From Arthrobacter sp. NicSoilB8 (GTDB lineage Bacteria > Actinomycetota > Actinomycetes > Actinomycetales > Micrococcaceae), in NCBI RefSeq assembly GCF_019977355.1, contig NZ_AP024655.1, positions 1,426,001 to 1,490,000 of the forward strand: a DNA stretch of 64,000 bases. The letters run 5' to 3'. Every line of letters begins with the position of its first letter. Position 1 is the first letter of the stretch. The notes under the pieces were generated by a model. The model had not been told where the DNA came from. It ran no database searches and worked only from the letters and a program-made list of their open reading frames with translations. Of the stretch, positions 1 through 64,000 are shown piece by piece. The translations under genes were made by a program, and so were the position numbers.

Positions 1-870
1 GAAGTAGTCCTTGATGAGCTTGGGGAAGACGCCGGCGAAGCCGATGAAGGAGCCGAAGGTGCCGATGTACAGCAGCGCCATGATCCACAGGTGCGGTTCC
101 TTCAGCGCGGCCAGCGAGCCTGCGACGTCACCCTTGGCGCTGGTGAGGTTGTTCATGTACTTCCAGGCGCCGAACGCCGCGAGCAGGATCAGCGGAACCC
201 ACATGAAGCCCGCGACGGGCAGGTTCACGGTGCCCGCTGCCAGCAGGGTGATGGCGATCGGGACGGCCAGCTGTGCGACGGCGGCACCGAGGTTGCCGCC
301 GGCGGCGTTCAGGCCCAGGGCCCAGCCCTTTTCCCGTGCGGGGTAGAAGAAGGTGATGTTCGCCATCGAGCTGGCGAAGTTGCCGCCGCCGAATCCGGCC
401 AGCGCCGCGACGAACAGCATGACGCCGAACGGGGTGGCCGGGTTGGCCACGCACAGTCCCAGGCCGATCGTGGGGATCAGCAGCAACAGTGCCGAGACGA
501 TGGTCCAGTTACGGCCTCCGAAGCGCGGCACCATGAAGGTGTAGGGGATCCGCAGCGTGGCGCCCACGAGGCTCGGCATGGAGATCAGCCAGAAGATCTC
601 GTTGGTGGAGAACTTGAAGCCGGCGGAGGGAAGCTGGACCACCACAATCGACCAGAGCTGCCAGACCACGAAGCCCAGGAACTCCGCGAAGATGGACCAG
701 TTCAGGTTGCGCCGGGCAATCGCGCGGCCCGCCGATTCCCACTGCTCCTTGTTTTCTGCGTCCCAGTTGGCGATCCAGCGGCCGGGCCGGTGGTCAAGGG
801 TAAGGGTGTCGGCAGTGCGGGCGGCGCCGGCATCTGCAGTGCCGATTTCGGCGGTGCGTTCAGCAGTCAC
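1..870 (-). CDS. narK: NarK-type nitrate/nitrite MFS transporter (3' end beyond window)
   Basis: The first 290 codons of a major facilitator transporter are visible; the frame runs off the left edge of the window. The hydrophilic N-terminus is followed by hydrophobic segments. The glycine-rich stretch GFGGGNFASSMANITFFYP and the segment GSFIGFAGVFPKLIKDYF are typical of the NarK nitrate/nitrite porter family. The start is GTG at 868-870, with a GGAGG ribosome site just upstream. The family imports nitrate or exchanges nitrate and nitrite across the cytoplasmic membrane. Nitrate specificity is inferred from the family, and no nitrate reductase gene lies in the window. Confidence 0.85.
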   Translation of the reverse strand, partial: MTAERTAEIGTADAGAARTADTLTLDHRPGRWIANWDAENKEQWESAGRAIARRNLNWSIFAEFLGFVVWQLWSIVVVQLPSAGFKFSTNEIFWLISMPSLVGATLRIPYTFMVPRFGGRNWTIVSALLLLIPTIGLGLCVANPATPFGVMLFVAALAGFGGGNFASSMANITFFYPAREKGWALGLNAAGGNLGAAVAQLAVPIAITLLAAGTVNLPVAGFMWVPLILLAAFGAWKYMNNLTSAKGDVAGSLAALKEPHLWIMALLYIGTFGSFIGFAGVFPKLIKDYF

Positions 871-1028
871 TTGGGAGACCTCCTTGGGGGGTGTTGTCCT
901 TCAAAGGTAGGGATCTCGCGTTTCAGGGACGGTCGCGGTTTATTAACGCGCTGTGACTTTTGCCTATCGGGGCATTTATGACGGTGTGAGAAATGCTGTG
1001 ACGACCACCACGTGAGACAACGACACGG

Positions 1029-1083
1029 GGTCCAAATAGTGGACCATTTGTCCATTGACTGGACGCTGGGAACTATTATCAGA
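1029..1083 (+). promoter_or_regulatory. Operator of four evenly spaced half-sites over a candidate -35
   Basis: GTCCA begins at 1030, TGGAC at 1040, GTCCA at 1050 and TGGAC at 1060, so four half-sites alternate in orientation exactly every 10 bp. The first pair extends to a 17-bp perfect palindrome, GGTCCA-N5-TGGACC (1029-1045). The second pair contains TTGACT (1055-1060), which could be a -35 box with a TATCAG -10 at 1077-1082 for the transporter gene at 1164. A repressor bound here would cover the -35. No regulator gene is adjacent. Confidence 0.55.
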
Positions 1084-1163
1084 CATATACGAATCCTTAC
1101 CGGGCGGCCCGGGCAACGGGCTTTTGGGGACTATCCGTCCGGTCTTCATGAAAGCGCTACTAC

Positions 1164-2576
1164 ATGTCATCCACTGCAACCTCCGCGGAGCATGGGTCCG
1201 CCAAGCAGGTGAACTCGCGCGGCCGCGTGATAGTCGCCAGCCTGATCGGCACCACCGTCGAGTTCTATGACTTCTACGTGTACGCCACCGCTGCCGTGCT
1301 GGTTTTCCCGAAGCTGTTTTTCCCGGGGCAAAACGAGACCACCCAGCTCCTGAGCTCTTTCGCCGTGTTTGGCGTCGCGTTCATCGCCCGCCCGCTCGGC
1401 TCGATCGTCTTTGGCCACTTCGGTGACAAGTTCGGCCGCAAGGGCACCCTCGTGGCCTCGCTGCTGACGATGGGTATTGCCACCTTCCTGATCGGGTGCC
1501 TGCCGACGGCGACCGTTCCCGGCTGGACCTTCTGGGCACCGGCCCTGCTCGTCGTGATGCGCTTCGCCCAGGGCCTTGCGCTCGGCGGCGAATGGAGCGG
1601 CGCGGCCCTGCTCGCCACCGAAAACGCCCCGGCGAACAAGCGCGCCATCTACGGCACGTTCCCGCAGCTCGGCGCGCCGATCGGCTTCATCATCGCCAAC
1701 GTGATCTTCCTGGTCTTCAGCTACACCCTGACGCCGGAGGCCTTCATGGAGTGGGGCTGGCGCGTGCCGTTCCTGGCCAGCGCCGTCATGGTGATCATCG
1801 GCCTCTACGTCCGGCTCAAACTGATCGAAACCCCCGCCTTCACCAAGGTCCTCGAATCCAAAGAGGTCGCCAAGCTGCCGCTGGCACGGGTCTTCAAGAC
1901 CAGCTGGCGCCCGCTGATCCTGGGCACGTTCATCATGCTCGCCACGTACGTGCTCTTCTACCTCATGACCACGTTCACACTGACCTACGGCACCCGGGCC
2001 TCCAGCCTGGATACGGCGAAGGCCGCGGCCGAAAAGGCCGGCAAGCCGATGACCGAGGCCGCTGCCGCAGCGTTCGTCCCGGGCCTGGGCTACTCCCGGA
2101 ACGACTTCCTCTGGATGCTGATCGCCGGCGTCGTGTTCTTCGGCATCTTCACCCTGGTGTCCGGTCCGCTGGCCGAGAAGTTCGGCCGCCGCAAGATGCT
2201 GATCGCCGTGACGTTCGGCATCCTCGCCTTCGGCCTGCTGTTCGTTCCGCTGTTCAGCGCCGGGTTCGTCGGCACCATGGCGCTGCTGGTCATCGGCTTC
2301 TCGCTTATGGGCCTGACATTCGGCCCCATGGGTGCGCTCCTGCCGGAGCTGTTCCCGACCAACGTCCGGTACACCGGCTCCGCCATCAGCTACAACGTCT
2401 CGTCCATCCTCGGTGCAGCCGTGGCTCCCTTCATCGCCGTCTGGCTCTGGGAACTGGCCGGGGGCAGCACCGTGCTGGTGGGCGTCTACCTCGCCGCCAT
2501 GGCCGTGCTGACGCTGATCGCCCTGTTTGTCAGCAAGGAAACCCGGGACCTCGACTACGAGAACAACGTGGCCTAG
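1164..2576 (+). CDS. MHS-family MFS transporter (metabolite:H+ symporter)
   Basis: This 470-residue, 12-helix transporter belongs to the metabolite:H+ symporter family, whose members import organic acids, shikimate or osmolytes. Seen features are the early FYDFYVYATAAVLVF segment, the loop [11 protein letters not shown] between helices 2 and 3, the RFAQGLALGGEWSGAALL motif and the second-half loop EKFGRRKM. A poorly conserved linker rich in Ala/Lys (around residues 270-300) joins the two halves. The gene stands alone between a divergent narK and a strong terminator. The repeated GTCCA/TGGAC operator upstream suggests substrate-responsive repression. The substrate cannot be read from the sequence. 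Confidence 0.85.
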   Translation: MSSTATSAEHGSAKQVNSRGRVIVASLIGTTVEFYDFYVYATAAVLVFPKLFFPGQNETTQLLSSFAVFGVAFIARPLGSIVFGHFGDKFGRKGTLVASLLTMGIATFLIGCLPTATVPGWTFWAPALLVVMRFAQGLALGGEWSGAALLATENAPANKRAIYGTFPQLGAPIGFIIANVIFLVFSYTLTPEAFMEWGWRVPFLASAVMVIIGLYVRLKLIETPAFTKVLESKEVAKLPLARVFKTSWRPLILGTFIMLATYVLFYLMTTFTLTYGTRASSLDTAKAAAEKAGKPMTEAAAAAFVPGLGYSRNDFLWMLIAGVVFFGIFTLVSGPLAEKFGRRKMLIAVTFGILAFGLLFVPLFSAGFVGTMALLVIGFSLMGLTFGPMGALLPELFPTNVRYTGSAISYNVSSILGAAVAPFIAVWLWELAGGSTVLVGVYLAAMAVLTLIALFVSKETRDLDYENNVA

Positions 2577-2592
2577 GGTCCGCCACCAACCC

Positions 2593-2630
2593 AAAAGCCC
2601 GGCGTGTTCGGTGAACGCGCCGGGCTTTTT
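2593..2630. terminator. Intrinsic terminator between convergent genes
   Basis: A perfect 12-bp stem (arms 2593-2604 and 2618-2629, AAAAGCCCGGCG) with a 13-nt loop ends in five T residues and begins with four A residues. It can therefore work on both strands. It lies 16 bp after the MHS transporter stop codon and faces the glutamine amidotransferase gene. Confidence 0.9.
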
Positions 2631-2706
2631 CGCGGCCTTTTCTGCCGGGTTCTCCCGCGATCGCCGCGGGGGACTCTGTTGGGGCATGTCCTGCCAGTCG
2701 GTGCCG

Positions 2707-3453
2707 TCAGCCCGCGTAGCGCTCCACGAAGTTCCTGAGGATCTTCATCGGTTCCGTCGCGGTGAACTGCCGCGCATCGGCCATCAGCATTTCGGCCGAT
2801 TCGGGCGGGAAGTAGCCGGCGTGGCGGTAGATGTCGATCCTCGTGACGAGCCCTTCGGCGTCGAGCTCCGGGTGGAACTGCGTGGCATACAGGTTGGTCT
2901 TGATCCGGAACATGTGCACCGGGCAGGCCGCCGAGCTGGCCAGGAGCACCGCGTGGGAAGGCAGGACGGTGCAGGCCTCCTTGTGGCCCGTGAAGGCGAC
3001 GAAGCTCTCCGGCAGTCCGCGCAGGATCGGATCCTGCAGCCCCTCCGCCGTCAGCTTGATGGCCACGCCGCCGAGCCCTTCACCGTAGGTCCGGTCGATC
3101 ACGGCACCCTGGTGCAGCCCGAGCGTCCCGACGCCGTAGCAGGCGCCGAGGAACGGAAAGTCCTCGGCCACGATCCTGTCCAGCAGCCTCGAGAGTTCGC
3201 GCTCCACCCGTTGCTGGGTGGCCGTTTTGTGCTCGGCCGGGTCGCTGGAGGTGAAGGGGCTGCCTCCCACAATGACGCCCGAAAAGCGGGAGAGCTCCAG
3301 CTCGGGCAGCGGGGCGGCTTCCATCCGGATGCGGTGCAGTTGATCCGGCTGGAGGCCGGCGTAGCGAAGATAGGCACGGTATTCGTCCTCGGCGGCGGTG
3401 TCTTCCGCGCGCGAGGCGAGGAGCAGAAATGGCTTCACACACCAAGTTTCCAC
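2707..3453 (-). CDS. Class I glutamine amidotransferase-like protein
   Basis: The 248-residue protein has the GMP-synthase-like class I glutamine amidotransferase fold. The nucleophile elbow is GACYG (Cys near residue 105), and the catalytic His/Glu pair lies in the motif QFHPE (about residue 193). GGSPF near residue 64 is the usual oxyanion-region motif. Such stand-alone proteins hydrolyse glutamine or related gamma-glutamyl compounds, but the partner or substrate is unknown. The longest frame starts at GTG 3453; a second GTG at 3438 (GTG AAG CCA) gives a more family-like N-terminus. It lies downstream of the acyl-CoA carboxylase alpha gene on the same strand, separated by a 12-bp tandem repeat. 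Confidence 0.8.
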   Translation of the reverse strand: METWCVKPFLLLASRAEDTAAEDEYRAYLRYAGLQPDQLHRIRMEAAPLPELELSRFSGVIVGGSPFTSSDPAEHKTATQQRVERELSRLLDRIVAEDFPFLGACYGVGTLGLHQGAVIDRTYGEGLGGVAIKLTAEGLQDPILRGLPESFVAFTGHKEACTVLPSHAVLLASSAACPVHMFRIKTNLYATQFHPELDAEGLVTRIDIYRHAGYFPPESAEMLMADARQFTATEPMKILRNFVERYAG

Positions 3454-3517
3454 CGGCCGGTCACGGGGGCGCCATAGGCGCGCCCGTGACCGGCGGTGTC
3501 ATGGTCGCGGTCCCGGT

Positions 3518-3589
3518 CCCGGTCCTGTTCCCGGTCCTGTTCCCGGTCCTGTTCCCGGTCCTGTTCCCGGTCCTGTTCCCGGTCCTGGT
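3518..3589. repeat. 12-bp tandem repeat, six units
   Basis: CCCGGTCCTGTT is repeated five times without change (3518-3577) and a sixth time with one substitution (3578-3589). Shortened CCCGGT units precede it. The array lies in the gap between the amidotransferase start and the carboxylase alpha stop. The 12-bp period keeps all frames open, which creates spurious Pro/Val-rich frames. No function is evident; it is a likely variable-number site. Confidence 0.9.
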
Positions 3590-3657
3590 CTTCGTCGTTG
3601 CCGTGGCCTGCCCGCGGGGGCAGACCGCTCGCTGCGTTTTGCTTGCGCTGCGTCCTG

Positions 3658-5505
3658 CTAGTCGCCGTCCTCGATCATGGCGATGATGGCGCCGGCGGAT
3701 ACGGTCTCGCCGGCCGAGGCAGAGAGGCCGATCACGATGCCGGCGCGGTGCGCGGTGAGCGGCTGTTCCATCTTCATCGCTTCCAGCACGACGACGAGAT
3801 CGCCTTCGGAGACGGTGTCACCTTCCGCCACGGCGACCTTCACGATGGTTCCCTGCATGGGGGAGGTCAGCGCGTTGCCGCTCGCGGCGACTGTTGCGCC
3901 GCCGCTGCGGGCGCGCTTCTTGGCCTTGGCCGGCTTGCCGCCGCCGGCGGTGCTGACCGAGCCCAGGGACGCCGGCAGCACCACTTCCAGGCGCTTGCCG
4001 CCGACCTCGACGACGACGCGCTGGCGGTCGCCGCCGTCGGTCGCTTCAGCCTCGGTGCCGGTGGGGGTCCAGGCGGGAATGTCGTTGACAAAGGCCGTCT
4101 CGATCCAGCGGGTGTGGACCTTGAAGGGGCCCTCGGCCGGTGCGAAGTCCGGATTCGAAACAACCGCGAGGCCGAACGGGATGACCGTGGGGATGCCTTC
4201 GACCACCATTTCCTCCAGCGCGCGCCGGGACCGCTCCAGGGCCTGGGCGCGGGTGGCGCCGGTGACGATCAGTTTGGAGAGCATGGAGTCGAAGTTGCCG
4301 CTGATGACATCGCCCTGCTCCACGCCGGAATCGATGCGGACGCCGGGGCCGGTGGGGTTCTTGAGCGTGGTGATGGTGCCGGGGGCGGGCATGAAGTTCC
4401 GGCCCGGGTCCTCGCCGGTGATGCGGAATTCGATGGAGTGGCCGCGGACTTCCGGGTCGCCGTAGCCGAGCTCTTCGCCGCGGGCCAGCCGGAACTGTTC
4501 GCGGACGAGGTCGATCCCGGTGACCTCCTCGGAGACGCAGTGCTCCACCTGAAGGCGGGTGTTGACCTCGAGGAAGGAGATGGTGCCGTCCTGGCCGACG
4601 AGGAATTCGCAGGTGCCGGCGCCGAGGTAGCCGGCCTCCTTGAGGATGGCCTTGGACGATTCGTAGAGGCGCCGGTTCTGCTCTTCCGTGAGGAAGGGGG
4701 CCGGGGCCTCCTCAACGAGCTTCTGGTTGCGGCGCTGGAGCGAGCAGTCGCGGGTGGAGACCACCACGACGTTGCCGTGGGCGTCGGCGAGGCACTGGGT
4801 CTCAACGTGGCGCGGGGCATCCAGGAAACGCTCGATGAAGCATTCGCCGCGGCCGAAGGCTGCGGTGGCCTCGCGCACGGCGGACTCGAAGAGTTCGGGG
4901 ATCTCCTCGCGGGTGCGGGCCACCTTGATGCCGCGTCCGCCGCCGCCGAAGGCCGCCTTGATGGCAACAGGAAGGCCGAACTTGTCCACGAAGTCGAGGA
5001 TTTCCTCGGCGGACTCCACAGGGTCGGCGGTGCCGGGGACCTGGGGGGCGCCGACCTTCTCCGCGATGTGGCGGGCCTGGACCTTGTCGCCGAGGGCGGA
5101 AATCGCCTCGGGGGAGGGCCCGATCCAGGTGATGCCGGCGTCGATCACCTTGGCGGCGAATTCGGCGTTCTCGGCCAGGAAGCCGTAGCCGGGGTGGATG
5201 GCGTCCGCACCGGACTGGCGGGCGGCGTCGATGATCTTGTCCATCACCAGGTAGGACTCCGCGGCGGTGTTGCCGCCCAGCGCGTAGGCCTCGTCGGCGA
5301 GCCGGGCGTGCAGCGCGTCGCGGTCGGGGTCCGCGTAGACGGCCACCGAGGCGATGCCTTCATCGCGGGCGGCGCGGATGATCCGCACCGCAATTTCTCC
5401 GCGGTTGGCGATCAGCACCTTGCTGAGCGGGCGGGTGCCTGCGGTTGCAAGTGACTGCGTCGATCCCGGCACGGTGGTTGCGGACTGCTCCGAATTTGCT
5501 GACAA
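3658..5505 (-). CDS. accA: Acyl-CoA carboxylase alpha subunit (biotin carboxylase + BCCP)
   Basis: This 615-residue protein fuses an ATP-grasp biotin carboxylase (about residues 28-470) to a C-terminal biotin carboxyl carrier domain. The carrier domain carries the biotinylation motif EAMKMEQ, with the acceptor lysine near residue 578. The glycine-rich ATP loop ([13 protein letters not shown]) and the [10 protein letters not shown] motif are clear. The subunit carboxylates its own biotin with ATP and bicarbonate. The beta subunit (15759-17342) then transfers the carboxyl group to acetyl- or propionyl-CoA for fatty-acid precursors. The start is TTG at 5503-5505, supported by AAGGAG seven bases upstream. 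A domain-poor Ala/Lys linker (about residues 505-540) precedes the carrier domain. Confidence 0.93.
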
Positions 5506-5697
5506 GGCGTCTCCTTCTTTCCTTCAGGGAGCCTAGCGCGGTTTTGAGGGTTCCGCCGATATTACTTGCGGATTCCGCGCGTAAACGGCCCCTCCTTTGT
5601 AGGGTTGCCACAAAGAGCGGCGAATTGGCTCACTTCGCCCCCGGCTTGGCGCTCTCCCGGCTTTCCGTTTGCTCTCACGTCTGCTCCCGCTTTGCTT

Positions 5698-6441
5698 CTA
5701 CTCTGCCCTGACGTCCGCCGGGTCCACGGCGCCGGCGGTCCAGAGTTCCGTGATGCCCACATTTGCCTGGCCGAGCAGCGCGCGAAGCGTCGAGATGGAG
5801 AGCCCGACGACGGTGTGGGGATCGCCGTCGACCTTGCGGATGAACGCCCCGCCGTAGCCGTCGATCGTGAAGGAGCCGGCGCACTGGAGCGGCTCGCCCG
5901 TGGCGATGTAGGTCTCGATTTCCGCGGCGCTCATCTCCATGAAGTGCACCTCGGCGGAGGACACCGAACCGAGCGTGGCGCCGGAACCGCGCGCGGTGAC
6001 GCCGCCGTCGTCGTTGGTGGCGCCGTCGGTGGCGCCGTCGTTGCTGGTGACGCCGCCGGTGCTGGTGACGCCGCCGGCGTCGGTGTCGCGGCAGTCCACG
6101 AGCCAGTGGCCGGTGTGCAGGATGCCCATGCTGCCGCTCATGCGGAGCATGCGCTCGCGGGCGACGTCCGCCGTGTAGGGCTTGCCGTGGGCCTCGCCGT
6201 CGAACTCGAAGACCGAATCGCAGCCGATCACGATGGCGCCGTCCGCCTCGGGCAGCGAGGCGACGGCCTCGGCCTTGGCCCGGGCCAGCAGGAGGGCGGT
6301 GTCATGCGGGTCCGTCACGCCGTAGCGGGCCTGGACGGCGTCCTCGTCCACGTCCGAGACGAGGACCTCGTGCCGGATTCCGGCGTGGCTGAGCAGCTTG
6401 GTGCGGGCGGGGGACTGGGAGGCAAGAATCAGGCGGGTCAC
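5698..6441 (-). CDS. maf: Maf-family nucleotide pyrophosphatase
   Basis: The N-terminal motif LILASQSPARTKLL is diagnostic of Maf proteins, which hydrolyse non-canonical or modified nucleoside triphosphates to monophosphates. GCDSVFEFDG carries the conserved acidic residue. The start is GTG 6441. At 247 residues it is longer than the usual ~200 because of a Gly/Thr/Asp-rich insertion at about residues 118-158, built from short repeated units such as GGVTS and GATDG. The Maf fold resumes at SSAEVHFMEMS. A maf gene next to acyl-CoA carboxylase genes is a known actinobacterial arrangement. Confidence 0.9.
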   Translation of the reverse strand: MTRLILASQSPARTKLLSHAGIRHEVLVSDVDEDAVQARYGVTDPHDTALLLARAKAEAVASLPEADGAIVIGCDSVFEFDGEAHGKPYTADVARERMLRMSGSMGILHTGHWLVDCRDTDAGGVTSTGGVTSNDGATDGATNDDGGVTARGSGATLGSVSSAEVHFMEMSAAEIETYIATGEPLQCAGSFTIDGYGGAFIRKVDGDPHTVVGLSISTLRALLGQANVGITELWTAGAVDPADVRAE

Positions 6442-6500
6442 GGTTCCAGCCTAATCCACCCCAACAAAGCAACGCGGGGTCACTTAGCGCCCATAAGTCA

Positions 6501-7772
6501 CGGGCAAAGTCATATGGTCGTAGCAACGCTCTGATCGATGGAGCGTTTTATGGTCAAGTTGTTTCCTCCGAATACCCGCACCGACTTCGTTGACATGGTG
6601 TGCGGTGGGATGTCGATAGTCGCCGCGGCCCGGCGTGTCGGGGTCATGCATGGGACCGGAAGGCGGTGGTGGGCGCAGTCTGGCCAGATGATGGCTGTGA
6701 ACATGGGGGCGGTCGGCGGTCTTGCGGATCCGGCACCGACGGTGGAAGGTCCGGGGGGCCGGGCGTTGAATCTGGCTGAGCGGGGGATGATCCAGATGGG
6801 CCGGCGCAGCGGGCTCAGCTACGCCGCAATTGGCGAGGCCATTGGCCGGGACAAGTCGGTGGTCTGGCGGGAAGTGAACCGGAACACCAGCGCGGACGGG
6901 GTGTATTACGCCTCGGTCGCCCACACGAAGGCCCATCAGGGCCGGCGCCGGCCCAAACCGCTGAAGCTGGCCGGGGACGAGACGCTCTGCCGGCTGATCG
7001 GGGTGTGGATGGATGACGGGTGGAGCCCGAAACTGATCTCGGCGATGTTGGCCTTCTACTTCCCCGACGATCAGACTATGCAGGTGAGCCACGAAACGAT
7101 CTACCAGGCGTTATACGTCCAATCCCGCGGAAGTCTGCGGGCAGATCTGGCCGAGAAGCTCAGCTTGAAGCGGAAGCAACGGGTTCCCCACGCCGCGGAC
7201 CGGACCAAGAACAGCCCCTACAAGGAAGCGTTCAAGATCAGTGAGCGCCCGGCCGAGGTCCAGGACCGGGCCGTCCCGGGCCACTGGGAAGGTGATCTCA
7301 TCATCGGCTCCGACGGGACCGCGATCGGCACCCTGGTGGAACGCTCGACCCGGTTCACGATCCTCCTCCACCTTCCCGGGGACCATACCGCCGACACCGT
7401 CGCTGCCGCGATGATCCGGGAGATGGCCAGCCTCCCGGAACACCTGCGCCGCTCAATCACCTGGGACCGCGGCACGGAACTGGCCGAGTACGCCCGGATC
7501 CAAACCGCCCTGGACACCACGCTCTACTTCTGCGACCCGCACTCGCCCTGGCAGCGCGGGACCAACGAGAACACCAACCGGCTCCTGCGGTTCTGGTTCG
7601 AGAAAGGCACGGACCTCTCCGTTCACACCCCGGAGGACCTCCGGCAGGTCGCCGCGAAACTCAACCGCCGGCCCCGGCCCACCCTGAACCTGGAAACCCC
7701 AGCCAACCGGCTGAACCAGCTGCTGCACGCAGCCTAACCCCCCGCGTTGCTACCACTGATTGACTTTGCCCG
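6501..7772 (+). mobile_element. IS30-type insertion sequence, about 1272 bp
   Basis: The terminal inverted repeats are CGGGCAAAGTCA...GTAGCAACG on the left (6501-6528) and its imperfect complement on the right (7745-7772). The outer 12 and inner 9 bases match, and about 7 in the middle differ. One intact transposase gene fills the interior. No target duplication is visible; the left flank reads AAGTCA and the right flank GGGATTA. The element sits in the loop of repeat A1. Confidence 0.85.
6538..7737 (+). CDS. IS30-family transposase
   Basis: This intact 399-residue transposase has an N-terminal helix-turn-helix region (about 85-115, GLSYAAIGEAIGRDKSVVWREVNRN) matching the IS30 DNA-binding domain. 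An rve-type DDE core follows: first Asp in GHWEGDLI, second Asp in TWDRGTE, and Glu in the QRGTNENTNRLLR motif. No frameshift or stop is present and both terminal repeats are retained, so the element may still be mobile. It cuts and pastes or copies the insertion sequence. Neighbouring genes show no trace of a shared operon. Confidence 0.93.
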   Translation: MERFMVKLFPPNTRTDFVDMVCGGMSIVAAARRVGVMHGTGRRWWAQSGQMMAVNMGAVGGLADPAPTVEGPGGRALNLAERGMIQMGRRSGLSYAAIGEAIGRDKSVVWREVNRNTSADGVYYASVAHTKAHQGRRRPKPLKLAGDETLCRLIGVWMDDGWSPKLISAMLAFYFPDDQTMQVSHETIYQALYVQSRGSLRADLAEKLSLKRKQRVPHAADRTKNSPYKEAFKISERPAEVQDRAVPGHWEGDLIIGSDGTAIGTLVERSTRFTILLHLPGDHTADTVAAAMIREMASLPEHLRRSITWDRGTELAEYARIQTALDTTLYFCDPHSPWQRGTNENTNRLLRFWFEKGTDLSVHTPEDLRQVAAKLNRRPRPTLNLETPANRLNQLLHAA

Positions 7773-7826
7773 GGGATTAATGGGCGCCAGGTGACCCCGC
7801 GTTGCTTGTGCGGGAGGCGGTGAACG

Positions 7827-10382
7827 TCAGCGGGAGGCGACTTCTTCGGGCTCGGCTTCGGGCGAGGCCTCCGCTGCGTTCACCCGGGCGCGTGCCGGCT
7901 GGCGGAGCTTGGCGCCCTCGACGTCGACGTCCGGCAGGATCCGGTTCAGCCACCCGGGCAGCCACCATGCCTTGTCGCCGAGCAGGTACATCACGGCCGG
8001 GACGATCGTCATGCGGACCACGAACGCGTCCACCAGCACACCGAACGCCATCGCGAAGCCCAGCGGCCGGACCATGTTCAGGTGCGAGAAGATGAAGCCG
8101 GAGAACACGCTGACCATGATGATGGCCGCGGCGGTCACCACGGACGCGGCATGGCTGAAGCCGGTGCGGACCGCATGCTTGGCCGATTCGCCGTGCATGA
8201 AGGACTCGCGCATGCCCGAGGTAATGAACACCTGGTAGTCCATGGCCAGGCCGAACAGCACGCCGATCAGGATGATGGGCAGGAAGCTCAGCACCGCACC
8301 CGGGTTTTCGACCCCGAACACGTTCCCCAGCCAGCCCCACTGGTAGACGGCGACGACGGCGCCGAAGGCGGCCGCGAGCGAGAGCAGGAAGCCGCCCGTG
8401 GCCAGCAGCGGTACCACGATCGAGCGGAACACGAGCAGGAGCAGAATCAGCGAGAGCCCGACGACGATGGCCAGGTATGGGGGAAGGGCGTCGCCGAGCT
8501 TCGTGGAGACGTCGACGTTACCGGCCGTCTGTCCTGTGAGGCCGATGCTGACGCCGGTCGAATCCTTGATCTGGCCCTTTTCGGCCCGGAGCTCGGAGAC
8601 CACCTTGACGGTGCTGGCGCTGGCCGGGCCCTCCTTGGGAATGACCTGGAACACGGCGGTGCGGCGGTCCTCGCTCAGGGCAACCGGGACGGCGGCGGTG
8701 ACGTTGGCCGTGCCGCGGAGGATATCGGCGACGTCGAGCTGCTTGGCCGCGGCCTCGGCGTCGCTCAGGCCGGCGGGGAGGTCGCCGACCACCACGATCG
8801 GGCCTGTCATGCCTTCGCCGAAGCTGCGGCCGGTGACGTCATAGGCCTTGAACGCCTGCGACTCCACGGGCTCGGACCCGCCGTCGGGCAGTGCGAGCCG
8901 CAGCTGGCTGGCGGGAAGCGCCACGATGCCCAGCAGCAGGACGCCGGCCAGCAGCGCCAGGACCGGGTGCCGCGTGACGAGGCCGCCCCAGCCGCGGGTG
9001 CTGCGGCGTTCATCGCGGGCGCGGTCCTCGGTCTCGTGGCCCGGGGCGGCGTTGTGCGTCTCCGCCTTGGCCCAGGCGCGCCGGGAAATGAGCCTGGGGC
9101 CGATGAGGGACAGCACGGCAGGGGTGAGGGTCAGGGCGACGACGACGGCGACTGCCACAGTCGCGGCGGCCGACAGGCCCATGACCGCCAGGAAGGGAAG
9201 GCCCGGAATGACGAGGGCCGCGAGGGCGATGATGACCGTCAGCCCCGCGAACAGCACGGCGTTGCCGGACGTGCCGGTGGCCAGGGCCACCGATTCCTCC
9301 CCGTCCATGCCGGCCAGCAGCTGGCCGCGGTGCCGGTTGACGATGAAAAGCGAATAGTCGATGCCGACCGCGAGGCCCAGCATCAGGGCCAGCATCGGGG
9401 AGATGGAACTCATGTCGACGGCGCCGCTGAGGGCGAAGGTGCCCCCGACGCCCACTGCCACGCCCACGACGGCCATCAGCAGGGGAAGCCCGGCGGCGAT
9501 CAGCGTTCCCAGCATGACGATGAGCACCAGGGCCGCGATCGCGATGCCGAGGATCTCGGAGATGCCGAACAGCTCGGAGACGTCCTCGGTGATTTCCTTG
9601 CTGGCCAGGGCGGTCACGCCGGCTGATGAGACTTCGTGGGCGATGTCCTGGACCTGCTGGCGCACGGCGGGGGCCAGCCCGTTGATGGAGGACTTGAACT
9701 GGACCTGGGCGATCGCCGCGGTGCCGTCCTCGGAAACGAACCGCATACCCTGCGAGGCCTCAAGCTGGCGCTTGGCGAGCGCGAGCTTTGCCGCGCCGGC
9801 CTCGAGTTCCGTGGTCCCGGCGTCGAGCTTTTCCTGGCCCGCGGCCAGGGCGGCCTTCTGCTGGCCGAGCCGGGCATCGATGGCCGCCGGGGGCATGCCT
9901 GCCGCGATCATCTGCTGCTCGGCGGCGTCCAGCTGGGCCTTCCCTGCCGCCAGCCGGGCGGCCGACGCATCCAGCTGCTCCTTTCCCGCGGAGGCCTGCT
10001 GCTCCCCGGCGGCAAGATCCGTGACGGCCTTGTCCAGCTGGGCCTGGGTGGCGAACGGGTCCACCGTGCCCTGAACGTCGGGGAGGGCCTTCAGCTTGGC
10101 CAGTGCGGCCGAGACGGCGTCCCTGCCGGCCTGGGTGAACGGGCCGTCCGTGGACTCGAACACGATGCCGGCCGACCCGCCGGAGGACTTGGGCAGCTCC
10201 TGCTTGAGCTTGTCCGCCATCTGCTGGGTCTCGGTGCCGGGGATCTGGAAGTTGTTGGACATGGTGCCGTGGAAAGCCGCCGCTGCGCCGCCGACGGCCA
10301 CCATGACGGCGAGCCAGAGGGAGATGACGAGCCAGCGGTGACGGTAGGAGAACTTGCCGAGACGGTAGAGCAATAGGGCCAT
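7827..10382 (-). CDS. MMPL/RND-family membrane transporter
   Basis: This 851-residue protein has the MMPL layout: one helix near residues 18-40, a large extracytoplasmic domain, then a five-helix bundle, and the same arrangement repeated in the second half. The first external domain contains a long Ala/Gln/Leu-rich heptad-like segment (about 115-215), probably a coiled hairpin. LALMLGLAVGIDYSLFIVNRHR and LFGLAMDYQVFITSGMRE are the paired conserved helix-4 motifs with proton-relay Asp residues. MMPL proteins export lipids, siderophores or drugs. Its ATG lies one base after the stop of the TetR gene, so the two form an operon and the regulator is probably its repressor. The substrate is unknown. 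Confidence 0.9.
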   Translation of the reverse strand: MALLLYRLGKFSYRHRWLVISLWLAVMVAVGGAAAAFHGTMSNNFQIPGTETQQMADKLKQELPKSSGGSAGIVFESTDGPFTQAGRDAVSAALAKLKALPDVQGTVDPFATQAQLDKAVTDLAAGEQQASAGKEQLDASAARLAAGKAQLDAAEQQMIAAGMPPAAIDARLGQQKAALAAGQEKLDAGTTELEAGAAKLALAKRQLEASQGMRFVSEDGTAAIAQVQFKSSINGLAPAVRQQVQDIAHEVSSAGVTALASKEITEDVSELFGISEILGIAIAALVLIVMLGTLIAAGLPLLMAVVGVAVGVGGTFALSGAVDMSSISPMLALMLGLAVGIDYSLFIVNRHRGQLLAGMDGEESVALATGTSGNAVLFAGLTVIIALAALVIPGLPFLAVMGLSAAATVAVAVVVALTLTPAVLSLIGPRLISRRAWAKAETHNAAPGHETEDRARDERRSTRGWGGLVTRHPVLALLAGVLLLGIVALPASQLRLALPDGGSEPVESQAFKAYDVTGRSFGEGMTGPIVVVGDLPAGLSDAEAAAKQLDVADILRGTANVTAAVPVALSEDRRTAVFQVIPKEGPASASTVKVVSELRAEKGQIKDSTGVSIGLTGQTAGNVDVSTKLGDALPPYLAIVVGLSLILLLLVFRSIVVPLLATGGFLLSLAAAFGAVVAVYQWGWLGNVFGVENPGAVLSFLPIILIGVLFGLAMDYQVFITSGMRESFMHGESAKHAVRTGFSHAASVVTAAAIIMVSVFSGFIFSHLNMVRPLGFAMAFGVLVDAFVVRMTIVPAVMYLLGDKAWWLPGWLNRILPDVDVEGAKLRQPARARVNAAEASPEAEPEEVASR

Positions 10383-10383
10383 G

Positions 10384-11055
10384 TCAGTGCCGATCTGGGG
10401 AAGGGGCGGAGGGAGAGCGGGAAGCGAAGCCGGAGCCGAGGAGGCTCATGGAGTCGATGAGAAGCTGGCGCAGGATGGACAAGGACGCCGGGCTGAGGTC
10501 GCCGCCGCAGCGGGCGAACCACACGTCCATGGCCGCCTTGCCGCAGGAGATGATGGAGCCCGCGAGGGCGCGGAGATACAGCTCGTCGATCTCGCCGCCG
10601 GCGCGCCGGGCGAAGCGCTCGCGGGCGGCCTCGATGATCTGTGCGGTGCAGTGGTCCCAGGCTTCCAGCTCGGAGCGGCTGAGCTGGGGATTGGCCTGGC
10701 CCAGGCTGTAGATTTCGGCCACCGGTGCCACGGTCATGGGATCGGCCAATTCAACGAGGGCCGCACGGGCCGACTCCAGGATTGGCTCCTCGGCCGGCCG
10801 GAGCCGGAACTGCTGAAGTGCCGTGTCCAGGAACCCGAACGTCACCGAGGCCAGTGCTGCCTCGGTGCTGCCGAAGTAGTTGAAGAACGTGCGGCGCGAT
10901 ATCCCGGCGGCCTCGGCAATGTCCTCCACCGTGAAGTTTCCGGGGCCCCGGGTCCTGAGCAGGTCCAGGGCGGCGTCCGTGATGGCCTGCCGGGTGGCCG
11001 CCTTGTTTAGTTCGCGCCGGTTCGGTTCGCGGGAAGAAGATGATGGTGAGGCCAC
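10384..11055 (-). CDS. TetR-family transcriptional regulator
   Basis: The 223-residue protein has an N-terminal TetR helix-turn-helix (about residues 20-65: AITDAALDLLR, FTVEDIAEAAGISRRTFFNYFGS) and a variable ligand-binding domain. The start is GTG at 11053-11055. A candidate promoter places the transcription start at or within a base or two of this GTG, so the mRNA may be leaderless. A dyad lies between the -35 and -10. The gene is immediately upstream of and co-directional with the MMPL transporter, so it probably represses both its own gene and the transporter in response to a transported compound. Confidence 0.9.
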   Translation of the reverse strand: MASPSSSSREPNRRELNKAATRQAITDAALDLLRTRGPGNFTVEDIAEAAGISRRTFFNYFGSTEAALASVTFGFLDTALQQFRLRPAEEPILESARAALVELADPMTVAPVAEIYSLGQANPQLSRSELEAWDHCTAQIIEAARERFARRAGGEIDELYLRALAGSIISCGKAAMDVWFARCGGDLSPASLSILRQLLIDSMSLLGSGFASRSPSAPSPDRH

Positions 11056-11061
11056 GCGCTT

Positions 11062-11091
11062 ACACTACGTGCATGTTTGCACTCTGGGCAA
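11062..11091 (-). promoter_or_regulatory. Candidate promoter and operator of the TetR-MMPL operon
   Basis: Read on the minus strand, TTGCCC (11086-11091) and TAGTGT (11062-11067) are separated by 18 bp. Between them lies the dyad GTGCA-N4-TGCAC (11069-11082). The -10 ends six bases before the GTG start codon at 11055, leaving no room for a ribosome site. A regulator on the dyad would block polymerase. This is inferred from position and symmetry. Confidence 0.5.
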
Positions 11092-11277
11092 GTATTTATT
11101 CCATCCCTGGGGCCCCGCGGCAGCGGCATCACGGCGGGATTCACAGGAAAGTGAAAGCTGGGAAACAGCTATCTCTGCTGGGGCAGGTGCAGACTGGAAA
11201 TGGTCGTGGAGCAGACTTCCCCGGAAGAACCAGCAGCCTCAAGCGCCGTCACGGCACGGCAGACCCAGGAGACACAC

Positions 11278-11847
11278 ATGTCACGCACAACCAGAATCGC
11301 ACTCAGCCTTGGGGCCGCGGCGGTGGCTCTTGGGGCCGGGATCGGCGTCGCCGGGATGGCCTCTGCCACGACGACGCCGACCCCCACCCCGACGCCCACT
11401 TCCACCGGGCCCACTTCCGCCGCCCCGGGCGGCACCTTCGCCGACGGCCACGGCATGCGCGGCGGCCGGCACGGCCACGGAGGTGCGGAGTTCGGTGCCC
11501 GTGCCAAGGAACTTGCCGCCAAGCTGGGCGTCGACGAGGCCAAGGTCTCCGACGCGCTGAAGGCCTTCCGGGACGCCAATAGGCCGGCAGCGCCGCCGGC
11601 CGAAGGACAGAAACCGGACCGCGCCGCCATGGAGAAGGCCCTGGCCGCTTCCCTGGCGAAATCGCTCGGCATCGACGAGGCCAAGGTCACCGCGGCCCTC
11701 GAGGAGCTGCGCACCTCGGAGCAGGCCAACCATGCCGCAGCGCTGAAGCCCCGGCTGGACCGGGCCGTCAAGGACGGCGTCCTGACCCAGGCGGAGGCGG
11801 ATGCCGTCACCAAGGCGGCGGAAAAGGGTGTGATCGGCGGGCGTTAA
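11278..11847 (+). CDS. Small exported protein with LGVDEAKV repeats
   Basis: The chosen start is ATG 11278, preceded by GGAG at a suitable distance. It gives a clean signal peptide (SRTTR, then a hydrophobic ALSLGAAAVALGAGIGVAGM core, then ASA). A longer frame from 11200 would bury the signal peptide. The mature region begins with a Thr-Pro-Thr-Pro linker, then a His/Gly-rich patch, then two related helical units (KLGVDEAKVSDALKAFRD and SLGIDEAKVTAALEELR). These short helical repeats occur in actinobacterial secreted proteins of unknown function. The C-terminal EADAVTKAAEKG resembles the same fold. No enzymatic motif is visible. Confidence 0.7.
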   Translation: MSRTTRIALSLGAAAVALGAGIGVAGMASATTTPTPTPTPTSTGPTSAAPGGTFADGHGMRGGRHGHGGAEFGARAKELAAKLGVDEAKVSDALKAFRDANRPAAPPAEGQKPDRAAMEKALAASLAKSLGIDEAKVTAALEELRTSEQANHAAALKPRLDRAVKDGVLTQAEADAVTKAAEKGVIGGR

Positions 11848-11882
11848 TGCCCGCGCGGGGACGTTCCGGCGTCGGTGACACG

Positions 11883-11928
11883 GGAGAAGTCCCCGGGGAG
11901 CAGTGAACTGCTCCCCGGGGACTTCTCC
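11883..11928. terminator. Perfect 22-bp inverted repeat between convergent genes
   Basis: The arms 11883-11904 and 11907-11928 are perfectly complementary over 22 bp, with only two bases between them (the central four form the RNA loop). It lies 35 bp after the exported-protein gene and 49 bp before the stop of the convergent symporter gene. There is no T-tract, so it may act as a two-way terminator or an mRNA-stabilising hairpin. It is unusually perfect. Confidence 0.65.
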
Positions 11929-11977
11929 ACATCAGCGCTTCCTGTAAGACGCTTCCGTCAGACGTTGGGTTCGGTGG

Positions 11978-13441
11978 CTAGGCCGTCGCGTCCGCGAGTT
12001 CGCGCTCTTCCCGTCCGGGAGCTGCGGCGGCGGAGCGGTCGACGGCGGTCGCGTCGTCGTCGCTGAACTCTTCATCGGTGAACTCTTCGTCGCTGAACGG
12101 GTCGCCGTTCCGCGGCGCGTTGTACAGCGACTCGTCGAGGATGCCCTGGCGCTTGGCCACGATGGTGGGGATCAGGGCCTGCCCGGCCACGTTGACCGCG
12201 GTGCGGCCCATGTCCAGGATCGGGTCGATCGCCAGCAGCAGCCCGACGCCGGCCAGCGGCAGTCCCAGCGTGGACAGCGTCAGGGTCAGCATCACGACGG
12301 CGCCGGTGGTGCCGGCGGTGGCGGCCGAGCCGAGCACGGAGACGAGGGCGATCAGCAGGTACTGGGTGAAATCAAGCTGGATGCCGAAGAACTGGGCGAC
12401 GAAGATCGCCGAGATCGCCGGGTAGATCGCGGCGCAGCCGTCCATCTTGGTGGTGGCGCCCAGCGGCACGGCGAACGAGGCGTAGGCGCGGGGGACGCCC
12501 AGGCTGCGTTCGGTCACGCGCTGGGTCAGCGGCAGGGTGCCCACCGAGGAGCGGGAGACGAACGCCAGCTGCACCGCAGGCCAGACGCCGGAGAAGTACT
12601 GCCTGACGGACAGCCCGTGGGCGCGGACCAGGACCGGGTAGACCACGAACAGCACGAGGGCCAGGCCCACATAGATCGCGACGGTGAACTTGCCCAGGGA
12701 GCCGATGGTGTCCCAGCCGTAGACGGCCACGGCGTTGCCGATCAGGCCGACGGTGCCGAGCGGCGCGATCCGGATGATCCACCAGAGGACTTTCTGGATG
12801 ACGGCCAGGGCGGAGGCGTTGAGGTTCAGGAACGGCTCGGCGGCCTTGCCCACTTTGAGGGCGGCGATACCGACGGCGATCGCGATCACCAGGATCTGGA
12901 GCACGTTGAAGCTCACCGCGGTGGTTGCGACGCCGTCGGTGACGGTCGTCGTCGCTCCCAGGCCGAGGAAGTTCTTGGGGAACAGACCGGTCAGGAAGGC
13001 CCACCAGTCACCGGACTTGCCGGCGTATTTGGCTTCCTGGCTGATGCCGGTGCCGGCTCCGGGCTGCAGCAGCACGCCGAGCCCGATCCCGATCAGCACG
13101 GCGATCAGGGACGTGATGGCGAACCAGAGCAGCGTGTTCCAGGCCAGCCGGGCGGCGTTGGAGACCGCGCGCAGGTTGGAGATCGAACTGACGACGGCGG
13201 TGAAGATCAGGGGGACGACAGCGGTCTGCAGCAGCGAGACATAGCTCGAGCCGATGGTCTGCAGCGTGGTGCCGAGGGCGTTGGGGTTTGCCTTGGTGCT
13301 GCCCGTGTATTTGGCGAGGAGGCCAAGTCCGAGGCCCACGATCAGGGCGGCGATGATCTGGAAGCCGAACGAGCCGGCCCATGTGGGCAGCCGGAACCGG
13401 GTCTTTCCAGCGGGTGCGGGGGTGCTTGTCTGAGAGGTCAC
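11978..13441 (-). CDS. Dicarboxylate/amino acid:cation symporter (SLC1/DAACS family)
   Basis: This 487-residue transporter has the glutamate/dicarboxylate symporter fold. The serine-rich re-entrant loop FVSRSSVGTLP, the second hairpin around LGSAATAGTTGAVVML and the helix-8 motif AIDPILDMGRTAVNV, which binds substrate and cation, are all present. The family imports C4-dicarboxylates, glutamate, aspartate or serine with Na+ or H+. The start is GTG 13441. The C-terminal tail is strongly acidic with a duplicated DEEF unit (SDEEFTDEEFSDDD). The gene is monocistronic, convergent with the exported protein, and shows no partner regulator. Confidence 0.88.
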   Translation of the reverse strand: MTSQTSTPAPAGKTRFRLPTWAGSFGFQIIAALIVGLGLGLLAKYTGSTKANPNALGTTLQTIGSSYVSLLQTAVVPLIFTAVVSSISNLRAVSNAARLAWNTLLWFAITSLIAVLIGIGLGVLLQPGAGTGISQEAKYAGKSGDWWAFLTGLFPKNFLGLGATTTVTDGVATTAVSFNVLQILVIAIAVGIAALKVGKAAEPFLNLNASALAVIQKVLWWIIRIAPLGTVGLIGNAVAVYGWDTIGSLGKFTVAIYVGLALVLFVVYPVLVRAHGLSVRQYFSGVWPAVQLAFVSRSSVGTLPLTQRVTERSLGVPRAYASFAVPLGATTKMDGCAAIYPAISAIFVAQFFGIQLDFTQYLLIALVSVLGSAATAGTTGAVVMLTLTLSTLGLPLAGVGLLLAIDPILDMGRTAVNVAGQALIPTIVAKRQGILDESLYNAPRNGDPFSDEEFTDEEFSDDDATAVDRSAAAAPGREERELADATA

Positions 13442-13615
13442 CGGAACACGCTAGGACCGGAATCCATAGCACGGCGAACGGATGTTGAGAAATGTTACGC
13501 GGCCTGTTTTAGGGTCCGGCCGCTTCATCCCCGGAAATACGCCGGAAGACCACCCGTTTGTGAAGTTATTCCCGGGCAGAATGTGGCGATTGTCTCCCGG
13601 TGCTGCGTCGAGGCG

Positions 13616-13658
13616 GCAGTTCGCGGCAGTCGTTTTCGAAAACATTGCCGCGAACTGC
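13616..13658. repeat. 43-bp near-perfect palindrome in a promoter-side gap
   Basis: Outer arms of 13 bp (13616-13628 and 13646-13658, GCAGTTCGCGGCA) flank a perfect 12-bp inner palindrome, GTTTTCGAAAAC (13632-13643), with short asymmetric spacers (GTC and AT). It lies 47 bp beyond the stop of the DUF885 gene and 174 bp upstream of the symporter start, both on the minus strand. It could be a terminator of the DUF885 transcript or a regulator site. It is not copied elsewhere in this window. Confidence 0.7.
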
Positions 13659-13704
13659 ACACTCGCCGTCGGCCCGAGGACGGCAGGTCTCCCCGGGAGC
13701 CGCC

Positions 13705-15405
13705 CTACCCCAGCAGCGCGCGCTTGAGGGTGTCGAGGCCGACCGAGCCGATGTTCAGCGCCTTCGTGTGGAACGCCTTGAGATCAAACGCGGGGCGGGA
13801 TTCGAGCTCGGCCCGGATCTGCTCCCAGAGCCGCTGGCCCACCTTGTAGGACGGTGCCTGGCCCGGCCAGCCGAGGTAGCGCGTGAACTCGAAGTTCAGC
13901 TGGCCTTCGCTGATCGCGAGGTTCTGCTTGAGGAACCCGTACCCCTTGTCCGGAGTCCAGGTGCCCGACCCCCAACGCTCGGGCACCTCCAGCTCCAGAT
14001 GGACGCCGATGTCGAACACCACGCGGGCAGCCCGCATGCGCTGCATGTCCAGCATGCCCATGTGGTCGCCCGGATCGTTGAGGTAGCCCAGTTCCTGCAT
14101 CAGCTTCTCGGCATAGAGGGCCCAGCCTTCGCCGTGCCCGGAGGTCCAGCAGACGTTCCGGCGCCACTTGTTGAGCAGTTCGCGGCGGTAGGTGGCGGTC
14201 GCTACCTGCAGGTGGTGGCCCGGGACGCCCTCGTGGTAGACCGTGGTGGTCTCGGCCCAGGTGGTGAAGGTATCCTCGCCCGGCGGCACGGACCACCACA
14301 TGCGGCCCGGGCGGCTGAAGTCATCCGAGGGGCCGGTGTAATAGATGCCGCCCTCATCGGTCGGGGCGATCCTGCACTCCAGGGTCTTCATGACGTCAGG
14401 GATCTCGAAGTGCACGCCCGCGAGGTCGGCGACGGCCCGGTCGGAGAGTTCCTGCATCCAGGCCTGGAGGGCGTCGGTGCCCTTGAGCTGGCGGGCGGGA
14501 TCGTTGTTCAGGATCTCCTTGGCTTCCTCGATGGTGGCGCCGGGCCGGATTTCCCCGGCCACGCGTTCCTGTTCGGCGATGAGGCGGTCGAGCTCGTGCA
14601 CGCCCCACGCGTAAGTCTCCTCCAGGTCCACCGTGGCGCCGAGGAAGGAACGGGACGCCAGGGCGTAGCGGCTGCGGCCCACGGCGTCCTTGGCCGGGGC
14701 AACGGGCAGGAGCTCGGACTCGAGGAACCCCGCGAGCCGGGCGTAGGCCACGCGCGCGGCGGCAGCACCGGCGTCGAGCGCGGACTGCAGGTCGGGCGAC
14801 AGCGCGCCGTCCGCGGTCTTGGCGCCGGCGGCGAGCTTGGCGAAGAAGCCGTCGTCCGCGGCGTGCTTGGTGGCCTGCTCGATCACGATTGACACCTGGC
14901 GGGCGGCGGCCACCCTGCCGTCCTGCATCGCCGAGCGCAGCGACTCGATGTAGCCGTCGACCGCGCCGGGGACATTCTTAGCCCGGCCGGCGATGTGCTC
15001 CCAATGCTCGGCCGTGTCCGTCGGCATGAGGTCGAAAATCGCGCGGATGTCCTGGGACGGGGATGCGATGTTGTTCAGATCGGCCGTGTCCCAGCCCGAT
15101 TCGTGGATTTCCAGCTGCAGCCCCAGCCGCTCGCGCATCGCGTCGAGGGTGACGGCGTCGACGTCGTCCACCGGCTCCAGACCATCCAGCGCCGCGAGTG
15201 CCTCCCGCGTGGCGGCCGCGTGTTCGGCGTGCCCGGCGGGGGAGAAATCCTGGTATTCGGTCTCGTGCCCGGGCAGGCCGAGCTCGGTGGCGAAGCTCGG
15301 GTTGAGCCGGATGAGGGTGTCCGTGTAGGCGTCGGCGACGGCGTCAATGGCTGTCTGCTGGCGTGCGGGGGCAGTGTTGTCTGAAGCGATGGTTTCGGTA
15401 GTCAC
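13705..15405 (-). CDS. DUF885 family protein, putative zinc metallopeptidase
   Basis: This 566-residue protein matches the DUF885 family, whose members carry a gluzincin-like motif. Here it is HEGVPGHHLQ (around residue 395), preceded by TTVYHE and followed downstream by an acidic GEGWALYAEKLMQELGY segment that supplies the third metal ligand. Members are predicted or shown to be carboxy- or dipeptidases. No signal peptide is visible, so it should be cytoplasmic. The start is GTG 15405. The gene lies just downstream of the acyl-CoA carboxylase beta/epsilon pair on the same strand, 96 bp after the epsilon stop, with no clear functional link. Confidence 0.85.
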   Translation of the reverse strand: MTTETIASDNTAPARQQTAIDAVADAYTDTLIRLNPSFATELGLPGHETEYQDFSPAGHAEHAAATREALAALDGLEPVDDVDAVTLDAMRERLGLQLEIHESGWDTADLNNIASPSQDIRAIFDLMPTDTAEHWEHIAGRAKNVPGAVDGYIESLRSAMQDGRVAAARQVSIVIEQATKHAADDGFFAKLAAGAKTADGALSPDLQSALDAGAAAARVAYARLAGFLESELLPVAPAKDAVGRSRYALASRSFLGATVDLEETYAWGVHELDRLIAEQERVAGEIRPGATIEEAKEILNNDPARQLKGTDALQAWMQELSDRAVADLAGVHFEIPDVMKTLECRIAPTDEGGIYYTGPSDDFSRPGRMWWSVPPGEDTFTTWAETTTVYHEGVPGHHLQVATATYRRELLNKWRRNVCWTSGHGEGWALYAEKLMQELGYLNDPGDHMGMLDMQRMRAARVVFDIGVHLELEVPERWGSGTWTPDKGYGFLKQNLAISEGQLNFEFTRYLGWPGQAPSYKVGQRLWEQIRAELESRPAFDLKAFHTKALNIGSVGLDTLKRALLG

Positions 15406-15501
15406 CCGTCGAGACTAGCCCGGCCGCCGTGGTTATGAAAGAGTCACTGAACTTTTTCCGGCGCCGGTGCGTGAACGGGCCGTCCGGTCAGTCCGGGCCG
15501 C

Positions 15502-15762
15502 CTAGCCCAGGCTGCGGCGCCAGGCGTCCGGGCCGGGCCGGGGGGCCAGCCGAAGCTGCTGCCGGCGGACCCAGTGCCGGACGCCGGGCTTTTCGGGGGC
15601 TGCCTGCGCGGCCTGCCCCAGGGACAGCACGACGGCGGTCAGCGCCGCCAATTCTTCGGGCGTCGGTTCGCCCTTCACTACGGAGAGCAGGGCCGGCGCG
15701 GCGACGCTGCCCGCTTCGTCGTCCGGTACAGCCGGTACAGCCGGTTCTGCCATGGGCGTCAC
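15502..15762 (-). CDS. accE: Acyl-CoA carboxylase epsilon subunit
   Basis: This 86-residue protein has the two short signatures of actinobacterial acyl-CoA carboxylase epsilon subunits: an N-terminal [21 protein letters not shown] helix and a C-terminal Trp/Arg region ending [10 protein letters not shown]. The epsilon subunit stabilises or stimulates the alpha-beta holoenzyme. The GTG start overlaps the beta-subunit stop by four bases (GTGA), which indicates translational coupling; an in-frame ATG at 15753 is an alternative start. The middle is Ala/Pro rich, as is usual for these subunits. Confidence 0.88.
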
Positions 15763-17342
15763 AGCGGGATGTTCCCATGCTTCTTGGCGGGCAGTGCGGC
15801 CCGCTTGTCCCGGAGGGCGCGCAGTCCCTTGATGATCTGCACCCGGGTTTCGGACGGGGCAATGACCGCGTCCACGTAGCCCAGCTGGGCCGCCTGGTAG
15901 GGGTTGAGCAGCTCTTCCTCGTACTGGCGGACCACCTCTGCGCGCTTGGCCTCGACATCGCCGCCAGCTTCGGCCACCGCGGCGAGTTCGCGGCGGTACA
16001 GGATGTTCACAGCGCCCTGGGCGCCCATGACGCCGATCTGGGCGGTGGGCCAGGCGAGGTTGAGGTCCGCGCCGAGCTTCTTGGAGCCCATCACAATGTA
16101 CGCCCCGCCGTACGCCTTGCGCGTGATCACGGTCAGCTTGGGCACGGTGGCCTCGGCGTAGGCGTAAAGCAGCTTGGCGCCGCGGCGGATGATGCCCTGG
16201 AACTCCTGGTCCTTGCCGGGCAGGAAGCCCGGCACGTCCACCAGAGTGATGATGGGGATGTTGAAGGCGTCGCAGTGCCGGACGAAGCGCGCGGCCTTTT
16301 CCGAGGCGGCGATGTCCAGGGTGCCGGCGAACTGCATGGGCTGGTTAGCCACGATGCCGACTGTGTGGCCCTCGACCCGGCCGTAGCCGATGATCACGTT
16401 CGGGGCGTAGAGGGACTGCATCTCCAGGAAGTGGGCGTCGTCCACGATCTGCTCGATGACCTTGCGCATGTCGTAGGGCTGGTTGGCCGAGTCCGGGATG
16501 AGGACATCGAGGGCGAGGTCGTCGTCGTCGATTTCCAGCTCCTGCTGGTGCTCGAGCACCGGGGCTTCGGCGAGGTTGTTGGAGGGCAGGAAGTCCAGCA
16601 GTTCGCGGACGAACTCCACCGCGTCGGCCTCGTCGGAGGCCAGGTAGGTTGAAGTGCCGGTGGTGGCATTGTGCTGGCGCGCGCCGCCCAGGGTCTCCAT
16701 GTCCACGTCCTCGCCCGTGACCGTCTTGATGACGTCCGGGCCGGTGATGAACATGTGCGAGGTCTTGTCCACCATGACGACGTAGTCGGTCAGGGCGGGG
16801 GAGTAGGCCGCGCCGCCGGCGGAGGGGCCCATGATGAGGGAGATCTGCGGGACCACGCCGGAGGCATGGACGTTGTTGCGGAAGATGTCGGCGAACATCG
16901 CCAGGGAGGCCACGCCCTCCTGGATGCGGGCACCGCCGCCGTCCAGGATGCCGACCACCGGGCAGCCATTGCGCAGCGCGAACTCCTGGACCTTGACGAT
17001 CTTCTCGCCGTTGACCTGGCTCAGCGAGCCGCCGTAGACGGAGAAGTCCTGGCTGTAGACGGCCACCGGGCGGCCGTCCACCGTGCCGTAGCCGGAGACG
17101 AGGCCGTCGCCCAGCGGTTTCTTCTTCTCCATGCCGAACGCGGTGGACCGGTGCACGGCCAAAGCGTCGAATTCGACGAAGGACCCCGCATCCAGCAGGA
17201 GGTCGATGCGCTCGCGGGCGGTCTTCTTGCCGCGTGCGTGCTGTTTGACAACAGCTTCCGGGCCGGAGGGCTGCTCGGCACGGGCCTGGCGGTCGCGGAA
17301 ATCTGCAAGCTTTCCCGCAGTCGTGGTCAGATCGTGGCTCAT
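15759..17342 (-). CDS. accD: Acyl-CoA carboxylase beta subunit (carboxyltransferase)
   Basis: This 527-residue carboxyltransferase spans the paired crotonase-like domains. The first contains the oxyanion Gly-Gly ([15 protein letters not shown]). The second contains a matching [30 protein letters not shown]. It moves the carboxyl group from biotin on the alpha subunit to acetyl-, propionyl- or longer acyl-CoA. The ATG at 17342 is preferred because GGAGA precedes it; a TTG codon lies directly before. The epsilon gene overlaps its stop. A dyad, TGTAGG-N3-CCTACA, at 17462-17476 lies upstream and could regulate it. Confidence 0.94.
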
Positions 17343-17461
17343 CAAGTGTCTCCGGCTCTGTCGCTAGGTTATTCGGTGCCCGGCCCGCTGGCTCCTTTGG
17401 CTGGAATCCACAAAAGCAGGGCTCTGCTGGCAAGTCTAGTGACGGTATTGGCCGGTGCCGC

Positions 17462-17524
17462 TGTAGGGAACCTACAATTTTCCCGCGGCGAAGCTCCCGC
17501 ACCGCCTTGTTACCCACCAGTAAC
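17462..17524. promoter_or_regulatory. Divergent control region between accD and SDR gene, two dyads
   Basis: TGTAGG-N3-CCTACA (17462-17476) lies nearer accD. GTTAC-N6-GTAAC (17509-17524), written GTTACCCACCAGTAAC, lies 22 bp before the SDR start codon and next to a TAGAGT -10-like box (17534-17539). A closely similar 16-bp dyad occurs upstream of the esterase gene at 56940. The roles are inferred from symmetry only. Confidence 0.45.
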
Positions 17525-17546
17525 ATTGGTCCGCTAGAGTGTGCTC

Positions 17547-18434
17547 ATGACTTCAAGCAATGATGCTTCGGGCACCGCTGCCGGGCCCTACCAGGCCGCC
17601 GGTTCCCTTCAGGGCCGCACTGTCCTCATCTCCGGAGGCAGCCGCGGCATCGGCCTGGCCATCGCGCTCCGCGCCGCCCGGGACGGCGCCAACATCGTCC
17701 TGATGGCCAAGACCGGCCAGCCGCACGCCAAGCTGGAGGGCACCGTCTATACGGCCGCCGAACAGATTGAGGCCGCGGGCGGCCGGGCGCTGCCGCTGGT
17801 TGGCGATGTGCGCAACGACGTCGACGTCGCCGGTGCCGTCGGTGCCGCCGTCGACCGCTTTGGCGGGATCGACGTCGTCATCAACAATGCCTCGGCGATC
17901 GACCTGTCCTCCACCGACGCCGTGGACATGAAACGCTACGACCTCATGCAGGACATCAACGTCCGGGGCACGTTCCTGCTCTCCAAGATGGCATTGCCTG
18001 CCCTGCGCGCATCCGCCGGGCACATCCTGACGCTCTCCCCGCCCCTGAACCTGGACCCCAAGTGGGCCGGCATGCATCTGGCCTACACCATGGCCAAGTA
18101 CGGCATGAGCCTGACCACCCTGGGGCTGGCCGAGGAGCTCAAGGCGGACGGAGTCACCGTGAACTCGCTCTGGCCGTGCACCCTGATCGACACCGCGGCC
18201 ATCCGCAACATGCCCGGCGGCGAGACGATCGTCAAGGGCGCCCGCGGCCCCGAAATCATGGCCGATGCCGCCCACGCCGTGCTGACTGGCGGCAACGTGC
18301 TCGCCCCGGACGGCAGCCGGAGCGGGAACTTCTACACTGATGAGGAGGTCCTCGCGGCGGCCGGGGTGACGGACTTCAGCCCGTACAGCCTCGGCGCGCC
18401 GGAGGACCGGCTGGTCCCTGACATCTTCCTCTGA
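17547..18434 (+). CDS. Short-chain dehydrogenase/reductase (HSDL2-like)
   Basis: This NAD(P)-dependent oxidoreductase has the cofactor motif GGSRGIG near residue 30, the NNAS motif, and YTMAK (Tyr-x3-Lys) as the catalytic pair. The usual catalytic Ser region reads LTLSPPLNL. The IVLMAKTG and HLAYTMAKYGMSL segments match the hydroxysteroid-dehydrogenase-like-2 subgroup, which acts on acyl or steroid-type substrates. The ATG at 17547 is preferred over GTG 17541, six bases upstream. It is divergent from the acyl-CoA carboxylase beta gene and upstream of birA, so a role in acyl-CoA or fatty-acid metabolism is plausible but not shown. Confidence 0.83.
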   Translation: MTSSNDASGTAAGPYQAAGSLQGRTVLISGGSRGIGLAIALRAARDGANIVLMAKTGQPHAKLEGTVYTAAEQIEAAGGRALPLVGDVRNDVDVAGAVGAAVDRFGGIDVVINNASAIDLSSTDAVDMKRYDLMQDINVRGTFLLSKMALPALRASAGHILTLSPPLNLDPKWAGMHLAYTMAKYGMSLTTLGLAEELKADGVTVNSLWPCTLIDTAAIRNMPGGETIVKGARGPEIMADAAHAVLTGGNVLAPDGSRSGNFYTDEEVLAAAGVTDFSPYSLGAPEDRLVPDIFL

Positions 18435-18608
18435 GCTTGCTGGGTGTTTTGGGCCGCCTGCCCCCGCGGAATTTCCCCACCTTCGAGGGCCCGACGCCGA
18501 AAATCCCCGGCATGTCGGGCCGACCCGCCGCAGATGCCGGCCAAAGAGGGGGAGTTTCCGCGCGGAGGGGCCGGAGCCGGGCCGGGCTTTCCTCGGTAGG
18601 ATTCAAGC

Positions 18609-19550
18609 ATGGAAGCCCTGCAGGAAACCCCGGACCGTCCGCCCCTGGACCTCAATGCCCTCAGCGATGAGGCGTTCCTGTCCGCCAACGGGATTCCGCG
18701 CCTGACGGTGGTGGATTCCACCGGCTCCACCAACGCCGACCTCCTGCGCGGCGTGACCGAGGACCCCGGCGCCTGGCCGGACCTCTCGGTGCTCACGGCC
18801 GAGTACCAAACCGCCGCGCGCGGCCGCCTCGACCGCCGCTGGGAGGCCCCGCCCCGCAGTTCGGTCTCCGTCTCACTGGTGCTCCGCCCGGTCAACGCGG
18901 ACGGCCGGCCGCTGCCGACCCACAGCTACTCGTGGCTCTCCCTCCTCGCCGCGCTCGCCCTGCGTGAGGCCCTGACGGAAGCGGCCGGCCTCCCCGCGGA
19001 ACTCAAATGGCCCAACGACGTACTGGTGCGGGGCCGGAAGATCGCGGGTATCCTGGCCCAGCTCGGCCCGCTCGCCGGCGGAGGCACGCCGCCGGTGATT
19101 CTCGGCACCGGCCTGAACGTCACGCTGACCGAGGCCGAGCTCCCGGTGCCCACCGCGACGTCCGTGCTGCTCGAGAACGCGGACACCGTGGACCGGACCG
19201 ACCTCCTCAAGAGCTACCTGTCCCGCTTCGCCACGCTGTACCGGAGTTTCTGCAACGCCGACGGCGACCCCGCCGCCGGCATGGCCGGCGGCCCGTCGCT
19301 GCACAAGAGGGTGGAACACCTGCTGACGACCCTCGGCAAGCAGGTCCGTGCCCAGCTCCCCGGCGACCACGAGATCATTGGCCACGCGACCCGCCTGGAC
19401 GAATACGGTTCGCTCCTGGTGGTGGACGCGACGGGCCACGAACACGTGGTGACCGCCGGGGACGTCGTGCACCTGCGGCCGTGGAACCCGGCCGGAACCG
19501 GCGGGCACGGCGACGCCGGCCGTGGCGGGGCAGAAAGCGGTTATGCGTAA
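18609..19550 (+). CDS. birA: Biotin--[acetyl-CoA-carboxylase] ligase
   Basis: This 313-residue protein has the biotin protein ligase catalytic domain: the substrate loop TAARGRLDRRW (variant of GRGR.R.W), the catalytic WPNDVLVRGRKIAGIL segment, and a C-terminal SH3-like domain (HATRLDEYGSLLVVDATG). It activates biotin as biotinyl-AMP and attaches it to the lysine of the carboxylase alpha subunit encoded about 13 kb away in this window. There is no N-terminal DNA-binding domain, so it is a group I ligase and not a repressor. The downstream PH-domain gene overlaps its end by eight bases. Confidence 0.92.
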   Translation: MEALQETPDRPPLDLNALSDEAFLSANGIPRLTVVDSTGSTNADLLRGVTEDPGAWPDLSVLTAEYQTAARGRLDRRWEAPPRSSVSVSLVLRPVNADGRPLPTHSYSWLSLLAALALREALTEAAGLPAELKWPNDVLVRGRKIAGILAQLGPLAGGGTPPVILGTGLNVTLTEAELPVPTATSVLLENADTVDRTDLLKSYLSRFATLYRSFCNADGDPAAGMAGGPSLHKRVEHLLTTLGKQVRAQLPGDHEIIGHATRLDEYGSLLVVDATGHEHVVTAGDVVHLRPWNPAGTGGHGDAGRGGAESGYA

Positions 19551-20142
19551 AGTGCTCCTGCCGGGAGAGCAGGTGATTGTGCTGACCCGGCCCCAGCCCA
19601 GGATGCTCATTGTCCCGGCGCTGCTGTTCGTTGTGGTTCCCGCGCTGGCCGCGTACGCCTGCGCCTGGGTCGTCAAGGGCGGCCCCGCAAAGTTCGTACC
19701 CCTCGTCCCCAAGGAATGGACGCCCTGGCTGGTCGCTGTGTGTCTGGGGCTGGCGGCCTGGGTCCTGCTGGGCTATTGCCTCCCGCGGGTCATTGCATGG
19801 CACGCCACGCGCTACATCCTGACCAGCCAGCGATTAGTTACCCGCTACGGCATGTTACGGCGGCGCGATGAACAGGTTCCCCTCGCCGCAGTCCGCCATG
19901 TGGCCATTGAGCAATCGTTGTTGCAGCGCCTATTGCGCTCGGGGAATATATCCTTGGAGACCGGGTACCCCTTGGGAACAGTGGTCCGCGACGTCCCGGA
20001 GGTCGCGACGTTCCGCAACTTCATGCTTGACGCCATCGCCGACCTGCCCGAGGGCCGGGCGTACGGGACCGAAGGAATGACACCCAACCCGGGAGAGGCC
20101 ATGCCGTGGGAGACGAGAGAAGGTGGAAGAGATGAACGCTGA
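19543..20142 (+). CDS. PH-domain (DUF304) membrane protein
   Basis: This 199-residue protein has two hydrophobic segments (about residues 20-45 and 65-90). A bacterial PH-type domain follows: WHATRYILTSQRLVTRYGMLRRRDEQVPLAAVRHVAIEQSLLQRLL. The chosen ATG (19543) overlaps the birA stop by eight bases, which suggests coupling. Family members sit in the membrane with a cytoplasmic PH domain and have no established biochemical role. The protein overlaps the start of the cyclase gene, so birA, this gene and the cyclase probably form one transcript. Confidence 0.8.
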   Translation: MRKVLLPGEQVIVLTRPQPRMLIVPALLFVVVPALAAYACAWVVKGGPAKFVPLVPKEWTPWLVAVCLGLAAWVLLGYCLPRVIAWHATRYILTSQRLVTRYGMLRRRDEQVPLAAVRHVAIEQSLLQRLLRSGNISLETGYPLGTVVRDVPEVATFRNFMLDAIADLPEGRAYGTEGMTPNPGEAMPWETREGGRDER

Positions 20143-21448
20143 GAACGTCCAGCAGGACATTGACCTCGCCGCCCCGGATTTGCCCCGGGAGCCCGGAGAC
20201 GTCGTCTCTGAACCGGCAGCCGTCACCCCGCAGCCTGCCGCCGACGACCCCTCCGACGCAGGCTTCGACGCCGGCCCCGACGCGCCCCACGCCGGATACG
20301 CTGCCGGCGACCCCGGCGACGCAGGCGGCGCCGGCCCCGGCGACCAGCCCGATGAACCCGCAGTTGAATCCGCAGTTGAATCCGCCGCCCCGCCCACCGG
20401 GACGATGTCCGCCGAGCGGCTCGCCACCAAGGCCCTGGAAGCCCGCCTGCTGGGCGGCGAACGCAAGCTCCGGCGTCGTGAGGTCGCCGCCGGCGCCGGG
20501 CTCTCGCTCCTCTCGGCCCGGAAACTCTGGCGCGCCCTTGGCTTCCCCAACCTGGGGGACGAAGATGTCGCCTTCACCGAACGCGACCAGTCCGCCCTGT
20601 CCTCCATCGTGGACCTCGTGCGCGAGGGAAAGCTGACCGAGGAAGCCGCCATTTCCGTCACCCGGGCCATCGGGCAGATGACGGACCGGATGGTGGTCTG
20701 GCAGGTCGAGGCCCTCGTGGAAGACATGGTCCAGAAACAGGGGGTGCCGGACGCCGTCGCCCGCAAACGGCTGGTCAGCGAGCTGCCGAACCTCATTGAC
20801 GCCCTCGAGGACATGCTCGTCTACTCCTGGCGCCGCCAGCTCAACGCCGCCGTCCAGCGCCTGGCGGTCCGGGCCGAAGCCGGGCTGCAGTCCAGCGAGG
20901 AGGGCCGCGAAGGCGACGAGGACGACGCCCCGCTGCCCTTGGCCCGCGCCGTGGGCTTCGCCGACCTCGTGTCCTACACCAGCCTGTCCCGCCGGATGAA
21001 CGAGAAAACCCTCGCCCAGCTGGTGCAGCGCTTCGAAAACAAATGCGCCGAAATCATCTCCGTCGGCGGCGGCCGCCTGGTCAAGACCGTCGGCGACGAA
21101 GTCCTCTACATTGCCGAAACGCCCGCGGCCGGCGCCGAGATTTCGCTGGCCCTGTCCCGCGCCTTCACCGAGGACGAGATCCTGCCGCAGGCCCGCGTGG
21201 CCATGGTCTGGGGACGCATCCTCTCCCGCCTGGGCGACATCTACGGTCCCACCGTCAACCTCGCCGCACGCCTGACCGCCCTCGCGGACCCCGGAACCGT
21301 GCTCGTGGATTCCATGACCGCGGCCGCCCTGGAGCGCGACGAACGCTTCGTCCTGGTGCCCCGCCCGGCCGAGGACGTCCGCGGGTTCGGCGAAATCCAC
21401 CCGGTGCAGCTGCAGCACGGCAGCGGCCGGGGCCTCGTCCTGGACTGA
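20132..21448 (+). CDS. Class III adenylate/guanylate cyclase
   Basis: The 438-residue protein begins with an acidic Ala/Pro/Asp-rich low-complexity stretch (to about residue 85). A helical region (about 90-250) follows that resembles a MerR-like or adenylate-cyclase regulatory domain (RREVAAGAGLSLLSARKLWRALGFP). The C-terminal class III catalytic domain carries the metal-binding Asp in FADLVSYT, the second metal site in TVGDEVLY, and YGPTVNLAARLT with the transition-state Asn and Arg. It should make cAMP from ATP, although specificity is not proven. The ATG at 20132 follows AGAAGG. It is soluble by sequence, with no membrane segment, and overlaps the PH-domain gene. Confidence 0.88.
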   Translation: MNAENVQQDIDLAAPDLPREPGDVVSEPAAVTPQPAADDPSDAGFDAGPDAPHAGYAAGDPGDAGGAGPGDQPDEPAVESAVESAAPPTGTMSAERLATKALEARLLGGERKLRRREVAAGAGLSLLSARKLWRALGFPNLGDEDVAFTERDQSALSSIVDLVREGKLTEEAAISVTRAIGQMTDRMVVWQVEALVEDMVQKQGVPDAVARKRLVSELPNLIDALEDMLVYSWRRQLNAAVQRLAVRAEAGLQSSEEGREGDEDDAPLPLARAVGFADLVSYTSLSRRMNEKTLAQLVQRFENKCAEIISVGGGRLVKTVGDEVLYIAETPAAGAEISLALSRAFTEDEILPQARVAMVWGRILSRLGDIYGPTVNLAARLTALADPGTVLVDSMTAAALERDERFVLVPRPAEDVRGFGEIHPVQLQHGSGRGLVLD

Positions 21449-21589
21449 GTTCCGGACCGCCGCGGCCGCGGGCCGTGGCGGTCTTCTCAGTTGTGCTGCC
21501 CGTATGCAATAGTCGGACCGGCAGTTGCGAGCCGGCCGGGTTTGTGATCGCCGCCAACTAACGCGCGCACCTCTTGATTTAGGACGGCC

Positions 21590-22378
21590 ATGAACCCAAC
21601 TCCAGACGCCCCCTTCCCGCCGTCGGACGGGCAACGGGGACTGCGGCTGCAGTGCGGGTACGGCACGGACCGGGGCCTGTGCCGCGAGATGAACGAGGAC
21701 TCCTTCATCGCCGACGATCCCGTCTTTGCGGTGGCGGACGGCATGGGCGGCCACGAGGCGGGCGAAGTTGCCAGCGGAATCTGCGTGCGCACCCTGGCGG
21801 AGCTGCCGCAATTGAAGACCGGCAGCCGGGACGCCACCGCCGGCATCCTCCAGGAATACTTGTTCAAGGCTGACACGGACATCCGCGAGGCCACCGGATC
21901 CCGGGCCGGGACCACGCTGTCCGGCGTCGTGGTGGTGGAACAACTGGGCGTCCCCTATTGGCTGGTCCTCAACATCGGCGATTCCCGCACCTACCGCTTC
22001 AGCCACGGCCAGCTGGCCCAAGTCAGCGTGGACCATTCCGAGGTGCAGGAACTGGTCGACGCCGGCCAGATCACCGAAGCCGAGGCCGCCGTCTACCCGC
22101 GCAGGCACGTCGTGACCCGCGCGCTGGGCGCCGGTGACGAAGCCGAGGCCGACTACTGGCTGCTTCCCATGGAGGACGGCGACAGGATTCTGGTCTGCTC
22201 CGACGGTCTGAACGGCGAGCTGAACGATGAGCAGATTGCCGGGATTCTGGCGTCCGAGGCAGACCCCCAGGCGGCTGTTGACGAACTGATCCAGGCGGCC
22301 TTGCGCAGCGGCGGCCGGGACAACATTACCGCGATCGTGGTCGACGCCCGGACTGCAGCCGGGGATGCCCGCGCCTGA
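21590..22378 (+). CDS. PP2C-family serine/threonine phosphatase
   Basis: This compact 262-residue protein is a single PP2C (PPM) catalytic domain. The motifs run in order: RGLCREMNEDSF, VADGMGGHEAG with metal-binding Asp and Gly, a GDSRTYRF box, VVTRALGAG, CSDGLNGELND and the final GGRDNITAIVV. It dephosphorylates Ser/Thr phosphoproteins with Mn2+ or Mg2+ in the cytoplasm. There is no transmembrane or sensor domain, and no kinase gene is present in this window. The gap before it (about 140 bp) probably carries its own promoter. Confidence 0.92.
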   Translation: MNPTPDAPFPPSDGQRGLRLQCGYGTDRGLCREMNEDSFIADDPVFAVADGMGGHEAGEVASGICVRTLAELPQLKTGSRDATAGILQEYLFKADTDIREATGSRAGTTLSGVVVVEQLGVPYWLVLNIGDSRTYRFSHGQLAQVSVDHSEVQELVDAGQITEAEAAVYPRRHVVTRALGAGDEAEADYWLLPMEDGDRILVCSDGLNGELNDEQIAGILASEADPQAAVDELIQAALRSGGRDNITAIVVDARTAAGDARA

Positions 22379-22407
22379 CCGGACCGGCGCTGACTTGAGG
22401 GCGCTGA

Positions 22408-25646
<3,239 letters not shown>

Positions 25647-25758
25647 GGCCCTGCCTTGGGGGCCGTTCCCCAGGCCTGGTCCCGGCCGGAGTGATAGTTC
25701 AGTCACGGAAACGGCCCTTCCGGGGCGGGGCCGCGTCGGGCGCCCGTACCATTGACAG

Positions 25759-26262
25759 GTGCCTTCGCAGATCCTCATTCGCCCCGCCGGTCCGGCCGAC
25801 TTCGACGCCATAGCGCGCATCACCCGGGACGCCTACCTGGCCGCGGGCTACTTTGAGGACGCGGACCATCCTTACATGCGGCAGATCCAGGACGTCGCCC
25901 GGCGGGCGGCGCACGCGACCATCTGGGTCGCCGAGCGCGACGGCGTCATCCTCGGCTCCGTGACGCTGGCCGTCGCGGGCGAGCCGTACGCGGACATCGC
26001 CCTCGGCGACGAGCTGGAGTTCCGCATGCTCGTGGTGGATCCGTCGGTCCAGCGCAGCGGCGCCGGCAAAGCCATGGTCCAGGCCATCCTCGACCATGCC
26101 CGGTCCCTGCCCGGAATCCATGCCGTGGCCCTCACCACCGGCGTTAGCTGGGAAAGCGCCCACGGCCTCTACCGGAAGACCGGCTTCGTCCGCGCCCCGG
26201 AGCGCGACTGGCTGGTGCCCGGCACGGACATCCGGCTGCTCGTCTACCGCCAGGAACTCTGA
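25759..26262 (+). CDS. GNAT-family N-acetyltransferase
   Basis: The 167-residue protein is a single GNAT domain: beta strands IRPAGPADFDAIARITR, then EFRMLVVDPSVQRSGAGKAMVQAILDHA carrying the acetyl-CoA-binding R/Q-x-x-G-x-G/A loop, then GLYRKTGFVRAPERDW. It transfers an acetyl group from acetyl-CoA to an unidentified amine. The predicted start is GTG 25759, with no convincing ribosome site. It lies between the IMPase-like gene and ridA and is probably independent of ligA, as the gap is 112 bp. Confidence 0.85.
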   Translation: MPSQILIRPAGPADFDAIARITRDAYLAAGYFEDADHPYMRQIQDVARRAAHATIWVAERDGVILGSVTLAVAGEPYADIALGDELEFRMLVVDPSVQRSGAGKAMVQAILDHARSLPGIHAVALTTGVSWESAHGLYRKTGFVRAPERDWLVPGTDIRLLVYRQEL

Positions 26263-26363
26263 TCCCGGAACTTTGATCCCGACACAAAGCGGCCGCTTTT
26301 GGCGGCCCGAGCCTTCCGCGACCTAGAGTGGTGCCGAATCCCCACCCCCGCGAAAGGCATCTC

Positions 26364-26747
26364 ATGCGCAAGACCTTCGGCACCGGCTCCACCTGGGAAC
26401 AGACGCTCGGCTATTCCCGGGCCGTCCAGGTCGACAACACCCTCTACATCTCCGCGACCGCTGCCAGCGGCGAGGACGGCATCGTGGGAGAGGACTTCTA
26501 CACCCAGACCAGCTACATCCTGCAGAAGCTCGGGGCGGTCCTGGCCGAGGCAGGCTTCGGTTTCGAGGACGTGGTGCAGTCCAAGCTGTACCTGACGGAC
26601 ATCAGCAAGTGGGAAGAAGCAGGCCGCGCCCACGGCGAGGTCTTCGGCGAGATCCGGCCCACGCTGTCGCTCGTCCACGTGCTGCCGTTCCTGGACCCCC
26701 AGATGCTCGTCGAGATCGAACTCGTCGCCCAGAAGAGCGCCAGCTAA
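26364..26747 (+). CDS. RidA/YjgF-family protein
   Basis: This 127-residue protein has the RidA fold: NTLYISATAA, QTSYILQKLGAVLAEAGFGFEDVVQSKLYLTDI and the C-terminal PTLSLVHVLPFLDPQMLVEIELVA. RidA homologues deaminate reactive enamine/imine intermediates and form trimers. The usual catalytic Arg at the R-P position near the end is here part of IRPTLSLV. The ATG at 26364 is chosen because GAAAGG precedes it; an upstream in-frame ATG at 26328 would add residues unlike the family. The 69-bp repeat A2 begins five bases after its stop. Confidence 0.87.
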   Translation: MRKTFGTGSTWEQTLGYSRAVQVDNTLYISATAASGEDGIVGEDFYTQTSYILQKLGAVLAEAGFGFEDVVQSKLYLTDISKWEEAGRAHGEVFGEIRPTLSLVHVLPFLDPQMLVEIELVAQKSAS

Positions 26748-26752
26748 CCCCC

Positions 26753-26821
26753 AAGCAACGCGGGGTCACATACGGCCTGTCCCGGACCTCCGGATGGACC
26801 GTATGTGACCCCGCGTTGCTT
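26753..26821. repeat. 69-bp palindromic repeat A2
   Basis: The outer arm AAGCAACGCGGGGTCAC and its complement GTGACCCCGCGTTGCTT flank inner arms ATACGGCCTGTCC and GGATGGACCGTAT with a 9-nt centre. It lies five bases after the ridA stop and 45 bp before the SulP start. Several inner-arm positions differ from copies A4 and A5 on both sides together, so pairing is preserved. There is no T-tract. Confidence 0.9.
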
Positions 26822-26866
26822 TCCGGGACTCTGGCGGAACGGCCGGACTTGGGGTATGAAGGGCGC

Positions 26867-28591
26867 ATGACCAGGGCGCAAGGGCAGGGACCCTCCAAGG
26901 TCCCCCTCATCGGCCAGTTCCGCTCCTACGACCGCACATGGCTGCGCGGCGATCTGATCGCCGGCGTCACGGTCGCGGCCCTGATCGTTCCGAAGAACCT
27001 GGGGTACGCGGGCATTGCCGGGATACCGCTGCAGAACGGCCTGTACGCCGCGGCTGCGGGAGCCATCGTCTATGCGGTCTTCGGCACGTGCCGGCAGATC
27101 TCGATGGGCCCGAGCTCGGGACTGGCGGCGGTGGCTGCGAGCGCCGTGCTCGCGGCAGGTATCACCGGCGAGCAGGACGTCGCCTCGTTCGTTGCGGGAA
27201 TCACCCTCGCCTCCGGGATACTCTTCCTGCTTCTGGCCGTCCTCAAGATGGGCTGGATCGCGCAGTTCCTCTCCCGGGCCGTGGTCACCGGCTTCCTCTT
27301 CGGCGCGGCGATCGACGTCGTGATCGGCGAGCTTCCCAAGCTCACCGGGACCGAGGTCACCGGCTCGAACCCGATCCAGGAGCTGTGGTCATGGCTGGGC
27401 ACCCTGGGCGAGGCGCATCAGGCAACCGTGGTGGTTGGCGTCATCGCGCTCGCCGTCGTCTTCGGACTGAAGGCCATCGCGCCGAGAGTTCCCGGCGCCC
27501 TGGTGCTGGTAGTGGGCGGCCTGCTGGCGGCGGCCCTGTTCGATCTCGGCGCCAAGGGCGTGGCTCTCGTGGGTGACGTCCCCAGGGGGCTGCCCTCACT
27601 TCAGGTCCCGAACGGCCAGCTGATGTGGGATCACGCGGCCACCGTGGCGCTCGCGGCGGTGGCGCTGGTCCTGATCGGCTTCTCGCAGACCGCCGGGGAT
27701 GCACGGGCGTTCGCCGCCAAGCACCGCTACCAGATCGACATCAACCAGGAATCCATCGCCCAGTCGCTGGCCAACATCGCCGCGGGGCTCTTCAAAGGGA
27801 TGCCGGTCTCGACGAGCCTGTCCGCGAGCTCGCTGAACGACCACTCCGGGGCGAAGACCGGCCTGGCCTCCCTCACCTCCGGCGTCACCGTGCTGCTCAC
27901 GCTGCTCTTCCTGGCGCCACTGTTCTCGATCCTGCCGAAGCCGGTACTGGCGGCGCTGATCATCGAGGCTGTCGTCATGGGCATGATGAACGTCCCGGAG
28001 ATGCGCCGCCTGGCCCGGGTGCAGAAGTTCGATTTTTGGATTGCGGTCGCGGCGATCGCGGGCACCCTCATCTTCGGCGTCCTGGCGGGCGTGATTATCG
28101 GGATCGGGCTCTCGCTCATCTGGCTCGTCCGGGTCGCCACCCACCCGGAGATGCCGTCCCTGGGCCGCGAGCCCGGCACCCAGGTCTTCCGCGAAGCCGC
28201 TGAGCACCCCGGCGATGAGGTGATTCCCGGGGTTGCCGTGATCCGGTTCGACGGCGGACTCTTCTTCGCCACCGCCGATGCCCTCGAGGACCGGTTGCGG
28301 GACGTTATCCGGTCAACGCCCGGGATCACGGGGATCGTGCTCGACTGCGGGGGGATCAACTTCGTCGACTCCCAGGGGGTCGCGAAGATGGCGGACATTG
28401 CGGACCTTGCCCGCGAGTCCGACGTCAACCTGCGCCTGACCCGGCTGAAGCCCGCGGTTCGGGCGGTGCTGGAGCGCGACGGCGTGATCGAGCGCATCGG
28501 GGCGGACATGATCCATGGCAACATCCACCGGGCCGTGCAGGCGGAGCAGGCGCGGCAGGAGGCAGCACAGAACGGCCCGGACGCCGGCTAG
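26867..28591 (+). CDS. SulP-family anion transporter with STAS domain
   Basis: This 574-residue protein has the SulP layout. A transmembrane core of about 14 helices (residues 15-410) includes the signature PKNLGYAGIAGIPLQNGLYAAAAG and GLFKGMPVSTSLSASSLND. A C-terminal cytoplasmic STAS domain follows (about 450-560; GIVLDCGGINFVDSQGVAKM). Members carry sulfate, bicarbonate, chloride or dicarboxylates. The ATG at 26867 follows GAAGGG; extending the frame upstream would run through the A2 repeat and is not credible. The 69-bp repeat A3 starts at the base after its stop codon. Confidence 0.9.
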   Translation: MTRAQGQGPSKVPLIGQFRSYDRTWLRGDLIAGVTVAALIVPKNLGYAGIAGIPLQNGLYAAAAGAIVYAVFGTCRQISMGPSSGLAAVAASAVLAAGITGEQDVASFVAGITLASGILFLLLAVLKMGWIAQFLSRAVVTGFLFGAAIDVVIGELPKLTGTEVTGSNPIQELWSWLGTLGEAHQATVVVGVIALAVVFGLKAIAPRVPGALVLVVGGLLAAALFDLGAKGVALVGDVPRGLPSLQVPNGQLMWDHAATVALAAVALVLIGFSQTAGDARAFAAKHRYQIDINQESIAQSLANIAAGLFKGMPVSTSLSASSLNDHSGAKTGLASLTSGVTVLLTLLFLAPLFSILPKPVLAALIIEAVVMGMMNVPEMRRLARVQKFDFWIAVAAIAGTLIFGVLAGVIIGIGLSLIWLVRVATHPEMPSLGREPGTQVFREAAEHPGDEVIPGVAVIRFDGGLFFATADALEDRLRDVIRSTPGITGIVLDCGGINFVDSQGVAKMADIADLARESDVNLRLTRLKPAVRAVLERDGVIERIGADMIHGNIHRAVQAEQARQEAAQNGPDAG

Positions 28592-28660
28592 AAGCAACGC
28601 GGGGTCACTTCCGGCCCATCAGGACCGCCGGGATGGGCCGGGAGTGACCCCGCGTTGCTT
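28592..28660. repeat. 69-bp palindromic repeat A3
   Basis: It has the invariant 17-nt outer arms; inner arms TTCCGGCCCATC and GATGGGCCGGGA pair with one wobble. It starts immediately after the SulP stop codon and ends 23 bp before the stop of the convergent response-regulator gene, so it sits exactly where the two transcripts meet. Confidence 0.9.
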
Positions 28661-28683
28661 GTGGTGCCGAGCTGACGGGGGAG

Positions 28684-29355
28684 CTACTCGCCGGTGCCGG
28701 CCGGGATCCCGTAGCGGTGCTCGGGCCGGCCGGTGGTGCCGTAGCGCAGCTGGATGTCGACGGCGCCGTCGTCCGCGAGCGAGGACAGGTACCGCTGGGC
28801 GGTGGCCCGGGAAACGCCCACCCGGGCGGCGACGTCGGCGGCGGAGTACTGCTCGCCGGGAACCAGGGATTCCAGCACCGCGGCCTCGGTGGCCGAGCGG
28901 GGACGCGCCGACGCGACGACGTCGCCCGGGACCAAGGCCCGCTTGGCGCGTTCCACCGTCTCCTGGTTGACGGAGCCCGGCTGCGCCAGGATCCGTCGGT
29001 AGCGCGCATAGGAGCGCAGCTGCTGTGACAGGGCCTCGGCCGTGAACGGCTTGAGCAGGTAGCCCAATGCCCCGCGGCGGAATGCGAGCCGGAGCGAGGC
29101 CGGGTCCGAGGCAGCGCTCAGGATCACGGTGTCCACGTCCAGCTGGTGCAGCAGGTCCAGCCCCGAAGCGTCCGGGAGGTAGACGTCCAGCAGCACCAGG
29201 TCCGGGCGCAGGCTGTGGATGGCCTGCAGCGCCTGCGACGCCGATCCGGCCGGCGGCAGCGCCAGGAATCCGGCCACCGAATCCACATAGGCGGCATGCA
29301 GCTTGGCGACGTGGAAATCATCATCGACAATCAGCACCCTAAAATCCTCAGGCAT
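28684..29355 (-). CDS. CitB/DcuR-family response regulator
   Basis: This 223-residue regulator has a receiver domain (residues 6-120) with an acidic pocket (DDD at 11-13), the phospho-acceptor Asp near residue 57 in LLDVYLPDASG, and the LKPF lysine. A C-terminal winged helix-turn-helix (about 165-215: YSAADVAARVGVSRATAQRYLSSLADDG) follows. The arrangement matches citrate/malate-type regulators of the CitB family. Its start overlaps the kinase gene by eight bases, so the pair is co-translated. The divergent citrate transporter at 31265 is the expected target. Confidence 0.9.
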   Translation of the reverse strand: MPEDFRVLIVDDDFHVAKLHAAYVDSVAGFLALPPAGSASQALQAIHSLRPDLVLLDVYLPDASGLDLLHQLDVDTVILSAASDPASLRLAFRRGALGYLLKPFTAEALSQQLRSYARYRRILAQPGSVNQETVERAKRALVPGDVVASARPRSATEAAVLESLVPGEQYSAADVAARVGVSRATAQRYLSSLADDGAVDIQLRYGTTGRPEHRYGIPAGTGE

Positions 29356-31084
29356 CGTTGTCCTTTCCGCTTGGTTCAGTTGGTTCCGCCGTCGTCCCCG
29401 CGCCTGTCGTCCCCGGCAGGGTGGCGACGAACACGGCGCCCGGGCCGCCCGGGGAACCGGGGTCCAGCACCCGCACGTCGCCGCCGCGGCGCCGCGCGAG
29501 CTGCCGGGACAGCGCCAGCCCCAGGCCCTGCCCGGCGCCTGCCCGCGCGGGGCGTTCCGACGTCGTATAGCCTTCCGCGAACACTGCCTCGGCCTCCGCT
29601 GATGTCATCCCGGCGCCCAGGCCGTCGCCGGAATCGGCGACCACAATGTGAAGCGTGCCGGCGCCGCCGTCGACGCCGGGCTCGTCCAGCACCTCCACCT
29701 CCACCCAGCGCTCGGCGGCAGAACCGGCGACGGCGGCGTTCACGGCGTTGTCGATCAGGTTCCCCAGGACGGTGGTGACATCCTGCGGTTCGGTGACGTT
29801 GCCGCGGACCAGGGACTCCGGGCCGAGGCGGAGGCTCACGCCGCGCTCGTCCGCCTCGACGCCCTTGGCGCCGAGGAAGGCCTGCAGATAGGGATCCTGG
29901 AGCAGCTCGGCCTGGTCCACCGGGAACGTCAGCGGCCCCGTGGCCGCCAGCCGGGCCAGATAGTCCTTGGCCTGCTGGGGCTGGCCGATGCTCATGAACC
30001 CGGCGATCGTGTGCAGCTGGTTGGCGAACTCATGGCGCTGCGCCCGCAAGGCGGCGGACATGGTGCCGACGGCGTCGAGCTGGCGGGTCAGCTGCTGCAG
30101 CTCGGTCCGGTCGCGCAGCATCACCACCCAGCCCAGATCCTCGCGGCGGTGCAGGGCCTTGCGGGCGCTCGCCACCAGGACCCGGCCGCCGGCGACGAGT
30201 TCCACGGCGTCGCCCTCGGCCGCGTCGGCCCGGGTCAGGGCTTTGAGCTGGGCCGGCACCGGCGCGTCGGCCCACATCGTGCCCGCGAGGTCGGGAGCAC
30301 CGAGCAGCCGCTGGGCGGCGGCGTTGAACACGCTGACCCTGCCGTCGGCCGAAACGCCGATCACGCCGTCGTCGACGCCCTGCAGCACGGCCACCTGGTC
30401 GTGCACGAGGGTGCTGATCTCTTCGGGCTCGAGCCCGAGCGTCAGCCGCTGGAGCCGCCGCCGCAGCAGAAACGAGGCCAGCACGCCGGCGAGCAGGGCG
30501 CCCGCGGCCGTGACGGCGATGGGGATGATGTCCCGGGCCAGGCTTTGGCTGATCGATTCGGTGGAGTACCCCACGCTCACCTCACCCACTACTGCCGTGG
30601 AGCCCGGGGCGAAGACCGGGACTTTGGCTCCGGCGGACGGTCCCAGCGTGCCCGTGTTGCGCGTGGTGACCTCCCTGCCGGCGAGGGCCTCCGAGGGGTC
30701 GGTGCTGACCTTTTCGCCGAGCCGTTCCGCGTCCGGGTGCGCCAGGCGGATGCCGGTCTCGTCCGTGATGACCACGAACAGCGCCCCGGTGCGGGCGCGG
30801 GCACCCTCCGCGGCCGCCATCAACGGACCGGCCAGCAGCTCGGGCGCCGGGGGAGCGGCGGGAAGGACGCTGATGGACTGGACCTCTGCCCGCACGGACG
30901 GATCCGAGGCCACCGTCCGGGCCAGGGTCAGCGCCTGGCTCTCCGCCTCGCGGCCCAGCCGATCGTACGTCAGCCAGGCGTGGACGGCACTGCTCAGAAG
31001 CACCACCAGCGCCACGACGCCGAGCTGCAGGAGCAGCGTCTGGGTGGAAAAGCGCAGGGCCGGCAGAGCTGTGCGGCGCTTCAT
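29348..31084 (-). CDS. CitA/DcuS-type sensor histidine kinase
   Basis: This 578-residue membrane kinase has helices at about 14-36 and 180-205 enclosing an extracytoplasmic sensor domain of CitA/DcuS type. A PAS domain (about 225-320) follows, then the histidine region RHEFANQLHTIAGF (phospho-acceptor His), then a HATPase domain with LGNLIDNAVNAAV, DSGDGLGAG and GQGLGLALSRQLARRRGGD. It should sense citrate or a related di/tricarboxylate outside the cell and phosphorylate the downstream regulator. It is transcribed away from the citrate transporter. The ligand is inferred from that neighbour. Confidence 0.92.
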   Translation of the reverse strand: MKRRTALPALRFSTQTLLLQLGVVALVVLLSSAVHAWLTYDRLGREAESQALTLARTVASDPSVRAEVQSISVLPAAPPAPELLAGPLMAAAEGARARTGALFVVITDETGIRLAHPDAERLGEKVSTDPSEALAGREVTTRNTGTLGPSAGAKVPVFAPGSTAVVGEVSVGYSTESISQSLARDIIPIAVTAAGALLAGVLASFLLRRRLQRLTLGLEPEEISTLVHDQVAVLQGVDDGVIGVSADGRVSVFNAAAQRLLGAPDLAGTMWADAPVPAQLKALTRADAAEGDAVELVAGGRVLVASARKALHRREDLGWVVMLRDRTELQQLTRQLDAVGTMSAALRAQRHEFANQLHTIAGFMSIGQPQQAKDYLARLAATGPLTFPVDQAELLQDPYLQAFLGAKGVEADERGVSLRLGPESLVRGNVTEPQDVTTVLGNLIDNAVNAAVAGSAAERWVEVEVLDEPGVDGGAGTLHIVVADSGDGLGAGMTSAEAEAVFAEGYTTSERPARAGAGQGLGLALSRQLARRRGGDVRVLDPGSPGGPGAVFVATLPGTTGAGTTAEPTEPSGKDNDA

Positions 31085-31128
31085 CGGGCTCCTGCCTGGT
31101 GGTTTGTACTGGGTTAAACGATCGTGAG

Positions 31129-31240
31129 CAAAATGCGCAAAATGCGTCCAATAAGCAGTATGCCAATCAATTGAGCCAAAGGCCCAGCCGTGACGGACGC
31201 CACTCTAACGTCTGTAGTGCGCATCACACCGGAGTGGTGT
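31129..31240. promoter_or_regulatory. Divergent control region of kinase and citrate transporter
   Basis: Two abutting direct repeats of CAAAATGCG (31129-31137 and 31138-31146) lie 45 bp upstream of the kinase start. An inverted repeat ACACC-N5-GGTGT (31226-31240) lies 24 bp before the transporter start codon. Either could bind the CitB-like regulator. The assignment is by position only. Confidence 0.4.
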
Positions 31241-31264
31241 CATTCAAAGAAGAAGGAGCCGGCC

Positions 31265-32785
31265 GTGCTGGTATTACTAGGATTCGCCATGATCGCGGTA
31301 TTCATGGTGCTGATCATGACGAAGAAGTTGACGCCCGTGCTGGCGCTCATCATCGTCCCCACAATTTTCGGTCTTTTCGCCGGCGCGGGCCTCGGCATCG
31401 GCCCCATGGTCATGGATTCCATGAAGTCCATGACCTCCACTGCGGCGCTGCTGATGTTCGCGATCATCTACTTCGGCCTGATGATCGACGTCGGACTCTT
31501 TGACCCGCTGGTCCGGTTCATCCTGCGCAAGCTCGGCAACGACCCCGCCAAGGTGGTCCTCGGCACCGCCATCCTCGCCGCGGCCGTGTCCCTCGACGGC
31601 GACGGCTCCACCACCTTCATCCTCACCACCGCGGCCATGCTGCCGGTCTACCTGCGGCTCAAGATGAGCCCCGTCGTCCTGACCTGCGTCGCCGGCCTCG
31701 CCAACGGCACCATGAACATCCTGCCCTGGGGCGGCCCCACCGCCCGCGCCGCCACCGCGCTGAAGCTCGACGTCAACGATGTCTTCGTGCCCATGGTCCC
31801 GTCCCTCATCGCGGGCCTCATCGTGGTGCTGGTCTTCTCCTGGCTGCTCGGCCTGCAGGAACGCAACCGCCTCCGCAGCACCGCCCCCGAGATCTGGGGT
31901 ACGGACGATGCCCTGAAGTTCGACGGCGGCGCCTCCGACGGCGGCAGCGGCACCGGCCGCTCCGGCCGCTTTGGCTTCGGCACCAAGGTTTCCGGCCCCA
32001 AGGTTTCCGGCCCCAAGGTTTCCGGCCCCGCCGGCGGAACGGCCGCCGTCGTAAGCCCCGCAACCGGCGGTTCCGCGGTTGCGGTGTTGGAACGCACCGA
32101 GGACCTCGTCGACGACCGCGACTCCGCCATGGCCGACACCGCCCTGGACCCCAACCGCAAGACCCTGCGTCCCAAACTGTTCTGGTTCAACCTTGGCCTG
32201 ACGGTCGCGGTCATGGCGACGCTCGTCGCCAACGTCGTTCCGCTGCCGTTCGTCTTCATGGTGGGCTCCGCCATCGCCCTGCTGGTCAACTTCCCCAAGG
32301 TCAAGGACCAGGGTGCCCAGCTGATCGCCCACGCTCCCTCGATCGTCGCCGTCGTCAGCATGGTCATGGCCGCCGCGGTCCTGACTGGCGTCCTCAACGG
32401 CACGGGCATGGTCAAGGCCATGTCGGAATGGCTCGTCCAGATCATTCCAGCGGACATGGGGCCGTTCATGGCCATCATCACCGGCGTCCTGAGCATCCCG
32501 ATGACGTTCTTCATGAGCAACGACGCCTTCTACTTCGGCGTCCTCCCCGTCCTCAGCGAAACGGCAGCCCACTACGGTGTCAGCGCCGCCGACATGGCCC
32601 GCGCCTCCATCACCGGCCAGCCCTTCCACCTGCAGAGCCCCCTGGTCCCGGCCATCCTGCTCCTGGTCTCCCTGGCCAAGGTGGACCTCGGCGACCACCA
32701 CAAGAAGGTCCTCTGGCGCACGGCCGTCATCTCCCTGGTCATGCTGGGAGTAGGAGCGGCAACCGGAGCCATCGGCATCGGCTGA
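31265..32785 (+). CDS. CitMHS-family citrate:metal transporter
   Basis: This 506-residue transporter has about 11-12 helices in two halves. The conserved segments AAAVSLDGDGSTTFILTTAAMLPVY and ITGVLSIPMTFFMSNDAFYFGVLPVL, and the FHLQSPLVPAILLLVSLAKVDLGDH end, are typical of CitMHS proteins, which import citrate complexed with Mg2+ or Ca2+. The start is GTG 31265, placed six bases after AAGGAG; the longer upstream frame lacks a ribosome site. A hydrophilic central loop carries three exact copies of KVSGP (15-bp tandem repeat). The divergent CitA/CitB pair very likely induces it. Confidence 0.9.
   Translation: MLVLLGFAMIAVFMVLIMTKKLTPVLALIIVPTIFGLFAGAGLGIGPMVMDSMKSMTSTAALLMFAIIYFGLMIDVGLFDPLVRFILRKLGNDPAKVVLGTAILAAAVSLDGDGSTTFILTTAAMLPVYLRLKMSPVVLTCVAGLANGTMNILPWGGPTARAATALKLDVNDVFVPMVPSLIAGLIVVLVFSWLLGLQERNRLRSTAPEIWGTDDALKFDGGASDGGSGTGRSGRFGFGTKVSGPKVSGPKVSGPAGGTAAVVSPATGGSAVAVLERTEDLVDDRDSAMADTALDPNRKTLRPKLFWFNLGLTVAVMATLVANVVPLPFVFMVGSAIALLVNFPKVKDQGAQLIAHAPSIVAVVSMVMAAAVLTGVLNGTGMVKAMSEWLVQIIPADMGPFMAIITGVLSIPMTFFMSNDAFYFGVLPVLSETAAHYGVSAADMARASITGQPFHLQSPLVPAILLLVSLAKVDLGDHHKKVLWRTAVISLVMLGVGAATGAIGIG
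31985..32029 (+). repeat. 15-bp tandem repeat x3 inside the citrate transporter gene
   Basis: AAGGTTTCCGGCCCC occurs three times without change, encoding KVSGP three times in the central cytoplasmic loop. The unit is a multiple of three, so copy-number change would keep the frame. Confidence 0.92.
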
Positions 32786-32792
32786 CCGCCAC

Positions 32793-32861
32793 AAGCAACG
32801 CGGGGTCACTTACGGCCCATCCGGAGGCCCGGGATGGACCGTAAGTGACCCCGCGTTGCTT
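32793..32861. repeat. 69-bp palindromic repeat A4
   Basis: Invariant outer arms enclose inner arms TTACGGCCCATCC and GGATGGACCGTAA; pairing also extends outward by ACA/TGT. It begins seven bases after the citrate transporter stop and lies 89 bp before gatC. Confidence 0.9.
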
Positions 32862-32950
32862 GTCGTTGTAGGGGATGGGGCAGGGAAGTAACAGCATGCG
32901 AACCCACGTAGACTGGGACGGAAAATAATCCGAACTTGCAGGGGAGATCC

Positions 32951-33247
32951 ATGGCTGCGATCAACCGCGACGACGTCGCGCATCTCGCGCGTCTCGCGCA
33001 CATCGAGATGAGTGCTGAAGAGCTCGACAGGATGGCCGGCGAACTCGCCGTCATCGTCGAATCCGTGAAGTCCGTCAGTGAAGCTGCCGGTGACGACGTC
33101 CCGGCGACGTCGCACCCGATTCCGCTGACCAACGTGTTCCGCGAGGACGTCGTGGGACACACGTTCACGGCCGAGCAGTCCCTCTCCGGTGCCCCCGACG
33201 CGTACGAAGGCCGCTTCAAGGTCCCGGCAATCCTGGATGAGGACTAA
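32951..33247 (+). CDS. gatC: Asp/Glu-tRNA amidotransferase subunit C
   Basis: This 98-residue protein is a typical GatC ([39 protein letters not shown] ... PTSH-like [17 protein letters not shown]). GatC wraps around GatA and links it to GatB in the enzyme that amidates Glu-tRNA(Gln) or Asp-tRNA(Asn). The ATG at 32951 follows AGGGGAG. It is the first gene of gatC-gatA-gatB, with five bases to gatA. Confidence 0.93.
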
Positions 33248-33252
33248 GACCC

Positions 33253-34857
33253 ATGACTGAGAACAACGAACTGATCCGCCTCTCCGCCGCCGCGCTCGCC
33301 GACAAGCTGGCCGCCCGCGAAGTCACCTCCGTCGAGGTCACCCAGGCCTACCTGGACCGGATCGCCGCCGTCGACCCCAAGGTCCACGCCTTCCTGCACG
33401 TCAACACCGACGAGGCCCTCGCCGTCGCCGCCGAAGTGGACGCGATCCGCGCCGCCGGGGGCGCCGCCGCCGAGGAACTTCACGCCCTCGCCGGCGTGCC
33501 GATCGCGGTCAAGGACCTGATCGTCACCATCGGCCAGCCCACCACGGCCGGCTCGAAGATCCTCGAAGGCTGGTACAGCCCCTACGACGCCACCGTCGTC
33601 GAGCGCCTCCGCGCCGCGAAGATGCCGATCCTGGGCAAAACCAACCTGGACGAATTCGCCATGGGCTCCTCCACGGAGCACTCCGCGTACGGTCCCACCC
33701 GCAACCCGTGGGACCTGGACCGCATCCCCGGCGGCTCGGGCGGCGGCTCCGCTGCCGCCGTCGCGGCCTTCGAAGCCCCGCTGGCCCTCGGCACGGACAC
33801 CGGCGGGTCCATCCGTCAGCCCGGCGCCGTCACCGGAACCGTCGGGGTCAAGCCCACCTACGGCGGCGTGTCCCGCTACGGCGCCATCGCCATGGCCTCC
33901 TCGCTGGACCAGATCGGCCCGGTCTCACGCACCGTGCTGGACTCGGCCCTGCTGCACCAGGTGATCGGCGGGCACGATCCCCGCGACTCCACCTCCCTGC
34001 CGGATCCGCTCGAGGACCTCGTCGCCGCGGCCCGCACCGGCAACGTCCAGGGCATGAAGATCGGCATCATCAAGGAACTCCACGGCGAGGGCTACCAGGC
34101 CGGGGTCGAGAACCGCTTCAACGAGTCCCTCGAACTGCTCAAGGGCGCCGGCGCCGAAATCGTCGAGGTCTCCTGCCCCAACTTCAAGTACGCCCTGGGC
34201 GCCTACTACCTGATCATGCCCTCGGAAGCCTCCTCCAACCTGGCCAAGTTCGACGGCGTCCGGTACGGCCTGCGGGTCCTGCCCGAAGAAGGACCGCTGA
34301 CGATCGAACGCGTCATGGGCGCCACCCGCGCCGCCGGCTTCGGCGACGAGGTCAAGCGCCGCATCATCCTCGGCACCTACGCCCTGAGCGCCGGCTACTA
34401 CGACGCCTACTACGGCTCGGCCCAGAAGGTTCGCACCCTGATCCAGCGCGACTTCGAGGCCGCATTCGCCAAGGCGGACGTGCTGATTTCCCCGACGGCG
34501 CCCACCACCGCGTTCAAGCTCGGCGAGAAGCTCAACGACCCGCTGGCGATGTACCTCAACGACGTCGCCACCATCCCCGCCAACATGGCAGGCGTCCCCG
34601 GGCTCTCCCTGCCCGGCGGCCTGGCCGACGAGGACGGGCTGCCCGTGGGCATCCAGCTGCTGGCGCCGGCCCGCCAGGACGCCCGGCTGTACCGGGTAGG
34701 CGCTGTCCTGGAATCCCTGCTCGAGGCTCAGTGGGGCGGACCGCTGCTGGACAAGGCTCCTTCACTGACCGATTCTGCACCGGCGGCTGCTTCACTGACC
34801 GATTCTGCACCGGCGGCTGCTACTGGCGCCCCCGCGAGCCACGGAGGTTCACACTGA
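33253..34857 (+). CDS. gatA: Asp/Glu-tRNA amidotransferase subunit A
   Basis: This 534-residue protein has the amidase signature. The catalytic Lys lies in VPIAVKDLI, and the cis-Ser and nucleophilic Ser lie in [15 protein letters not shown]...[13 protein letters not shown]. GatA releases ammonia from glutamine and channels it to GatB. The C-terminus is extended beyond the family norm by a 30-bp exact tandem duplication (34761-34820), giving [10 protein letters not shown] twice, then a short Gly/His tail. The stop overlaps the gatB start (TGATG), so translation is coupled. Confidence 0.95.
34761..34820 (+). repeat. 30-bp exact tandem duplication at the gatA 3' end
   Basis: Positions 34761-34790 and 34791-34820 are identical. 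Both encode [10 protein letters not shown] in frame, in the C-terminal tail of GatA outside the catalytic fold. The absence of any substitution suggests a recent duplication. Confidence 0.93.
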
Positions 34858-36362
34858 TGACTGATGCAACCCTGAGCTTCGAAGAGGCCATGGACAAGTA
34901 CGATCCCGTCCTGGGCTTCGAGGTCCACGTGGAGCTCAACACCAAGACCAAGATGTTCTCCTCCGCGCCGAACGTCTTCGGCGACGAGCCGAACACCAAC
35001 GTCAACGAGGTGGACCTCGGCATGCCCGGCGTGCTGCCCGTGGTGAACAAGACCGCGATCGAGTCCTCGATCAAGATCGGCCTTGCCCTGAACTGCAAGA
35101 TCGCCGAGACCTGCCGCTTCGCCCGGAAGAACTACTTCTACCCGGACACCCCGAAGAACTTCCAGACCTCCCAGTACGACGAACCCATCGCATACGACGG
35201 CTACCTGGACATCGAACTCTCCGACGGCACGATCTTCCGGGTCGAGATCGAGCGCGCTCACATGGAGGAGGACGCCGGCAAGCTGACCCACATGGGCGGC
35301 GCCACCGGCCGCATCCAGGGCGCGGACTACTCCCTCGTGGACTACAACCGTTCCGGCGTGCCGCTGGTCGAGATCGTCACCAAACCGATCGAGGGCGCCG
35401 GCAGCCGCGCCCCCGAACTCGCCAAGGCCTACGTCGCCGCCGTCCGCGAAATCGTCAAGAACCTGGGCGTCTCGGACGCCAAGATGGAACGCGGCAACGT
35501 CCGCTGCGACGCCAACGTCTCGCTGCGCCCGCACGGCCGCGAACGCTTCGGCATCCGCTCGGAAACCAAGAACGTCAACTCGCTGCGCGCCGTCGAACAC
35601 GCCGTCCGCTACGAGATCCAGCGGCACGCCGCCGTCCTGGACTCCGGCGAGCCGGTCATCCAGGAAACCCGGCACTGGCACGAGGACACCCGGACCACGA
35701 CGTCGGGCCGGGCCAAGTCCGACGCCGACGACTACCGCTACTTCCCGGAACCGGACCTGGTCCCGATCACCGCCTCCCGCGAATGGGTCGAAGAGCTGCG
35801 GGCCACCCTGCCCGAGCCGCCGGCCGCACGCCGCAAGCGCCTGCAGGCCGACTGGGGCTACTCGGACCTGGAGTTCCGCGACGTCGTCAACGCCGGCGTC
35901 ATGGACGAGATCGAGGAAACCATCGCCGCCGGCGCCACCCCCACGGTGGCCCGCAAGTGGTGGATGGGCGAGATCGTCGGCCGGGCCAAGAACGCCGACG
36001 TCGATCCCGGCCAGCTCGGCGTCAAGCCTGCCACCATCGTGGAACTGAACCAGATGGTCGAGGACGGCAAGATCAACAACAAGATGGCCGCCGAGGTCCT
36101 GGACGGCGTGCTCGCCGGCGAGGGCACCCCGGCGGAGATCGTCGAGAAGCGCGGCCTCGCCGTGGTCTCCGACGATGCCCCGCTGCTCGAAGCCATCGAC
36201 GCCGCACTCGCCGCCCAGCCCGACGTCGCGGACAAGATCCGCGGCGGCAAGCTCCAGGCGATCGGCGCGATCGTCGGCGGCGTCATGAAGGCCACCCGCG
36301 GGCAGGCCGACGCCGGCCGCGTCCGCGAGCTGATCCTTCAGCGCCTCGGCGTCGAAGGCTAG
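34857..36362 (+). CDS. gatB: Asp/Glu-tRNA amidotransferase subunit B
   Basis: This 501-residue GatB begins YDPVLGFEVHVELNTKTKMFSSAPN, the family signature. It continues with the kinase-like catalytic cradle (EDAGKLTHMGG, DYNRSGVPLVEIVT, RCDANVSLRP) and ends in the helical and YqeY-like tail domain (VEDGKINNKMAAEVLDGVLAGEGTPAEIVE). It phosphorylates the tRNA-bound Glu or Asp and transfers ammonia from GatA. The ATG at 34857 overlaps the gatA stop by one base. Palindromic repeat B1 follows 12 bases after its stop. Confidence 0.95.
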   Translation: MTDATLSFEEAMDKYDPVLGFEVHVELNTKTKMFSSAPNVFGDEPNTNVNEVDLGMPGVLPVVNKTAIESSIKIGLALNCKIAETCRFARKNYFYPDTPKNFQTSQYDEPIAYDGYLDIELSDGTIFRVEIERAHMEEDAGKLTHMGGATGRIQGADYSLVDYNRSGVPLVEIVTKPIEGAGSRAPELAKAYVAAVREIVKNLGVSDAKMERGNVRCDANVSLRPHGRERFGIRSETKNVNSLRAVEHAVRYEIQRHAAVLDSGEPVIQETRHWHEDTRTTTSGRAKSDADDYRYFPEPDLVPITASREWVEELRATLPEPPAARRKRLQADWGYSDLEFRDVVNAGVMDEIEETIAAGATPTVARKWWMGEIVGRAKNADVDPGQLGVKPATIVELNQMVEDGKINNKMAAEVLDGVLAGEGTPAEIVEKRGLAVVSDDAPLLEAIDAALAAQPDVADKIRGGKLQAIGAIVGGVMKATRGQADAGRVRELILQRLGVEG

Positions 36363-36374
36363 GTCGCACCCCCG

Positions 36375-36440
36375 CCCAACTGACTCGCAGCAGGGGCCGT
36401 TTTGAGCGCTCTAAACGGCCCCTGCTGCGAGTTACTTGGG
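36375..36440. repeat. 66-bp palindromic repeat B1
   Basis: CCCAACTGACTCGCAGCAGG begins the element, and its near-complement ends it. The arms pair over about 28 bp around a centre containing GAGCGCTC. It lies 12 bp after the gatB stop and 9 bp before the stop of the convergent LysR gene. A second copy of identical length is B2 at 61455. Confidence 0.88.
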
Positions 36441-36449
36441 TGAACCGGC

Positions 36450-37364
36450 TTACTTGGGTGAACCGACCAAATCGGTCATGATGGTCTGCAGCGCTTCGCA
36501 GACCATCATGACCGATGTTCGTTTAAGGTTCTCCGGCCGGGCCAGGACGTCGATCCGGCGCCGGGTGCTGATGCCCTCCAGCGGCCGCAGCACAATGTCC
36601 GGGTTCAACACCGGCCGCGCGGTGTACCGGGGCAGCAGGCCGATCACGCCGCCGGCCGCCACGAGCGCCGCCACGGTGGAGTAGTCGTTGATGCGGTGCA
36701 CAATGTTCAGTTCCCGGCTGGAGACCGCCGCGACGGCGGACAGCACGTCCGCGGGGGAGTACCCGGCGCGGCTCGTCACCCACGGTTCGCCGACGACGTC
36801 ATCCGCCGTCACCGCGCGCTGGCCGGCCAGCCGGTGCCCGGCCGGCAGCGCCACGTCCAGCGGCTCATGCGCGAGCGGGATCACCGCGACGCGCTCCTCG
36901 GGCCAGCGCGGGCTGTGATCCATCCGGTGCGCCAGCACGAGGTCATACCGCGCCGTCAGGGCCGGGAAATCCTGCTGGGCCACATCTTCGTCGGAGAGCA
37001 GGATCCGAGGCCGGCCCGGACCGTCCAGCAGCCGGGCCAGCGGCGCGAACAGCGCCTGCCCGGCGCTGTGGAACCCGCTGAGCGTCACCGGCGCAACGGG
37101 CGAGCCGTGATAGGCGCCGATCGCCATCTTCGCATCCGCCATCGCGCTGACGACGGCGGCGCCGGCGTCCGCGAGAACCTGGCCTGCCTCGGTGAGCACC
37201 AGGTTCCGGCCCTCCTTCCGGGTCAACGGAACCTCCACGGTCTTCTGCAGCGCGGCCAGCTGCTGGGACACGGCCGAGGGCGTCACGAGGAGGGTTTCGG
37301 CGACGGCCTTGACGCTGCCCAGGGCGCCGAGCTCGCGCAGCATCTCCAGTTGGTGGATTTCCAT
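36450..37364 (-). CDS. LysR-family regulator divergent from tdh-kbl
   Basis: This 304-residue regulator has an N-terminal LysR helix-turn-helix (MEIHQLEMLRELGALGSVKAVAETLLVTPSAVSQQLAALQKTV) and a periplasmic-binding-like effector domain (about 90-295). The ATG at 37364 fits the family N-terminus; ATGs at 37373 and 37388 lie upstream in frame. The last bases overlap a direct repeat, TTACTTGGGTGAACCG, next to palindrome B1. It is transcribed away from threonine dehydrogenase across a 217-bp gap with a strong dyad (37389-37411), so control of threonine catabolism is likely but inferred. Confidence 0.88.
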   Translation of the reverse strand: MEIHQLEMLRELGALGSVKAVAETLLVTPSAVSQQLAALQKTVEVPLTRKEGRNLVLTEAGQVLADAGAAVVSAMADAKMAIGAYHGSPVAPVTLSGFHSAGQALFAPLARLLDGPGRPRILLSDEDVAQQDFPALTARYDLVLAHRMDHSPRWPEERVAVIPLAHEPLDVALPAGHRLAGQRAVTADDVVGEPWVTSRAGYSPADVLSAVAAVSSRELNIVHRINDYSTVAALVAAGGVIGLLPRYTARPVLNPDIVLRPLEGISTRRRIDVLARPENLKRTSVMMVCEALQTIMTDLVGSPK

Positions 37365-37388
37365 GCCAGCCATTCTATGCAACAGCAA

Positions 37389-37411
37389 TTTCTAAATCGT
37401 CGATTGAGAAA
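37389..37411. promoter_or_regulatory. LysR-type dyad between lysR and tdh
   Basis: TTTCTAAATCG and CGATTGAGAAA face each other around a single T. The 11-bp arms match at 10 positions. The A/T-rich site contrasts with the GC-rich surroundings and lies 25 bp upstream of the LysR ATG. It is probably the regulator's own binding box. Confidence 0.55.
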
Positions 37412-37580
37412 AATTCGGTTGTGCTAATGCTTTGTGGTGGGTCTAATGGGGTGAGTTGTCCCACACGCCCGCGCCGCGCGGCGGAATTGAACGCGCGGAG
37501 CAAAACGCGGAGAACGCGGGACAAAAACAACGCGGGACACAACACGGAACAAGAACCACAGAGCACAGTTAGGAAGGCCC

Positions 37581-38627
37581 ATGAAGGCTCTCTACAAGGC
37601 CGGCGCCCACGCAGGGTTCGAGCTCGTTGACCGCCCCGAGCCGGAGACAGGTCCGGGCGACGTCAAGATCCGCGTCATGACCACCGGCATCTGCGGCACG
37701 GACCTGCACATCCAGTCCTGGGACGCGTGGGCGCAGGGCATCATCAACGCCCCGCTGATCGCCGGCCACGAGTTCTACGGCGAGGTCGTCGAAATCGGCG
37801 AGGACGTCCTGGACGTCAAGGTCGGGAACCGGGTTTCCGGTGAAGGCCACATCGTCTGCGGGATCTGCCGCAACTGCCGCGCCGGCCGCAAGCAGATGTG
37901 CATCAACACCGTCAGCGTCGGCGTCCAGCGCGACGGCGCCTTCGCCGAGTATGTGGTGATCCCCGAGACCAACGTCTGGGTGCACCAGGATCCCTCCGTC
38001 ACGCCCGAGCTGGGCGCCATCTTCGACCCCTTCGGCAACGCCGTCCACACCGCCCTGAGCTTCCCGCTCGTCGGCGAGGACGTCCTGATCACCGGTGCCG
38101 GCCCCATCGGGCTCATGGCGATCGCCGTCGCCCGGCACGCCGGCGCCCGCAAGATCGCCATCACCGACGTCTCTGCCCCCCGGCTGGAACTGGCCCGGAA
38201 GCTCGGCGTCGACCTCGCGATCGACGTCTCCAAGATGCGGGTCAGGGACGCCCAGCGGGAACTTGGCATGCGCGAAGGCTTCGACATCGGCATGGAAATG
38301 TCGGGACACCCCACCGCCCTGCCTGAGATGATCGACAACATGAACCACGGCGGCCGGATCGCGATGCTGGGACTGCCCAGCCAGTCCATCGACATCGACT
38401 GGGGCAAGGTGGTCACGCACATGCTCACCATGAAGGGCATCTACGGCCGCGAAATGTTCGAGACCTGGTACGCGATGAGCGCGATGCTCTCCTCCAACCC
38501 GGTCCTGCACGCCAACATCTCCGCCGTCGTCACGGACACGCTGCCCGCCACCGACTGGGAAAAGGGCTTCGAGGTGGCCCGCGCCGGTGTGGGCGGCAAG
38601 GTGGTCCTGGACTGGACCGTTTTCTAG
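37581..38627 (+). CDS. tdh: L-threonine 3-dehydrogenase
   Basis: This 348-residue zinc-dependent medium-chain dehydrogenase has the catalytic zinc site [12 protein letters not shown] and [12 protein letters not shown], and the structural zinc cysteines [15 protein letters not shown]. The Rossmann motif is GAGPIGLMA. The tdh-type start ([16 protein letters not shown]) and length fit E. coli Tdh. It oxidises threonine to 2-amino-3-ketobutyrate with NAD+. The ATG follows AGGAAGG. The kbl gene 95 bp downstream encodes the next enzyme, so the pair converts threonine to glycine and acetyl-CoA. Confidence 0.95.
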
Positions 38628-38722
38628 GCCCGCCCTCCGGGGCACCCTCCCAACCGCCCGTCCGAACGATCTCCCAAACCAGGCAAATTGCCCCCGCATC
38701 CAACCAGCTGAGGAGCCAACCC

Positions 38723-39934
38723 ATGTATTCAGCCATCAAGGACCAGCTGCAGCACGAACTCGACGAGATCCGCAGCGCCGGACTGTTCAAGACCGAGCGG
38801 CACATCGACTCGCCGCAGGCCAACCACATCAAGGCCGGACAGATCGGCGAGTCCAGCGCCGACGTCCTGAACTTCTGCGCCAACAACTACCTCGGCCTCG
38901 CCGACCACCCGGACATCATCGCCGCCGCCAAGGACGCCATGGACTCTCGCGGCTTCGGCATGGCCAGCGTGCGCTTCATCTGCGGCACCCAGGACCTGCA
39001 CCTGGCGCTGGAGCAGCGCGTCGCGGCGTTCCTCGGCACCGAGGACACCATCCTGTTCTCCAGCTGCTTCGACGCCAACGGCGGCGTGTTCGAGTCCCTG
39101 TTCGGCCCGGAAGACGCCGTCATCTCCGATGCGCTGAACCACGCCTCCATCATTGACGGCATCCGGCTCTGCAAGGCCCAGCGCTTCCGCTACGCCAACC
39201 AGGACATGGCGGACCTGGAATCCAAGCTGATCGAGGCCACCACGCAGGAGAACCCGGCCCGCCGCAAGATCATCGTCACCGACGGCGTCTTCTCGATGGA
39301 TGGCTTCCTGGCCCCGCTCGAGGCGATCTGCGACCTCGCCGAAAAGTACGACGCCATGGTCATGGTGGACGACTCCCACGCGGTTGGCTTCATGGGCGCC
39401 ACCGGTGCAGGCACCCCGGAACACGCCGGCGTCTCGGACCGTGTTGACATCTACACCGGCACCTTCGGCAAGGCCTTGGGCGGCGCCTCCGGCGGCTATG
39501 TCTCCGGCCGCCGCGAGGTCATCGCCATGCTCCGCCAGAAGGCCCGCCCCTACCTGTTCTCCAACTCGCTGGCCCCCGCCATCGTCGCGGCCACGCTCAA
39601 GGCCCTGGACCTCGTGGAGAGCTCCGGAGACCTGCGCAGCAAGCTCTTCACCAACGCCGAACTCTTCCGGAACCGCATGAGCGAGGAGGGCTTTGAACTG
39701 CTCCCCGGCGAGCACGCCATTGTTCCCGTGATGTTCGGCGATGCCGTCATGGCGGCCAAGGTGGCCGACGCCATGCTCCACCACGGCGTCTTCGTCACGG
39801 CGTTCAGCTACCCGGTGGTGCCCAAGGGTGCGGCCAGGATCCGCGTGCAGCTCTCCGCCGCGCACAGCGCCGAAGACGTCGAGGCGTGCGTGCAGGCGTT
39901 CGTGAGCAGCCGCGCTGCCGTCGCAGCGGCCTAA
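38723..39934 (+). CDS. kbl: Glycine C-acetyltransferase (2-amino-3-ketobutyrate CoA ligase)
   Basis: This 403-residue fold-type I PLP enzyme of the alpha-oxoamine synthase family starts [26 protein letters not shown], and [13 protein letters not shown] is characteristic of Kbl. The PLP lysine lies in [18 protein letters not shown], and [11 protein letters not shown] supplies the pyridinium-binding Asp and His. It cleaves 2-amino-3-ketobutyrate with CoA to glycine and acetyl-CoA. GAGGAG upstream supports the ATG. A strong terminator follows. Confidence 0.95.
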
Positions 39935-39947
39935 GGCGGATCCCCGA

Positions 39948-39985
39948 GGCCGGGCCCCACTTCAGCATGGGGTCCGGCCTTCTTT
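39948..39985 (+). terminator. Intrinsic terminator of tdh-kbl
   Basis: The arms GGCCGGGCCCCA (39948-39959) and TGGGGTCCGGCC (39968-39979) pair over 12 bp with one G-U wobble, around an 8-nt loop. A T-rich run (TTCTTTT) follows. It starts 13 bp after the kbl stop. Confidence 0.88.
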
Positions 39986-40073
39986 TCAGCACGGGTCCGG
40001 CCTTGCTGGTTTATCCCAGCTTCCTCCGCTGACTTGTCCGCGGGACGTGCCCAGGTCCGGCAGCGAGGACTGG

Positions 40074-40276
40074 ACATAATGCCACTATGTCCACCTGCCA
40101 CGATCAACGGAGGGCATGTCCCGGGCCGGCGCGCGGCAACGGGGGACATGTCCAGACGTGCGCACCAGGGAAGGGCATGTCCCGGGCCGGCGCGCGGCAA
40201 CGGGGGACATGTCCAGACGTGCGCACCAGGGAAGGGCATGTCCCGGGCCGGCGCGCGGCAACGGGGGACATGTCCA
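40074..40276. repeat. 61-bp tandem repeat array with ATGTCC dyads
   Basis: A 61-bp unit starts at 40112, 40173 and 40234; the first two copies are complete and identical and the third stops matching after 43 bp. Each unit contains GGGCATGTCCC and GGGGACATGTCC, so GGACATGTCC-like palindromes recur about every 30 bp. Just upstream, GGACATA-N7-TATGTCC (40074-40094) is another dyad of the same type. The array fills most of the 477-bp gap between kbl and the FAD oxidoreductase. No gene is credible inside it. Confidence 0.9.
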
Positions 40277-40411
40277 TCGGTGCGGAGCGTGGATACGGCA
40301 GGTCAGCGATTTTCGAACGATCCATCGGCGCGTGTGTCGGCTGCTGCGGCGCAGTTCGCCCCGGTGGAGGTGTCGGCGCGGCGTGACGCGAGTATCTGCA
40401 AGGATGGAGCC

Positions 40412-41545
40412 ATGTCAGCAACTTACGATGTCGTGATTGTCGGCGGCGGTATCGCCGGCCTGTCCCTAGCCTCCACCCTGGCCGGGAAATGCAGCGTGGC
40501 CCTGGTCGAAGCCGAACAGACCCTGGCATACCACACCTCGGCCCGCTCGGCCCGGCAGCTGATCCCCAGCTACGGCCCTCCCGTGGTCCAGGAACTCACC
40601 GTCCGGACGCTTGAGCTCATCGCCGCGCAGGACGCCGAACGTCCGGAACCGGTGCTCACGCCGCGCGGCTTCATGCTGATCGGCGACGACGCCACCGTCC
40701 GGGCCGAGGCCAGCGGCCACATGCAACGGATCACCCACGCCGAGGCAATGGAACTGTGCCCGGTCCTGGTCCCGGACTCCTTCAGCGCCGCCGGCCTGGA
40801 CACGGGATCCTTCGCCTGCAACGCTCCGGTCCTGCTCGAGGACCACCGCCGGCGGGCCGAAGCCGGCGGCGTAGAGATCATCACCGGCGCGAGGGTCCAT
40901 TCGGCCCAGCGCCTGGGATCCGGCTGGGAACTCGGCGCCGGTCAGGAAGGCTTCCAGGCCGCCGTCGTGGTCAATGCGGCCGGGGCCTGGGCGGACGAAC
41001 TCGCCGTCCTCAGCGGCGTCGAGAAACTCGGCCTCCAGCCGTACCGCCGCACCGCCGCGATCGTCGACGTCGGCCATCCCCTCCCGGCCGACTGCCCCAT
41101 GGTGGCGGCGGCCGATGAAAGCTTCTACTTCCGGCCCGACGACGGCCAGGTCCTGATCTCGCCCTCGGAACACGTCCCGAGCGGCCCCGGGGACGCCCGG
41201 CCCTACCCCGGGGACATCGAACGGCTCGTCGAACGGCTCAACACGATCACGACGCTCGGGATCCGCGACGTCCGCAAGGCCTGGACCGGGCTGCGGACGG
41301 AAGCGGCCGACGGCGTCCCGGTGGTGGGATTCGACGCCGAGGCTTCGGGATTCTTCTGGCTCGCCGGTCAGGGCGGCTACGGTTTCCAGACCTCCTCCGG
41401 CATCGCGGAACTGGCGGCCGGGCTGATTCTGGCGGGGCAGGGCCCCGGCGCTTCGGTCACGGCGGTGTCTCCGATGCGGGACGCCAGTCCGGCATCCCGG
41501 ACAGTGGAGGCGCTGGCGGCGACCCGTTGGTCCATCCGGCGCTGA
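40412..41545 (+). CDS. FAD-dependent amino-acid oxidoreductase (DAO family)
   Basis: This 377-residue flavoprotein has the N-terminal dinucleotide motif VVIVGGGIAGLSLA (residues 5-18) and a DAO-family layout. It includes SARSARQLIPSYGPP, a substrate-side region GLDTGSFACNAPVLLEDHRRRAE, NAAGAWADELA and the C-terminal FWLAGQGGYGFQTSSGIAEL. Related enzymes oxidise D-amino acids, D-arginine, glycine or sarcosine; the substrate is not identifiable. The ATG at 40412 follows AAGGATGGAG; the frame stays open upstream only because it crosses the 61-bp array. hutI begins 11 bp after its stop, so the two are probably co-transcribed. Confidence 0.85.
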   Translation: MSATYDVVIVGGGIAGLSLASTLAGKCSVALVEAEQTLAYHTSARSARQLIPSYGPPVVQELTVRTLELIAAQDAERPEPVLTPRGFMLIGDDATVRAEASGHMQRITHAEAMELCPVLVPDSFSAAGLDTGSFACNAPVLLEDHRRRAEAGGVEIITGARVHSAQRLGSGWELGAGQEGFQAAVVVNAAGAWADELAVLSGVEKLGLQPYRRTAAIVDVGHPLPADCPMVAAADESFYFRPDDGQVLISPSEHVPSGPGDARPYPGDIERLVERLNTITTLGIRDVRKAWTGLRTEAADGVPVVGFDAEASGFFWLAGQGGYGFQTSSGIAELAAGLILAGQGPGASVTAVSPMRDASPASRTVEALAATRWSIRR

Positions 41546-41556
41546 AGAATGGTTCC

Positions 41557-42795
41557 ATGAGCACCCTGATCACCAATATCGCCGAACTCATGACCCAGGA
41601 CGCGGAGCACCGCGTCCTCCGCGACGCGGCCGTGGTGATCGAGGGGGAGCGAATTTCCTGGCTTGGATCCGCGGCCGGGGCCCCGGCCGCCGATGAGGCC
41701 GTGGACGCCGGCGGCCGGGCGCTCCTGCCGGGCTGGGTTGACTCGCACACCCACCTGATCTTCGCGGGGGACCGCACGGCCGAGTTCGAGGCCCGGATGG
41801 CGGGGGAGAGCTACAGTGCCGGCGGGATCGCCGTCACCACAGGCGCGACCCGGAGCACGAGCGACTTCGACCTCACCCGGCTGGCGATGGGCCGGGTCGC
41901 GGAGGCCGTCTCGCAGGGCACCACCTACCTGGAGACCAAGACGGGCTACGGCCTGGACCTCGAAAACGAGGCCCGCAGCGCCCGCATCGCCTCCACCGTG
42001 GCGGACGAGGTCACCTATCTGGGGGCGCACCTCGTGCCCGCAGGCATGGACGCGGAGGAATACACGGAACTGGTGTGCGGGCCGATGCTCGCCGCCGTCC
42101 TGCCCTACGTCCGCTGGGCCGACGTGTTCTGCGAGCAGGGCGCCTTCAACGAGGACCAGTCCCGCCGGGTGCTGCAGGCCTGCAGGGACGCCGGCCTGGG
42201 GCTGCGCGTCCACGGAAACCAGCTCGGCGAGGGCCCCGGCGTCCGGCTGGCCGTGGAATTCGGCGCCGCGAGCGTGGACCACGTGAACTACCTGTCGGCC
42301 GCGGACATCGACGCGCTGGCCGCCAGCTGGTCCGGCTGGGACGGCGCCGGCGGCGGCTCCCGGACGACTGGCTCCCGCGGAACCGGGCAGCGCGGCACGG
42401 TCGCCACGTGCCTGCCGGCCTGCGACCTCTCCACACGCCAGCCGCTGGCGCCCGGCCGGGAACTGCTCGACGCCGGTGTCCAGATCGCTCTGGCGTCCAA
42501 CTGCAACCCGGGGACGTCCTACACGAGCTCGATGGCGTTCTGCGTCACCACCGCCGTGCTGCAGATGCGGCTCAGCGTCCACGAGGCTGTCCGGGCGGCC
42601 ACCTTCGGCGGCGCGCTGGCCCTCGGTCGGGAGTCCGGGAACGACGTCGACGGCGAACGCGCGGTGGGCTCGATCGCCGTCGGACACCGCGCGGACCTGC
42701 ACCTGCTCAACGCGCCGTCGGCGACGCACCTGGCTTACCGGCCCGGCATCCCCCTGACGCACGCCGTGTGGCGGGCGGGCGTCCGCGCCCGCTGA
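41557..42795 (+). CDS. hutI: Imidazolonepropionase
   Basis: This 412-residue amidohydrolase has the metal-binding HTHLIFAGDR motif, TGYGLDLENE and AHLVP segments, and the LASNCNPGTSYTSSM end typical of HutI. It opens imidazolone-5-propionate to N-formimino-glutamate in histidine breakdown. An extra Gly/Ser/Thr-rich loop (about 265-290, GWDGAGGGSRTTGSRGTGQRG) is inserted before TVATCLPACD. The ATG at 41557 matches the family N-terminus; the same frame is open from 41527. No hutH or hutU is in the window. Confidence 0.92.
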   Translation: MSTLITNIAELMTQDAEHRVLRDAAVVIEGERISWLGSAAGAPAADEAVDAGGRALLPGWVDSHTHLIFAGDRTAEFEARMAGESYSAGGIAVTTGATRSTSDFDLTRLAMGRVAEAVSQGTTYLETKTGYGLDLENEARSARIASTVADEVTYLGAHLVPAGMDAEEYTELVCGPMLAAVLPYVRWADVFCEQGAFNEDQSRRVLQACRDAGLGLRVHGNQLGEGPGVRLAVEFGAASVDHVNYLSAADIDALAASWSGWDGAGGGSRTTGSRGTGQRGTVATCLPACDLSTRQPLAPGRELLDAGVQIALASNCNPGTSYTSSMAFCVTTAVLQMRLSVHEAVRAATFGGALALGRESGNDVDGERAVGSIAVGHRADLHLLNAPSATHLAYRPGIPLTHAVWRAGVRAR

Positions 42796-42829
42796 CTCTG
42801 CTTTCGCCGACTTAGCCCAGGAGGTAACC

Positions 42830-44227
42830 GTGGTCAGGCTGTTGGAGGAACTGGGCTTCGCTCTCGATCAGCTGTGGGCCCAGCGCCGGGGGCCGGCCGG
42901 CCTGGCCCGGCGCCAGGCCGCCCGGCTGGCGGAGATCGTTGCTCACGCCCGGACCAGCTCGCCCTTCTACCGGCGCCTCTACCGGGATGTGAAGGCCGCC
43001 CGGCCCGCCGACGGCGTTGTCCTGCCGGAGCTGCCACCGGTTACCAAACAGGAGCTCATGGCCAACTTCGATGACTGGGTCACCGATCCCGCCGTCACCC
43101 GGGACGGAGTCGAGGCCTTCATCGCCGACCCGTCCCTGGTCGGAACGCCCTACCTGGGCCGGTACTTCGTCTGCACATCGTCGGGCACCACCGGGCACCC
43201 CGGTATCTTCGTGCACGATCCCCGTTCCCTCGCGGTCTCCCAGGCCTTCACCCTCCGCATCGACCTGGCCTGGCTGTCGCCCGTTGAGCTGCTGGCCGTG
43301 GCCCGCCGCGGGTTGCGCTGGGCGGCCGTTGTGGGCACTGGCGGACACTATGCGGGGGCGGGCTGGGTGCAATGGCAGGTCCGGCGAAGTTGGTGGCGCC
43401 GGCGCGCGTTCCGGGCCTTTCCGGTGCAACAGCCGCTGGCGCAGCTCGTGGCGGCCCTCAACGACTTCGACCCCTCAGCTGTCACCGGCTACCCGAGCGC
43501 CCTTGCGCTGCTCGCCGAGGAGCAAGCGGCCGGCCGGCTCCGCCTGAAACCCGTGGTGGTGGAGCTGGCAGGTGAGTCCAGCGGGCCGGAAGTGCGGGCC
43601 CGCATCGCGGAGGCGTTTGGAGGTTCACTTCACGATGCCTACGCGGCCTCCGAGTTCACACCGCTCGCGTTCGACTGCCCCCGCGGCTGGCTGCACGTCA
43701 ACAGCGACTGGGCCATCCTGGAGCCGGTCGACGCGGACTACCGGTCCACGCCCCCGGGGGAGCCGTCCCACACCGTGCTACTGACCAACCTCGCAAACCG
43801 GGTCCAGCCGCGAATCCGCTACGACCTCGGGGACTCAGTGCTGGCCAAGGCCGGTCCGTGCGAATGCGGCAACCCGCTGCCCGCCATCCGGGTCGCCGGC
43901 CGCCGTGACGACGTTCTCCGGCTCCTCGCCGCCGACGGGACCGCGGTCCTGATTCTTCCGCTCGCCATCGGGTCCGTCGTCGACGATACGCCCGGATTGC
44001 ACCGCAGCCAGCTGGTTCAGACGGGACCGGCAACCATCCGCCTCCGGCTCGAACCGGAACCCGGCGCCGATGCCGGGGCGGTGTGGCGCACGGCCTCCGC
44101 GAGGCTGTCGGAGTACCTCGCCGGGCTGGAACTGGGGAACGTCGACGTCGTCCGCGCGGCCGAGCCGCCGGAACAGAGCGGCACGAGCGGGAAGTTCCGG
44201 CAGGTGATCGCCCGGGTTCCGGACTGA
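42830..44227 (+). CDS. Adenylate-forming enzyme, PaaK-like
   Basis: This 465-residue protein resembles phenylacetate-CoA ligase-type AMP-binding proteins (coenzyme F390 synthetase-like). The ATP loop CTSSGTTGHPG is near residue 118, DAYAASEFTPLAF forms the second core motif, and YDLGDSVLAKAGPCECGNPLPAIRVAGRRDD is the hinge with the conserved Asp and Arg. It should activate a carboxylic acid as an acyl-adenylate, with an unknown acid and acceptor. The GTG start at 42830 follows an AGGAGG ribosome site. It lies 34 bp after hutI on the same strand, so it may share the transcript. Confidence 0.8.
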   Translation: MVRLLEELGFALDQLWAQRRGPAGLARRQAARLAEIVAHARTSSPFYRRLYRDVKAARPADGVVLPELPPVTKQELMANFDDWVTDPAVTRDGVEAFIADPSLVGTPYLGRYFVCTSSGTTGHPGIFVHDPRSLAVSQAFTLRIDLAWLSPVELLAVARRGLRWAAVVGTGGHYAGAGWVQWQVRRSWWRRRAFRAFPVQQPLAQLVAALNDFDPSAVTGYPSALALLAEEQAAGRLRLKPVVVELAGESSGPEVRARIAEAFGGSLHDAYAASEFTPLAFDCPRGWLHVNSDWAILEPVDADYRSTPPGEPSHTVLLTNLANRVQPRIRYDLGDSVLAKAGPCECGNPLPAIRVAGRRDDVLRLLAADGTAVLILPLAIGSVVDDTPGLHRSQLVQTGPATIRLRLEPEPGADAGAVWRTASARLSEYLAGLELGNVDVVRAAEPPEQSGTSGKFRQVIARVPD

Positions 44228-44237
44228 AACTCAGCAG

Positions 44238-44918
44238 CTAGAAAAACATCGGCGGCGCGTCGAGGACGGTTTCGTCCACGCGCCTCTTTTCCCACTGCGT
44301 GAACGGCTTGTCGAGCTCGTACTTGCCGCGCGCGGTGCGCAGCAGGGTGCGGACCTCGGCGTTCTCCGGGTTGTTCAAGGACTCGAAGTACTCCACTGAC
44401 CAGTGGAACCAGCGCATGCAGAACAGCCGCATGGTCAGCCCGTGGGTCACGAACAGCGCGTTCGGCGCATAGCCGGGCTTGGACCAGTGCCGGTGCAGGG
44501 TTTCCATGAATGAGGAAATCCGGTCGTACACGTCGGAGCCGGACTCGCCCTCGCGGAAGCGGTAGAAGAAGTGCCCGTAGGCGTTGCGGAGCTCCTTCTG
44601 GTCCTCGATGTCACCGGCGATCTGGAAGTTGGCCCAGTCCTGCTCCCGCAGCCGCGGCTCCTCGATCACCCGCTCCACGAGCGGACCGAGGTTGAGCGCT
44701 TCAAGGGTCTGGTAGGCGCGCAGGTACGGGGAGACATAGACGCACACCGGGCGGCCGTCGAGCTGGCGCCGGACCTCGTCTCCGGCCGCCGTCGCCTGCT
44801 CCAGGCCCAGCGGGGTCAGCGGAATCCGGTAGTCCGGAACACGGTTGTAGATCGAGGTATCGGCATTGGCGGCGGACTGGCCGTGCCGGATCATGATGAT
44901 TTTCCGGGGCGCACTCAT
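44238..44918 (-). CDS. Histidine phosphatase family protein
   Basis: This 226-residue phosphatase has the phosphoglycerate-mutase-like motif IIMIRHGQSAAN with the catalytic His near residue 11, an acid/base region around EEPRLREQDWANFQ, and the second His in FVTHGLTMRLFC. Members remove phosphate from sugars or small metabolites. The ATG at 44918 is selected because MSAPRKIIMIRHG is the standard start; the frame is open to 45029 upstream. It is convergent with the PaaK-like gene, with only 10 bp between stops. Confidence 0.86.
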   Translation of the reverse strand: MSAPRKIIMIRHGQSAANADTSIYNRVPDYRIPLTPLGLEQATAAGDEVRRQLDGRPVCVYVSPYLRAYQTLEALNLGPLVERVIEEPRLREQDWANFQIAGDIEDQKELRNAYGHFFYRFREGESGSDVYDRISSFMETLHRHWSKPGYAPNALFVTHGLTMRLFCMRWFHWSVEYFESLNNPENAEVRTLLRTARGKYELDKPFTQWEKRRVDETVLDAPPMFF

Positions 44919-45027
44919 AATCCCCAAGCATAGGGCTCCCGAAAGCCGGTGCCACCGGCGGGACCGGCATGGCCGGCGCCAGCCAAAGGACCAGCAAACT
45001 CTCGGCAACTGCAGGCAAGATAGGAGC

Positions 45028-45795
45028 ATGCTGGTTCCCTCCCGCCGTCGGCTGCGGTTCGAAATGTTGATTGTCCTGGGTCTGTCGCTCGGACAGTCCG
45101 CGGTCTACTCCGTGGTGCAGCTGATGGACAAGATGACCCGGGCCCCGCTGGCCCAGGGGACGTCAACCCTGAACCGGTCGCAGAGCCCGCGGGAATATTT
45201 CGACCTCACCTACCAGCTCCTGGACATCGTCTTCGCACTGGTGCCGGTGGCCCTGGTGATCTACTTCCTCACCGAACACTGGCCGGCCGGGGAGCGCGGG
45301 ACCTCGGCGTTCCGAAAGCTAGGCTTCGATTTCGCCCGGCCCGGCAAGGACCTCCTGCAGGGGCTGGGGCTGGCCGCGGCCATCGGCATTCCGTCCCTGG
45401 GGCTCTACGCCGCCGGCCGGGCCATGGGAATCACGACGACGATCATCCCCAGCGCGCTGGACGCGTACTGGTGGACCGTGCCGGTCCTGGTCCTGTCCGC
45501 GATCCGCCACGGGATCGTCGAGGAAGTGATTGTGGTGGGCTACCTGCTGGACCGGCTCGGGAAGCTCGGCTGGAGCACTCCGGCGGCGATCGCCGCCAGC
45601 GCCCTGCTCCGCGGCAGCTACCACCTGTACCAGGGGTTCGGCCCGTTCATCGGCAATGCCGTGATGGGCGTTGTCTTCGCCCTCGTCTACACCCGGACCA
45701 AGCGCGTGATGCCGCTCGTGATCGCCCACGCCATCCTGGACACCGTCGCGTTCGTGGGGTTCAGCCTGTTCGGCAAGGCCGTGGGCCTGGGCTGA
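45028..45795 (+). CDS. CPBP-family intramembrane protein
   Basis: This 255-residue protein has about seven hydrophobic segments. CPBP/Abi signatures are present: RHGIVEEVIVVGYLLDRL carries the Glu-Glu pair, GSYHLYQGF the first His and VIAHAILDTVAF the second. The family includes intramembrane glutamic proteases such as Rce1. Here the arginine that usually follows the Glu pair by three residues is absent (EEVIVVGY), so activity is uncertain. The ATG at 45028 follows AGGAG closely. Repeat A5 starts 10 bases after its stop. Confidence 0.82.
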   Translation: MLVPSRRRLRFEMLIVLGLSLGQSAVYSVVQLMDKMTRAPLAQGTSTLNRSQSPREYFDLTYQLLDIVFALVPVALVIYFLTEHWPAGERGTSAFRKLGFDFARPGKDLLQGLGLAAAIGIPSLGLYAAGRAMGITTTIIPSALDAYWWTVPVLVLSAIRHGIVEEVIVVGYLLDRLGKLGWSTPAAIAASALLRGSYHLYQGFGPFIGNAVMGVVFALVYTRTKRVMPLVIAHAILDTVAFVGFSLFGKAVGLG

Positions 45796-45805
45796 GCCGC
45801 CCACA

Positions 45806-45874
45806 AAGCAACGCGGGGTCACTTGCGGCCCGTCCGGAGCGCCTGGACGGGCCGCAAGTGACCCCGCGTTGCTT
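45806..45874. repeat. 69-bp palindromic repeat A5
   Basis: Invariant outer arms enclose inner arms TTGCGGCCCGTCC and GGACGGGCCGCAA that pair perfectly. Relative to A4, the TTA/TAA and CAT/ATG positions change on both sides together. It lies 10 bp after the CPBP stop, between convergent genes. Confidence 0.92.
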
Positions 45875-45900
45875 GTTGGGCCCGGAGAGCCGGTGACCCG

Positions 45901-45945
45901 GGCTTTGAAAAGATCCGGGCTTTGAAAGATCCGGGCTTTAAAAAG
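45901..45945. repeat. Short direct repeat GATCCGGGCTTTGAAA
   Basis: Three successive units of about 16 bp (GGCTTTGAAAAGATCCG, GGCTTTGAAAGATCCG, GGCTTTAAAAAGAT) fill the space between repeat A5 and the hairpin at 45949. No function is seen. Confidence 0.75.
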
Positions 45946-45948
45946 ATA

Positions 45949-45998
45949 TCGGCCGCCATCTAAGGGTGACATCGTTGGCACCCTTAGATGGCGGCCGA
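45949..45998. terminator. 20-bp perfect hairpin between convergent genes
   Basis: Arms 45949-45968 and 45979-45998 are perfectly complementary around a 10-nt loop. It lies 21 bp before the stop of the VOC gene (minus strand), with A/T-rich sequence on the left flank. It probably ends transcription of the VOC gene, where the left flank supplies T residues on the minus strand. Confidence 0.75.
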
Positions 45999-46018
45999 AG
46001 TGTGGGGCAGGTGGAGCG

Positions 46019-46657
46019 TTAGATCGTGACTGCCCCGGAGGCGGTCTCGAAGGTGACGGAGAGGATGCCGGGCGTGCCGTGCGGCGCGATCCAGTTGACC
46101 GCGACGTCCTCCAGCGGCTTCTCCACCGGTTCGCCCAGCCATTCCGTCACGCGCTCTGCCGAACCGGCAATGGTCAGCGCGGACATCTTGACATCGCTCG
46201 CGTAGGCGTTGGAGGGGTGAAGCTCCGGGTTGCCCTCCCACTTGAGCATGTAGGGCACTTGGGGGTCGGCGATAAGGCCGAGGATGCCGATCTGCTTCCA
46301 GACCAGCTCGCGGCCGTCGGGGAACTTCCTGTTGCCGTTCACGGCCGAGCGGCCGAGACGCTCCTCGAACGGGGCGAGGTCGTCCACTTCGACGCACCAG
46401 CCCATCCAGCCGCCGCCGGCTTCGGAGCGGGCCCGGACTGCCTGTCCGAAGGGCGCCTTGTCCGACGCCGGGTGGTTCAGTACCTCTACGACTTCCAGGT
46501 ACTTGTGTCCCGCGAGCGGGATAATCATGTTGCGTGTCCCGAAACGGGGGTGCACTCCACCCTTCACGGCTTCGACGCCGAGGGCAGACGCAATACGTTC
46601 AGTGGTGGCTGCCAAGCCATCGTGTTCACAGGCGTAAGAGACGTGATCCATGCGCAT
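46019..46657 (-). CDS. VOC superfamily (glyoxalase-like) protein
   Basis: This 212-residue protein resembles the Glyoxalase-like domain group of the vicinal-oxygen-chelate superfamily: MRMDHVSYACEHDGLAATTERIASALGVEAVKGGVHPRFGTRNMIIPLAGHKYLEVVEVL. VOC enzymes bind a divalent metal and act on vicinal oxygens; here the substrate is unknown. The His in DHVSY and the Glu in YLEVVEV are candidate metal ligands. A possible iron box (46694-46712) lies 37 bp upstream of its start. Confidence 0.78.
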   Translation of the reverse strand: MRMDHVSYACEHDGLAATTERIASALGVEAVKGGVHPRFGTRNMIIPLAGHKYLEVVEVLNHPASDKAPFGQAVRARSEAGGGWMGWCVEVDDLAPFEERLGRSAVNGNRKFPDGRELVWKQIGILGLIADPQVPYMLKWEGNPELHPSNAYASDVKMSALTIAGSAERVTEWLGEPVEKPLEDVAVNWIAPHGTPGILSVTFETASGAVTI

Positions 46658-46693
46658 GCCATCATCTTGGCACTTTGTGATGCGGCTCTCAGC

Positions 46694-46712
46694 TTAGGCT
46701 TGCCTTACCGTC
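46694..46712. promoter_or_regulatory. Candidate DtxR/IdeR-type iron box
   Basis: TTAGGCTTGCCTTACCGTC matches 13 of 19 positions of the classical iron-box consensus as I recall it (TTAGGTTAGSCTAACCTAA), including the leading TTAGG and the central GCCT. It sits 37 bp upstream of the VOC gene and 144 bp upstream of the metY riboswitch. Either gene could be iron-regulated. The match is suggestive only. Confidence 0.35.
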
Positions 46713-46824
46713 ATAGGATGTCATGGCCGCGCCTTCCGCGGCGTTCCGGACGGCGCCATCACCGCACACGGGCCCGTCCGCTTCATGTTCGTCACAAAGC
46801 TATCCAGCGGCCTGCCGCCATTCC

Positions 46825-46830
46825 TACACT
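46825..46830 (+). promoter_or_regulatory. Candidate -10 box of metY
   Basis: TACACT lies 7 bp before the riboswitch core. The same hexamer occurs in the same relative place before the metX riboswitch (48430-48435), which supports both as -10 elements. The -35 is weak. Confidence 0.5.
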
Positions 46831-46837
46831 GAATCAA

Positions 46838-46950
46838 GGTCATGAGTGCCAGCGCACAGCCCCGGCTTGCTGGCCGGCAACCCTCGTATCGCGGTGGGGT
46901 GCCCCGGGTGAAGACCCGGCCGTCCGGCGCCCGCCGGAGGGCAAGCGCGG
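46838..46950 (+). promoter_or_regulatory. SAM-IV riboswitch upstream of metY
   Basis: The leader reads GGTCATGAGTGCCAGCG, then CCCGGCTTGCTGGCCGGCAA, then GGGGTGCCCCGGGTGAAGAC, ending with a hairpin and GGCAAGCGCG. This is the SAM-IV core. GGTC (46838-46841) pairs with GACC (46913-46916) as P1, and the 3' hairpin and pseudoknot partner follow. SAM-IV switches bind S-adenosylmethionine and repress sulfur-metabolism genes in Actinomycetales. A further 64-nt leader with a GTCCGGGCC/GGCCCTGGAC stem lies between the aptamer and metY and may be its expression platform. Confidence 0.92.
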
Positions 46951-47014
46951 CGCCTGTGCCGGTCCGGGCCGATGGCCCTGGACGGTGCTGTGCCCGGTCC
47001 CTTGAGGAGCATCA

Positions 47015-48331
47015 ATGTCCACTGCCTGGTCCTTCGAAACCCGCCAGATCCATGCCGGCCAGGAGGCGGACTCCGCCACCGGCGCGCGGTCCCTCCCGAT
47101 CTACCAGACGACGTCGTTCGTGTTCCCCAGCGCCGAGAGCGCCGCGAACCGCTTCGCGCTCGCCGAGCTCGCCCCCATCTACACCCGGATCGGCAACCCC
47201 ACCCAGGACGCCGTGGAGCAGCGCGTGGCCAGCCTTGAAGGCGGCCTCGCGGCCCTGCTGCTAAGCTCCGGCCAGGCCGCCGAAACCTTCGCGATCCTCA
47301 ACGTCGCCGAAGCCGGGGACCACGTGGTGGCCAGCCCCAGCCTCTACGGCGGAACCTACAACCTGCTCGCCCACACGCTGAAGAAGTTCGGCATCTCCGT
47401 GACCTTCGTTGCGGACCCGGACAACCTGGACCACTGGCGGGACGCCGTCCAGCCCAACACCAAGCTGTTCTTCGGAGAAGTGGTCTCCAACCCCCGCCAG
47501 GACGTGCTCGACATCGAGGGCATCTCCAAGGTCGCCCATGAGGCCGGCGTTCCCCTGATCGTGGACAACACCCTGTCCACCCCCTACCTCATCCGTCCCA
47601 TCGAGTGGGGCGCGGACATCGTGGTTCACTCCGCCACCAAGTACCTCGGCGGCCACGGCGCGGCGATCGCCGGGGTGATCGTGGATTCGGGCAACTTCGA
47701 CTTCGGCAAGGACCCCGGGCGGTTCCCCGGCTTCAACACCCCGGATCCCACCTACAACGGCCTGGTCTACGCCCGCGACCTCGGTGCGGACGGCGCCCTG
47801 GGGGCCAACCTCGCCTACATCCTCAAGGCCCGCGTCCAGCTCCTGCGCGACCTCGGCTCGGCGGTGTCCCCGTTCAACGCCTTCCTCATCGCCCAGGGCA
47901 TTGAGACACTCAGCCTGCGCGTCGAGCGGCACGTGGCCAACGCCACCAAGGTGGCGCAATGGCTGGAGGCCAGGGACGACGTCGAATCGGTCGCCTACGC
48001 CGGGCTGCCGTCCAGCCCGTGGTACGAGCGCGGGCGCAAGTACGGGCCCAAGGGGACCGGCGCCGTCGTCGCGTTCAATATCGCCGGGGGAGCCGAGGCC
48101 GGCAAGCGGTTCGTCGATGCCCTCGAACTGCACTCGCACGTCGCGAACATCGGCGACGTCCGATCCCTGGTGATCCACCCGGCGTCGACCACCCACAGCC
48201 AGCTCTCGGCCGAGCAGCAGGCCGTGGCGGGCGTGACCCCGGGGCTGGTGCGGCTCTCGGTCGGCCTGGAACACATTGACGACATCCTCGCGGACCTCGA
48301 CGCCGGATTCCGCGCGGCCAAGAGCGACTAG
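47015..48331 (+). CDS. metY: O-acetylhomoserine aminocarboxypropyltransferase (sulfhydrylase)
   Basis: This 438-residue Cys/Met-metabolism PLP enzyme begins with WSFETRQIHAG, and YTRIGNPTQDAVEQRVASLEGG is the substrate-binding region. The PLP lysine is in VVHSATKYLGGHG (about residue 209). Length and motifs match MetY, which makes homocysteine from O-acetylhomoserine and sulfide. GAGGAG precedes the ATG. A SAM-IV riboswitch controls it, and the product of the downstream metX gene supplies the acetylated substrate. Confidence 0.93.
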   Translation: MSTAWSFETRQIHAGQEADSATGARSLPIYQTTSFVFPSAESAANRFALAELAPIYTRIGNPTQDAVEQRVASLEGGLAALLLSSGQAAETFAILNVAEAGDHVVASPSLYGGTYNLLAHTLKKFGISVTFVADPDNLDHWRDAVQPNTKLFFGEVVSNPRQDVLDIEGISKVAHEAGVPLIVDNTLSTPYLIRPIEWGADIVVHSATKYLGGHGAAIAGVIVDSGNFDFGKDPGRFPGFNTPDPTYNGLVYARDLGADGALGANLAYILKARVQLLRDLGSAVSPFNAFLIAQGIETLSLRVERHVANATKVAQWLEARDDVESVAYAGLPSSPWYERGRKYGPKGTGAVVAFNIAGGAEAGKRFVDALELHSHVANIGDVRSLVIHPASTTHSQLSAEQQAVAGVTPGLVRLSVGLEHIDDILADLDAGFRAAKSD

Positions 48332-48429
48332 GTGTGCCGACGGCGCCGGCACTGTCCGTGAAAGGGGAGTGCCGGCGCCCGGCTGTCACATGGAAGTCAC
48401 AATCTTCGTCATTTCCGCACCCTGTTTCG

Positions 48430-48435
48430 TACACT
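48430..48435 (+). promoter_or_regulatory. Candidate -10 box of metX
   Basis: TACACT sits seven bases before the second SAM-IV core, matching the metY arrangement. It implies that metX has its own promoter 94 bp after the metY stop. Confidence 0.45.
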
Positions 48436-48442
48436 CGTACAA

Positions 48443-48554
48443 GGTCATGAGTGCCAGCGACAGCCCCGGCTTGCTGGCCGGCAACCCTCCTTTTGCGGCG
48501 GGGTGCCCCGGGTGAAGACCTGGCCTGCCGGTCAGCTGACGGCAGGCAAGCGCG
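48443..48554 (+). promoter_or_regulatory. SAM-IV riboswitch upstream of metX
   Basis: The same core as the metY leader is present: GGTCATGAGTGCCAGCG, CGGCTTGCTGGCCGGCAA, GGTGCCCCGGGTGAAGACC, and a final hairpin CTGCCGGTCAGCTGACGGCAG followed by GCAAGCGCG. P1 pairs GGTC (48443-48446) with GACC (48517-48520). Its 3' end lies only 15 nt before the metX ATG, so ligand binding may hide the ribosome site and act on translation. This differs from the longer leader of metY. Confidence 0.92.
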
Positions 48555-48569
48555 AAGTTAGGTCCTCAC

Positions 48570-49835
48570 ATGACGATTGCCGTCACCCGCAGCGGTGAAC
48601 CCGAAACCAAACAAGCCCGAAATTCCGGTACCGCCGGCAGCACTCCTGCCGGAAGTGCCCCGGGCAGCACTCCTGCCGGCAGTGCCCCGGGCGGTGCGTC
48701 CGCCGGAAGTGCCCCGGGCGGTGCGTCCGCCGGCATTGCGTCCCGCGTGCCGGACGGGACAGTCCAGCACGTCCGGATCGGTGACCTGCAGCTCGAATCC
48801 GGGGTCCCGCTGCCGGATGTCGTCCTCGCCTATGAGACGTGGGGAACCCTGAACGCGGATGCCTCCAACGCCGTCCTGATTGAACATGCCCTGACCGGGG
48901 ACACCCATGTGACCCGCGGCGCCAGCGAGGAACCCGGCTGGTGGGAACAGCTGGCCGGACCCGGTGCTCCCGTGGACACGGACAAATACTTCGTCGTGTC
49001 GATCAACATCCTGGGCGGCTGCTACGGCTCCACGGGCCCTTCCACTCCGGCCCCCGACGGGCGCCCCTGGGGATCGCGCTTTCCGCTCGTCACGCTGCGG
49101 GACACCACCGCCGCCGAGGCGCGCCTGGCCGACGCCCTGGGCATCGGCAGCTGGTACGCGGTCGTGGGAGGCTCGCTCGGCGGCGCGCGCGCCCTGGAAT
49201 GGGCCGTCACGTACCCGGGGCGGGTCCGGCGCTGCGCCGTGATTTCGGTCGGCGCCAGCAGCACCGCCGAACAGATCGCCTTTGCGCAGGCCCAGACCCT
49301 GGCCATCCGCCAGGACCCGCACTTCAACGGCGGCGACTACTACGGCGGCCCGGAACCCGAGGCCGGGCTGGCCCTGGCCCGCCGCATCGCGCACATCACC
49401 TACCGCTCCGCGGCCGAACTCGACGGCCGGTTCGGCCGCAACGCCCAGGAGTCCGAGGCGCCCCTGGAGGCAGGGTCGCTGGCCGGACGCGGCCGCTACC
49501 AGGTGGAAAGCTACCTCGACCACCAGGGCAACAAGCTGGTCCGGCGCTTCGATGCCAACAGCTACATCGCCATCACCGAGGCGCTCATGAGCCACGACGT
49601 CTGCCGCGGGCGCGGAAGCCTCCGCGAATCGCTGGCTCCGGCCACAGCTGAGTTCCTGGTGGCGGCCGTCGACTCGGACCGCCTGTACTTCCCGGCCCAG
49701 TCCCGGGCCCTGGCCGAGGCCCTGCCGGGCGGCGCCGACGTGCACATCATCGAGGCGCCGATCGGCCACGACGGCTTCCTGACCGAAATCGGCCAGCTTA
49801 GCGGCCAGCTTCGGGAGACCTTCTTCGGCCACTAG
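48570..49835 (+). CDS. metX: Homoserine O-acetyltransferase
   Basis: This 421-residue alpha/beta-hydrolase-type acyltransferase has LPDVVLAYETWGTLN and INILGGCYGSTGPSTP. The nucleophilic Ser is in VGGSLGGARALEWA (about residue 202), and the final acid and His lie near DSDRLYFP and IGHDGFLTE. It acetylates homoserine with acetyl-CoA, making the substrate for MetY. Residues 23-58 are a four-fold 9-residue repeat (GSTPAGSAP, then GGASAGSAP types), absent from the catalytic fold. The riboswitch above controls it. Confidence 0.93.
   Translation: MTIAVTRSGEPETKQARNSGTAGSTPAGSAPGSTPAGSAPGGASAGSAPGGASAGIASRVPDGTVQHVRIGDLQLESGVPLPDVVLAYETWGTLNADASNAVLIEHALTGDTHVTRGASEEPGWWEQLAGPGAPVDTDKYFVVSINILGGCYGSTGPSTPAPDGRPWGSRFPLVTLRDTTAAEARLADALGIGSWYAVVGGSLGGARALEWAVTYPGRVRRCAVISVGASSTAEQIAFAQAQTLAIRQDPHFNGGDYYGGPEPEAGLALARRIAHITYRSAAELDGRFGRNAQESEAPLEAGSLAGRGRYQVESYLDHQGNKLVRRFDANSYIAITEALMSHDVCRGRGSLRESLAPATAEFLVAAVDSDRLYFPAQSRALAEALPGGADVHIIEAPIGHDGFLTEIGQLSGQLRETFFGH
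48636..48743 (+). repeat. 27-bp tandem repeat x4 at the metX 5' end
   Basis: Four degenerate 27-bp units begin at 48636, 48663, 48690 and 48717. Units 1-2 encode GSTPAGSAP and units 3-4 encode GGASAGSAP/GGASAGIAS. They form a flexible N-terminal extension of MetX in frame. Confidence 0.88.
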
Positions 49836-49846
49836 GCCCGGCCGCC

Positions 49847-49872
49847 GTGTGCGTTTTTGCAGATGCGCTCTG
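49847..49872. promoter_or_regulatory. 26-bp box shared with the lysR/mmsB gap (copy 1)
   Basis: GTGTGCGTTTTTGCAGATGC followed by GCTCTG matches the box at 52473-52498 at 22 of 26 positions. It lies 131 bp upstream of the MHS transporter ATG. The shared sequence suggests that the neighbouring LysR protein controls the transporter. Confidence 0.6.
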
Positions 49873-50002
49873 CACTAATGGCCGTTGAGGCCCAGGGCGG
49901 GAGCGTCCATACTCGTGGGGAATGACGCCGTGTGCCCTGCATCACAGGCGTCCTCAGCCCAATGGTCCACAGGGCGTCGATGGCGACGCCGAAGGAGTCT
50001 CG

Positions 50003-51382
50003 ATGAGTACGGAAAACGCTGCAAGGCGCGCTGAAGAAACCGACGTCAAAACGTCCGGTCTCAAGAAGGTGGTGGCGGCCTCCATGGCCGGCACCGTGGT
50101 GGAATGGTACGAATTTTTCCTCTACGCATCCGCGGCCACACTGGTCTTCGGCAAGGCGTTCTTCCCCAATTCAGGCACGGAACTGGACGGCATCCTCGCG
50201 GCCTTCCTCACCTACGCCGTCGGCTTCATCGCCCGCCCGATCGGCGGAATCGTGTTCGGCCACTTCGGCGACAAATTCGGCCGCAAGCAGCTGCTCCAGC
50301 TCAGCATTATCCTGGTAGGCGTGTCCACCTTCCTGATGGGCTGCCTCCCCACGTTTGCGCAGATCGGCTACTGGGCCCCGGCGCTGCTGGTCTTCCTGCG
50401 CTTCGCCCAGGGCTTCGCCGTCGGCGGTGAATGGGGCGGCGCCGTCCTCCTGGTCGCCGAGCACAGCCCCAGCAAGTCCCGCGGCTTCTGGGCCAGCTGG
50501 CCGCAGTCTGCCGTCCCGCTCGGCAACCTCTTCGCCACCGCTGTGCTGTTCATCCTGTCCTCCGTGCTGTCCTCCGCGGACTTCCTCGGCTGGGGCTGGC
50601 GGGTCGCCTTCTGGCTCTCGGCAGTGATCGTCCTGATCGGCTACTACATCCGCACCAAGGTCCGCGACGCCCCGATCTTCCTGGAAGCACGCAAGGAGGT
50701 CGAAGCAGGCCACAAGGGCTACGGCGTTGCCGAGGTCTTCCGCCGCTACCCCCGCGGCGTGTTCACCGCGATGGGCCTGCGCTTCGCGGAAAACATCCTG
50801 TACTACCTCGTGGTCACGTTCTCGATCACCTACCTCAAGACGGTGGTCCACGCCGACACCTCCCGGATCCTGCTGCTCCTGCTGGTGGCGCACTTCATCC
50901 ACTTCTCCGTGGTGCCCATGGTCGGCAGGCTCTCGGACAGGCTGGGCCGCAAGCCCGTCTACATGGCCGGCGCCGTTCTCGGTGCGACCTGGGGCTTCTT
51001 CGCCTTCCCGATGATGGACACCGGAAACGATCTCATCATCCTCGCCGCGGTCATCATCGGGCTGCTCTTCCACGCCCTGATGTACGCCGGTCAGCCGGCC
51101 ATCATGGCGGAGATGTTCCCGACCCGCATGCGGTACTCCGGTGTTTCCCTCGGCTACCAGGTGACCTCGATCGTGGCCGGTTCGCTCGCGCCGATCATCG
51201 CCGTCGCGCTCCTGGGCCAGTTCAAGTCGTCCGTCCCGGTGGCCATCTACCTCCTGATCGCCTGCGCGATCACCGCCGTCGCCGTCTTCTTCCTCAAGGA
51301 GACCCGCGGCGTCTCGCTGCACGACGTCGACGCCGCCGATGCCCGGGGCACCGCGGACCTCCTCGCCGCCGGCAAACGGTAG
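50003..51382 (+). CDS. MHS-family MFS transporter next to mmsBA
   Basis: This 459-residue, 12-helix metabolite:H+ symporter has [17 protein letters not shown], loop [29 protein letters not shown] and second-half loop SDRLGRKP. The ATG at 50003 is placed after GAAGGAG; the frame is open 81 bp upstream without a ribosome site. It precedes a LysR gene and mmsB-mmsA, and shares a 26-bp upstream box with them. It probably imports a branched-chain or hydroxy-acid substrate of that pathway; this is inferred from context. Confidence 0.87.
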
Positions 51383-51450
51383 TCCGCCGGTAAACGGCAT
51401 CCCCGCCGGAAGGGGAAACCCGCCGGGGAAACCCTTTGCGGGGCAGGCTG

Positions 51451-51479
51451 CCCGGATCCGCGCACTGCGCGGACCCGGG
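51451..51479. terminator. GC-rich hairpin between convergent genes
   Basis: Arms 51451-51463 and 51467-51479 pair at 12 of 13 positions around ACT. There is no T-tract. It lies between the MHS transporter stop and the LysR stop and may act in both directions. Confidence 0.55.
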
Positions 51480-51500
51480 CAACCTGGGTTAACCCGCGGA

Positions 51501-52409
51501 TCAGCCGGACAGCACGTCCTGGCGGTCCCGGATTTCCTGGCGGATCGCCTCCAGTACGGCACGGACCGGGGCCGAGCGCAGCGCCTCGGGCCGGGCCACC
51601 GCCCAGATGGGGAGCTGGCGCTGGAAGTCGTCGGGCAGAACGGGCACGAAGCCGGGCCTGCCCGCCACGAGGAAGTTCGGGAGCAGACCGATCCCGCCGC
51701 CCCGCCGGACCGCCTCCAGCTGGGCGAAGACGCTGGTGGCCTGGAAGCTGGACCGCGGCACCGGCAGCTGCGTGGAGCGGTGGCCCAGCTCGGCCACCTG
51801 GAGCGCCGACTCGACGTAGGAGACAAAGCCGTGCTGCCGGACGTCGTCGAGCGTTGCCGGAAGCCCGTGCTCCTGCGCATACGCGGGACTGGCGTAGAGC
51901 CTGAGGAAGTAGTTGCTCAGGAAGATGGCCTGGGCATTTGCGGTCTCCATGGTGCCCACCACCACCTCAAGGTCCACGCCGGAGCGGTTTTGGCTCACCT
52001 TGCGGGTGGCGCTGAGCAGCTCCACGTTGAGCAACGGACTGGCCCGCTGGAGCCGCACGAGGGCGGGCGCGAGGAACTCGCTGCCGAAGCCGTCCGGGGT
52101 GCTGATGCGGACCAGGCCGGAGACCACGTCGCCGGAGCGGGCGATGCTGCTGGACAGGGCGCCCAAAGTGCCCTCGATGGCCTCGGCCGCGGCGACGGCC
52201 CGGCTGCCGAGCTCGGTCAGCTCCCAGCCGTGCGGGCTGCGTTCCAGCGTCCGGCCGCCAAGCTGCTTGTCCAGTGCCAGGACCCGGCGGGAGATGATGG
52301 TGTGGGTCGTGCCGAGCGTCTCCGCGACCGCGTTGAACCGGCCCAGCCGCGCCACCGTCAGCAGGATGAGCAGGTCATCGGGGCTCGGAAGCCGACGCAG
52401 GTCCACCAT
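51501..52409 (-). CDS. LysR-family regulator of the mms region
   Basis: This 302-residue regulator has the LysR helix-turn-helix (LPSPDDLLILLTVARLGRFNAVAETLGTTHTIISRRVLALDKQLGG) and an effector-binding domain (about 90-300). The ATG at 52409 follows AAGGAGG at good spacing. An in-frame GTG further up at 52490 would translate the candidate operator. It is divergent from mmsB across a 232-bp gap. The 26-bp box at 52473-52498 lies 64-89 bp before its start codon, the usual place for a LysR recognition site. Confidence 0.9.
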   Translation of the reverse strand: MVDLRRLPSPDDLLILLTVARLGRFNAVAETLGTTHTIISRRVLALDKQLGGRTLERSPHGWELTELGSRAVAAAEAIEGTLGALSSSIARSGDVVSGLVRISTPDGFGSEFLAPALVRLQRASPLLNVELLSATRKVSQNRSGVDLEVVVGTMETANAQAIFLSNYFLRLYASPAYAQEHGLPATLDDVRQHGFVSYVESALQVAELGHRSTQLPVPRSSFQATSVFAQLEAVRRGGGIGLLPNFLVAGRPGFVPVLPDDFQRQLPIWAVARPEALRSAPVRAVLEAIRQEIRDRQDVLSG

Positions 52410-52472
52410 GGCCCTCCTTTGTGAGTGTTTGCGGTCAACGGACACGGAGGAATACGGGTCCGGCGGCCGCCG

Positions 52473-52498
52473 GTGTGCATTTGTGCACATGCCCTCTG
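52473..52498. promoter_or_regulatory. 26-bp box shared with the MHS transporter (copy 2)
   Basis: GTGTGCATTTGTGCACATGC followed by CCTCTG contains the palindrome TGTGCACA and matches 49847-49872 at 22 of 26 positions. It lies in the lysR-mmsB gap, 64-89 bp before the LysR ATG. Confidence 0.6.
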
Positions 52499-52641
52499 TG
52501 ATTTTTTACCTTGATTGCACTCTAACAGGGTGTGATTGTGGACACTGGGTTGCCGGGCTTTCGGCCCTCAGGCCGGAGCGGGCGGAGGCGCCCGGCAACC
52601 ACCAAGAAGCACGGCAATCACCAAGCAAAGGAGCTTATGCC

Positions 52642-53544
52642 ATGGCAGTTATCGCCTGGATCGGACTGGGAAACATGGGCGGGTCCATGTCGGTCAACCT
52701 CGCCAAGGCCGGACATGAGGTCCGCGGCTTCGACCTCAACGCCGGGGCCGTTGCCGCCGCCGGGGCCGGGGGAGTCACACCGGCCGGCAGCATCGCCGAG
52801 GCAGTCGGCGGCGCCGACGTCGTCTTCACCATGCTCCCCAAGGGCGACCACGCCCGGGCCGTATACCTGGGCGAGGCCGGGATCCTGGCACAAGCCGACA
52901 CCCGGACGCTGCTGGTGGATTCCTCCACCATTGACATCGCCTCCGCCCAGGCCCTGCACGACGCCGCCGCTGCCGCCGGCTTCCGCTTCGTCGACGCGCC
53001 CGTCTCGGGCGGCATGAGCGGGGCAAAGGCCGCCACCCTGACCTTCATGATCGGCGGCGAGGCCGGCGCCGTCGCCGACGCCACCGAATACATCAGGCCG
53101 ATGGCGGCGAACATCATCCCCACCGGCGGCGCCACCACCGGCCAGGCCGCCAAAATCTGCAACAACCTCATGCTCTTCATCAACCTCGCCTCCACGGCCG
53201 AGGGCGCGGTCCTTGCCGACCGTCTGGGCCTGGACAAGCAGGTCTTCTGGGACATCGCCTCGGTCTCCTCCGGGGACAGCTGGGCCCTCCGCACCTGGTA
53301 TCCCGTGGCCGGCGTCGTGCCCACCGCGGCGTCGAACAACGGCTTCGCCCCGACCTTCACCACCGAACTCGCCAACAAGGACATCGGCCTGGCCATCAGC
53401 GCCGCCCGCGACACCGGCACCCCGCTGGCGCTGGGCGAGCACGTCCAGCAGCTCTTCCAGCGGCTCATCGATTCAGGCCAGTCCGGGATGGACTGCTCCG
53501 CAATCGTCAAGCTGGTCGACGGTTCGCTCGACTCCGCCAACTAG
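52642..53544 (+). CDS. mmsB: 3-hydroxyisobutyrate dehydrogenase
   Basis: This 300-residue beta-hydroxyacid dehydrogenase has the Rossmann motif WIGLGNMGGSMSVNLAKAGH, the substrate motif FVDAPVSGGMSGAKAATLTFMIGG, and the catalytic Lys in GQAAKICNNLML. It oxidises 3-hydroxyisobutyrate to methylmalonate semialdehyde in valine degradation. The ATG at 52642 follows AAAGGAG; an out-of-frame ATG lies at 52637. mmsA begins 54 bp downstream and takes the product. Confidence 0.92.
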   Translation: MAVIAWIGLGNMGGSMSVNLAKAGHEVRGFDLNAGAVAAAGAGGVTPAGSIAEAVGGADVVFTMLPKGDHARAVYLGEAGILAQADTRTLLVDSSTIDIASAQALHDAAAAAGFRFVDAPVSGGMSGAKAATLTFMIGGEAGAVADATEYIRPMAANIIPTGGATTGQAAKICNNLMLFINLASTAEGAVLADRLGLDKQVFWDIASVSSGDSWALRTWYPVAGVVPTAASNNGFAPTFTTELANKDIGLAISAARDTGTPLALGEHVQQLFQRLIDSGQSGMDCSAIVKLVDGSLDSAN

Positions 53545-53598
53545 GCACCCTGCTCCCTGCCCCCGGCCTTAACGGCCCCCCACGAAAGAGACCACCCC

Positions 53599-55083
53599 AT
53601 GGAACGCATTCCGCACTTCATCAACGGCGCCCTGATTTCCGACGCCGAGCGCTACGGACCCGTCTACAACCCGGCCACCGGCGAGCAGGAAAAGGAAGTT
53701 GCCCTCGCCTCCGCCGCCCGCGTCGGGGAAGCCGTCGAGGCGGCCCGCGCCGCCCTGCCCGGCTGGCGCGCCACCAGCCTGTCCAAACGCACCACCATCT
53801 TCTTCAAGGTCCGCGAATTGCTCATGCAGCGCCGGCCCGAGCTGGCAGCCCTGCTCACCAGCGAGCACGGCAAGGTCCTCTCCGACGCCGAAGGCGAGAT
53901 CACGCGCGGCCTGGAGAACATCGAATTCGCTACCGGGCTGTCCCACATGCTCAAGGGCGAGCGCTCCGAGCAGGTGGCCGGCGGCGTCGACGTCCACTCG
54001 GTCCGCCAGCCCGTCGGCGTCGTCGCCTGCATCACGCCCTTCAACTTCCCCGCCATGGTGCCGCTGTGGATGATCGGCAGCGCCCTGGCCTGCGGCAACA
54101 CCGTGCTGCTCAAGCCGAGCGAGAAGGATCCGTCCTCCGCCATCTTCATCGCCCAGGTCTTCGCCGAAGCCGGGCTGCCCGCCGGCGTCCTCAACGTGGT
54201 CCACGGCGACAAGGAAGCCGTCGACGTCCTGCTGGAGCACCCTGCCGTGAAGGCCGTCAGCTTCGTCGGCTCGACGCCGATCGCGCAGTCCATCTACAAG
54301 CGCGCCGCGGACCACGGCAAGCGCGTCCAGGCTCTGGGCGGAGCGAAGAACCACATGGTGGTCCTGCCGGATGCCGACCTCAACATGGCCGCCGACGCCG
54401 CCGTCTCGGCCGCCTACGGCTCCGCCGGGGAGCGCTGCATGGCCGTCAGCGTCCTGGTCGCCGTCGGCAGCATCGCGGATGAACTCGTGGACGCGATCAG
54501 CACCCGCATGGCCACGCTCACGATCGGTCCCGGCACGGACCCGGCCTCCCAGATGGGCCCGCTCATCACAGCCGAACACCGTGACAAGGTGGCCTCCTAT
54601 GTCGCCGGTGCTGCGGACGAAGGCGCCACCGTGGTGGTGGACGGCCGCGAGCAGGAGTTCGATTCCAACGGCTTCTTCCTCGGCGTCAGCCTGATCGATC
54701 ATGTCAAGCCGGGCATGAAGGTCTACGACGACGAGATCTTCGGCCCCGTCCTCTCGGTGGTCCGCGTCGAGACCTACGCGGACGCCGTGAAGCTGGTCAA
54801 CGACAACGAGTTCGGCAACGGCGTGGCGATCTTCACCCGCGACGGCGGCGCCGCCCGCCAGTTCGAGTTCGACGTCGAAGCCGGCATGGTGGGCGTCAAC
54901 GTGCCCATCCCGGTGCCGGTGGGCACCTTCTCCTTCGGCGGCTGGAAGAACTCGCTCTTCGGCGACACCCACATGTACGGCCCGGAGAGCATCCGCTTCT
55001 ACACCCGCGGCAAGGTGGTCACCACCCGCTGGCCGGACCCCGCCACCTCGGTGATCGACCTCGGCTTCCCCCAGGTGGACTGA
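53599..55083 (+). CDS. mmsA: CoA-acylating methylmalonate-semialdehyde dehydrogenase
   Basis: This 494-residue aldehyde dehydrogenase has the MmsA start IPHFINGALI, cofactor region ITPFNFPAMVPLWMIGSALACGNTVLLKPSEKDP, VGSTPIAQSIYKRAADHGKRVQALGGAKNHMVV, and the catalytic Cys in GSAGERCMAVSV. MmsA oxidises methylmalonate or malonate semialdehyde to propionyl- or acetyl-CoA with NAD+ and CoA. The motif GERCM rather than GQxC is typical of the subgroup. It ends the mmsB-mmsA operon, and repeat A6 starts 16 bases after its stop. Confidence 0.94.
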   Translation: MERIPHFINGALISDAERYGPVYNPATGEQEKEVALASAARVGEAVEAARAALPGWRATSLSKRTTIFFKVRELLMQRRPELAALLTSEHGKVLSDAEGEITRGLENIEFATGLSHMLKGERSEQVAGGVDVHSVRQPVGVVACITPFNFPAMVPLWMIGSALACGNTVLLKPSEKDPSSAIFIAQVFAEAGLPAGVLNVVHGDKEAVDVLLEHPAVKAVSFVGSTPIAQSIYKRAADHGKRVQALGGAKNHMVVLPDADLNMAADAAVSAAYGSAGERCMAVSVLVAVGSIADELVDAISTRMATLTIGPGTDPASQMGPLITAEHRDKVASYVAGAADEGATVVVDGREQEFDSNGFFLGVSLIDHVKPGMKVYDDEIFGPVLSVVRVETYADAVKLVNDNEFGNGVAIFTRDGGAARQFEFDVEAGMVGVNVPIPVPVGTFSFGGWKNSLFGDTHMYGPESIRFYTRGKVVTTRWPDPATSVIDLGFPQVD

Positions 55084-55099
55084 CCCCCGCCCCCGCATA

Positions 55100-55168
55100 A
55101 ACCAACGCGGGGTCACATACGGCCCATCCACGGCAGGATTATGGGCCGTAAGTGACCCCGCGTTGCTG
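55100..55168. repeat. 69-bp palindromic repeat A6 (degenerate outer arm)
   Basis: It has the same length and outer arm as the others except for one substitution (AACCAACG for AAGCAACG) and a non-matching last base. The inner arms ATACGGCCCAT and ATGGGCCGTAA pair almost fully. It lies 16 bp after the mmsA stop. It looks older or less constrained than the other copies. Confidence 0.88.
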
Positions 55169-55249
55169 GGCCCCGGGGCGGACGGCAGGAGCCGTCAACG
55201 CGGCCGACGTCGACTTCGCCGGGCCCTGCTTCATCCGGTTCTGACTGGT

Positions 55250-55903
55250 CTAGCCCTTCATGATCTCAGCGCGCTGGGCCATGTAGTCCTCCATGGACAG
55301 TTTGCCGTCGCTGTATTTCTGGTCGAGTTCGGCGAGCTTGCGGGCCCGGTAACCCTGCGGGGCCGACGGCGACTGGGGCACCGGCGGTGCCGGCGGCTGT
55401 CCCGCGCCCTGCGCGGGGTCCTGCCGCTGCGGCACGTTGTTCAGGTATTCGGGGCTGTCCTCGTAGGGCACGGGGGACTGGTAGCCGGCCGGACTCGGAT
55501 ACTGCTGGCCGGGATACGGCTGGTTCGGGAAGGGCTGCTCGGGAAACCGGGGACCGGTATGAGGCTGCCCGGTATGAGGCTGCCCGGTATGAGGCTGCCC
55601 GGGATAAGGCTGCCCGGGGTACTGCTGTCCGGGATTCTGGCCGCCGGGGTAGGGCTGGCCCGGGTACGGACCGTTGGCCTGCCCGGGCTGCTTCGGAGCG
55701 CCCAGCTGGCCGAAGCCGCCAAAGTAGTCCTGCTGGGTGTAACCGTCCCGCGGCTGGTTGCTCTGGTTGTTCGGGTTGCCGGGGAACCGGCCGAACTGAC
55801 CCGGCGTGCCCTGGTTCCGGCCGCGGACTGACCTCCGGTACAGCCGCACGCCCATGGGGATCAGGAACGACAAGACGATGATCCAGAAGAACATACTGCT
55901 CAC
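55250..55903 (-). CDS. Membrane-anchored Pro/Gln/Gly-rich protein with SHOCT domain
   Basis: This 217-residue protein starts with a single hydrophobic helix (MSSMFFWIIVLSFLIPMGVRLYRR). A long PYPGQ/PHTGQ-type low-complexity region (about 35-175) follows, and it ends in a SHOCT-like motif (KLAELDQKYSDGKLSMEDYMAQRAEIM). SHOCT motifs are thought to mediate oligomerisation. The 15-bp repeat GGTATGAGGCTGCCC (55556-55615) makes four GQPHT-type units. The GTG start at 55903 has an in-frame ATG three codons later. Function is unknown; it is convergent with mmsA. Confidence 0.7.
   Translation of the reverse strand: MSSMFFWIIVLSFLIPMGVRLYRRSVRGRNQGTPGQFGRFPGNPNNQSNQPRDGYTQQDYFGGFGQLGAPKQPGQANGPYPGQPYPGGQNPGQQYPGQPYPGQPHTGQPHTGQPHTGPRFPEQPFPNQPYPGQQYPSPAGYQSPVPYEDSPEYLNNVPQRQDPAQGAGQPPAPPVPQSPSAPQGYRARKLAELDQKYSDGKLSMEDYMAQRAEIMKG
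55556..55615 (-). repeat. 15-bp tandem repeat x4 inside the SHOCT gene
   Basis: GGTATGAGGCTGCCC occurs three times exactly (55556-55600) and a fourth time with two substitutions (55601-55615). It encodes GQPHT-like pentapeptides in the linker. Confidence 0.9.
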
Positions 55904-56003
55904 GGTACGGGGCCTTTCAGCTGCTGGGACTTCTCAACGGCGCTCAACGGAGGGCTCCCCGGGAGGGCCTGAGAAATGTGCCTCCAGCTTATGCCCCGCA
56001 GGC

Positions 56004-56900
56004 TCAGGACCGCACCGCGTCCTCGGCGCCCGGCGGGCCCTCGCCCGAACCGAGCGGAACGCCGGGCCCGAACACCGGACCCGGCAGGGGCCGCTTGGCC
56101 GTCACGCCGTCGCCGGAGGACCGGTGCCGCAGCCGCCGCACCACCCAGGGGACAAAGTACTCCTTGGCCCACACGAGATCCCCGCTGCGGGCCTCGCGCC
56201 AGCTGCGCTGCGGCAGCGGCTTGGGGGAGAGCGGCTCGAGGGTGTGGTCGACGTTGAGGGAATCCAGCACCATGGCCGCGATCGTGTGGTGGCCGAGCGG
56301 CGAGAAGTGCAGCCGGTCGGCATTCCACATCTGCGGATCATTGAGCTGGCGCAGGGACCACATGTCCGCGATCACGGCATCGTGGCGCGAGGCGATGGTG
56401 CGCAGGTTCTCGTTGTAGATGGCCACCTTGCTGCGGATCCGGCCCAGCACCGTGGAGCCGGTGTCGGGGCCGTTGAACAGGACCACGGTGGCGCCGCCCA
56501 GGCTCAGGATCTGCACCACCGAGTCCAGCCTTTCGGCCAGCGCGTCCGGATCGCCGCCCGGACGGATGAGGTCGTTGCCGCCGGCGGAGAGCGTGATGAG
56601 GTCCGGCTTGAGCGAGAGGCAATGCGCCAGTTGCTGGTCCACGATCTGCTGCAGGAGCCGGCCGCGGACGGCCAGGTTGGCGTACGCGAAGTCGTTGTGG
56701 CCGCGGCTGAGTTCCTCGGCCACCCGGTCTGCCCAGCCCCGGTGGCCGCCCGGGCTGGCGGGCTCCGGATCGCCGATGCCTTCGGTGAAGGAGTCGCCCA
56801 TGGCCACGTAGCGGGTCCAGGGGTGCGTGACGATGTCCGCGGAGGTCTCCGCTGAGGTGTCCGGTGCATTGTCCATGGCTTCAGTTTCGCTCACCTTCAT
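56004..56900 (-). CDS. SGNH/GDSL-type hydrolase
   Basis: This 298-residue hydrolase has the block I motif YVAMGDSFTEGIGD with the nucleophilic Ser, a Gly block (NLAVRGR), an Asn block (LSAGGNDLIRPGG) and the final D-x-x-H (ADRLHFSPLGHH). It is an esterase or lipase of unknown substrate; no signal peptide is seen. The ATG at 56900 follows AGGAT; ATG 56879 is an alternative. It is divergent from the esterase gene at 56971 across 70 bp that contain a GTTACC dyad. Confidence 0.88.
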   Translation of the reverse strand: MKVSETEAMDNAPDTSAETSADIVTHPWTRYVAMGDSFTEGIGDPEPASPGGHRGWADRVAEELSRGHNDFAYANLAVRGRLLQQIVDQQLAHCLSLKPDLITLSAGGNDLIRPGGDPDALAERLDSVVQILSLGGATVVLFNGPDTGSTVLGRIRSKVAIYNENLRTIASRHDAVIADMWSLRQLNDPQMWNADRLHFSPLGHHTIAAMVLDSLNVDHTLEPLSPKPLPQRSWREARSGDLVWAKEYFVPWVVRRLRHRSSGDGVTAKRPLPGPVFGPGVPLGSGEGPPGAEDAVRS

Positions 56901-56939
56901 ATCCTGCACTCTTCCCGCAAAGCTACGCCACCGTAGCTT

Positions 56940-56955
56940 GTTACCGGAAGGTAAC
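56940..56955. promoter_or_regulatory. Perfect dyad GTTACC-N4-GGTAAC
   Basis: GTTACCGGAAGGTAAC is a perfect 6+6 palindrome in the 70-bp gap between two divergent hydrolase genes, 15 bp before the esterase ATG. A similar dyad lies upstream of the SDR gene at 17509. It probably binds a dimeric repressor, and no regulator is adjacent. Confidence 0.55.
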
Positions 56956-56970
56956 TGTAAGAATGGAGCC

Positions 56971-57621
56971 ATGACTGAAGCCGCTGCCTTCCCCGCCCCT
57001 GTTGTCCTGTGGTCCCAGCCCGAAGAGGCCCGCGCCGGCAAGCCCCTCCTGGTGCTGCTGCACGGCTACGGCGCCAACGAGCAGGACCTGCTCAGCCTGG
57101 CGGACATGCTGCCGGAAGAGTTTGTGGTGGCCTCGCTGCGTGCCCCCCTGGTCTCCGGCCCGGGCTTCACCTGGTTCCCGCTGACGGCGTCCATTGACTA
57201 TTCGCTCGAAGCCGTCAAGGACGCCGCGGCGTATGTCCAGGACTGGATCGACTCGGTCAGGGCCAACCATCCCTCGGTGACGCTGCTCGGGTTCTCGATG
57301 GGCATGGCCATGGCCACCACGCTGCTGCGGCAGCGGCCGGACGGCTACGCCGCCGTCGTCGGGCTCTCAGGCTTTGCCGTCGACGCCGACGGCGACCCGA
57401 GCTTCCGCGACGCGGACCTGGACGGAACAGTGCCGATGTTCTGGGGGCGCGACCAGCAGGATCCCGTGATCACGCCGGACAAGATCGACTTCACCATGGG
57501 CTGGGTACGCAAGCACGTGAAGCTCACCAAGGTCCTCTACACGGGCATGTGGCACGGCATCAACCAGCAGGAAATCGGCCACGTGGGCGAGTTCCTCACG
57601 CACGAGGTCCTCAACAAATAG
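56971..57621 (+). CDS. Carboxylesterase/phospholipase-type alpha/beta hydrolase
   Basis: This 216-residue hydrolase of the YpfH/carboxylesterase-2 family has LLVLLHGYGANEQDLLSLADMLPEEFVVASLRAP, the nucleophile elbow LLGFSMGMAMA, the acid near MFWGRDQQDPVI and the His in MWHGINQQEIGHVGEFL. These enzymes cleave short acyl esters or lysophospholipids in the cytoplasm. GGAG precedes the ATG at 56971. A hairpin follows the stop, before a convergent S4 gene. Confidence 0.87.
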   Translation: MTEAAAFPAPVVLWSQPEEARAGKPLLVLLHGYGANEQDLLSLADMLPEEFVVASLRAPLVSGPGFTWFPLTASIDYSLEAVKDAAAYVQDWIDSVRANHPSVTLLGFSMGMAMATTLLRQRPDGYAAVVGLSGFAVDADGDPSFRDADLDGTVPMFWGRDQQDPVITPDKIDFTMGWVRKHVKLTKVLYTGMWHGINQQEIGHVGEFLTHEVLNK

Positions 57622-57628
57622 GCCGGAC

Positions 57629-57654
57629 GACGGCGGCGCGCGGGTGCCGCCGTC
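57629..57654. terminator. GC hairpin between convergent genes
   Basis: GACGGCGGC (57629-57637) and GCCGCCGTC (57646-57654) pair perfectly around an 8-nt loop, 7 bp after the esterase stop and 13 bp before the S4 gene stop. There is no T-tract. Confidence 0.55.
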
Positions 57655-57667
57655 AGAGGCGCCGCTG

Positions 57668-57904
57668 TCAGGCGGCCGGGGGCGCGCTGATCCGCACGGT
57701 CTGGCCGTTCACGGTGACGGTGTCGCCGTCGTGCAGCTGGCGGCCCCGGCGCTCGTCGATTTCGCCGTTGACCTTGACCAGCCCGTTCTTGATCAGGTCC
57801 GCGGCCTCCACACCGTCCTCGACCAGGTTCGCGAGCTTCAGGAGCTGGCCCAGCCGGATCATGCTGTCGCGGATGATGATGTCTTCGAATTCCGGATTGC
57901 TCAT
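57668..57904 (-). CDS. Small S4-domain RNA-binding protein
   Basis: This 78-residue protein is essentially one S4 domain (IRLGQLLKLANLVEDGVEAADLIKNGLVKVNGEIDERRGRQLHDGDTVTVNGQTVRI). Such stand-alone proteins (YbcJ/YaaA-like) bind structured RNA, probably ribosomal. The start ATG is at 57904, giving MSNPEFEDIIIRD; longer frames upstream overlap the divergent gene. It shares a 33-bp divergent gap with the DMT transporter. Confidence 0.86.
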   Translation of the reverse strand: MSNPEFEDIIIRDSMIRLGQLLKLANLVEDGVEAADLIKNGLVKVNGEIDERRGRQLHDGDTVTVNGQTVRISAPPAA

Positions 57905-57937
57905 ATAGGCAATGATGCCTGACCAAAGGTGGCACCA

Positions 57938-58903
57938 ATGACCCACACACCCCGGCTACCGCTCATCGCGGGGCTGCCCATGGCCATCGCGGCGGGGTTG
58001 TTCATACCGCTCCAGGGCCGGATCAACGGCGCCCTCGGCGTTGCGCTGGGGGACGGAATCGCCGCCGCCGTCGTCAGCTTCAGTACCGGATTGGCGGTGA
58101 TGGTGGTCATTTCCCTGGCGCTGCCGAAAGGCAGGGCCGGGCTGGCTCGGATCCTCCCGGCCGTGCGGGAACGGCAGTTTCCGCCCTACTACGTCCTGGC
58201 CGGCTGCATCGGGGCGCTCTTCGTCTTCGCCCAGTCCTTCACCGTTGCAGTGCTCGGTGTGGCCCTCTTCACCGTGGCCGCCGTGACGGGGCAGACCCTC
58301 AGCGGCCTGCTCGTGGACCGGATGGGGATCGGCCCCGCGGGCAAACGGCCCATCACCGGCATCCGCGTGCTGGGCAGCGTGCTGACCGTCGCCGCCGTCG
58401 CGTGGGCCGTGTCGCCCCGGTTCAGCGCCGGGGAAACCGGGCTGCAGCTCCTTCTTCCCGTTCTGCTGCCGGTACTGGCAGGGTTCCTGATGAGTTTCCA
58501 GCAGGCCATGAACGGCACAGCCACCGTGCATTACGGATCCCCGATCGCCGCGACGTTAGTGAACTTCATCGCCGGAGCCGCCCTGCTGTGGGCGGCCTGG
58601 CTGGTCAAACTCGCCGTGGCCGGCGCCGGTAACCCCCTCCCGGCACAGTGGTGGTACTACCTGGGCGGCCCGCTCGGCTGCATCTTCATCGGCGTCGGCG
58701 CCCTCCTGGTCCGCAGCCTGGGCGTGCTGGTCACCGGCCTCGGGATGATCGCCGGGCAGCTGCTGGGCTCCCTCGGACTGGACCTGATATTCCCGGTGCC
58801 GGGCACCGTCGTCGCCCTCCCCACTGTCCTCGGCACCCTGCTCACGCTCGGCGCCATCATCCTGGCCACCCTGCCCTGGCCCCGGGGCGCGCTGAAGCGG
58901 TAG
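57938..58903 (+). CDS. DMT-family (YdcZ/DUF606-type) transporter
   Basis: The 321-residue protein has about ten hydrophobic helices arranged as two DUF606-type halves ([22 protein letters not shown]... and [38 protein letters not shown]). YdcZ-family proteins belong to the drug/metabolite transporter superfamily and have no agreed substrate. AAAGGT precedes the ATG at 57938; the frame is open from GTG 57929. It is divergent from the S4 gene and 121 bp upstream of glyQS. Confidence 0.85.
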
Positions 58904-59024
58904 CGGCCCGGTAGGCTTGGAGCTTGCATCGCACTGTTCGTATCACCCCGTCCGGCAACCAGCCGGTGACCCGGGGCTGACACCGCGGACCGCACCCAGC
59001 GGCCCTGTAGAAATTGGAGTTCCC

Positions 59025-60410
59025 ATGGCAGCAAAATCCGTCCTCGACCAGATCATTTCCCTCGCCAAGCGACGGGGATTCGTTTTCCAGGCCGGTGAAA
59101 TCTATGGTGGCTCCCGCTCTGCCTGGGATTACGGGCCCCTCGGCGCCGAGCTCAAGGAAAACATCAAGCGCCAGTGGTGGCAGTCCGTGGTCCGCGGCCG
59201 CGAAGACGTCGTAGGCCTCGATTCCTCCGTCATTCTGCCCCGCCAGGTCTGGGAAGCCTCCGGCCACGTCGATGTCTTCTCCGACCCGCTGGTGGAATGC
59301 CTGTCCTGCCACAAGCGCTACCGCGCGGACCACCTCGAAGAAGAGTACGAGGAGAAGAAGGGCCGTCCGGCCGAGAACGGCCTCAAGGACATCGCCTGCG
59401 CCAACTGCGGAACCCGCGGCCAGTGGACGGAGCCGCACGAATTCTCCGGCCTGCTCAAGACCTACCTTGGCCCCGTCGCCAGCGAGGAAGGCCTGCACTA
59501 CCTGCGGCCCGAAACGGCCCAGGGCATATTCGTGAACTTCAGCAACGTCCTGACCACCTCGCGGAAGAAGCCGCCGTTCGGCATCGGCCAGATCGGCAAG
59601 TCGTTCCGCAACGAGATCACGCCGGGCAACTTCATCTTCCGCACCCGCGAGTTCGAGCAGATGGAGATGGAATTCTTTGTCGAGCCCGGCACCGACGAGC
59701 AGTGGCATGAGTACTGGATGAAGGAACGCATGTCCTGGTACACGGGCCTGGGCATCCGGGAGGAGAACCTGCGTTTCTTCGAGCACCCGCTGGAGAAGCT
59801 CAGCCACTACTCCAAGGGCACCACGGACATCGAGTACCGCTTCGGCTTCCAGGGCTCGGAGTGGGGCGAGCTCGAAGGCATCGCCAACCGCACCGACTTT
59901 GACCTCTCCACGCACGCCAAAGCCTCCGGCGCGGACCTGAGCTACTTCAACCAGGCCACCAACGAGCGCTACATCCCGTACGTGATCGAACCGGCCGCCG
60001 GCCTCACCCGCTCGTTCATGGCCTTCATGATCGATGCCTACACCGAGGACGAGGCCCCCAACGCCAAGGGCGGAGTGGACATCCGCACCGTGCTCAGGCT
60101 CGACCCGCGCCTGGCCCCGGTGAAGGCGGCCGTGCTGCCGCTGAGCCGCAACGAGGACCTGTCCCCGAAGGCCAAGGACCTCGCCGCCCAGCTGCGCAAG
60201 AGTTGGAACATCGAGTTCGACGACGCCGGCGCCATCGGCCGCCGCTACCGCCGCCAGGACGAGATCGGCACCCCGTTCTGCATCACCGTGGACTTCGACA
60301 CCCTTGAGGACCAGGCCGTCACCATTCGCGAACGCGACACCATGAGCCAGGACCGCGTGTCCCTGGACAAGGTGGAGGGCTACCTGGCCGCGCGGCTGAT
60401 CGGGGCCTGA
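59025..60410 (+). CDS. glyQS: Glycine--tRNA ligase (single-chain)
   Basis: This 461-residue class II synthetase of the eukaryote/archaeal-like single-chain type has the start [25 protein letters not shown], zinc-site cysteines CLSCH and CANCG, motif 2 [33 protein letters not shown], and motif 3 [18 protein letters not shown]. It charges tRNA(Gly). The ATG at 59025 follows TTGGAG. The 121-bp leader has no T-box features. A GNAT gene starts two bases after its stop. Confidence 0.95.
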
Positions 60411-60412
60411 TC

Positions 60413-61432
60413 ATGGCCATCGCATACCGAGAATGGCGGGAGGGCGACGACCTCGCGCTGCTGGAAATCTGGGGCGGACCGGAGACGGTGCAGGCCGGCC
60501 AGTTCCGCGGCACGCTGGCGCCCTCAGGCAATGCCCCGTGGCGGCGCTGCATCGTGGCCGAGGACGTCGTTGACGGCGTCGCGATTCCCGTGGCGGCCGC
60601 CGTAGTCCACGAGGCCTCGCTGCATCCGGAACGGCTCTGGGCGTATATCGAGGTCGCCCGGGACCACCGGCGCACCGGCATCGGATCCACGCTGCTGACC
60701 ATGCTGCGGCATGAGGCCGCCCAGTCGCCGTCGGGCGTGTCCAAGCTGCGCTGCAAGGTGGAGCCGGGCACCCCCGGGGCGGCGTTTGCCGAGGCCGCGG
60801 GCCTGGTCCCTATCCAGCGCTCCCGCCTCGTCGTCGTTGATCCGGCGCCGCTCAAACTGCCGGTGTTCGGCGACGGGTCCGAGTCGGCGGCCACCGACCA
60901 AGTCGAAGACCTCGCCACGGGCTCGGTGGAGCTCAGCGATGTCGTGGGCCGCTATTACACCGCCGTGCACAACTGGGACAGTCCGGGGGAGTTGAGCGTG
61001 GCCACGGTGCAGCGATTGTTCCTGGATGACCTCAGCGGCGCCCACGGCGCGATCGTGTTGCGGGCGCCCAAGGCCAGCGCCTTCGGGCACGGCATCGCGG
61101 CGAGCCGGAAGGGCCGGCTGGAGGGCTTCGCCATCAGCTACGCCCAGGGAACCCCCGGGGCCGGCTCCGATGCCGCCGGGGCTGACAGTGTCGCGGCGGC
61201 CGGCTCGTCCGAGCCCACCGAGGTGTTCCTGGGCCACGAGCCCAAGCTTGGCGAGGATGAGGCCCGCGCCGCCGTGCGGGATCTGCTGGCCCTGATCGCC
61301 TACCAGCACCCGGTGATGCTGGAACTGGACGACGCGATGGCCGCGCTGCGCGCCGTCGTCGAACCGCTGCTCGAAAGCGGCAAGGCTCACGTCCAGGGCT
61401 CCGAAACGCTCGTCGTCTCGGACCCCGCCTGA
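60413..61432 (+). CDS. GNAT-family N-acetyltransferase (two-lobed)
   Basis: The 339-residue protein has an N-terminal GNAT domain with the acetyl-CoA loop VARDHRRTGIGSTLLTMLRHEA (about residues 80-100). The C-terminal half also looks GNAT-like (SAFGHGIAASRKGRLEGFAISYAQG ... EVFLGHEPKLGEDEARAAVRDLLALIAYQHPVMLELDDA), as in two-domain actinobacterial acetyltransferases. The substrate is unknown. It starts two bases after the glyQS stop and is probably co-transcribed. Repeat B2 follows 22 bp after its stop. Confidence 0.84.
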   Translation: MAIAYREWREGDDLALLEIWGGPETVQAGQFRGTLAPSGNAPWRRCIVAEDVVDGVAIPVAAAVVHEASLHPERLWAYIEVARDHRRTGIGSTLLTMLRHEAAQSPSGVSKLRCKVEPGTPGAAFAEAAGLVPIQRSRLVVVDPAPLKLPVFGDGSESAATDQVEDLATGSVELSDVVGRYYTAVHNWDSPGELSVATVQRLFLDDLSGAHGAIVLRAPKASAFGHGIAASRKGRLEGFAISYAQGTPGAGSDAAGADSVAAAGSSEPTEVFLGHEPKLGEDEARAAVRDLLALIAYQHPVMLELDDAMAALRAVVEPLLESGKAHVQGSETLVVSDPA

Positions 61433-61454
61433 GTCTCAAGCCAACTGAGTCGCC

Positions 61455-61520
61455 CCCAACTGACTCGCAGCAGGGGCCGTTATGAAGCGTCAAAACGGCC
61501 CCTGCTGCGAGTCAGTTGGG
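61455..61520. repeat. 66-bp palindromic repeat B2
   Basis: It shares the first 20 bases (CCCAACTGACTCGCAGCAGG) and overall length with B1, with arms pairing to GCGAGTCAGTTGGG. Relative to B1, the outer arm pairs perfectly (CTGACTCGC/GCGAGTCAG) where B1 has a mismatch. It lies 22 bp after the GNAT stop and 11 bp before the stop of the convergent acyltransferase gene. Confidence 0.9.
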
Positions 61521-61531
61521 TTAAGCCGGGG

Positions 61532-62371
61532 CTATCGGCGCCGTGCGTCCGCGCGCCGCGGACCGTCGGCCTCGTCGAGCCGGCGCCGCTCCTGCTCCGT
61601 CGGGGCGCCGCCGCCAAGCCCGGCGGGCATCCACCAGGCCCCGGGGCCCGGTTGCAGGGGGAAGTCCGCGATCCCGACGTCGATCCCGTGCTGGAGGATC
61701 CCGGCCAGTCGGGCGGTGGCCGGCTGGGCGTCCTGCGCCGGGTCCGGGAGCGAACCCGGAAGGATCGGCTCGCCGACGTGGATGCGGACCGGGGCGCGCC
61801 AGGCGCGCCGGGGCGAGAATCTGTGGTGGCGGGTCATCAGCCGGTGCGCGCCCCAGATGGAGACCGGGATGATCGGCACGCCGGCCTCGGAGGCCATCCG
61901 CACGGCTCCGGTCTTGCACTCGCGCACCGTGAAGCTGCGGCTGACGCCGGCCTCGGGGAGGATGGCGATGTACTCGCCCGCCTTCAACCGGGCAACTGCG
62001 GCGTCGTAGGCGTGCGCCCCCGATCCGTATCCCACCACGACATGTCCGGCGGCGCTGACCGCGGGTCCGGCAAACCAATGGTCCGCGGCACCCTGGGTGA
62101 TGAGGAAGCGCATCTGGGCGCGGTTGTGCCACCACAGCAGCATCTCCGCGAAGGCAAAGTCGAGGTAGCCGAAGTGCGTGATTGCGACCACCGCGCCCTG
62201 GCCGGGCACCACCGGACGGGACGGGCCGCGGGAAGCTTGGGGCGGCGCGGGTTGCGGCAGGTTCTCCCGGCCCGTGACGAGGACACGGATCCGAAACAGC
62301 CAGCGCAGCGCGAGCCCCGTGCGGACGATTGACCGGTAGAAGCGGTCGCTGGGCGGCGGCCGCCAGTTCAT
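61532..62371 (-). CDS. 1-acylglycerol-3-phosphate acyltransferase-like protein
   Basis: The 279-residue PlsC-type protein has the catalytic HX4D motif in THFGYLDFAF, a substrate-binding ILPEAGVSRSFTVRECKTGAVRMA block (LPEAG in place of the usual FPEG), and VPIIPVSIWGAHRL. It should transfer an acyl group to a lysophosphatidate or related acceptor at the membrane. A Pro/Ala-rich loop precedes the HX4D. The C-terminal Arg/Asp tail is low-complexity. It lies 60 bp after the DUF1295 gene on the same strand. Confidence 0.87.
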   Translation of the reverse strand: MNWRPPPSDRFYRSIVRTGLALRWLFRIRVLVTGRENLPQPAPPQASRGPSRPVVPGQGAVVAITHFGYLDFAFAEMLLWWHNRAQMRFLITQGAADHWFAGPAVSAAGHVVVGYGSGAHAYDAAVARLKAGEYIAILPEAGVSRSFTVRECKTGAVRMASEAGVPIIPVSIWGAHRLMTRHHRFSPRRAWRAPVRIHVGEPILPGSLPDPAQDAQPATARLAGILQHGIDVGIADFPLQPGPGAWWMPAGLGGGAPTEQERRRLDEADGPRRADARRR

Positions 62372-62431
62372 GCCAGGTCCTTGGCGGAGGGGCCTGTCAT
62401 GTCGGGGCCTGGAGGTCCAGCGTGTTCCATG

Positions 62432-63256
62432 TCAGTGCCCGCCGGTCCGCCCGCCTGCGCGCCGCCGGGGCGGCAAAGGCAGGAAGCCGGAGGTGGATTC
62501 GATGTATTCCTTGTACCCGGGCCGCGCGGACATGGCCTTTTCCGTCAGGGGTTTCCCGGTCCGGCCCGCCAGCGCCCAGATCATCAGCACGGGGGACAGG
62601 ATGGTCAGGACGCCGGGCCACGAATCGGCGGCAACCAGGAAAATGCCCGCCCAGACGGCGGCGTCGCCGAAGTAGTTCGGGTGGCGGGTGTAACGCCACA
62701 GGCCGGTGTTCAGGACGGTGCCGCGCCGGGCGGGATCGGCCTTGAACTGCGTCAACTGCCAGTCACCGACTGTCTCGAACACAAAGCCAAGGATCCAGAG
62801 CAAGACGCCGAGGACCGCCAGCCAGCCCAGGGCGCCGGTGGCGAACATTCCCACTTGGATGGTGAGCGAGACGAAGAACATCACAACTCCCTGGGGCAGA
62901 TAGACCCGCCGCAGGGCGTAGACGTTGCGTGATCCGGGTGCCGCGGAGAGCATGTCTACATAGCGCGGGTCCTCGTGGCCGCCGCGTGCTCGGACCCCGA
63001 TGTGGACCGCGAGGCGGACGCCCCACACCGCGACGAGGGCCAGCAGCAGCAGGCGGCGGCCGGCGTCGCCGTGTCCGGCAGACAGCACCCAGGAGATGAC
63101 GGCTACCACCACGAAGCCAAGGCCCCAGACGGTGTCGATCACGGAGTGCCGGTTCTGCCGCACGGCAACCGCGAAGGTCACTGCCAGCAGAACGATGAGG
63201 CCGGCGATGACCCACGGCAGGCTGGCGAGGAAGGCATCAAGCGGGAACGGCGGCAT
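62432..63256 (-). CDS. DUF1295 (steroid 5-alpha-reductase-like) membrane protein
   Basis: This 274-residue protein has about six or seven helices. The DUF1295 signature runs from VIDTVWGLGFVVVAVISW to QFKADPARRGTVLNTGLWRYTRHPNYFGDAAVWAGIFLVA, whose NTGLWRYTRHPNYFG segment binds NADPH in 5-alpha-reductase-type and isoprenylcysteine-methyltransferase-type enzymes. The PGYKEYIESTSGFLPLPPR end is also typical. The substrate is unknown. Its ATG overlaps the hydrolase stop by one base (TGATG), so the two are translationally coupled. Confidence 0.88.
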   Translation of the reverse strand: MPPFPLDAFLASLPWVIAGLIVLLAVTFAVAVRQNRHSVIDTVWGLGFVVVAVISWVLSAGHGDAGRRLLLLALVAVWGVRLAVHIGVRARGGHEDPRYVDMLSAAPGSRNVYALRRVYLPQGVVMFFVSLTIQVGMFATGALGWLAVLGVLLWILGFVFETVGDWQLTQFKADPARRGTVLNTGLWRYTRHPNYFGDAAVWAGIFLVAADSWPGVLTILSPVLMIWALAGRTGKPLTEKAMSARPGYKEYIESTSGFLPLPPRRRAGGRTGGH

Positions 63257-64000
63257 CACAGCACCACCGGCATGCGCGTTCCGGCCGCAGACAGGGGGCC
63301 GCGCAATGCGCTGCGTAAGGTGTTCGTGGCGCCGGAGACGTCGGCTCCCGTGGCCTCGCCGAAGGCGTCCAGGATGAAGCCGTCAGCCAGCGAGTTCCAT
63401 AGCGCCACCCGGCGGAACATGAAATGGCCCGCACCCTTGAGGGAGACGTAGTCAACGGTGGCGGCGACGCCGTCGGCCCGCCGGGCATAGTCCAGTGAGT
63501 TGGCCGGGCTGGTCCAGCGGTCGTCGGTGCCGTGGACGATCAAAATCCGGCGGCCGGCCACGGGTTCGACCGGCGTTTCGTGATTGAGCCAGGGGGCCAG
63601 CGCCACGACAGCGTCGACCTGCGCATCGTCTGCCACGCACAGTGCGGTGAGGCCGCCCATGGAGTGGCCCAGAAGATACACCGGCACGCCGGGATGTTCG
63701 CGGTTGATCCGGGCCAGCGCCCAGCGGGCATCCTGCACCGGGGACATGTCCTCCCCGTTCCATCCCCGGTACCGGTTGCGCAGCGTCCAGACGGCCAGCC
63801 CGTGCGGGCCGCCCTGCCGGTTCAGCGCCCGGGCGAAGGGCAGCATCCGGGCAGGGCTCAGGTGCCGGCCGCGGACAGGATCGAAGCTGTCCGCTCGTCC
63901 GCCGTGCAGGACCAAGGCGACACCGCGGGTCTCCCCGGCCGCCCCGGCAATGGTCAGCACGGCTTTGGCGGCCGGTCCGGAACGGCCCGCCTCAGGTTCG
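63256..64000 (-). CDS. Alpha/beta hydrolase (5' end uncertain, may extend past window)
   Basis: A serine hydrolase fold is visible: VALVLHGG, the nucleophile elbow VYLLGHSMGGLTAL, VHGTDDRWTSPANS with the acid, and GAGHFMFRRVALWN with the catalytic His. A GTG at 63960 could start a 234-residue protein, but the frame stays open to the right edge (ending EPEAGRSGPAAKA in reading order), so the true start may lie outside. It leads a run of same-strand genes with DUF1295 and the acyltransferase, which suggests lipid metabolism. The substrate is unknown. Confidence 0.82.
   Translation of the reverse strand, partial: EPEAGRSGPAAKAVLTIAGAAGETRGVALVLHGGRADSFDPVRGRHLSPARMLPFARALNRQGGPHGLAVWTLRNRYRGWNGEDMSPVQDARWALARINREHPGVPVYLLGHSMGGLTALCVADDAQVDAVVALAPWLNHETPVEPVAGRRILIVHGTDDRWTSPANSLDYARRADGVAATVDYVSLKGAGHFMFRRVALWNSLADGFILDAFGEATGADVSGATNTLRSALRGPLSAAGTRMPVVL

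Follow-up and report, generated by a model that had tools for sequence, protein, structure and literature searches.

Dispersed 69-bp palindromes near gene ends in Arthrobacter sp. NicSoilB8 and an IS30-family element at the centre of some copies

Palindromes and an insertion sequence in the window

The window, which is the whole 64,000-nucleotide stretch of Arthrobacter sp. NicSoilB8 DNA that was analysed (contig NZ_AP024655.1, positions 1,426,001–1,490,000; coordinates below count from its first letter), contains six palindromes, five of them intact at 69 bp and the sixth split. From half-sites and measured lengths, the intact copies were placed at 26753–26821 (A2), 28592–28660 (A3), 32793–32861 (A4), 45806–45874 (A5) and 55100–55168 (A6). 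Twelve half-sites were found where the sequence-only reading had put them; ten matched exactly and two had one mismatch. In 100 shuffles, half-sites with up to 3 mismatches averaged 0.32 and never exceeded 2. That reading had ascribed a single change to the outer arm of A6; it was found that each of its two outer arms carries one.

The remaining copy, A1, had been described as a split copy with halves at 6467–6500 and 7773–7807. It proved to be a palindrome interrupted at its centre by a 1.27-kb IS30-family insertion sequence on the plus strand (6503–7770; 1268 bp between inverted GGCAAAGTCA ends, with a 2-bp duplication, CG). The transposase gene (6538–7737, plus strand) encodes 399 amino acids and matched the IS30 transposase model NF033563 with 261 bits as well as Pfam HTH_38 and rve. 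The halves of A1, both on the plus strand, are therefore 6467–6502, which has an exact outer arm and was delimited by the sequence and the end of the element, and 7771–7807, obtained by half-site search and sequence. If the element spans 6503–7770 and has the 2-bp duplication, these halves would close to a site of about 70–71 bp, where the earlier cut gives 69 bp. Each of A2–A6 measures exactly 69 bp.

By our own simple gene caller, the distances from stop codon to palindrome were 5, 0, 7, 10 and 16 bp for A2 to A6. The proposed position 0–19 bp behind a stop was borne out for these five scored copies (0–16 bp), as was the lack of a T-tract in the flanks. Two palindromes of a second family, each 66 bp long, lie between convergent stops at 36375–36440 and 61455–61520, the same niche as that of the 69-bp family.

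Size, anatomy and gene-end position of the family

The 5.2-Mb genome was found to contain at least 71 intact palindromes, all 71 exactly 69 bp long. Four further palindromes, A1 among them, are interrupted centrally by one IS30-family element, which brings the family to ∼75 dispersed copies. Of the distinct palindrome copies in other genomes, 159/164 also measured 69 bp. The loops of the copies within this genome differ on average at 8.1 of 13 positions, yet the length is constant.

Across the 71 copies, the unit has a near-invariant 13-bp outer block at each end (positions 4–16), followed inwards by a covarying module (positions 17–22), the motif GCCCAT and a free 13-nt loop. Positions 17, 18, 20, 21 and 22 paired with their mirror positions above all 300 shuffles, in a test that ignores kinship among the copies; the covariation of the inner arms first noticed in the window was thus recovered genome-wide. 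The suggested sequence constraint on the outer arm likewise agreed with the near-invariance of positions 4–16. At one site gathered via its neighbouring genes, outer-block differences amounted to 2/156 and the loops differed at 2.7 of 13 positions. Because detection favoured copies with intact arms, the outer block's conservation depends in part on how copies were detected, and recent amplification could mimic constraint on it. In the stretches fetched, unpaired arms were accounted for by IS30 interruptions, by ends of insertion sequences, by a partial and a decayed copy, or by weak two-mismatch matches. None of the palindromes reached an Rfam gathering score; only sub-threshold microRNA-like matches were obtained.

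The palindromes are strongly biased towards gene ends. According to our own gene calls, none of the 71 copies lies wholly inside a gene, and at eight gene ends a copy overlaps the gene by 1–52 bp. Convergent pairs hold 32 copies, co-directional pairs 33 and divergent pairs 6, where the share of intergenic bases predicts 9.5, 38.4 and 23.1, a threefold enrichment between convergent genes and a depletion between divergent ones. Among the co-directional copies, 32/33 are nearer to the stop than to the start. The 144 copies scored in other genomes gave a similar distribution (79 convergent, 59 co-directional, 5 divergent and 1 inside a gene), with 57/59 co-directional copies closer to the stop. 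Positions are therefore not random relative to stops, as the sequence-only reading had proposed.

The long stems right after stop codons and the threefold convergent excess would suit hairpin-only two-way transcription terminators or 3′-end RNA stabilisers, in which an RNA hairpin would serve both strands by halting polymerase or blocking exonucleases. Intrinsic terminators without a U-tract resemble the palindromes in having a strong hairpin behind stops, often between convergent genes. However, a terminator would need neither a near-invariant 13-bp block nor a constant length, only ∼75 copies are known in the 5.2-Mb genome, and the flank composition over the 71 copies revealed no run of T after the stem-loop. 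The left flanks are C-rich and the right flanks G-rich. Complementary flank runs were examined as a possible sign of a pre-existing hairpin target: runs of at least 5 occurred in 23 copies against 11.7 expected (reached in 0/200 shuffles), of at least 6 in 8 against 4.1 (12/200 shuffles) and of at least 7 in 2 against 1.0.

The IS30-family element and the search for a mobiliser

The genome carries four copies of the IS30-family element with 100% protein identity, and all four lie within palindromes. For the interrupted palindrome at C1:3908205, the halves add up to exactly 69 bp (36 + 36 − 3). IS30 sat at the palindrome dyad in 19/21 scored copies, and 3-bp duplications accompanied 12/15 insertions. 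These results demonstrated that the IS30-family element inserts at the dyad of the palindrome, mostly with a 3-bp duplication. Insertion of IS30 into nearly palindromic hot spots is known (PMC9333248); the likeness is the nearly palindromic target, here entered at its centre, and the difference is that the sites in this case belong to a dispersed family of repeats. The REP-targeting families named in PMC1525189 are IS3, IS110, IS4, IS256 and IS5, and its table gives a partial REP association for IS1655 in Neisseria (2/13 and 2/6), an IS30-family element according to a title cited in PMC9333248.

Could the palindromes be non-autonomous relatives (MITEs) of this element, moved by its transposase? 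Like MITEs, they are short, have inverted ends and vary in copy number among species, and AGCAACGCGGGG near the right tip of the element matches the outer arm over 12 bases. Nevertheless, the tips GGCAAAGTCA are absent from the palindrome consensus, and the subterminal CAACGC stays in elements with GGCAAAGTCA-type ends despite differing target blocks. In other species, IS30 elements occupy palindromes with quite different outer blocks. A related transposase (E ≤ 1e-40) was found in 10/19 genus relatives with at least 10 palindrome matches, against 8/17 with fewer, which shows no relation between copy number and the occurrence of such transposases. In a further difference from MITEs, no target duplication was found at the palindromes, and no autonomous parent sharing their ends was found in the fetched stretches. 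We regard this origin as very improbable; the element as mobiliser of the palindromes was discounted because of the copy-number comparison and the end sequences.

REP elements are characterised by a GTAG-type head and a link to RAYT transposases, by which they are usually explained. The Arthrobacter palindromes share with the REP, BIME and REPIN elements of Enterobacteria and Pseudomonas their multi-copy extragenic occurrence near stops and their use as a target for insertion sequences, but they differ in lacking a GTAG-type head and in forming a unit of constant length, 69 bp, almost all of which is one palindrome. A classical REP/REPIN system that had lost its RAYT, or whose RAYT lay beyond the genomes searched, would fit the similar outline of architecture, the 3′-end position and the insertion-sequence target. 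Against it, no Y1/RAYT transposase (PF01797) was found in the Arthrobacter sp. NicSoilB8 genome. The domain was present in 1/101 genus genomes, where its two loci had no arm core at up to 2 mismatches, while many genus genomes have tens of palindrome matches. Such a system therefore seems quite improbable. Of the REP/RAYT-type resemblance noted earlier, the dispersed, REP-like character stood; the RAYT was sought in this genome and not found.

At the palindrome borders, there was no consistent excess of direct repeats over shuffled pairings: among 216 settings, the top scores came from single copies and the next (e.g. 8 against 3.4) were modest for so many tests, in a test that could miss short duplications with a variable border. 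As neither a target duplication nor a clean insertion border was found, the case for dispersal by transposition is drawn from copy number and presence/absence. Ten of the proteins encoded between neighbouring copies were scanned for a cognate gene, and they were of transport, metabolic, regulatory and uracil-glycosylase types; one had a weak restriction-endonuclease-like match (PF18741) below the cut-off. One exact 24-base pattern had no match in viral contigs, and BLAST of A5 gave no match in phage records and two in plasmid records, the latter being megabase-sized replicons from Arthrobacter sp. StoSoilB13. Among the titles listed by literature searches, none describes the 69-bp repeat, and a search on REP/RAYT in Actinobacteria gave no match. 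A table in PMC12306157 includes an Arthrobacter livingstonensis row. A 12-base piece of the palindrome arm appears in two papers with unrelated titles.

Orthologous sites and interpretation

At the five window sites compared with up to three relatives (G019, G106 and G109), the palindrome was present or absent by species. A2 has a degenerate orthologue in G019 and is missing from G106 and G109. A3 is missing from G109 and G106, with at most a remnant in G019, and its loop is inverted relative to L230. A4 has an orthologue with an inverted loop in G109, and its place in G019 is occupied by a different, 57-bp palindrome, as if any hairpin would do, which would favour a terminator; searching with a strict 57-bp family pattern gave 1–2 copies in 10/198 genus genomes. 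A5 is missing from all three relatives. A6 has an orthologue in G106 and a right-half remnant in G109, while G019 was not reached. As the remnants show, loss accounts for part of this pattern.

The loop was inverted in 6/24 orientable orthologue groups, above chance; the loops are 13 nt long, and 12/36 groups and 144/214 pairs could not be oriented. Strict inversions were observed in 10/214 orthologous pairs (5 groups), of which about 1 is expected by chance, compared with 15/2485 non-orthologous pairs. An inverted loop could instead be another copy re-inserted at the same place.

Between the closest orthologues, 47/58 changed stem pairs were one-sided (Watson–Crick/mismatch). Two-sided changes numbered 10 against 3.9 in shuffles (2/1000 shuffles reached 10), and changes that kept Watson–Crick pairing numbered 4 against 0.7. 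The excess of compensatory changes anticipated from the window thus exists relative to shuffles, but such changes are far fewer than one-sided ones (4 against 47). Both excesses would suit a terminator, and selection on a hairpin also predicts the two-sided excess. No RNA-sense preference for G.U over A.C was seen in either transcript-oriented count (15 against 17, and 14 against 16 in other genomes), in contrast to what a terminator would lead one to expect; a further count of G.T and A.C between orthologues (9 against 13) was not transcript-oriented and says nothing on RNA. With stem changes mainly one-sided as well, we consider a terminator or RNA stabiliser unlikely. Of the selected inner hairpin proposed earlier, it stood that the arms co-change beyond chance; the dominance of one-sided changes and the missing G.U preference tell against selection. 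Taken with the loop inversions, the stem changes fit DNA arm-to-arm copying better than a selected RNA hairpin.

On balance, we lean towards reading the palindromes as a lineage-specific, REP-like extragenic repeat without a RAYT, with a constrained outer block and a role as landing pad for IS30. A sequence-specific protein, probably dimeric, would recognise, in duplex DNA, the two outer blocks set a fixed distance apart, from which it would follow that the outer block and the length are kept better than the inner-stem pairing. The arms may sometimes pair, as a hairpin or as a cruciform during replication, and template switching would then copy arm onto arm and flip the loop, giving apparently compensatory arms without RNA selection. 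Dispersal would have resembled transposition; the enzyme for it was not found, and it does not appear to be a RAYT. Copies would persist mainly behind stops, either where they do least harm or as a two-way 3′-end boundary.

More tentatively, it is possible that Arthrobacter-group genomes hold parallel constant-length families (69 bp, 66 bp and others) of shared architecture that compete for the 3′-end niche and spread by non-RAYT means. That architecture would comprise a family-specific outer recognition block, a covarying module and a conserved inner motif; IS30 elements would be parasites of a parasite, and template switching would flip the centres and keep the arms matched without RNA selection.

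A large REP-like family in a RAYT-less genome raises the question of what copies such repeats. The IS30 result provides a genomic set of dyad-centred targets, and the target choice of that transposase family is of practical interest. For RNA biology there is a caution, because matched palindrome arms are normally taken to prove that an RNA hairpin is under selection, whereas here orthologues show inverted loops and G.U is not preferred, which points to the copying of one DNA arm onto the other.

Copy number and anatomy of the palindromes

Searching the window for the half-site AAGCAACGCGGGGTCAC with up to 3 mismatches allowed returned 12 half-sites (0.32 expected), each with at most 1 mismatch. 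These paired up into five intact 69-bp palindromes and one split pair, so that of the six copies described in a sequence-only reading, five were intact and the sixth was found to be interrupted by an IS30-family element.

The covariance-model search and copy count proposed in that reading were carried out on the whole genome (5.17 Mb, two contigs), using the exact arm and a model built from the five window copies. At least 75 palindromes were obtained, 71 intact and 4 split by IS30; this is a lower bound because the model search scored 150 of 2930 candidates. Every listed copy was on the first contig (C1), with 52 of the 75 in the origin half and 23 in the terminus half (binomial P = 0.0005; origin set near dnaA at C1:394). 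A partial arm at C1:2563160-2563187 precedes an intact copy by 27 bp, as though one copy had inserted next to or into another, and the neighbours at C1:4430533 and C1:4430751, 149 bp apart, are similar in sequence and flanks, as if duplicated together.

All 71 intact copies, paired in fetched stretches, measured exactly 69 bp. Across them, positions 4–16 (CAACGCGGGGTCA) and their mirror positions were nearly invariant, while positions 17, 18, 20, 21 and 22 were variable but showed mirror pairing above all 300 shuffles. Positions 23–28 (GCCCAT) were conserved for the most part, and positions 29–41 formed a free loop. The loops differed at a mean of 8.1 of their 13 positions, but none of the copies had changed in length. 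When copies in other genomes were detected via arms with at most 1 mismatch each, 159 of 164 distinct copies were 69 bp, the remaining five being 57, 67, 68, 70 and 71 bp.

Gene context and distribution among relatives

Gene context was assigned with a simple codon-usage gene caller written for this analysis. None of the 71 copies lay wholly within a gene, and eight gene ends overlapped a copy by 1–52 bp. By flanking genes, 32 copies were convergent, 33 co-directional and 6 divergent, against 9.5, 38.4 and 23.1 expected from the intergenic bases of the same stretches, figures which are approximate since the stretches had been picked around copies. Among 144 placeable copies in other genomes, 79 were convergent, 59 co-directional, 5 divergent and 1 inside a gene. 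The proposed 3′-end bias was borne out: the stop was closer than the start in 32 of 33 co-directional copies here and in 57 of 59 elsewhere. No T-tract followed the palindromes (T fractions of 0.58, 0.38, 0.24 and 0.10 at right-hand positions 1–4).

Palindrome matches were found in 36 of 59 genomes searched: 33 of the 37 genomes from the genus had them, as did 3 of the 22 from elsewhere, where the matches were weak and numbered two or three per genome. A pattern search (total length about 54–84 bp; 0 among the reversed-control rows listed) of 395 genomes of the family matched 42, all from the window's genus; among the matches listed, Arthrobacter predominated in the named relatives, which also included some Pseudarthrobacter and Paenarthrobacter. 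At five of the window sites, NicSoilB8 was set against relatives with 78–95% flank identity. The copy at 26753 (A2) has a decayed orthologue in genome G019 and none in G106 or G109. That at 28592 (A3) is absent from G109 and G106, and G019 keeps a short stretch, possibly a remnant. Of the relatives compared, only G109 shares the copy at 32793 (A4), in whose place G019 carries a different palindrome of 57 bp, and the copy at 45806 (A5) was confined to NicSoilB8. The copy at 55100 (A6) is common to G106, with a remnant in G109; this comparison did not reach G019.

Relatives of the A3 site were also gathered by a stretch including the neighbouring genes. Among the 30 best-matching loci, the element was present at the 3′ end of the gene behind A3 in NicSoilB8 and seven others, six intact (L304–L308, L316) and one split by an IS (L303). 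The six intact loci differed at 2 of 156 outer-block positions and at 2.7 of 13 loop positions. Together with the near-invariance of positions 4–16, this upholds the earlier view that the outer arm is constrained.

Other elements were present nearby. A second, 66-bp palindrome family occurs between convergent stops at 36375–36440 and 61455–61520. Its strict copies in the genome number 15, each with a core of 48 bp. Among 61 genus genomes, 6 carry the family, a single core there measuring 47 bp, and the arm differences between species are matched. Two further strong palindromes, at 36471–36516 and 45949–45998, differ from the dispersed ones in having close counterparts in relatives, and could be terminators or attenuators that have been conserved. 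At 46838–46953 and 48443–48558, 1.6 kb apart, lie two SAM-IV riboswitches whose scores clearly exceed the Rfam gathering cut-off.

Arm coupling and loop inversion

Flank alignment gave 36 orthologous groups (120 members, 214 pairs), in which the loop could be oriented for 24 and was ambiguous for 12. Eighteen of the 24 contained direct pairs only, and 6 had at least one inverted pair. Loci L162 and L169, with flanks 96% identical, showed 10 loop differences in direct and 2 in inverted orientation; for L177 and the NicSoilB8 copy at 3639276 the values were 13 and 1. Under one rule, loops looked inverted in 13 of 214 orthologous pairs versus 30 of 2485 non-orthologous NicSoilB8 pairs taken as control, and under a stricter rule in 10 of 214 (5 groups) versus 15 of 2485.

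Stem changes were scored on the closest pair from each of the 24 groups. One-sided changes between Watson-Crick pair and mismatch numbered 47, and a single change led from one mismatch to another; the 10 two-sided changes comprised 4 Watson-Crick ones and 6 of other kinds. The majority thus broke or mended one side. Two-sided changes exceeded shuffles (10 versus 3.9, reached in 2 of 1000), as did those keeping Watson-Crick pairing (4 versus 0.7; 1 of 1000), and the palindrome arms are therefore coupled. Selection on a DNA hairpin is a possible source of this coupling. The excess of compensatory changes agrees with the selected inner hairpin proposed earlier, but one-sided changes were more frequent, and such selection is not needed. 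Selected RNA helices are expected to favour G·U; in RNA sense, G·U and A·C numbered 15 and 17 in the 33 co-directional NicSoilB8 copies, and 14 and 16 in the 59 from other genomes. Arm-to-arm copying, with amplification from symmetric founders, would produce both arm coupling and loop inversion, and we infer that the two together account for these features jointly.

IS30 insertions and relation to REP elements

The split palindrome in the window encloses a 399-aa frame encoding an IS30-family transposase (NF033563, 261 bits). Among 21 IS30 copies in fetched loci, with ends recognised by two inverted-end patterns, 19 lay within palindromes (arm score ≥16; between-genome null mean 6.0, 95th percentile 9, maximum 16; one of the 19 did no more than match this maximum). 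These were 4 of 4 in NicSoilB8, 8 of 8 in G061, 3 of 3 in G017, 2 of 3 in G102 and one each in G010 and G008; the G013 copy was outside. The arms in G061, G010, G008, G017 and G102 belong to other palindrome families. In G029, among the copies outside the 21 scored, an inverted repeat of 12–20 bp surrounded the element at 2 of 4 loci and none was seen at the other 2. Fifteen copies had GGCAAAGTCA-type ends, with a duplication of 3 bp in 12, 2 bp in two and none in one. Since the element sits in palindromes, mostly with a 3-bp duplication, the palindromes came first. A related element with GCAAAATCATACGGTCG-like ends likewise occurs at L303 and L280, within palindromes of the type seen in the window, and a palindrome at G304:C1:381417-381483 with the IS30 tip GGGCAAAGTCA at its centre resembles the trace left by an insertion since lost.

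The IS30-family transposase was considered as the agent spreading the palindromes. A related transposase was present in 10 of 19 genus relatives with at least 10 repeat matches versus 8 of 17 with fewer (n = 36), which makes this role unlikely. Ten of the proteins encoded between neighbouring palindrome copies were scanned and were ordinary. PF01797, the RAYT transposase domain, had no match in the NicSoilB8 genome and matched in 1 of 101 genus genomes, where palindrome arms were absent from both of its loci.

The 69-bp palindromes are thus a REP-like extragenic family without detectable RAYT. Their working likeness to REP, as multi-copy elements located at 3′ ends and targeted by an IS, is well supported, in line with the REP resemblance noted in the sequence-only reading; on the defining gene, however, they fall outside REP-RAYT. 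We infer that the palindrome functions by being recognised as a duplex whose spacing is fixed.
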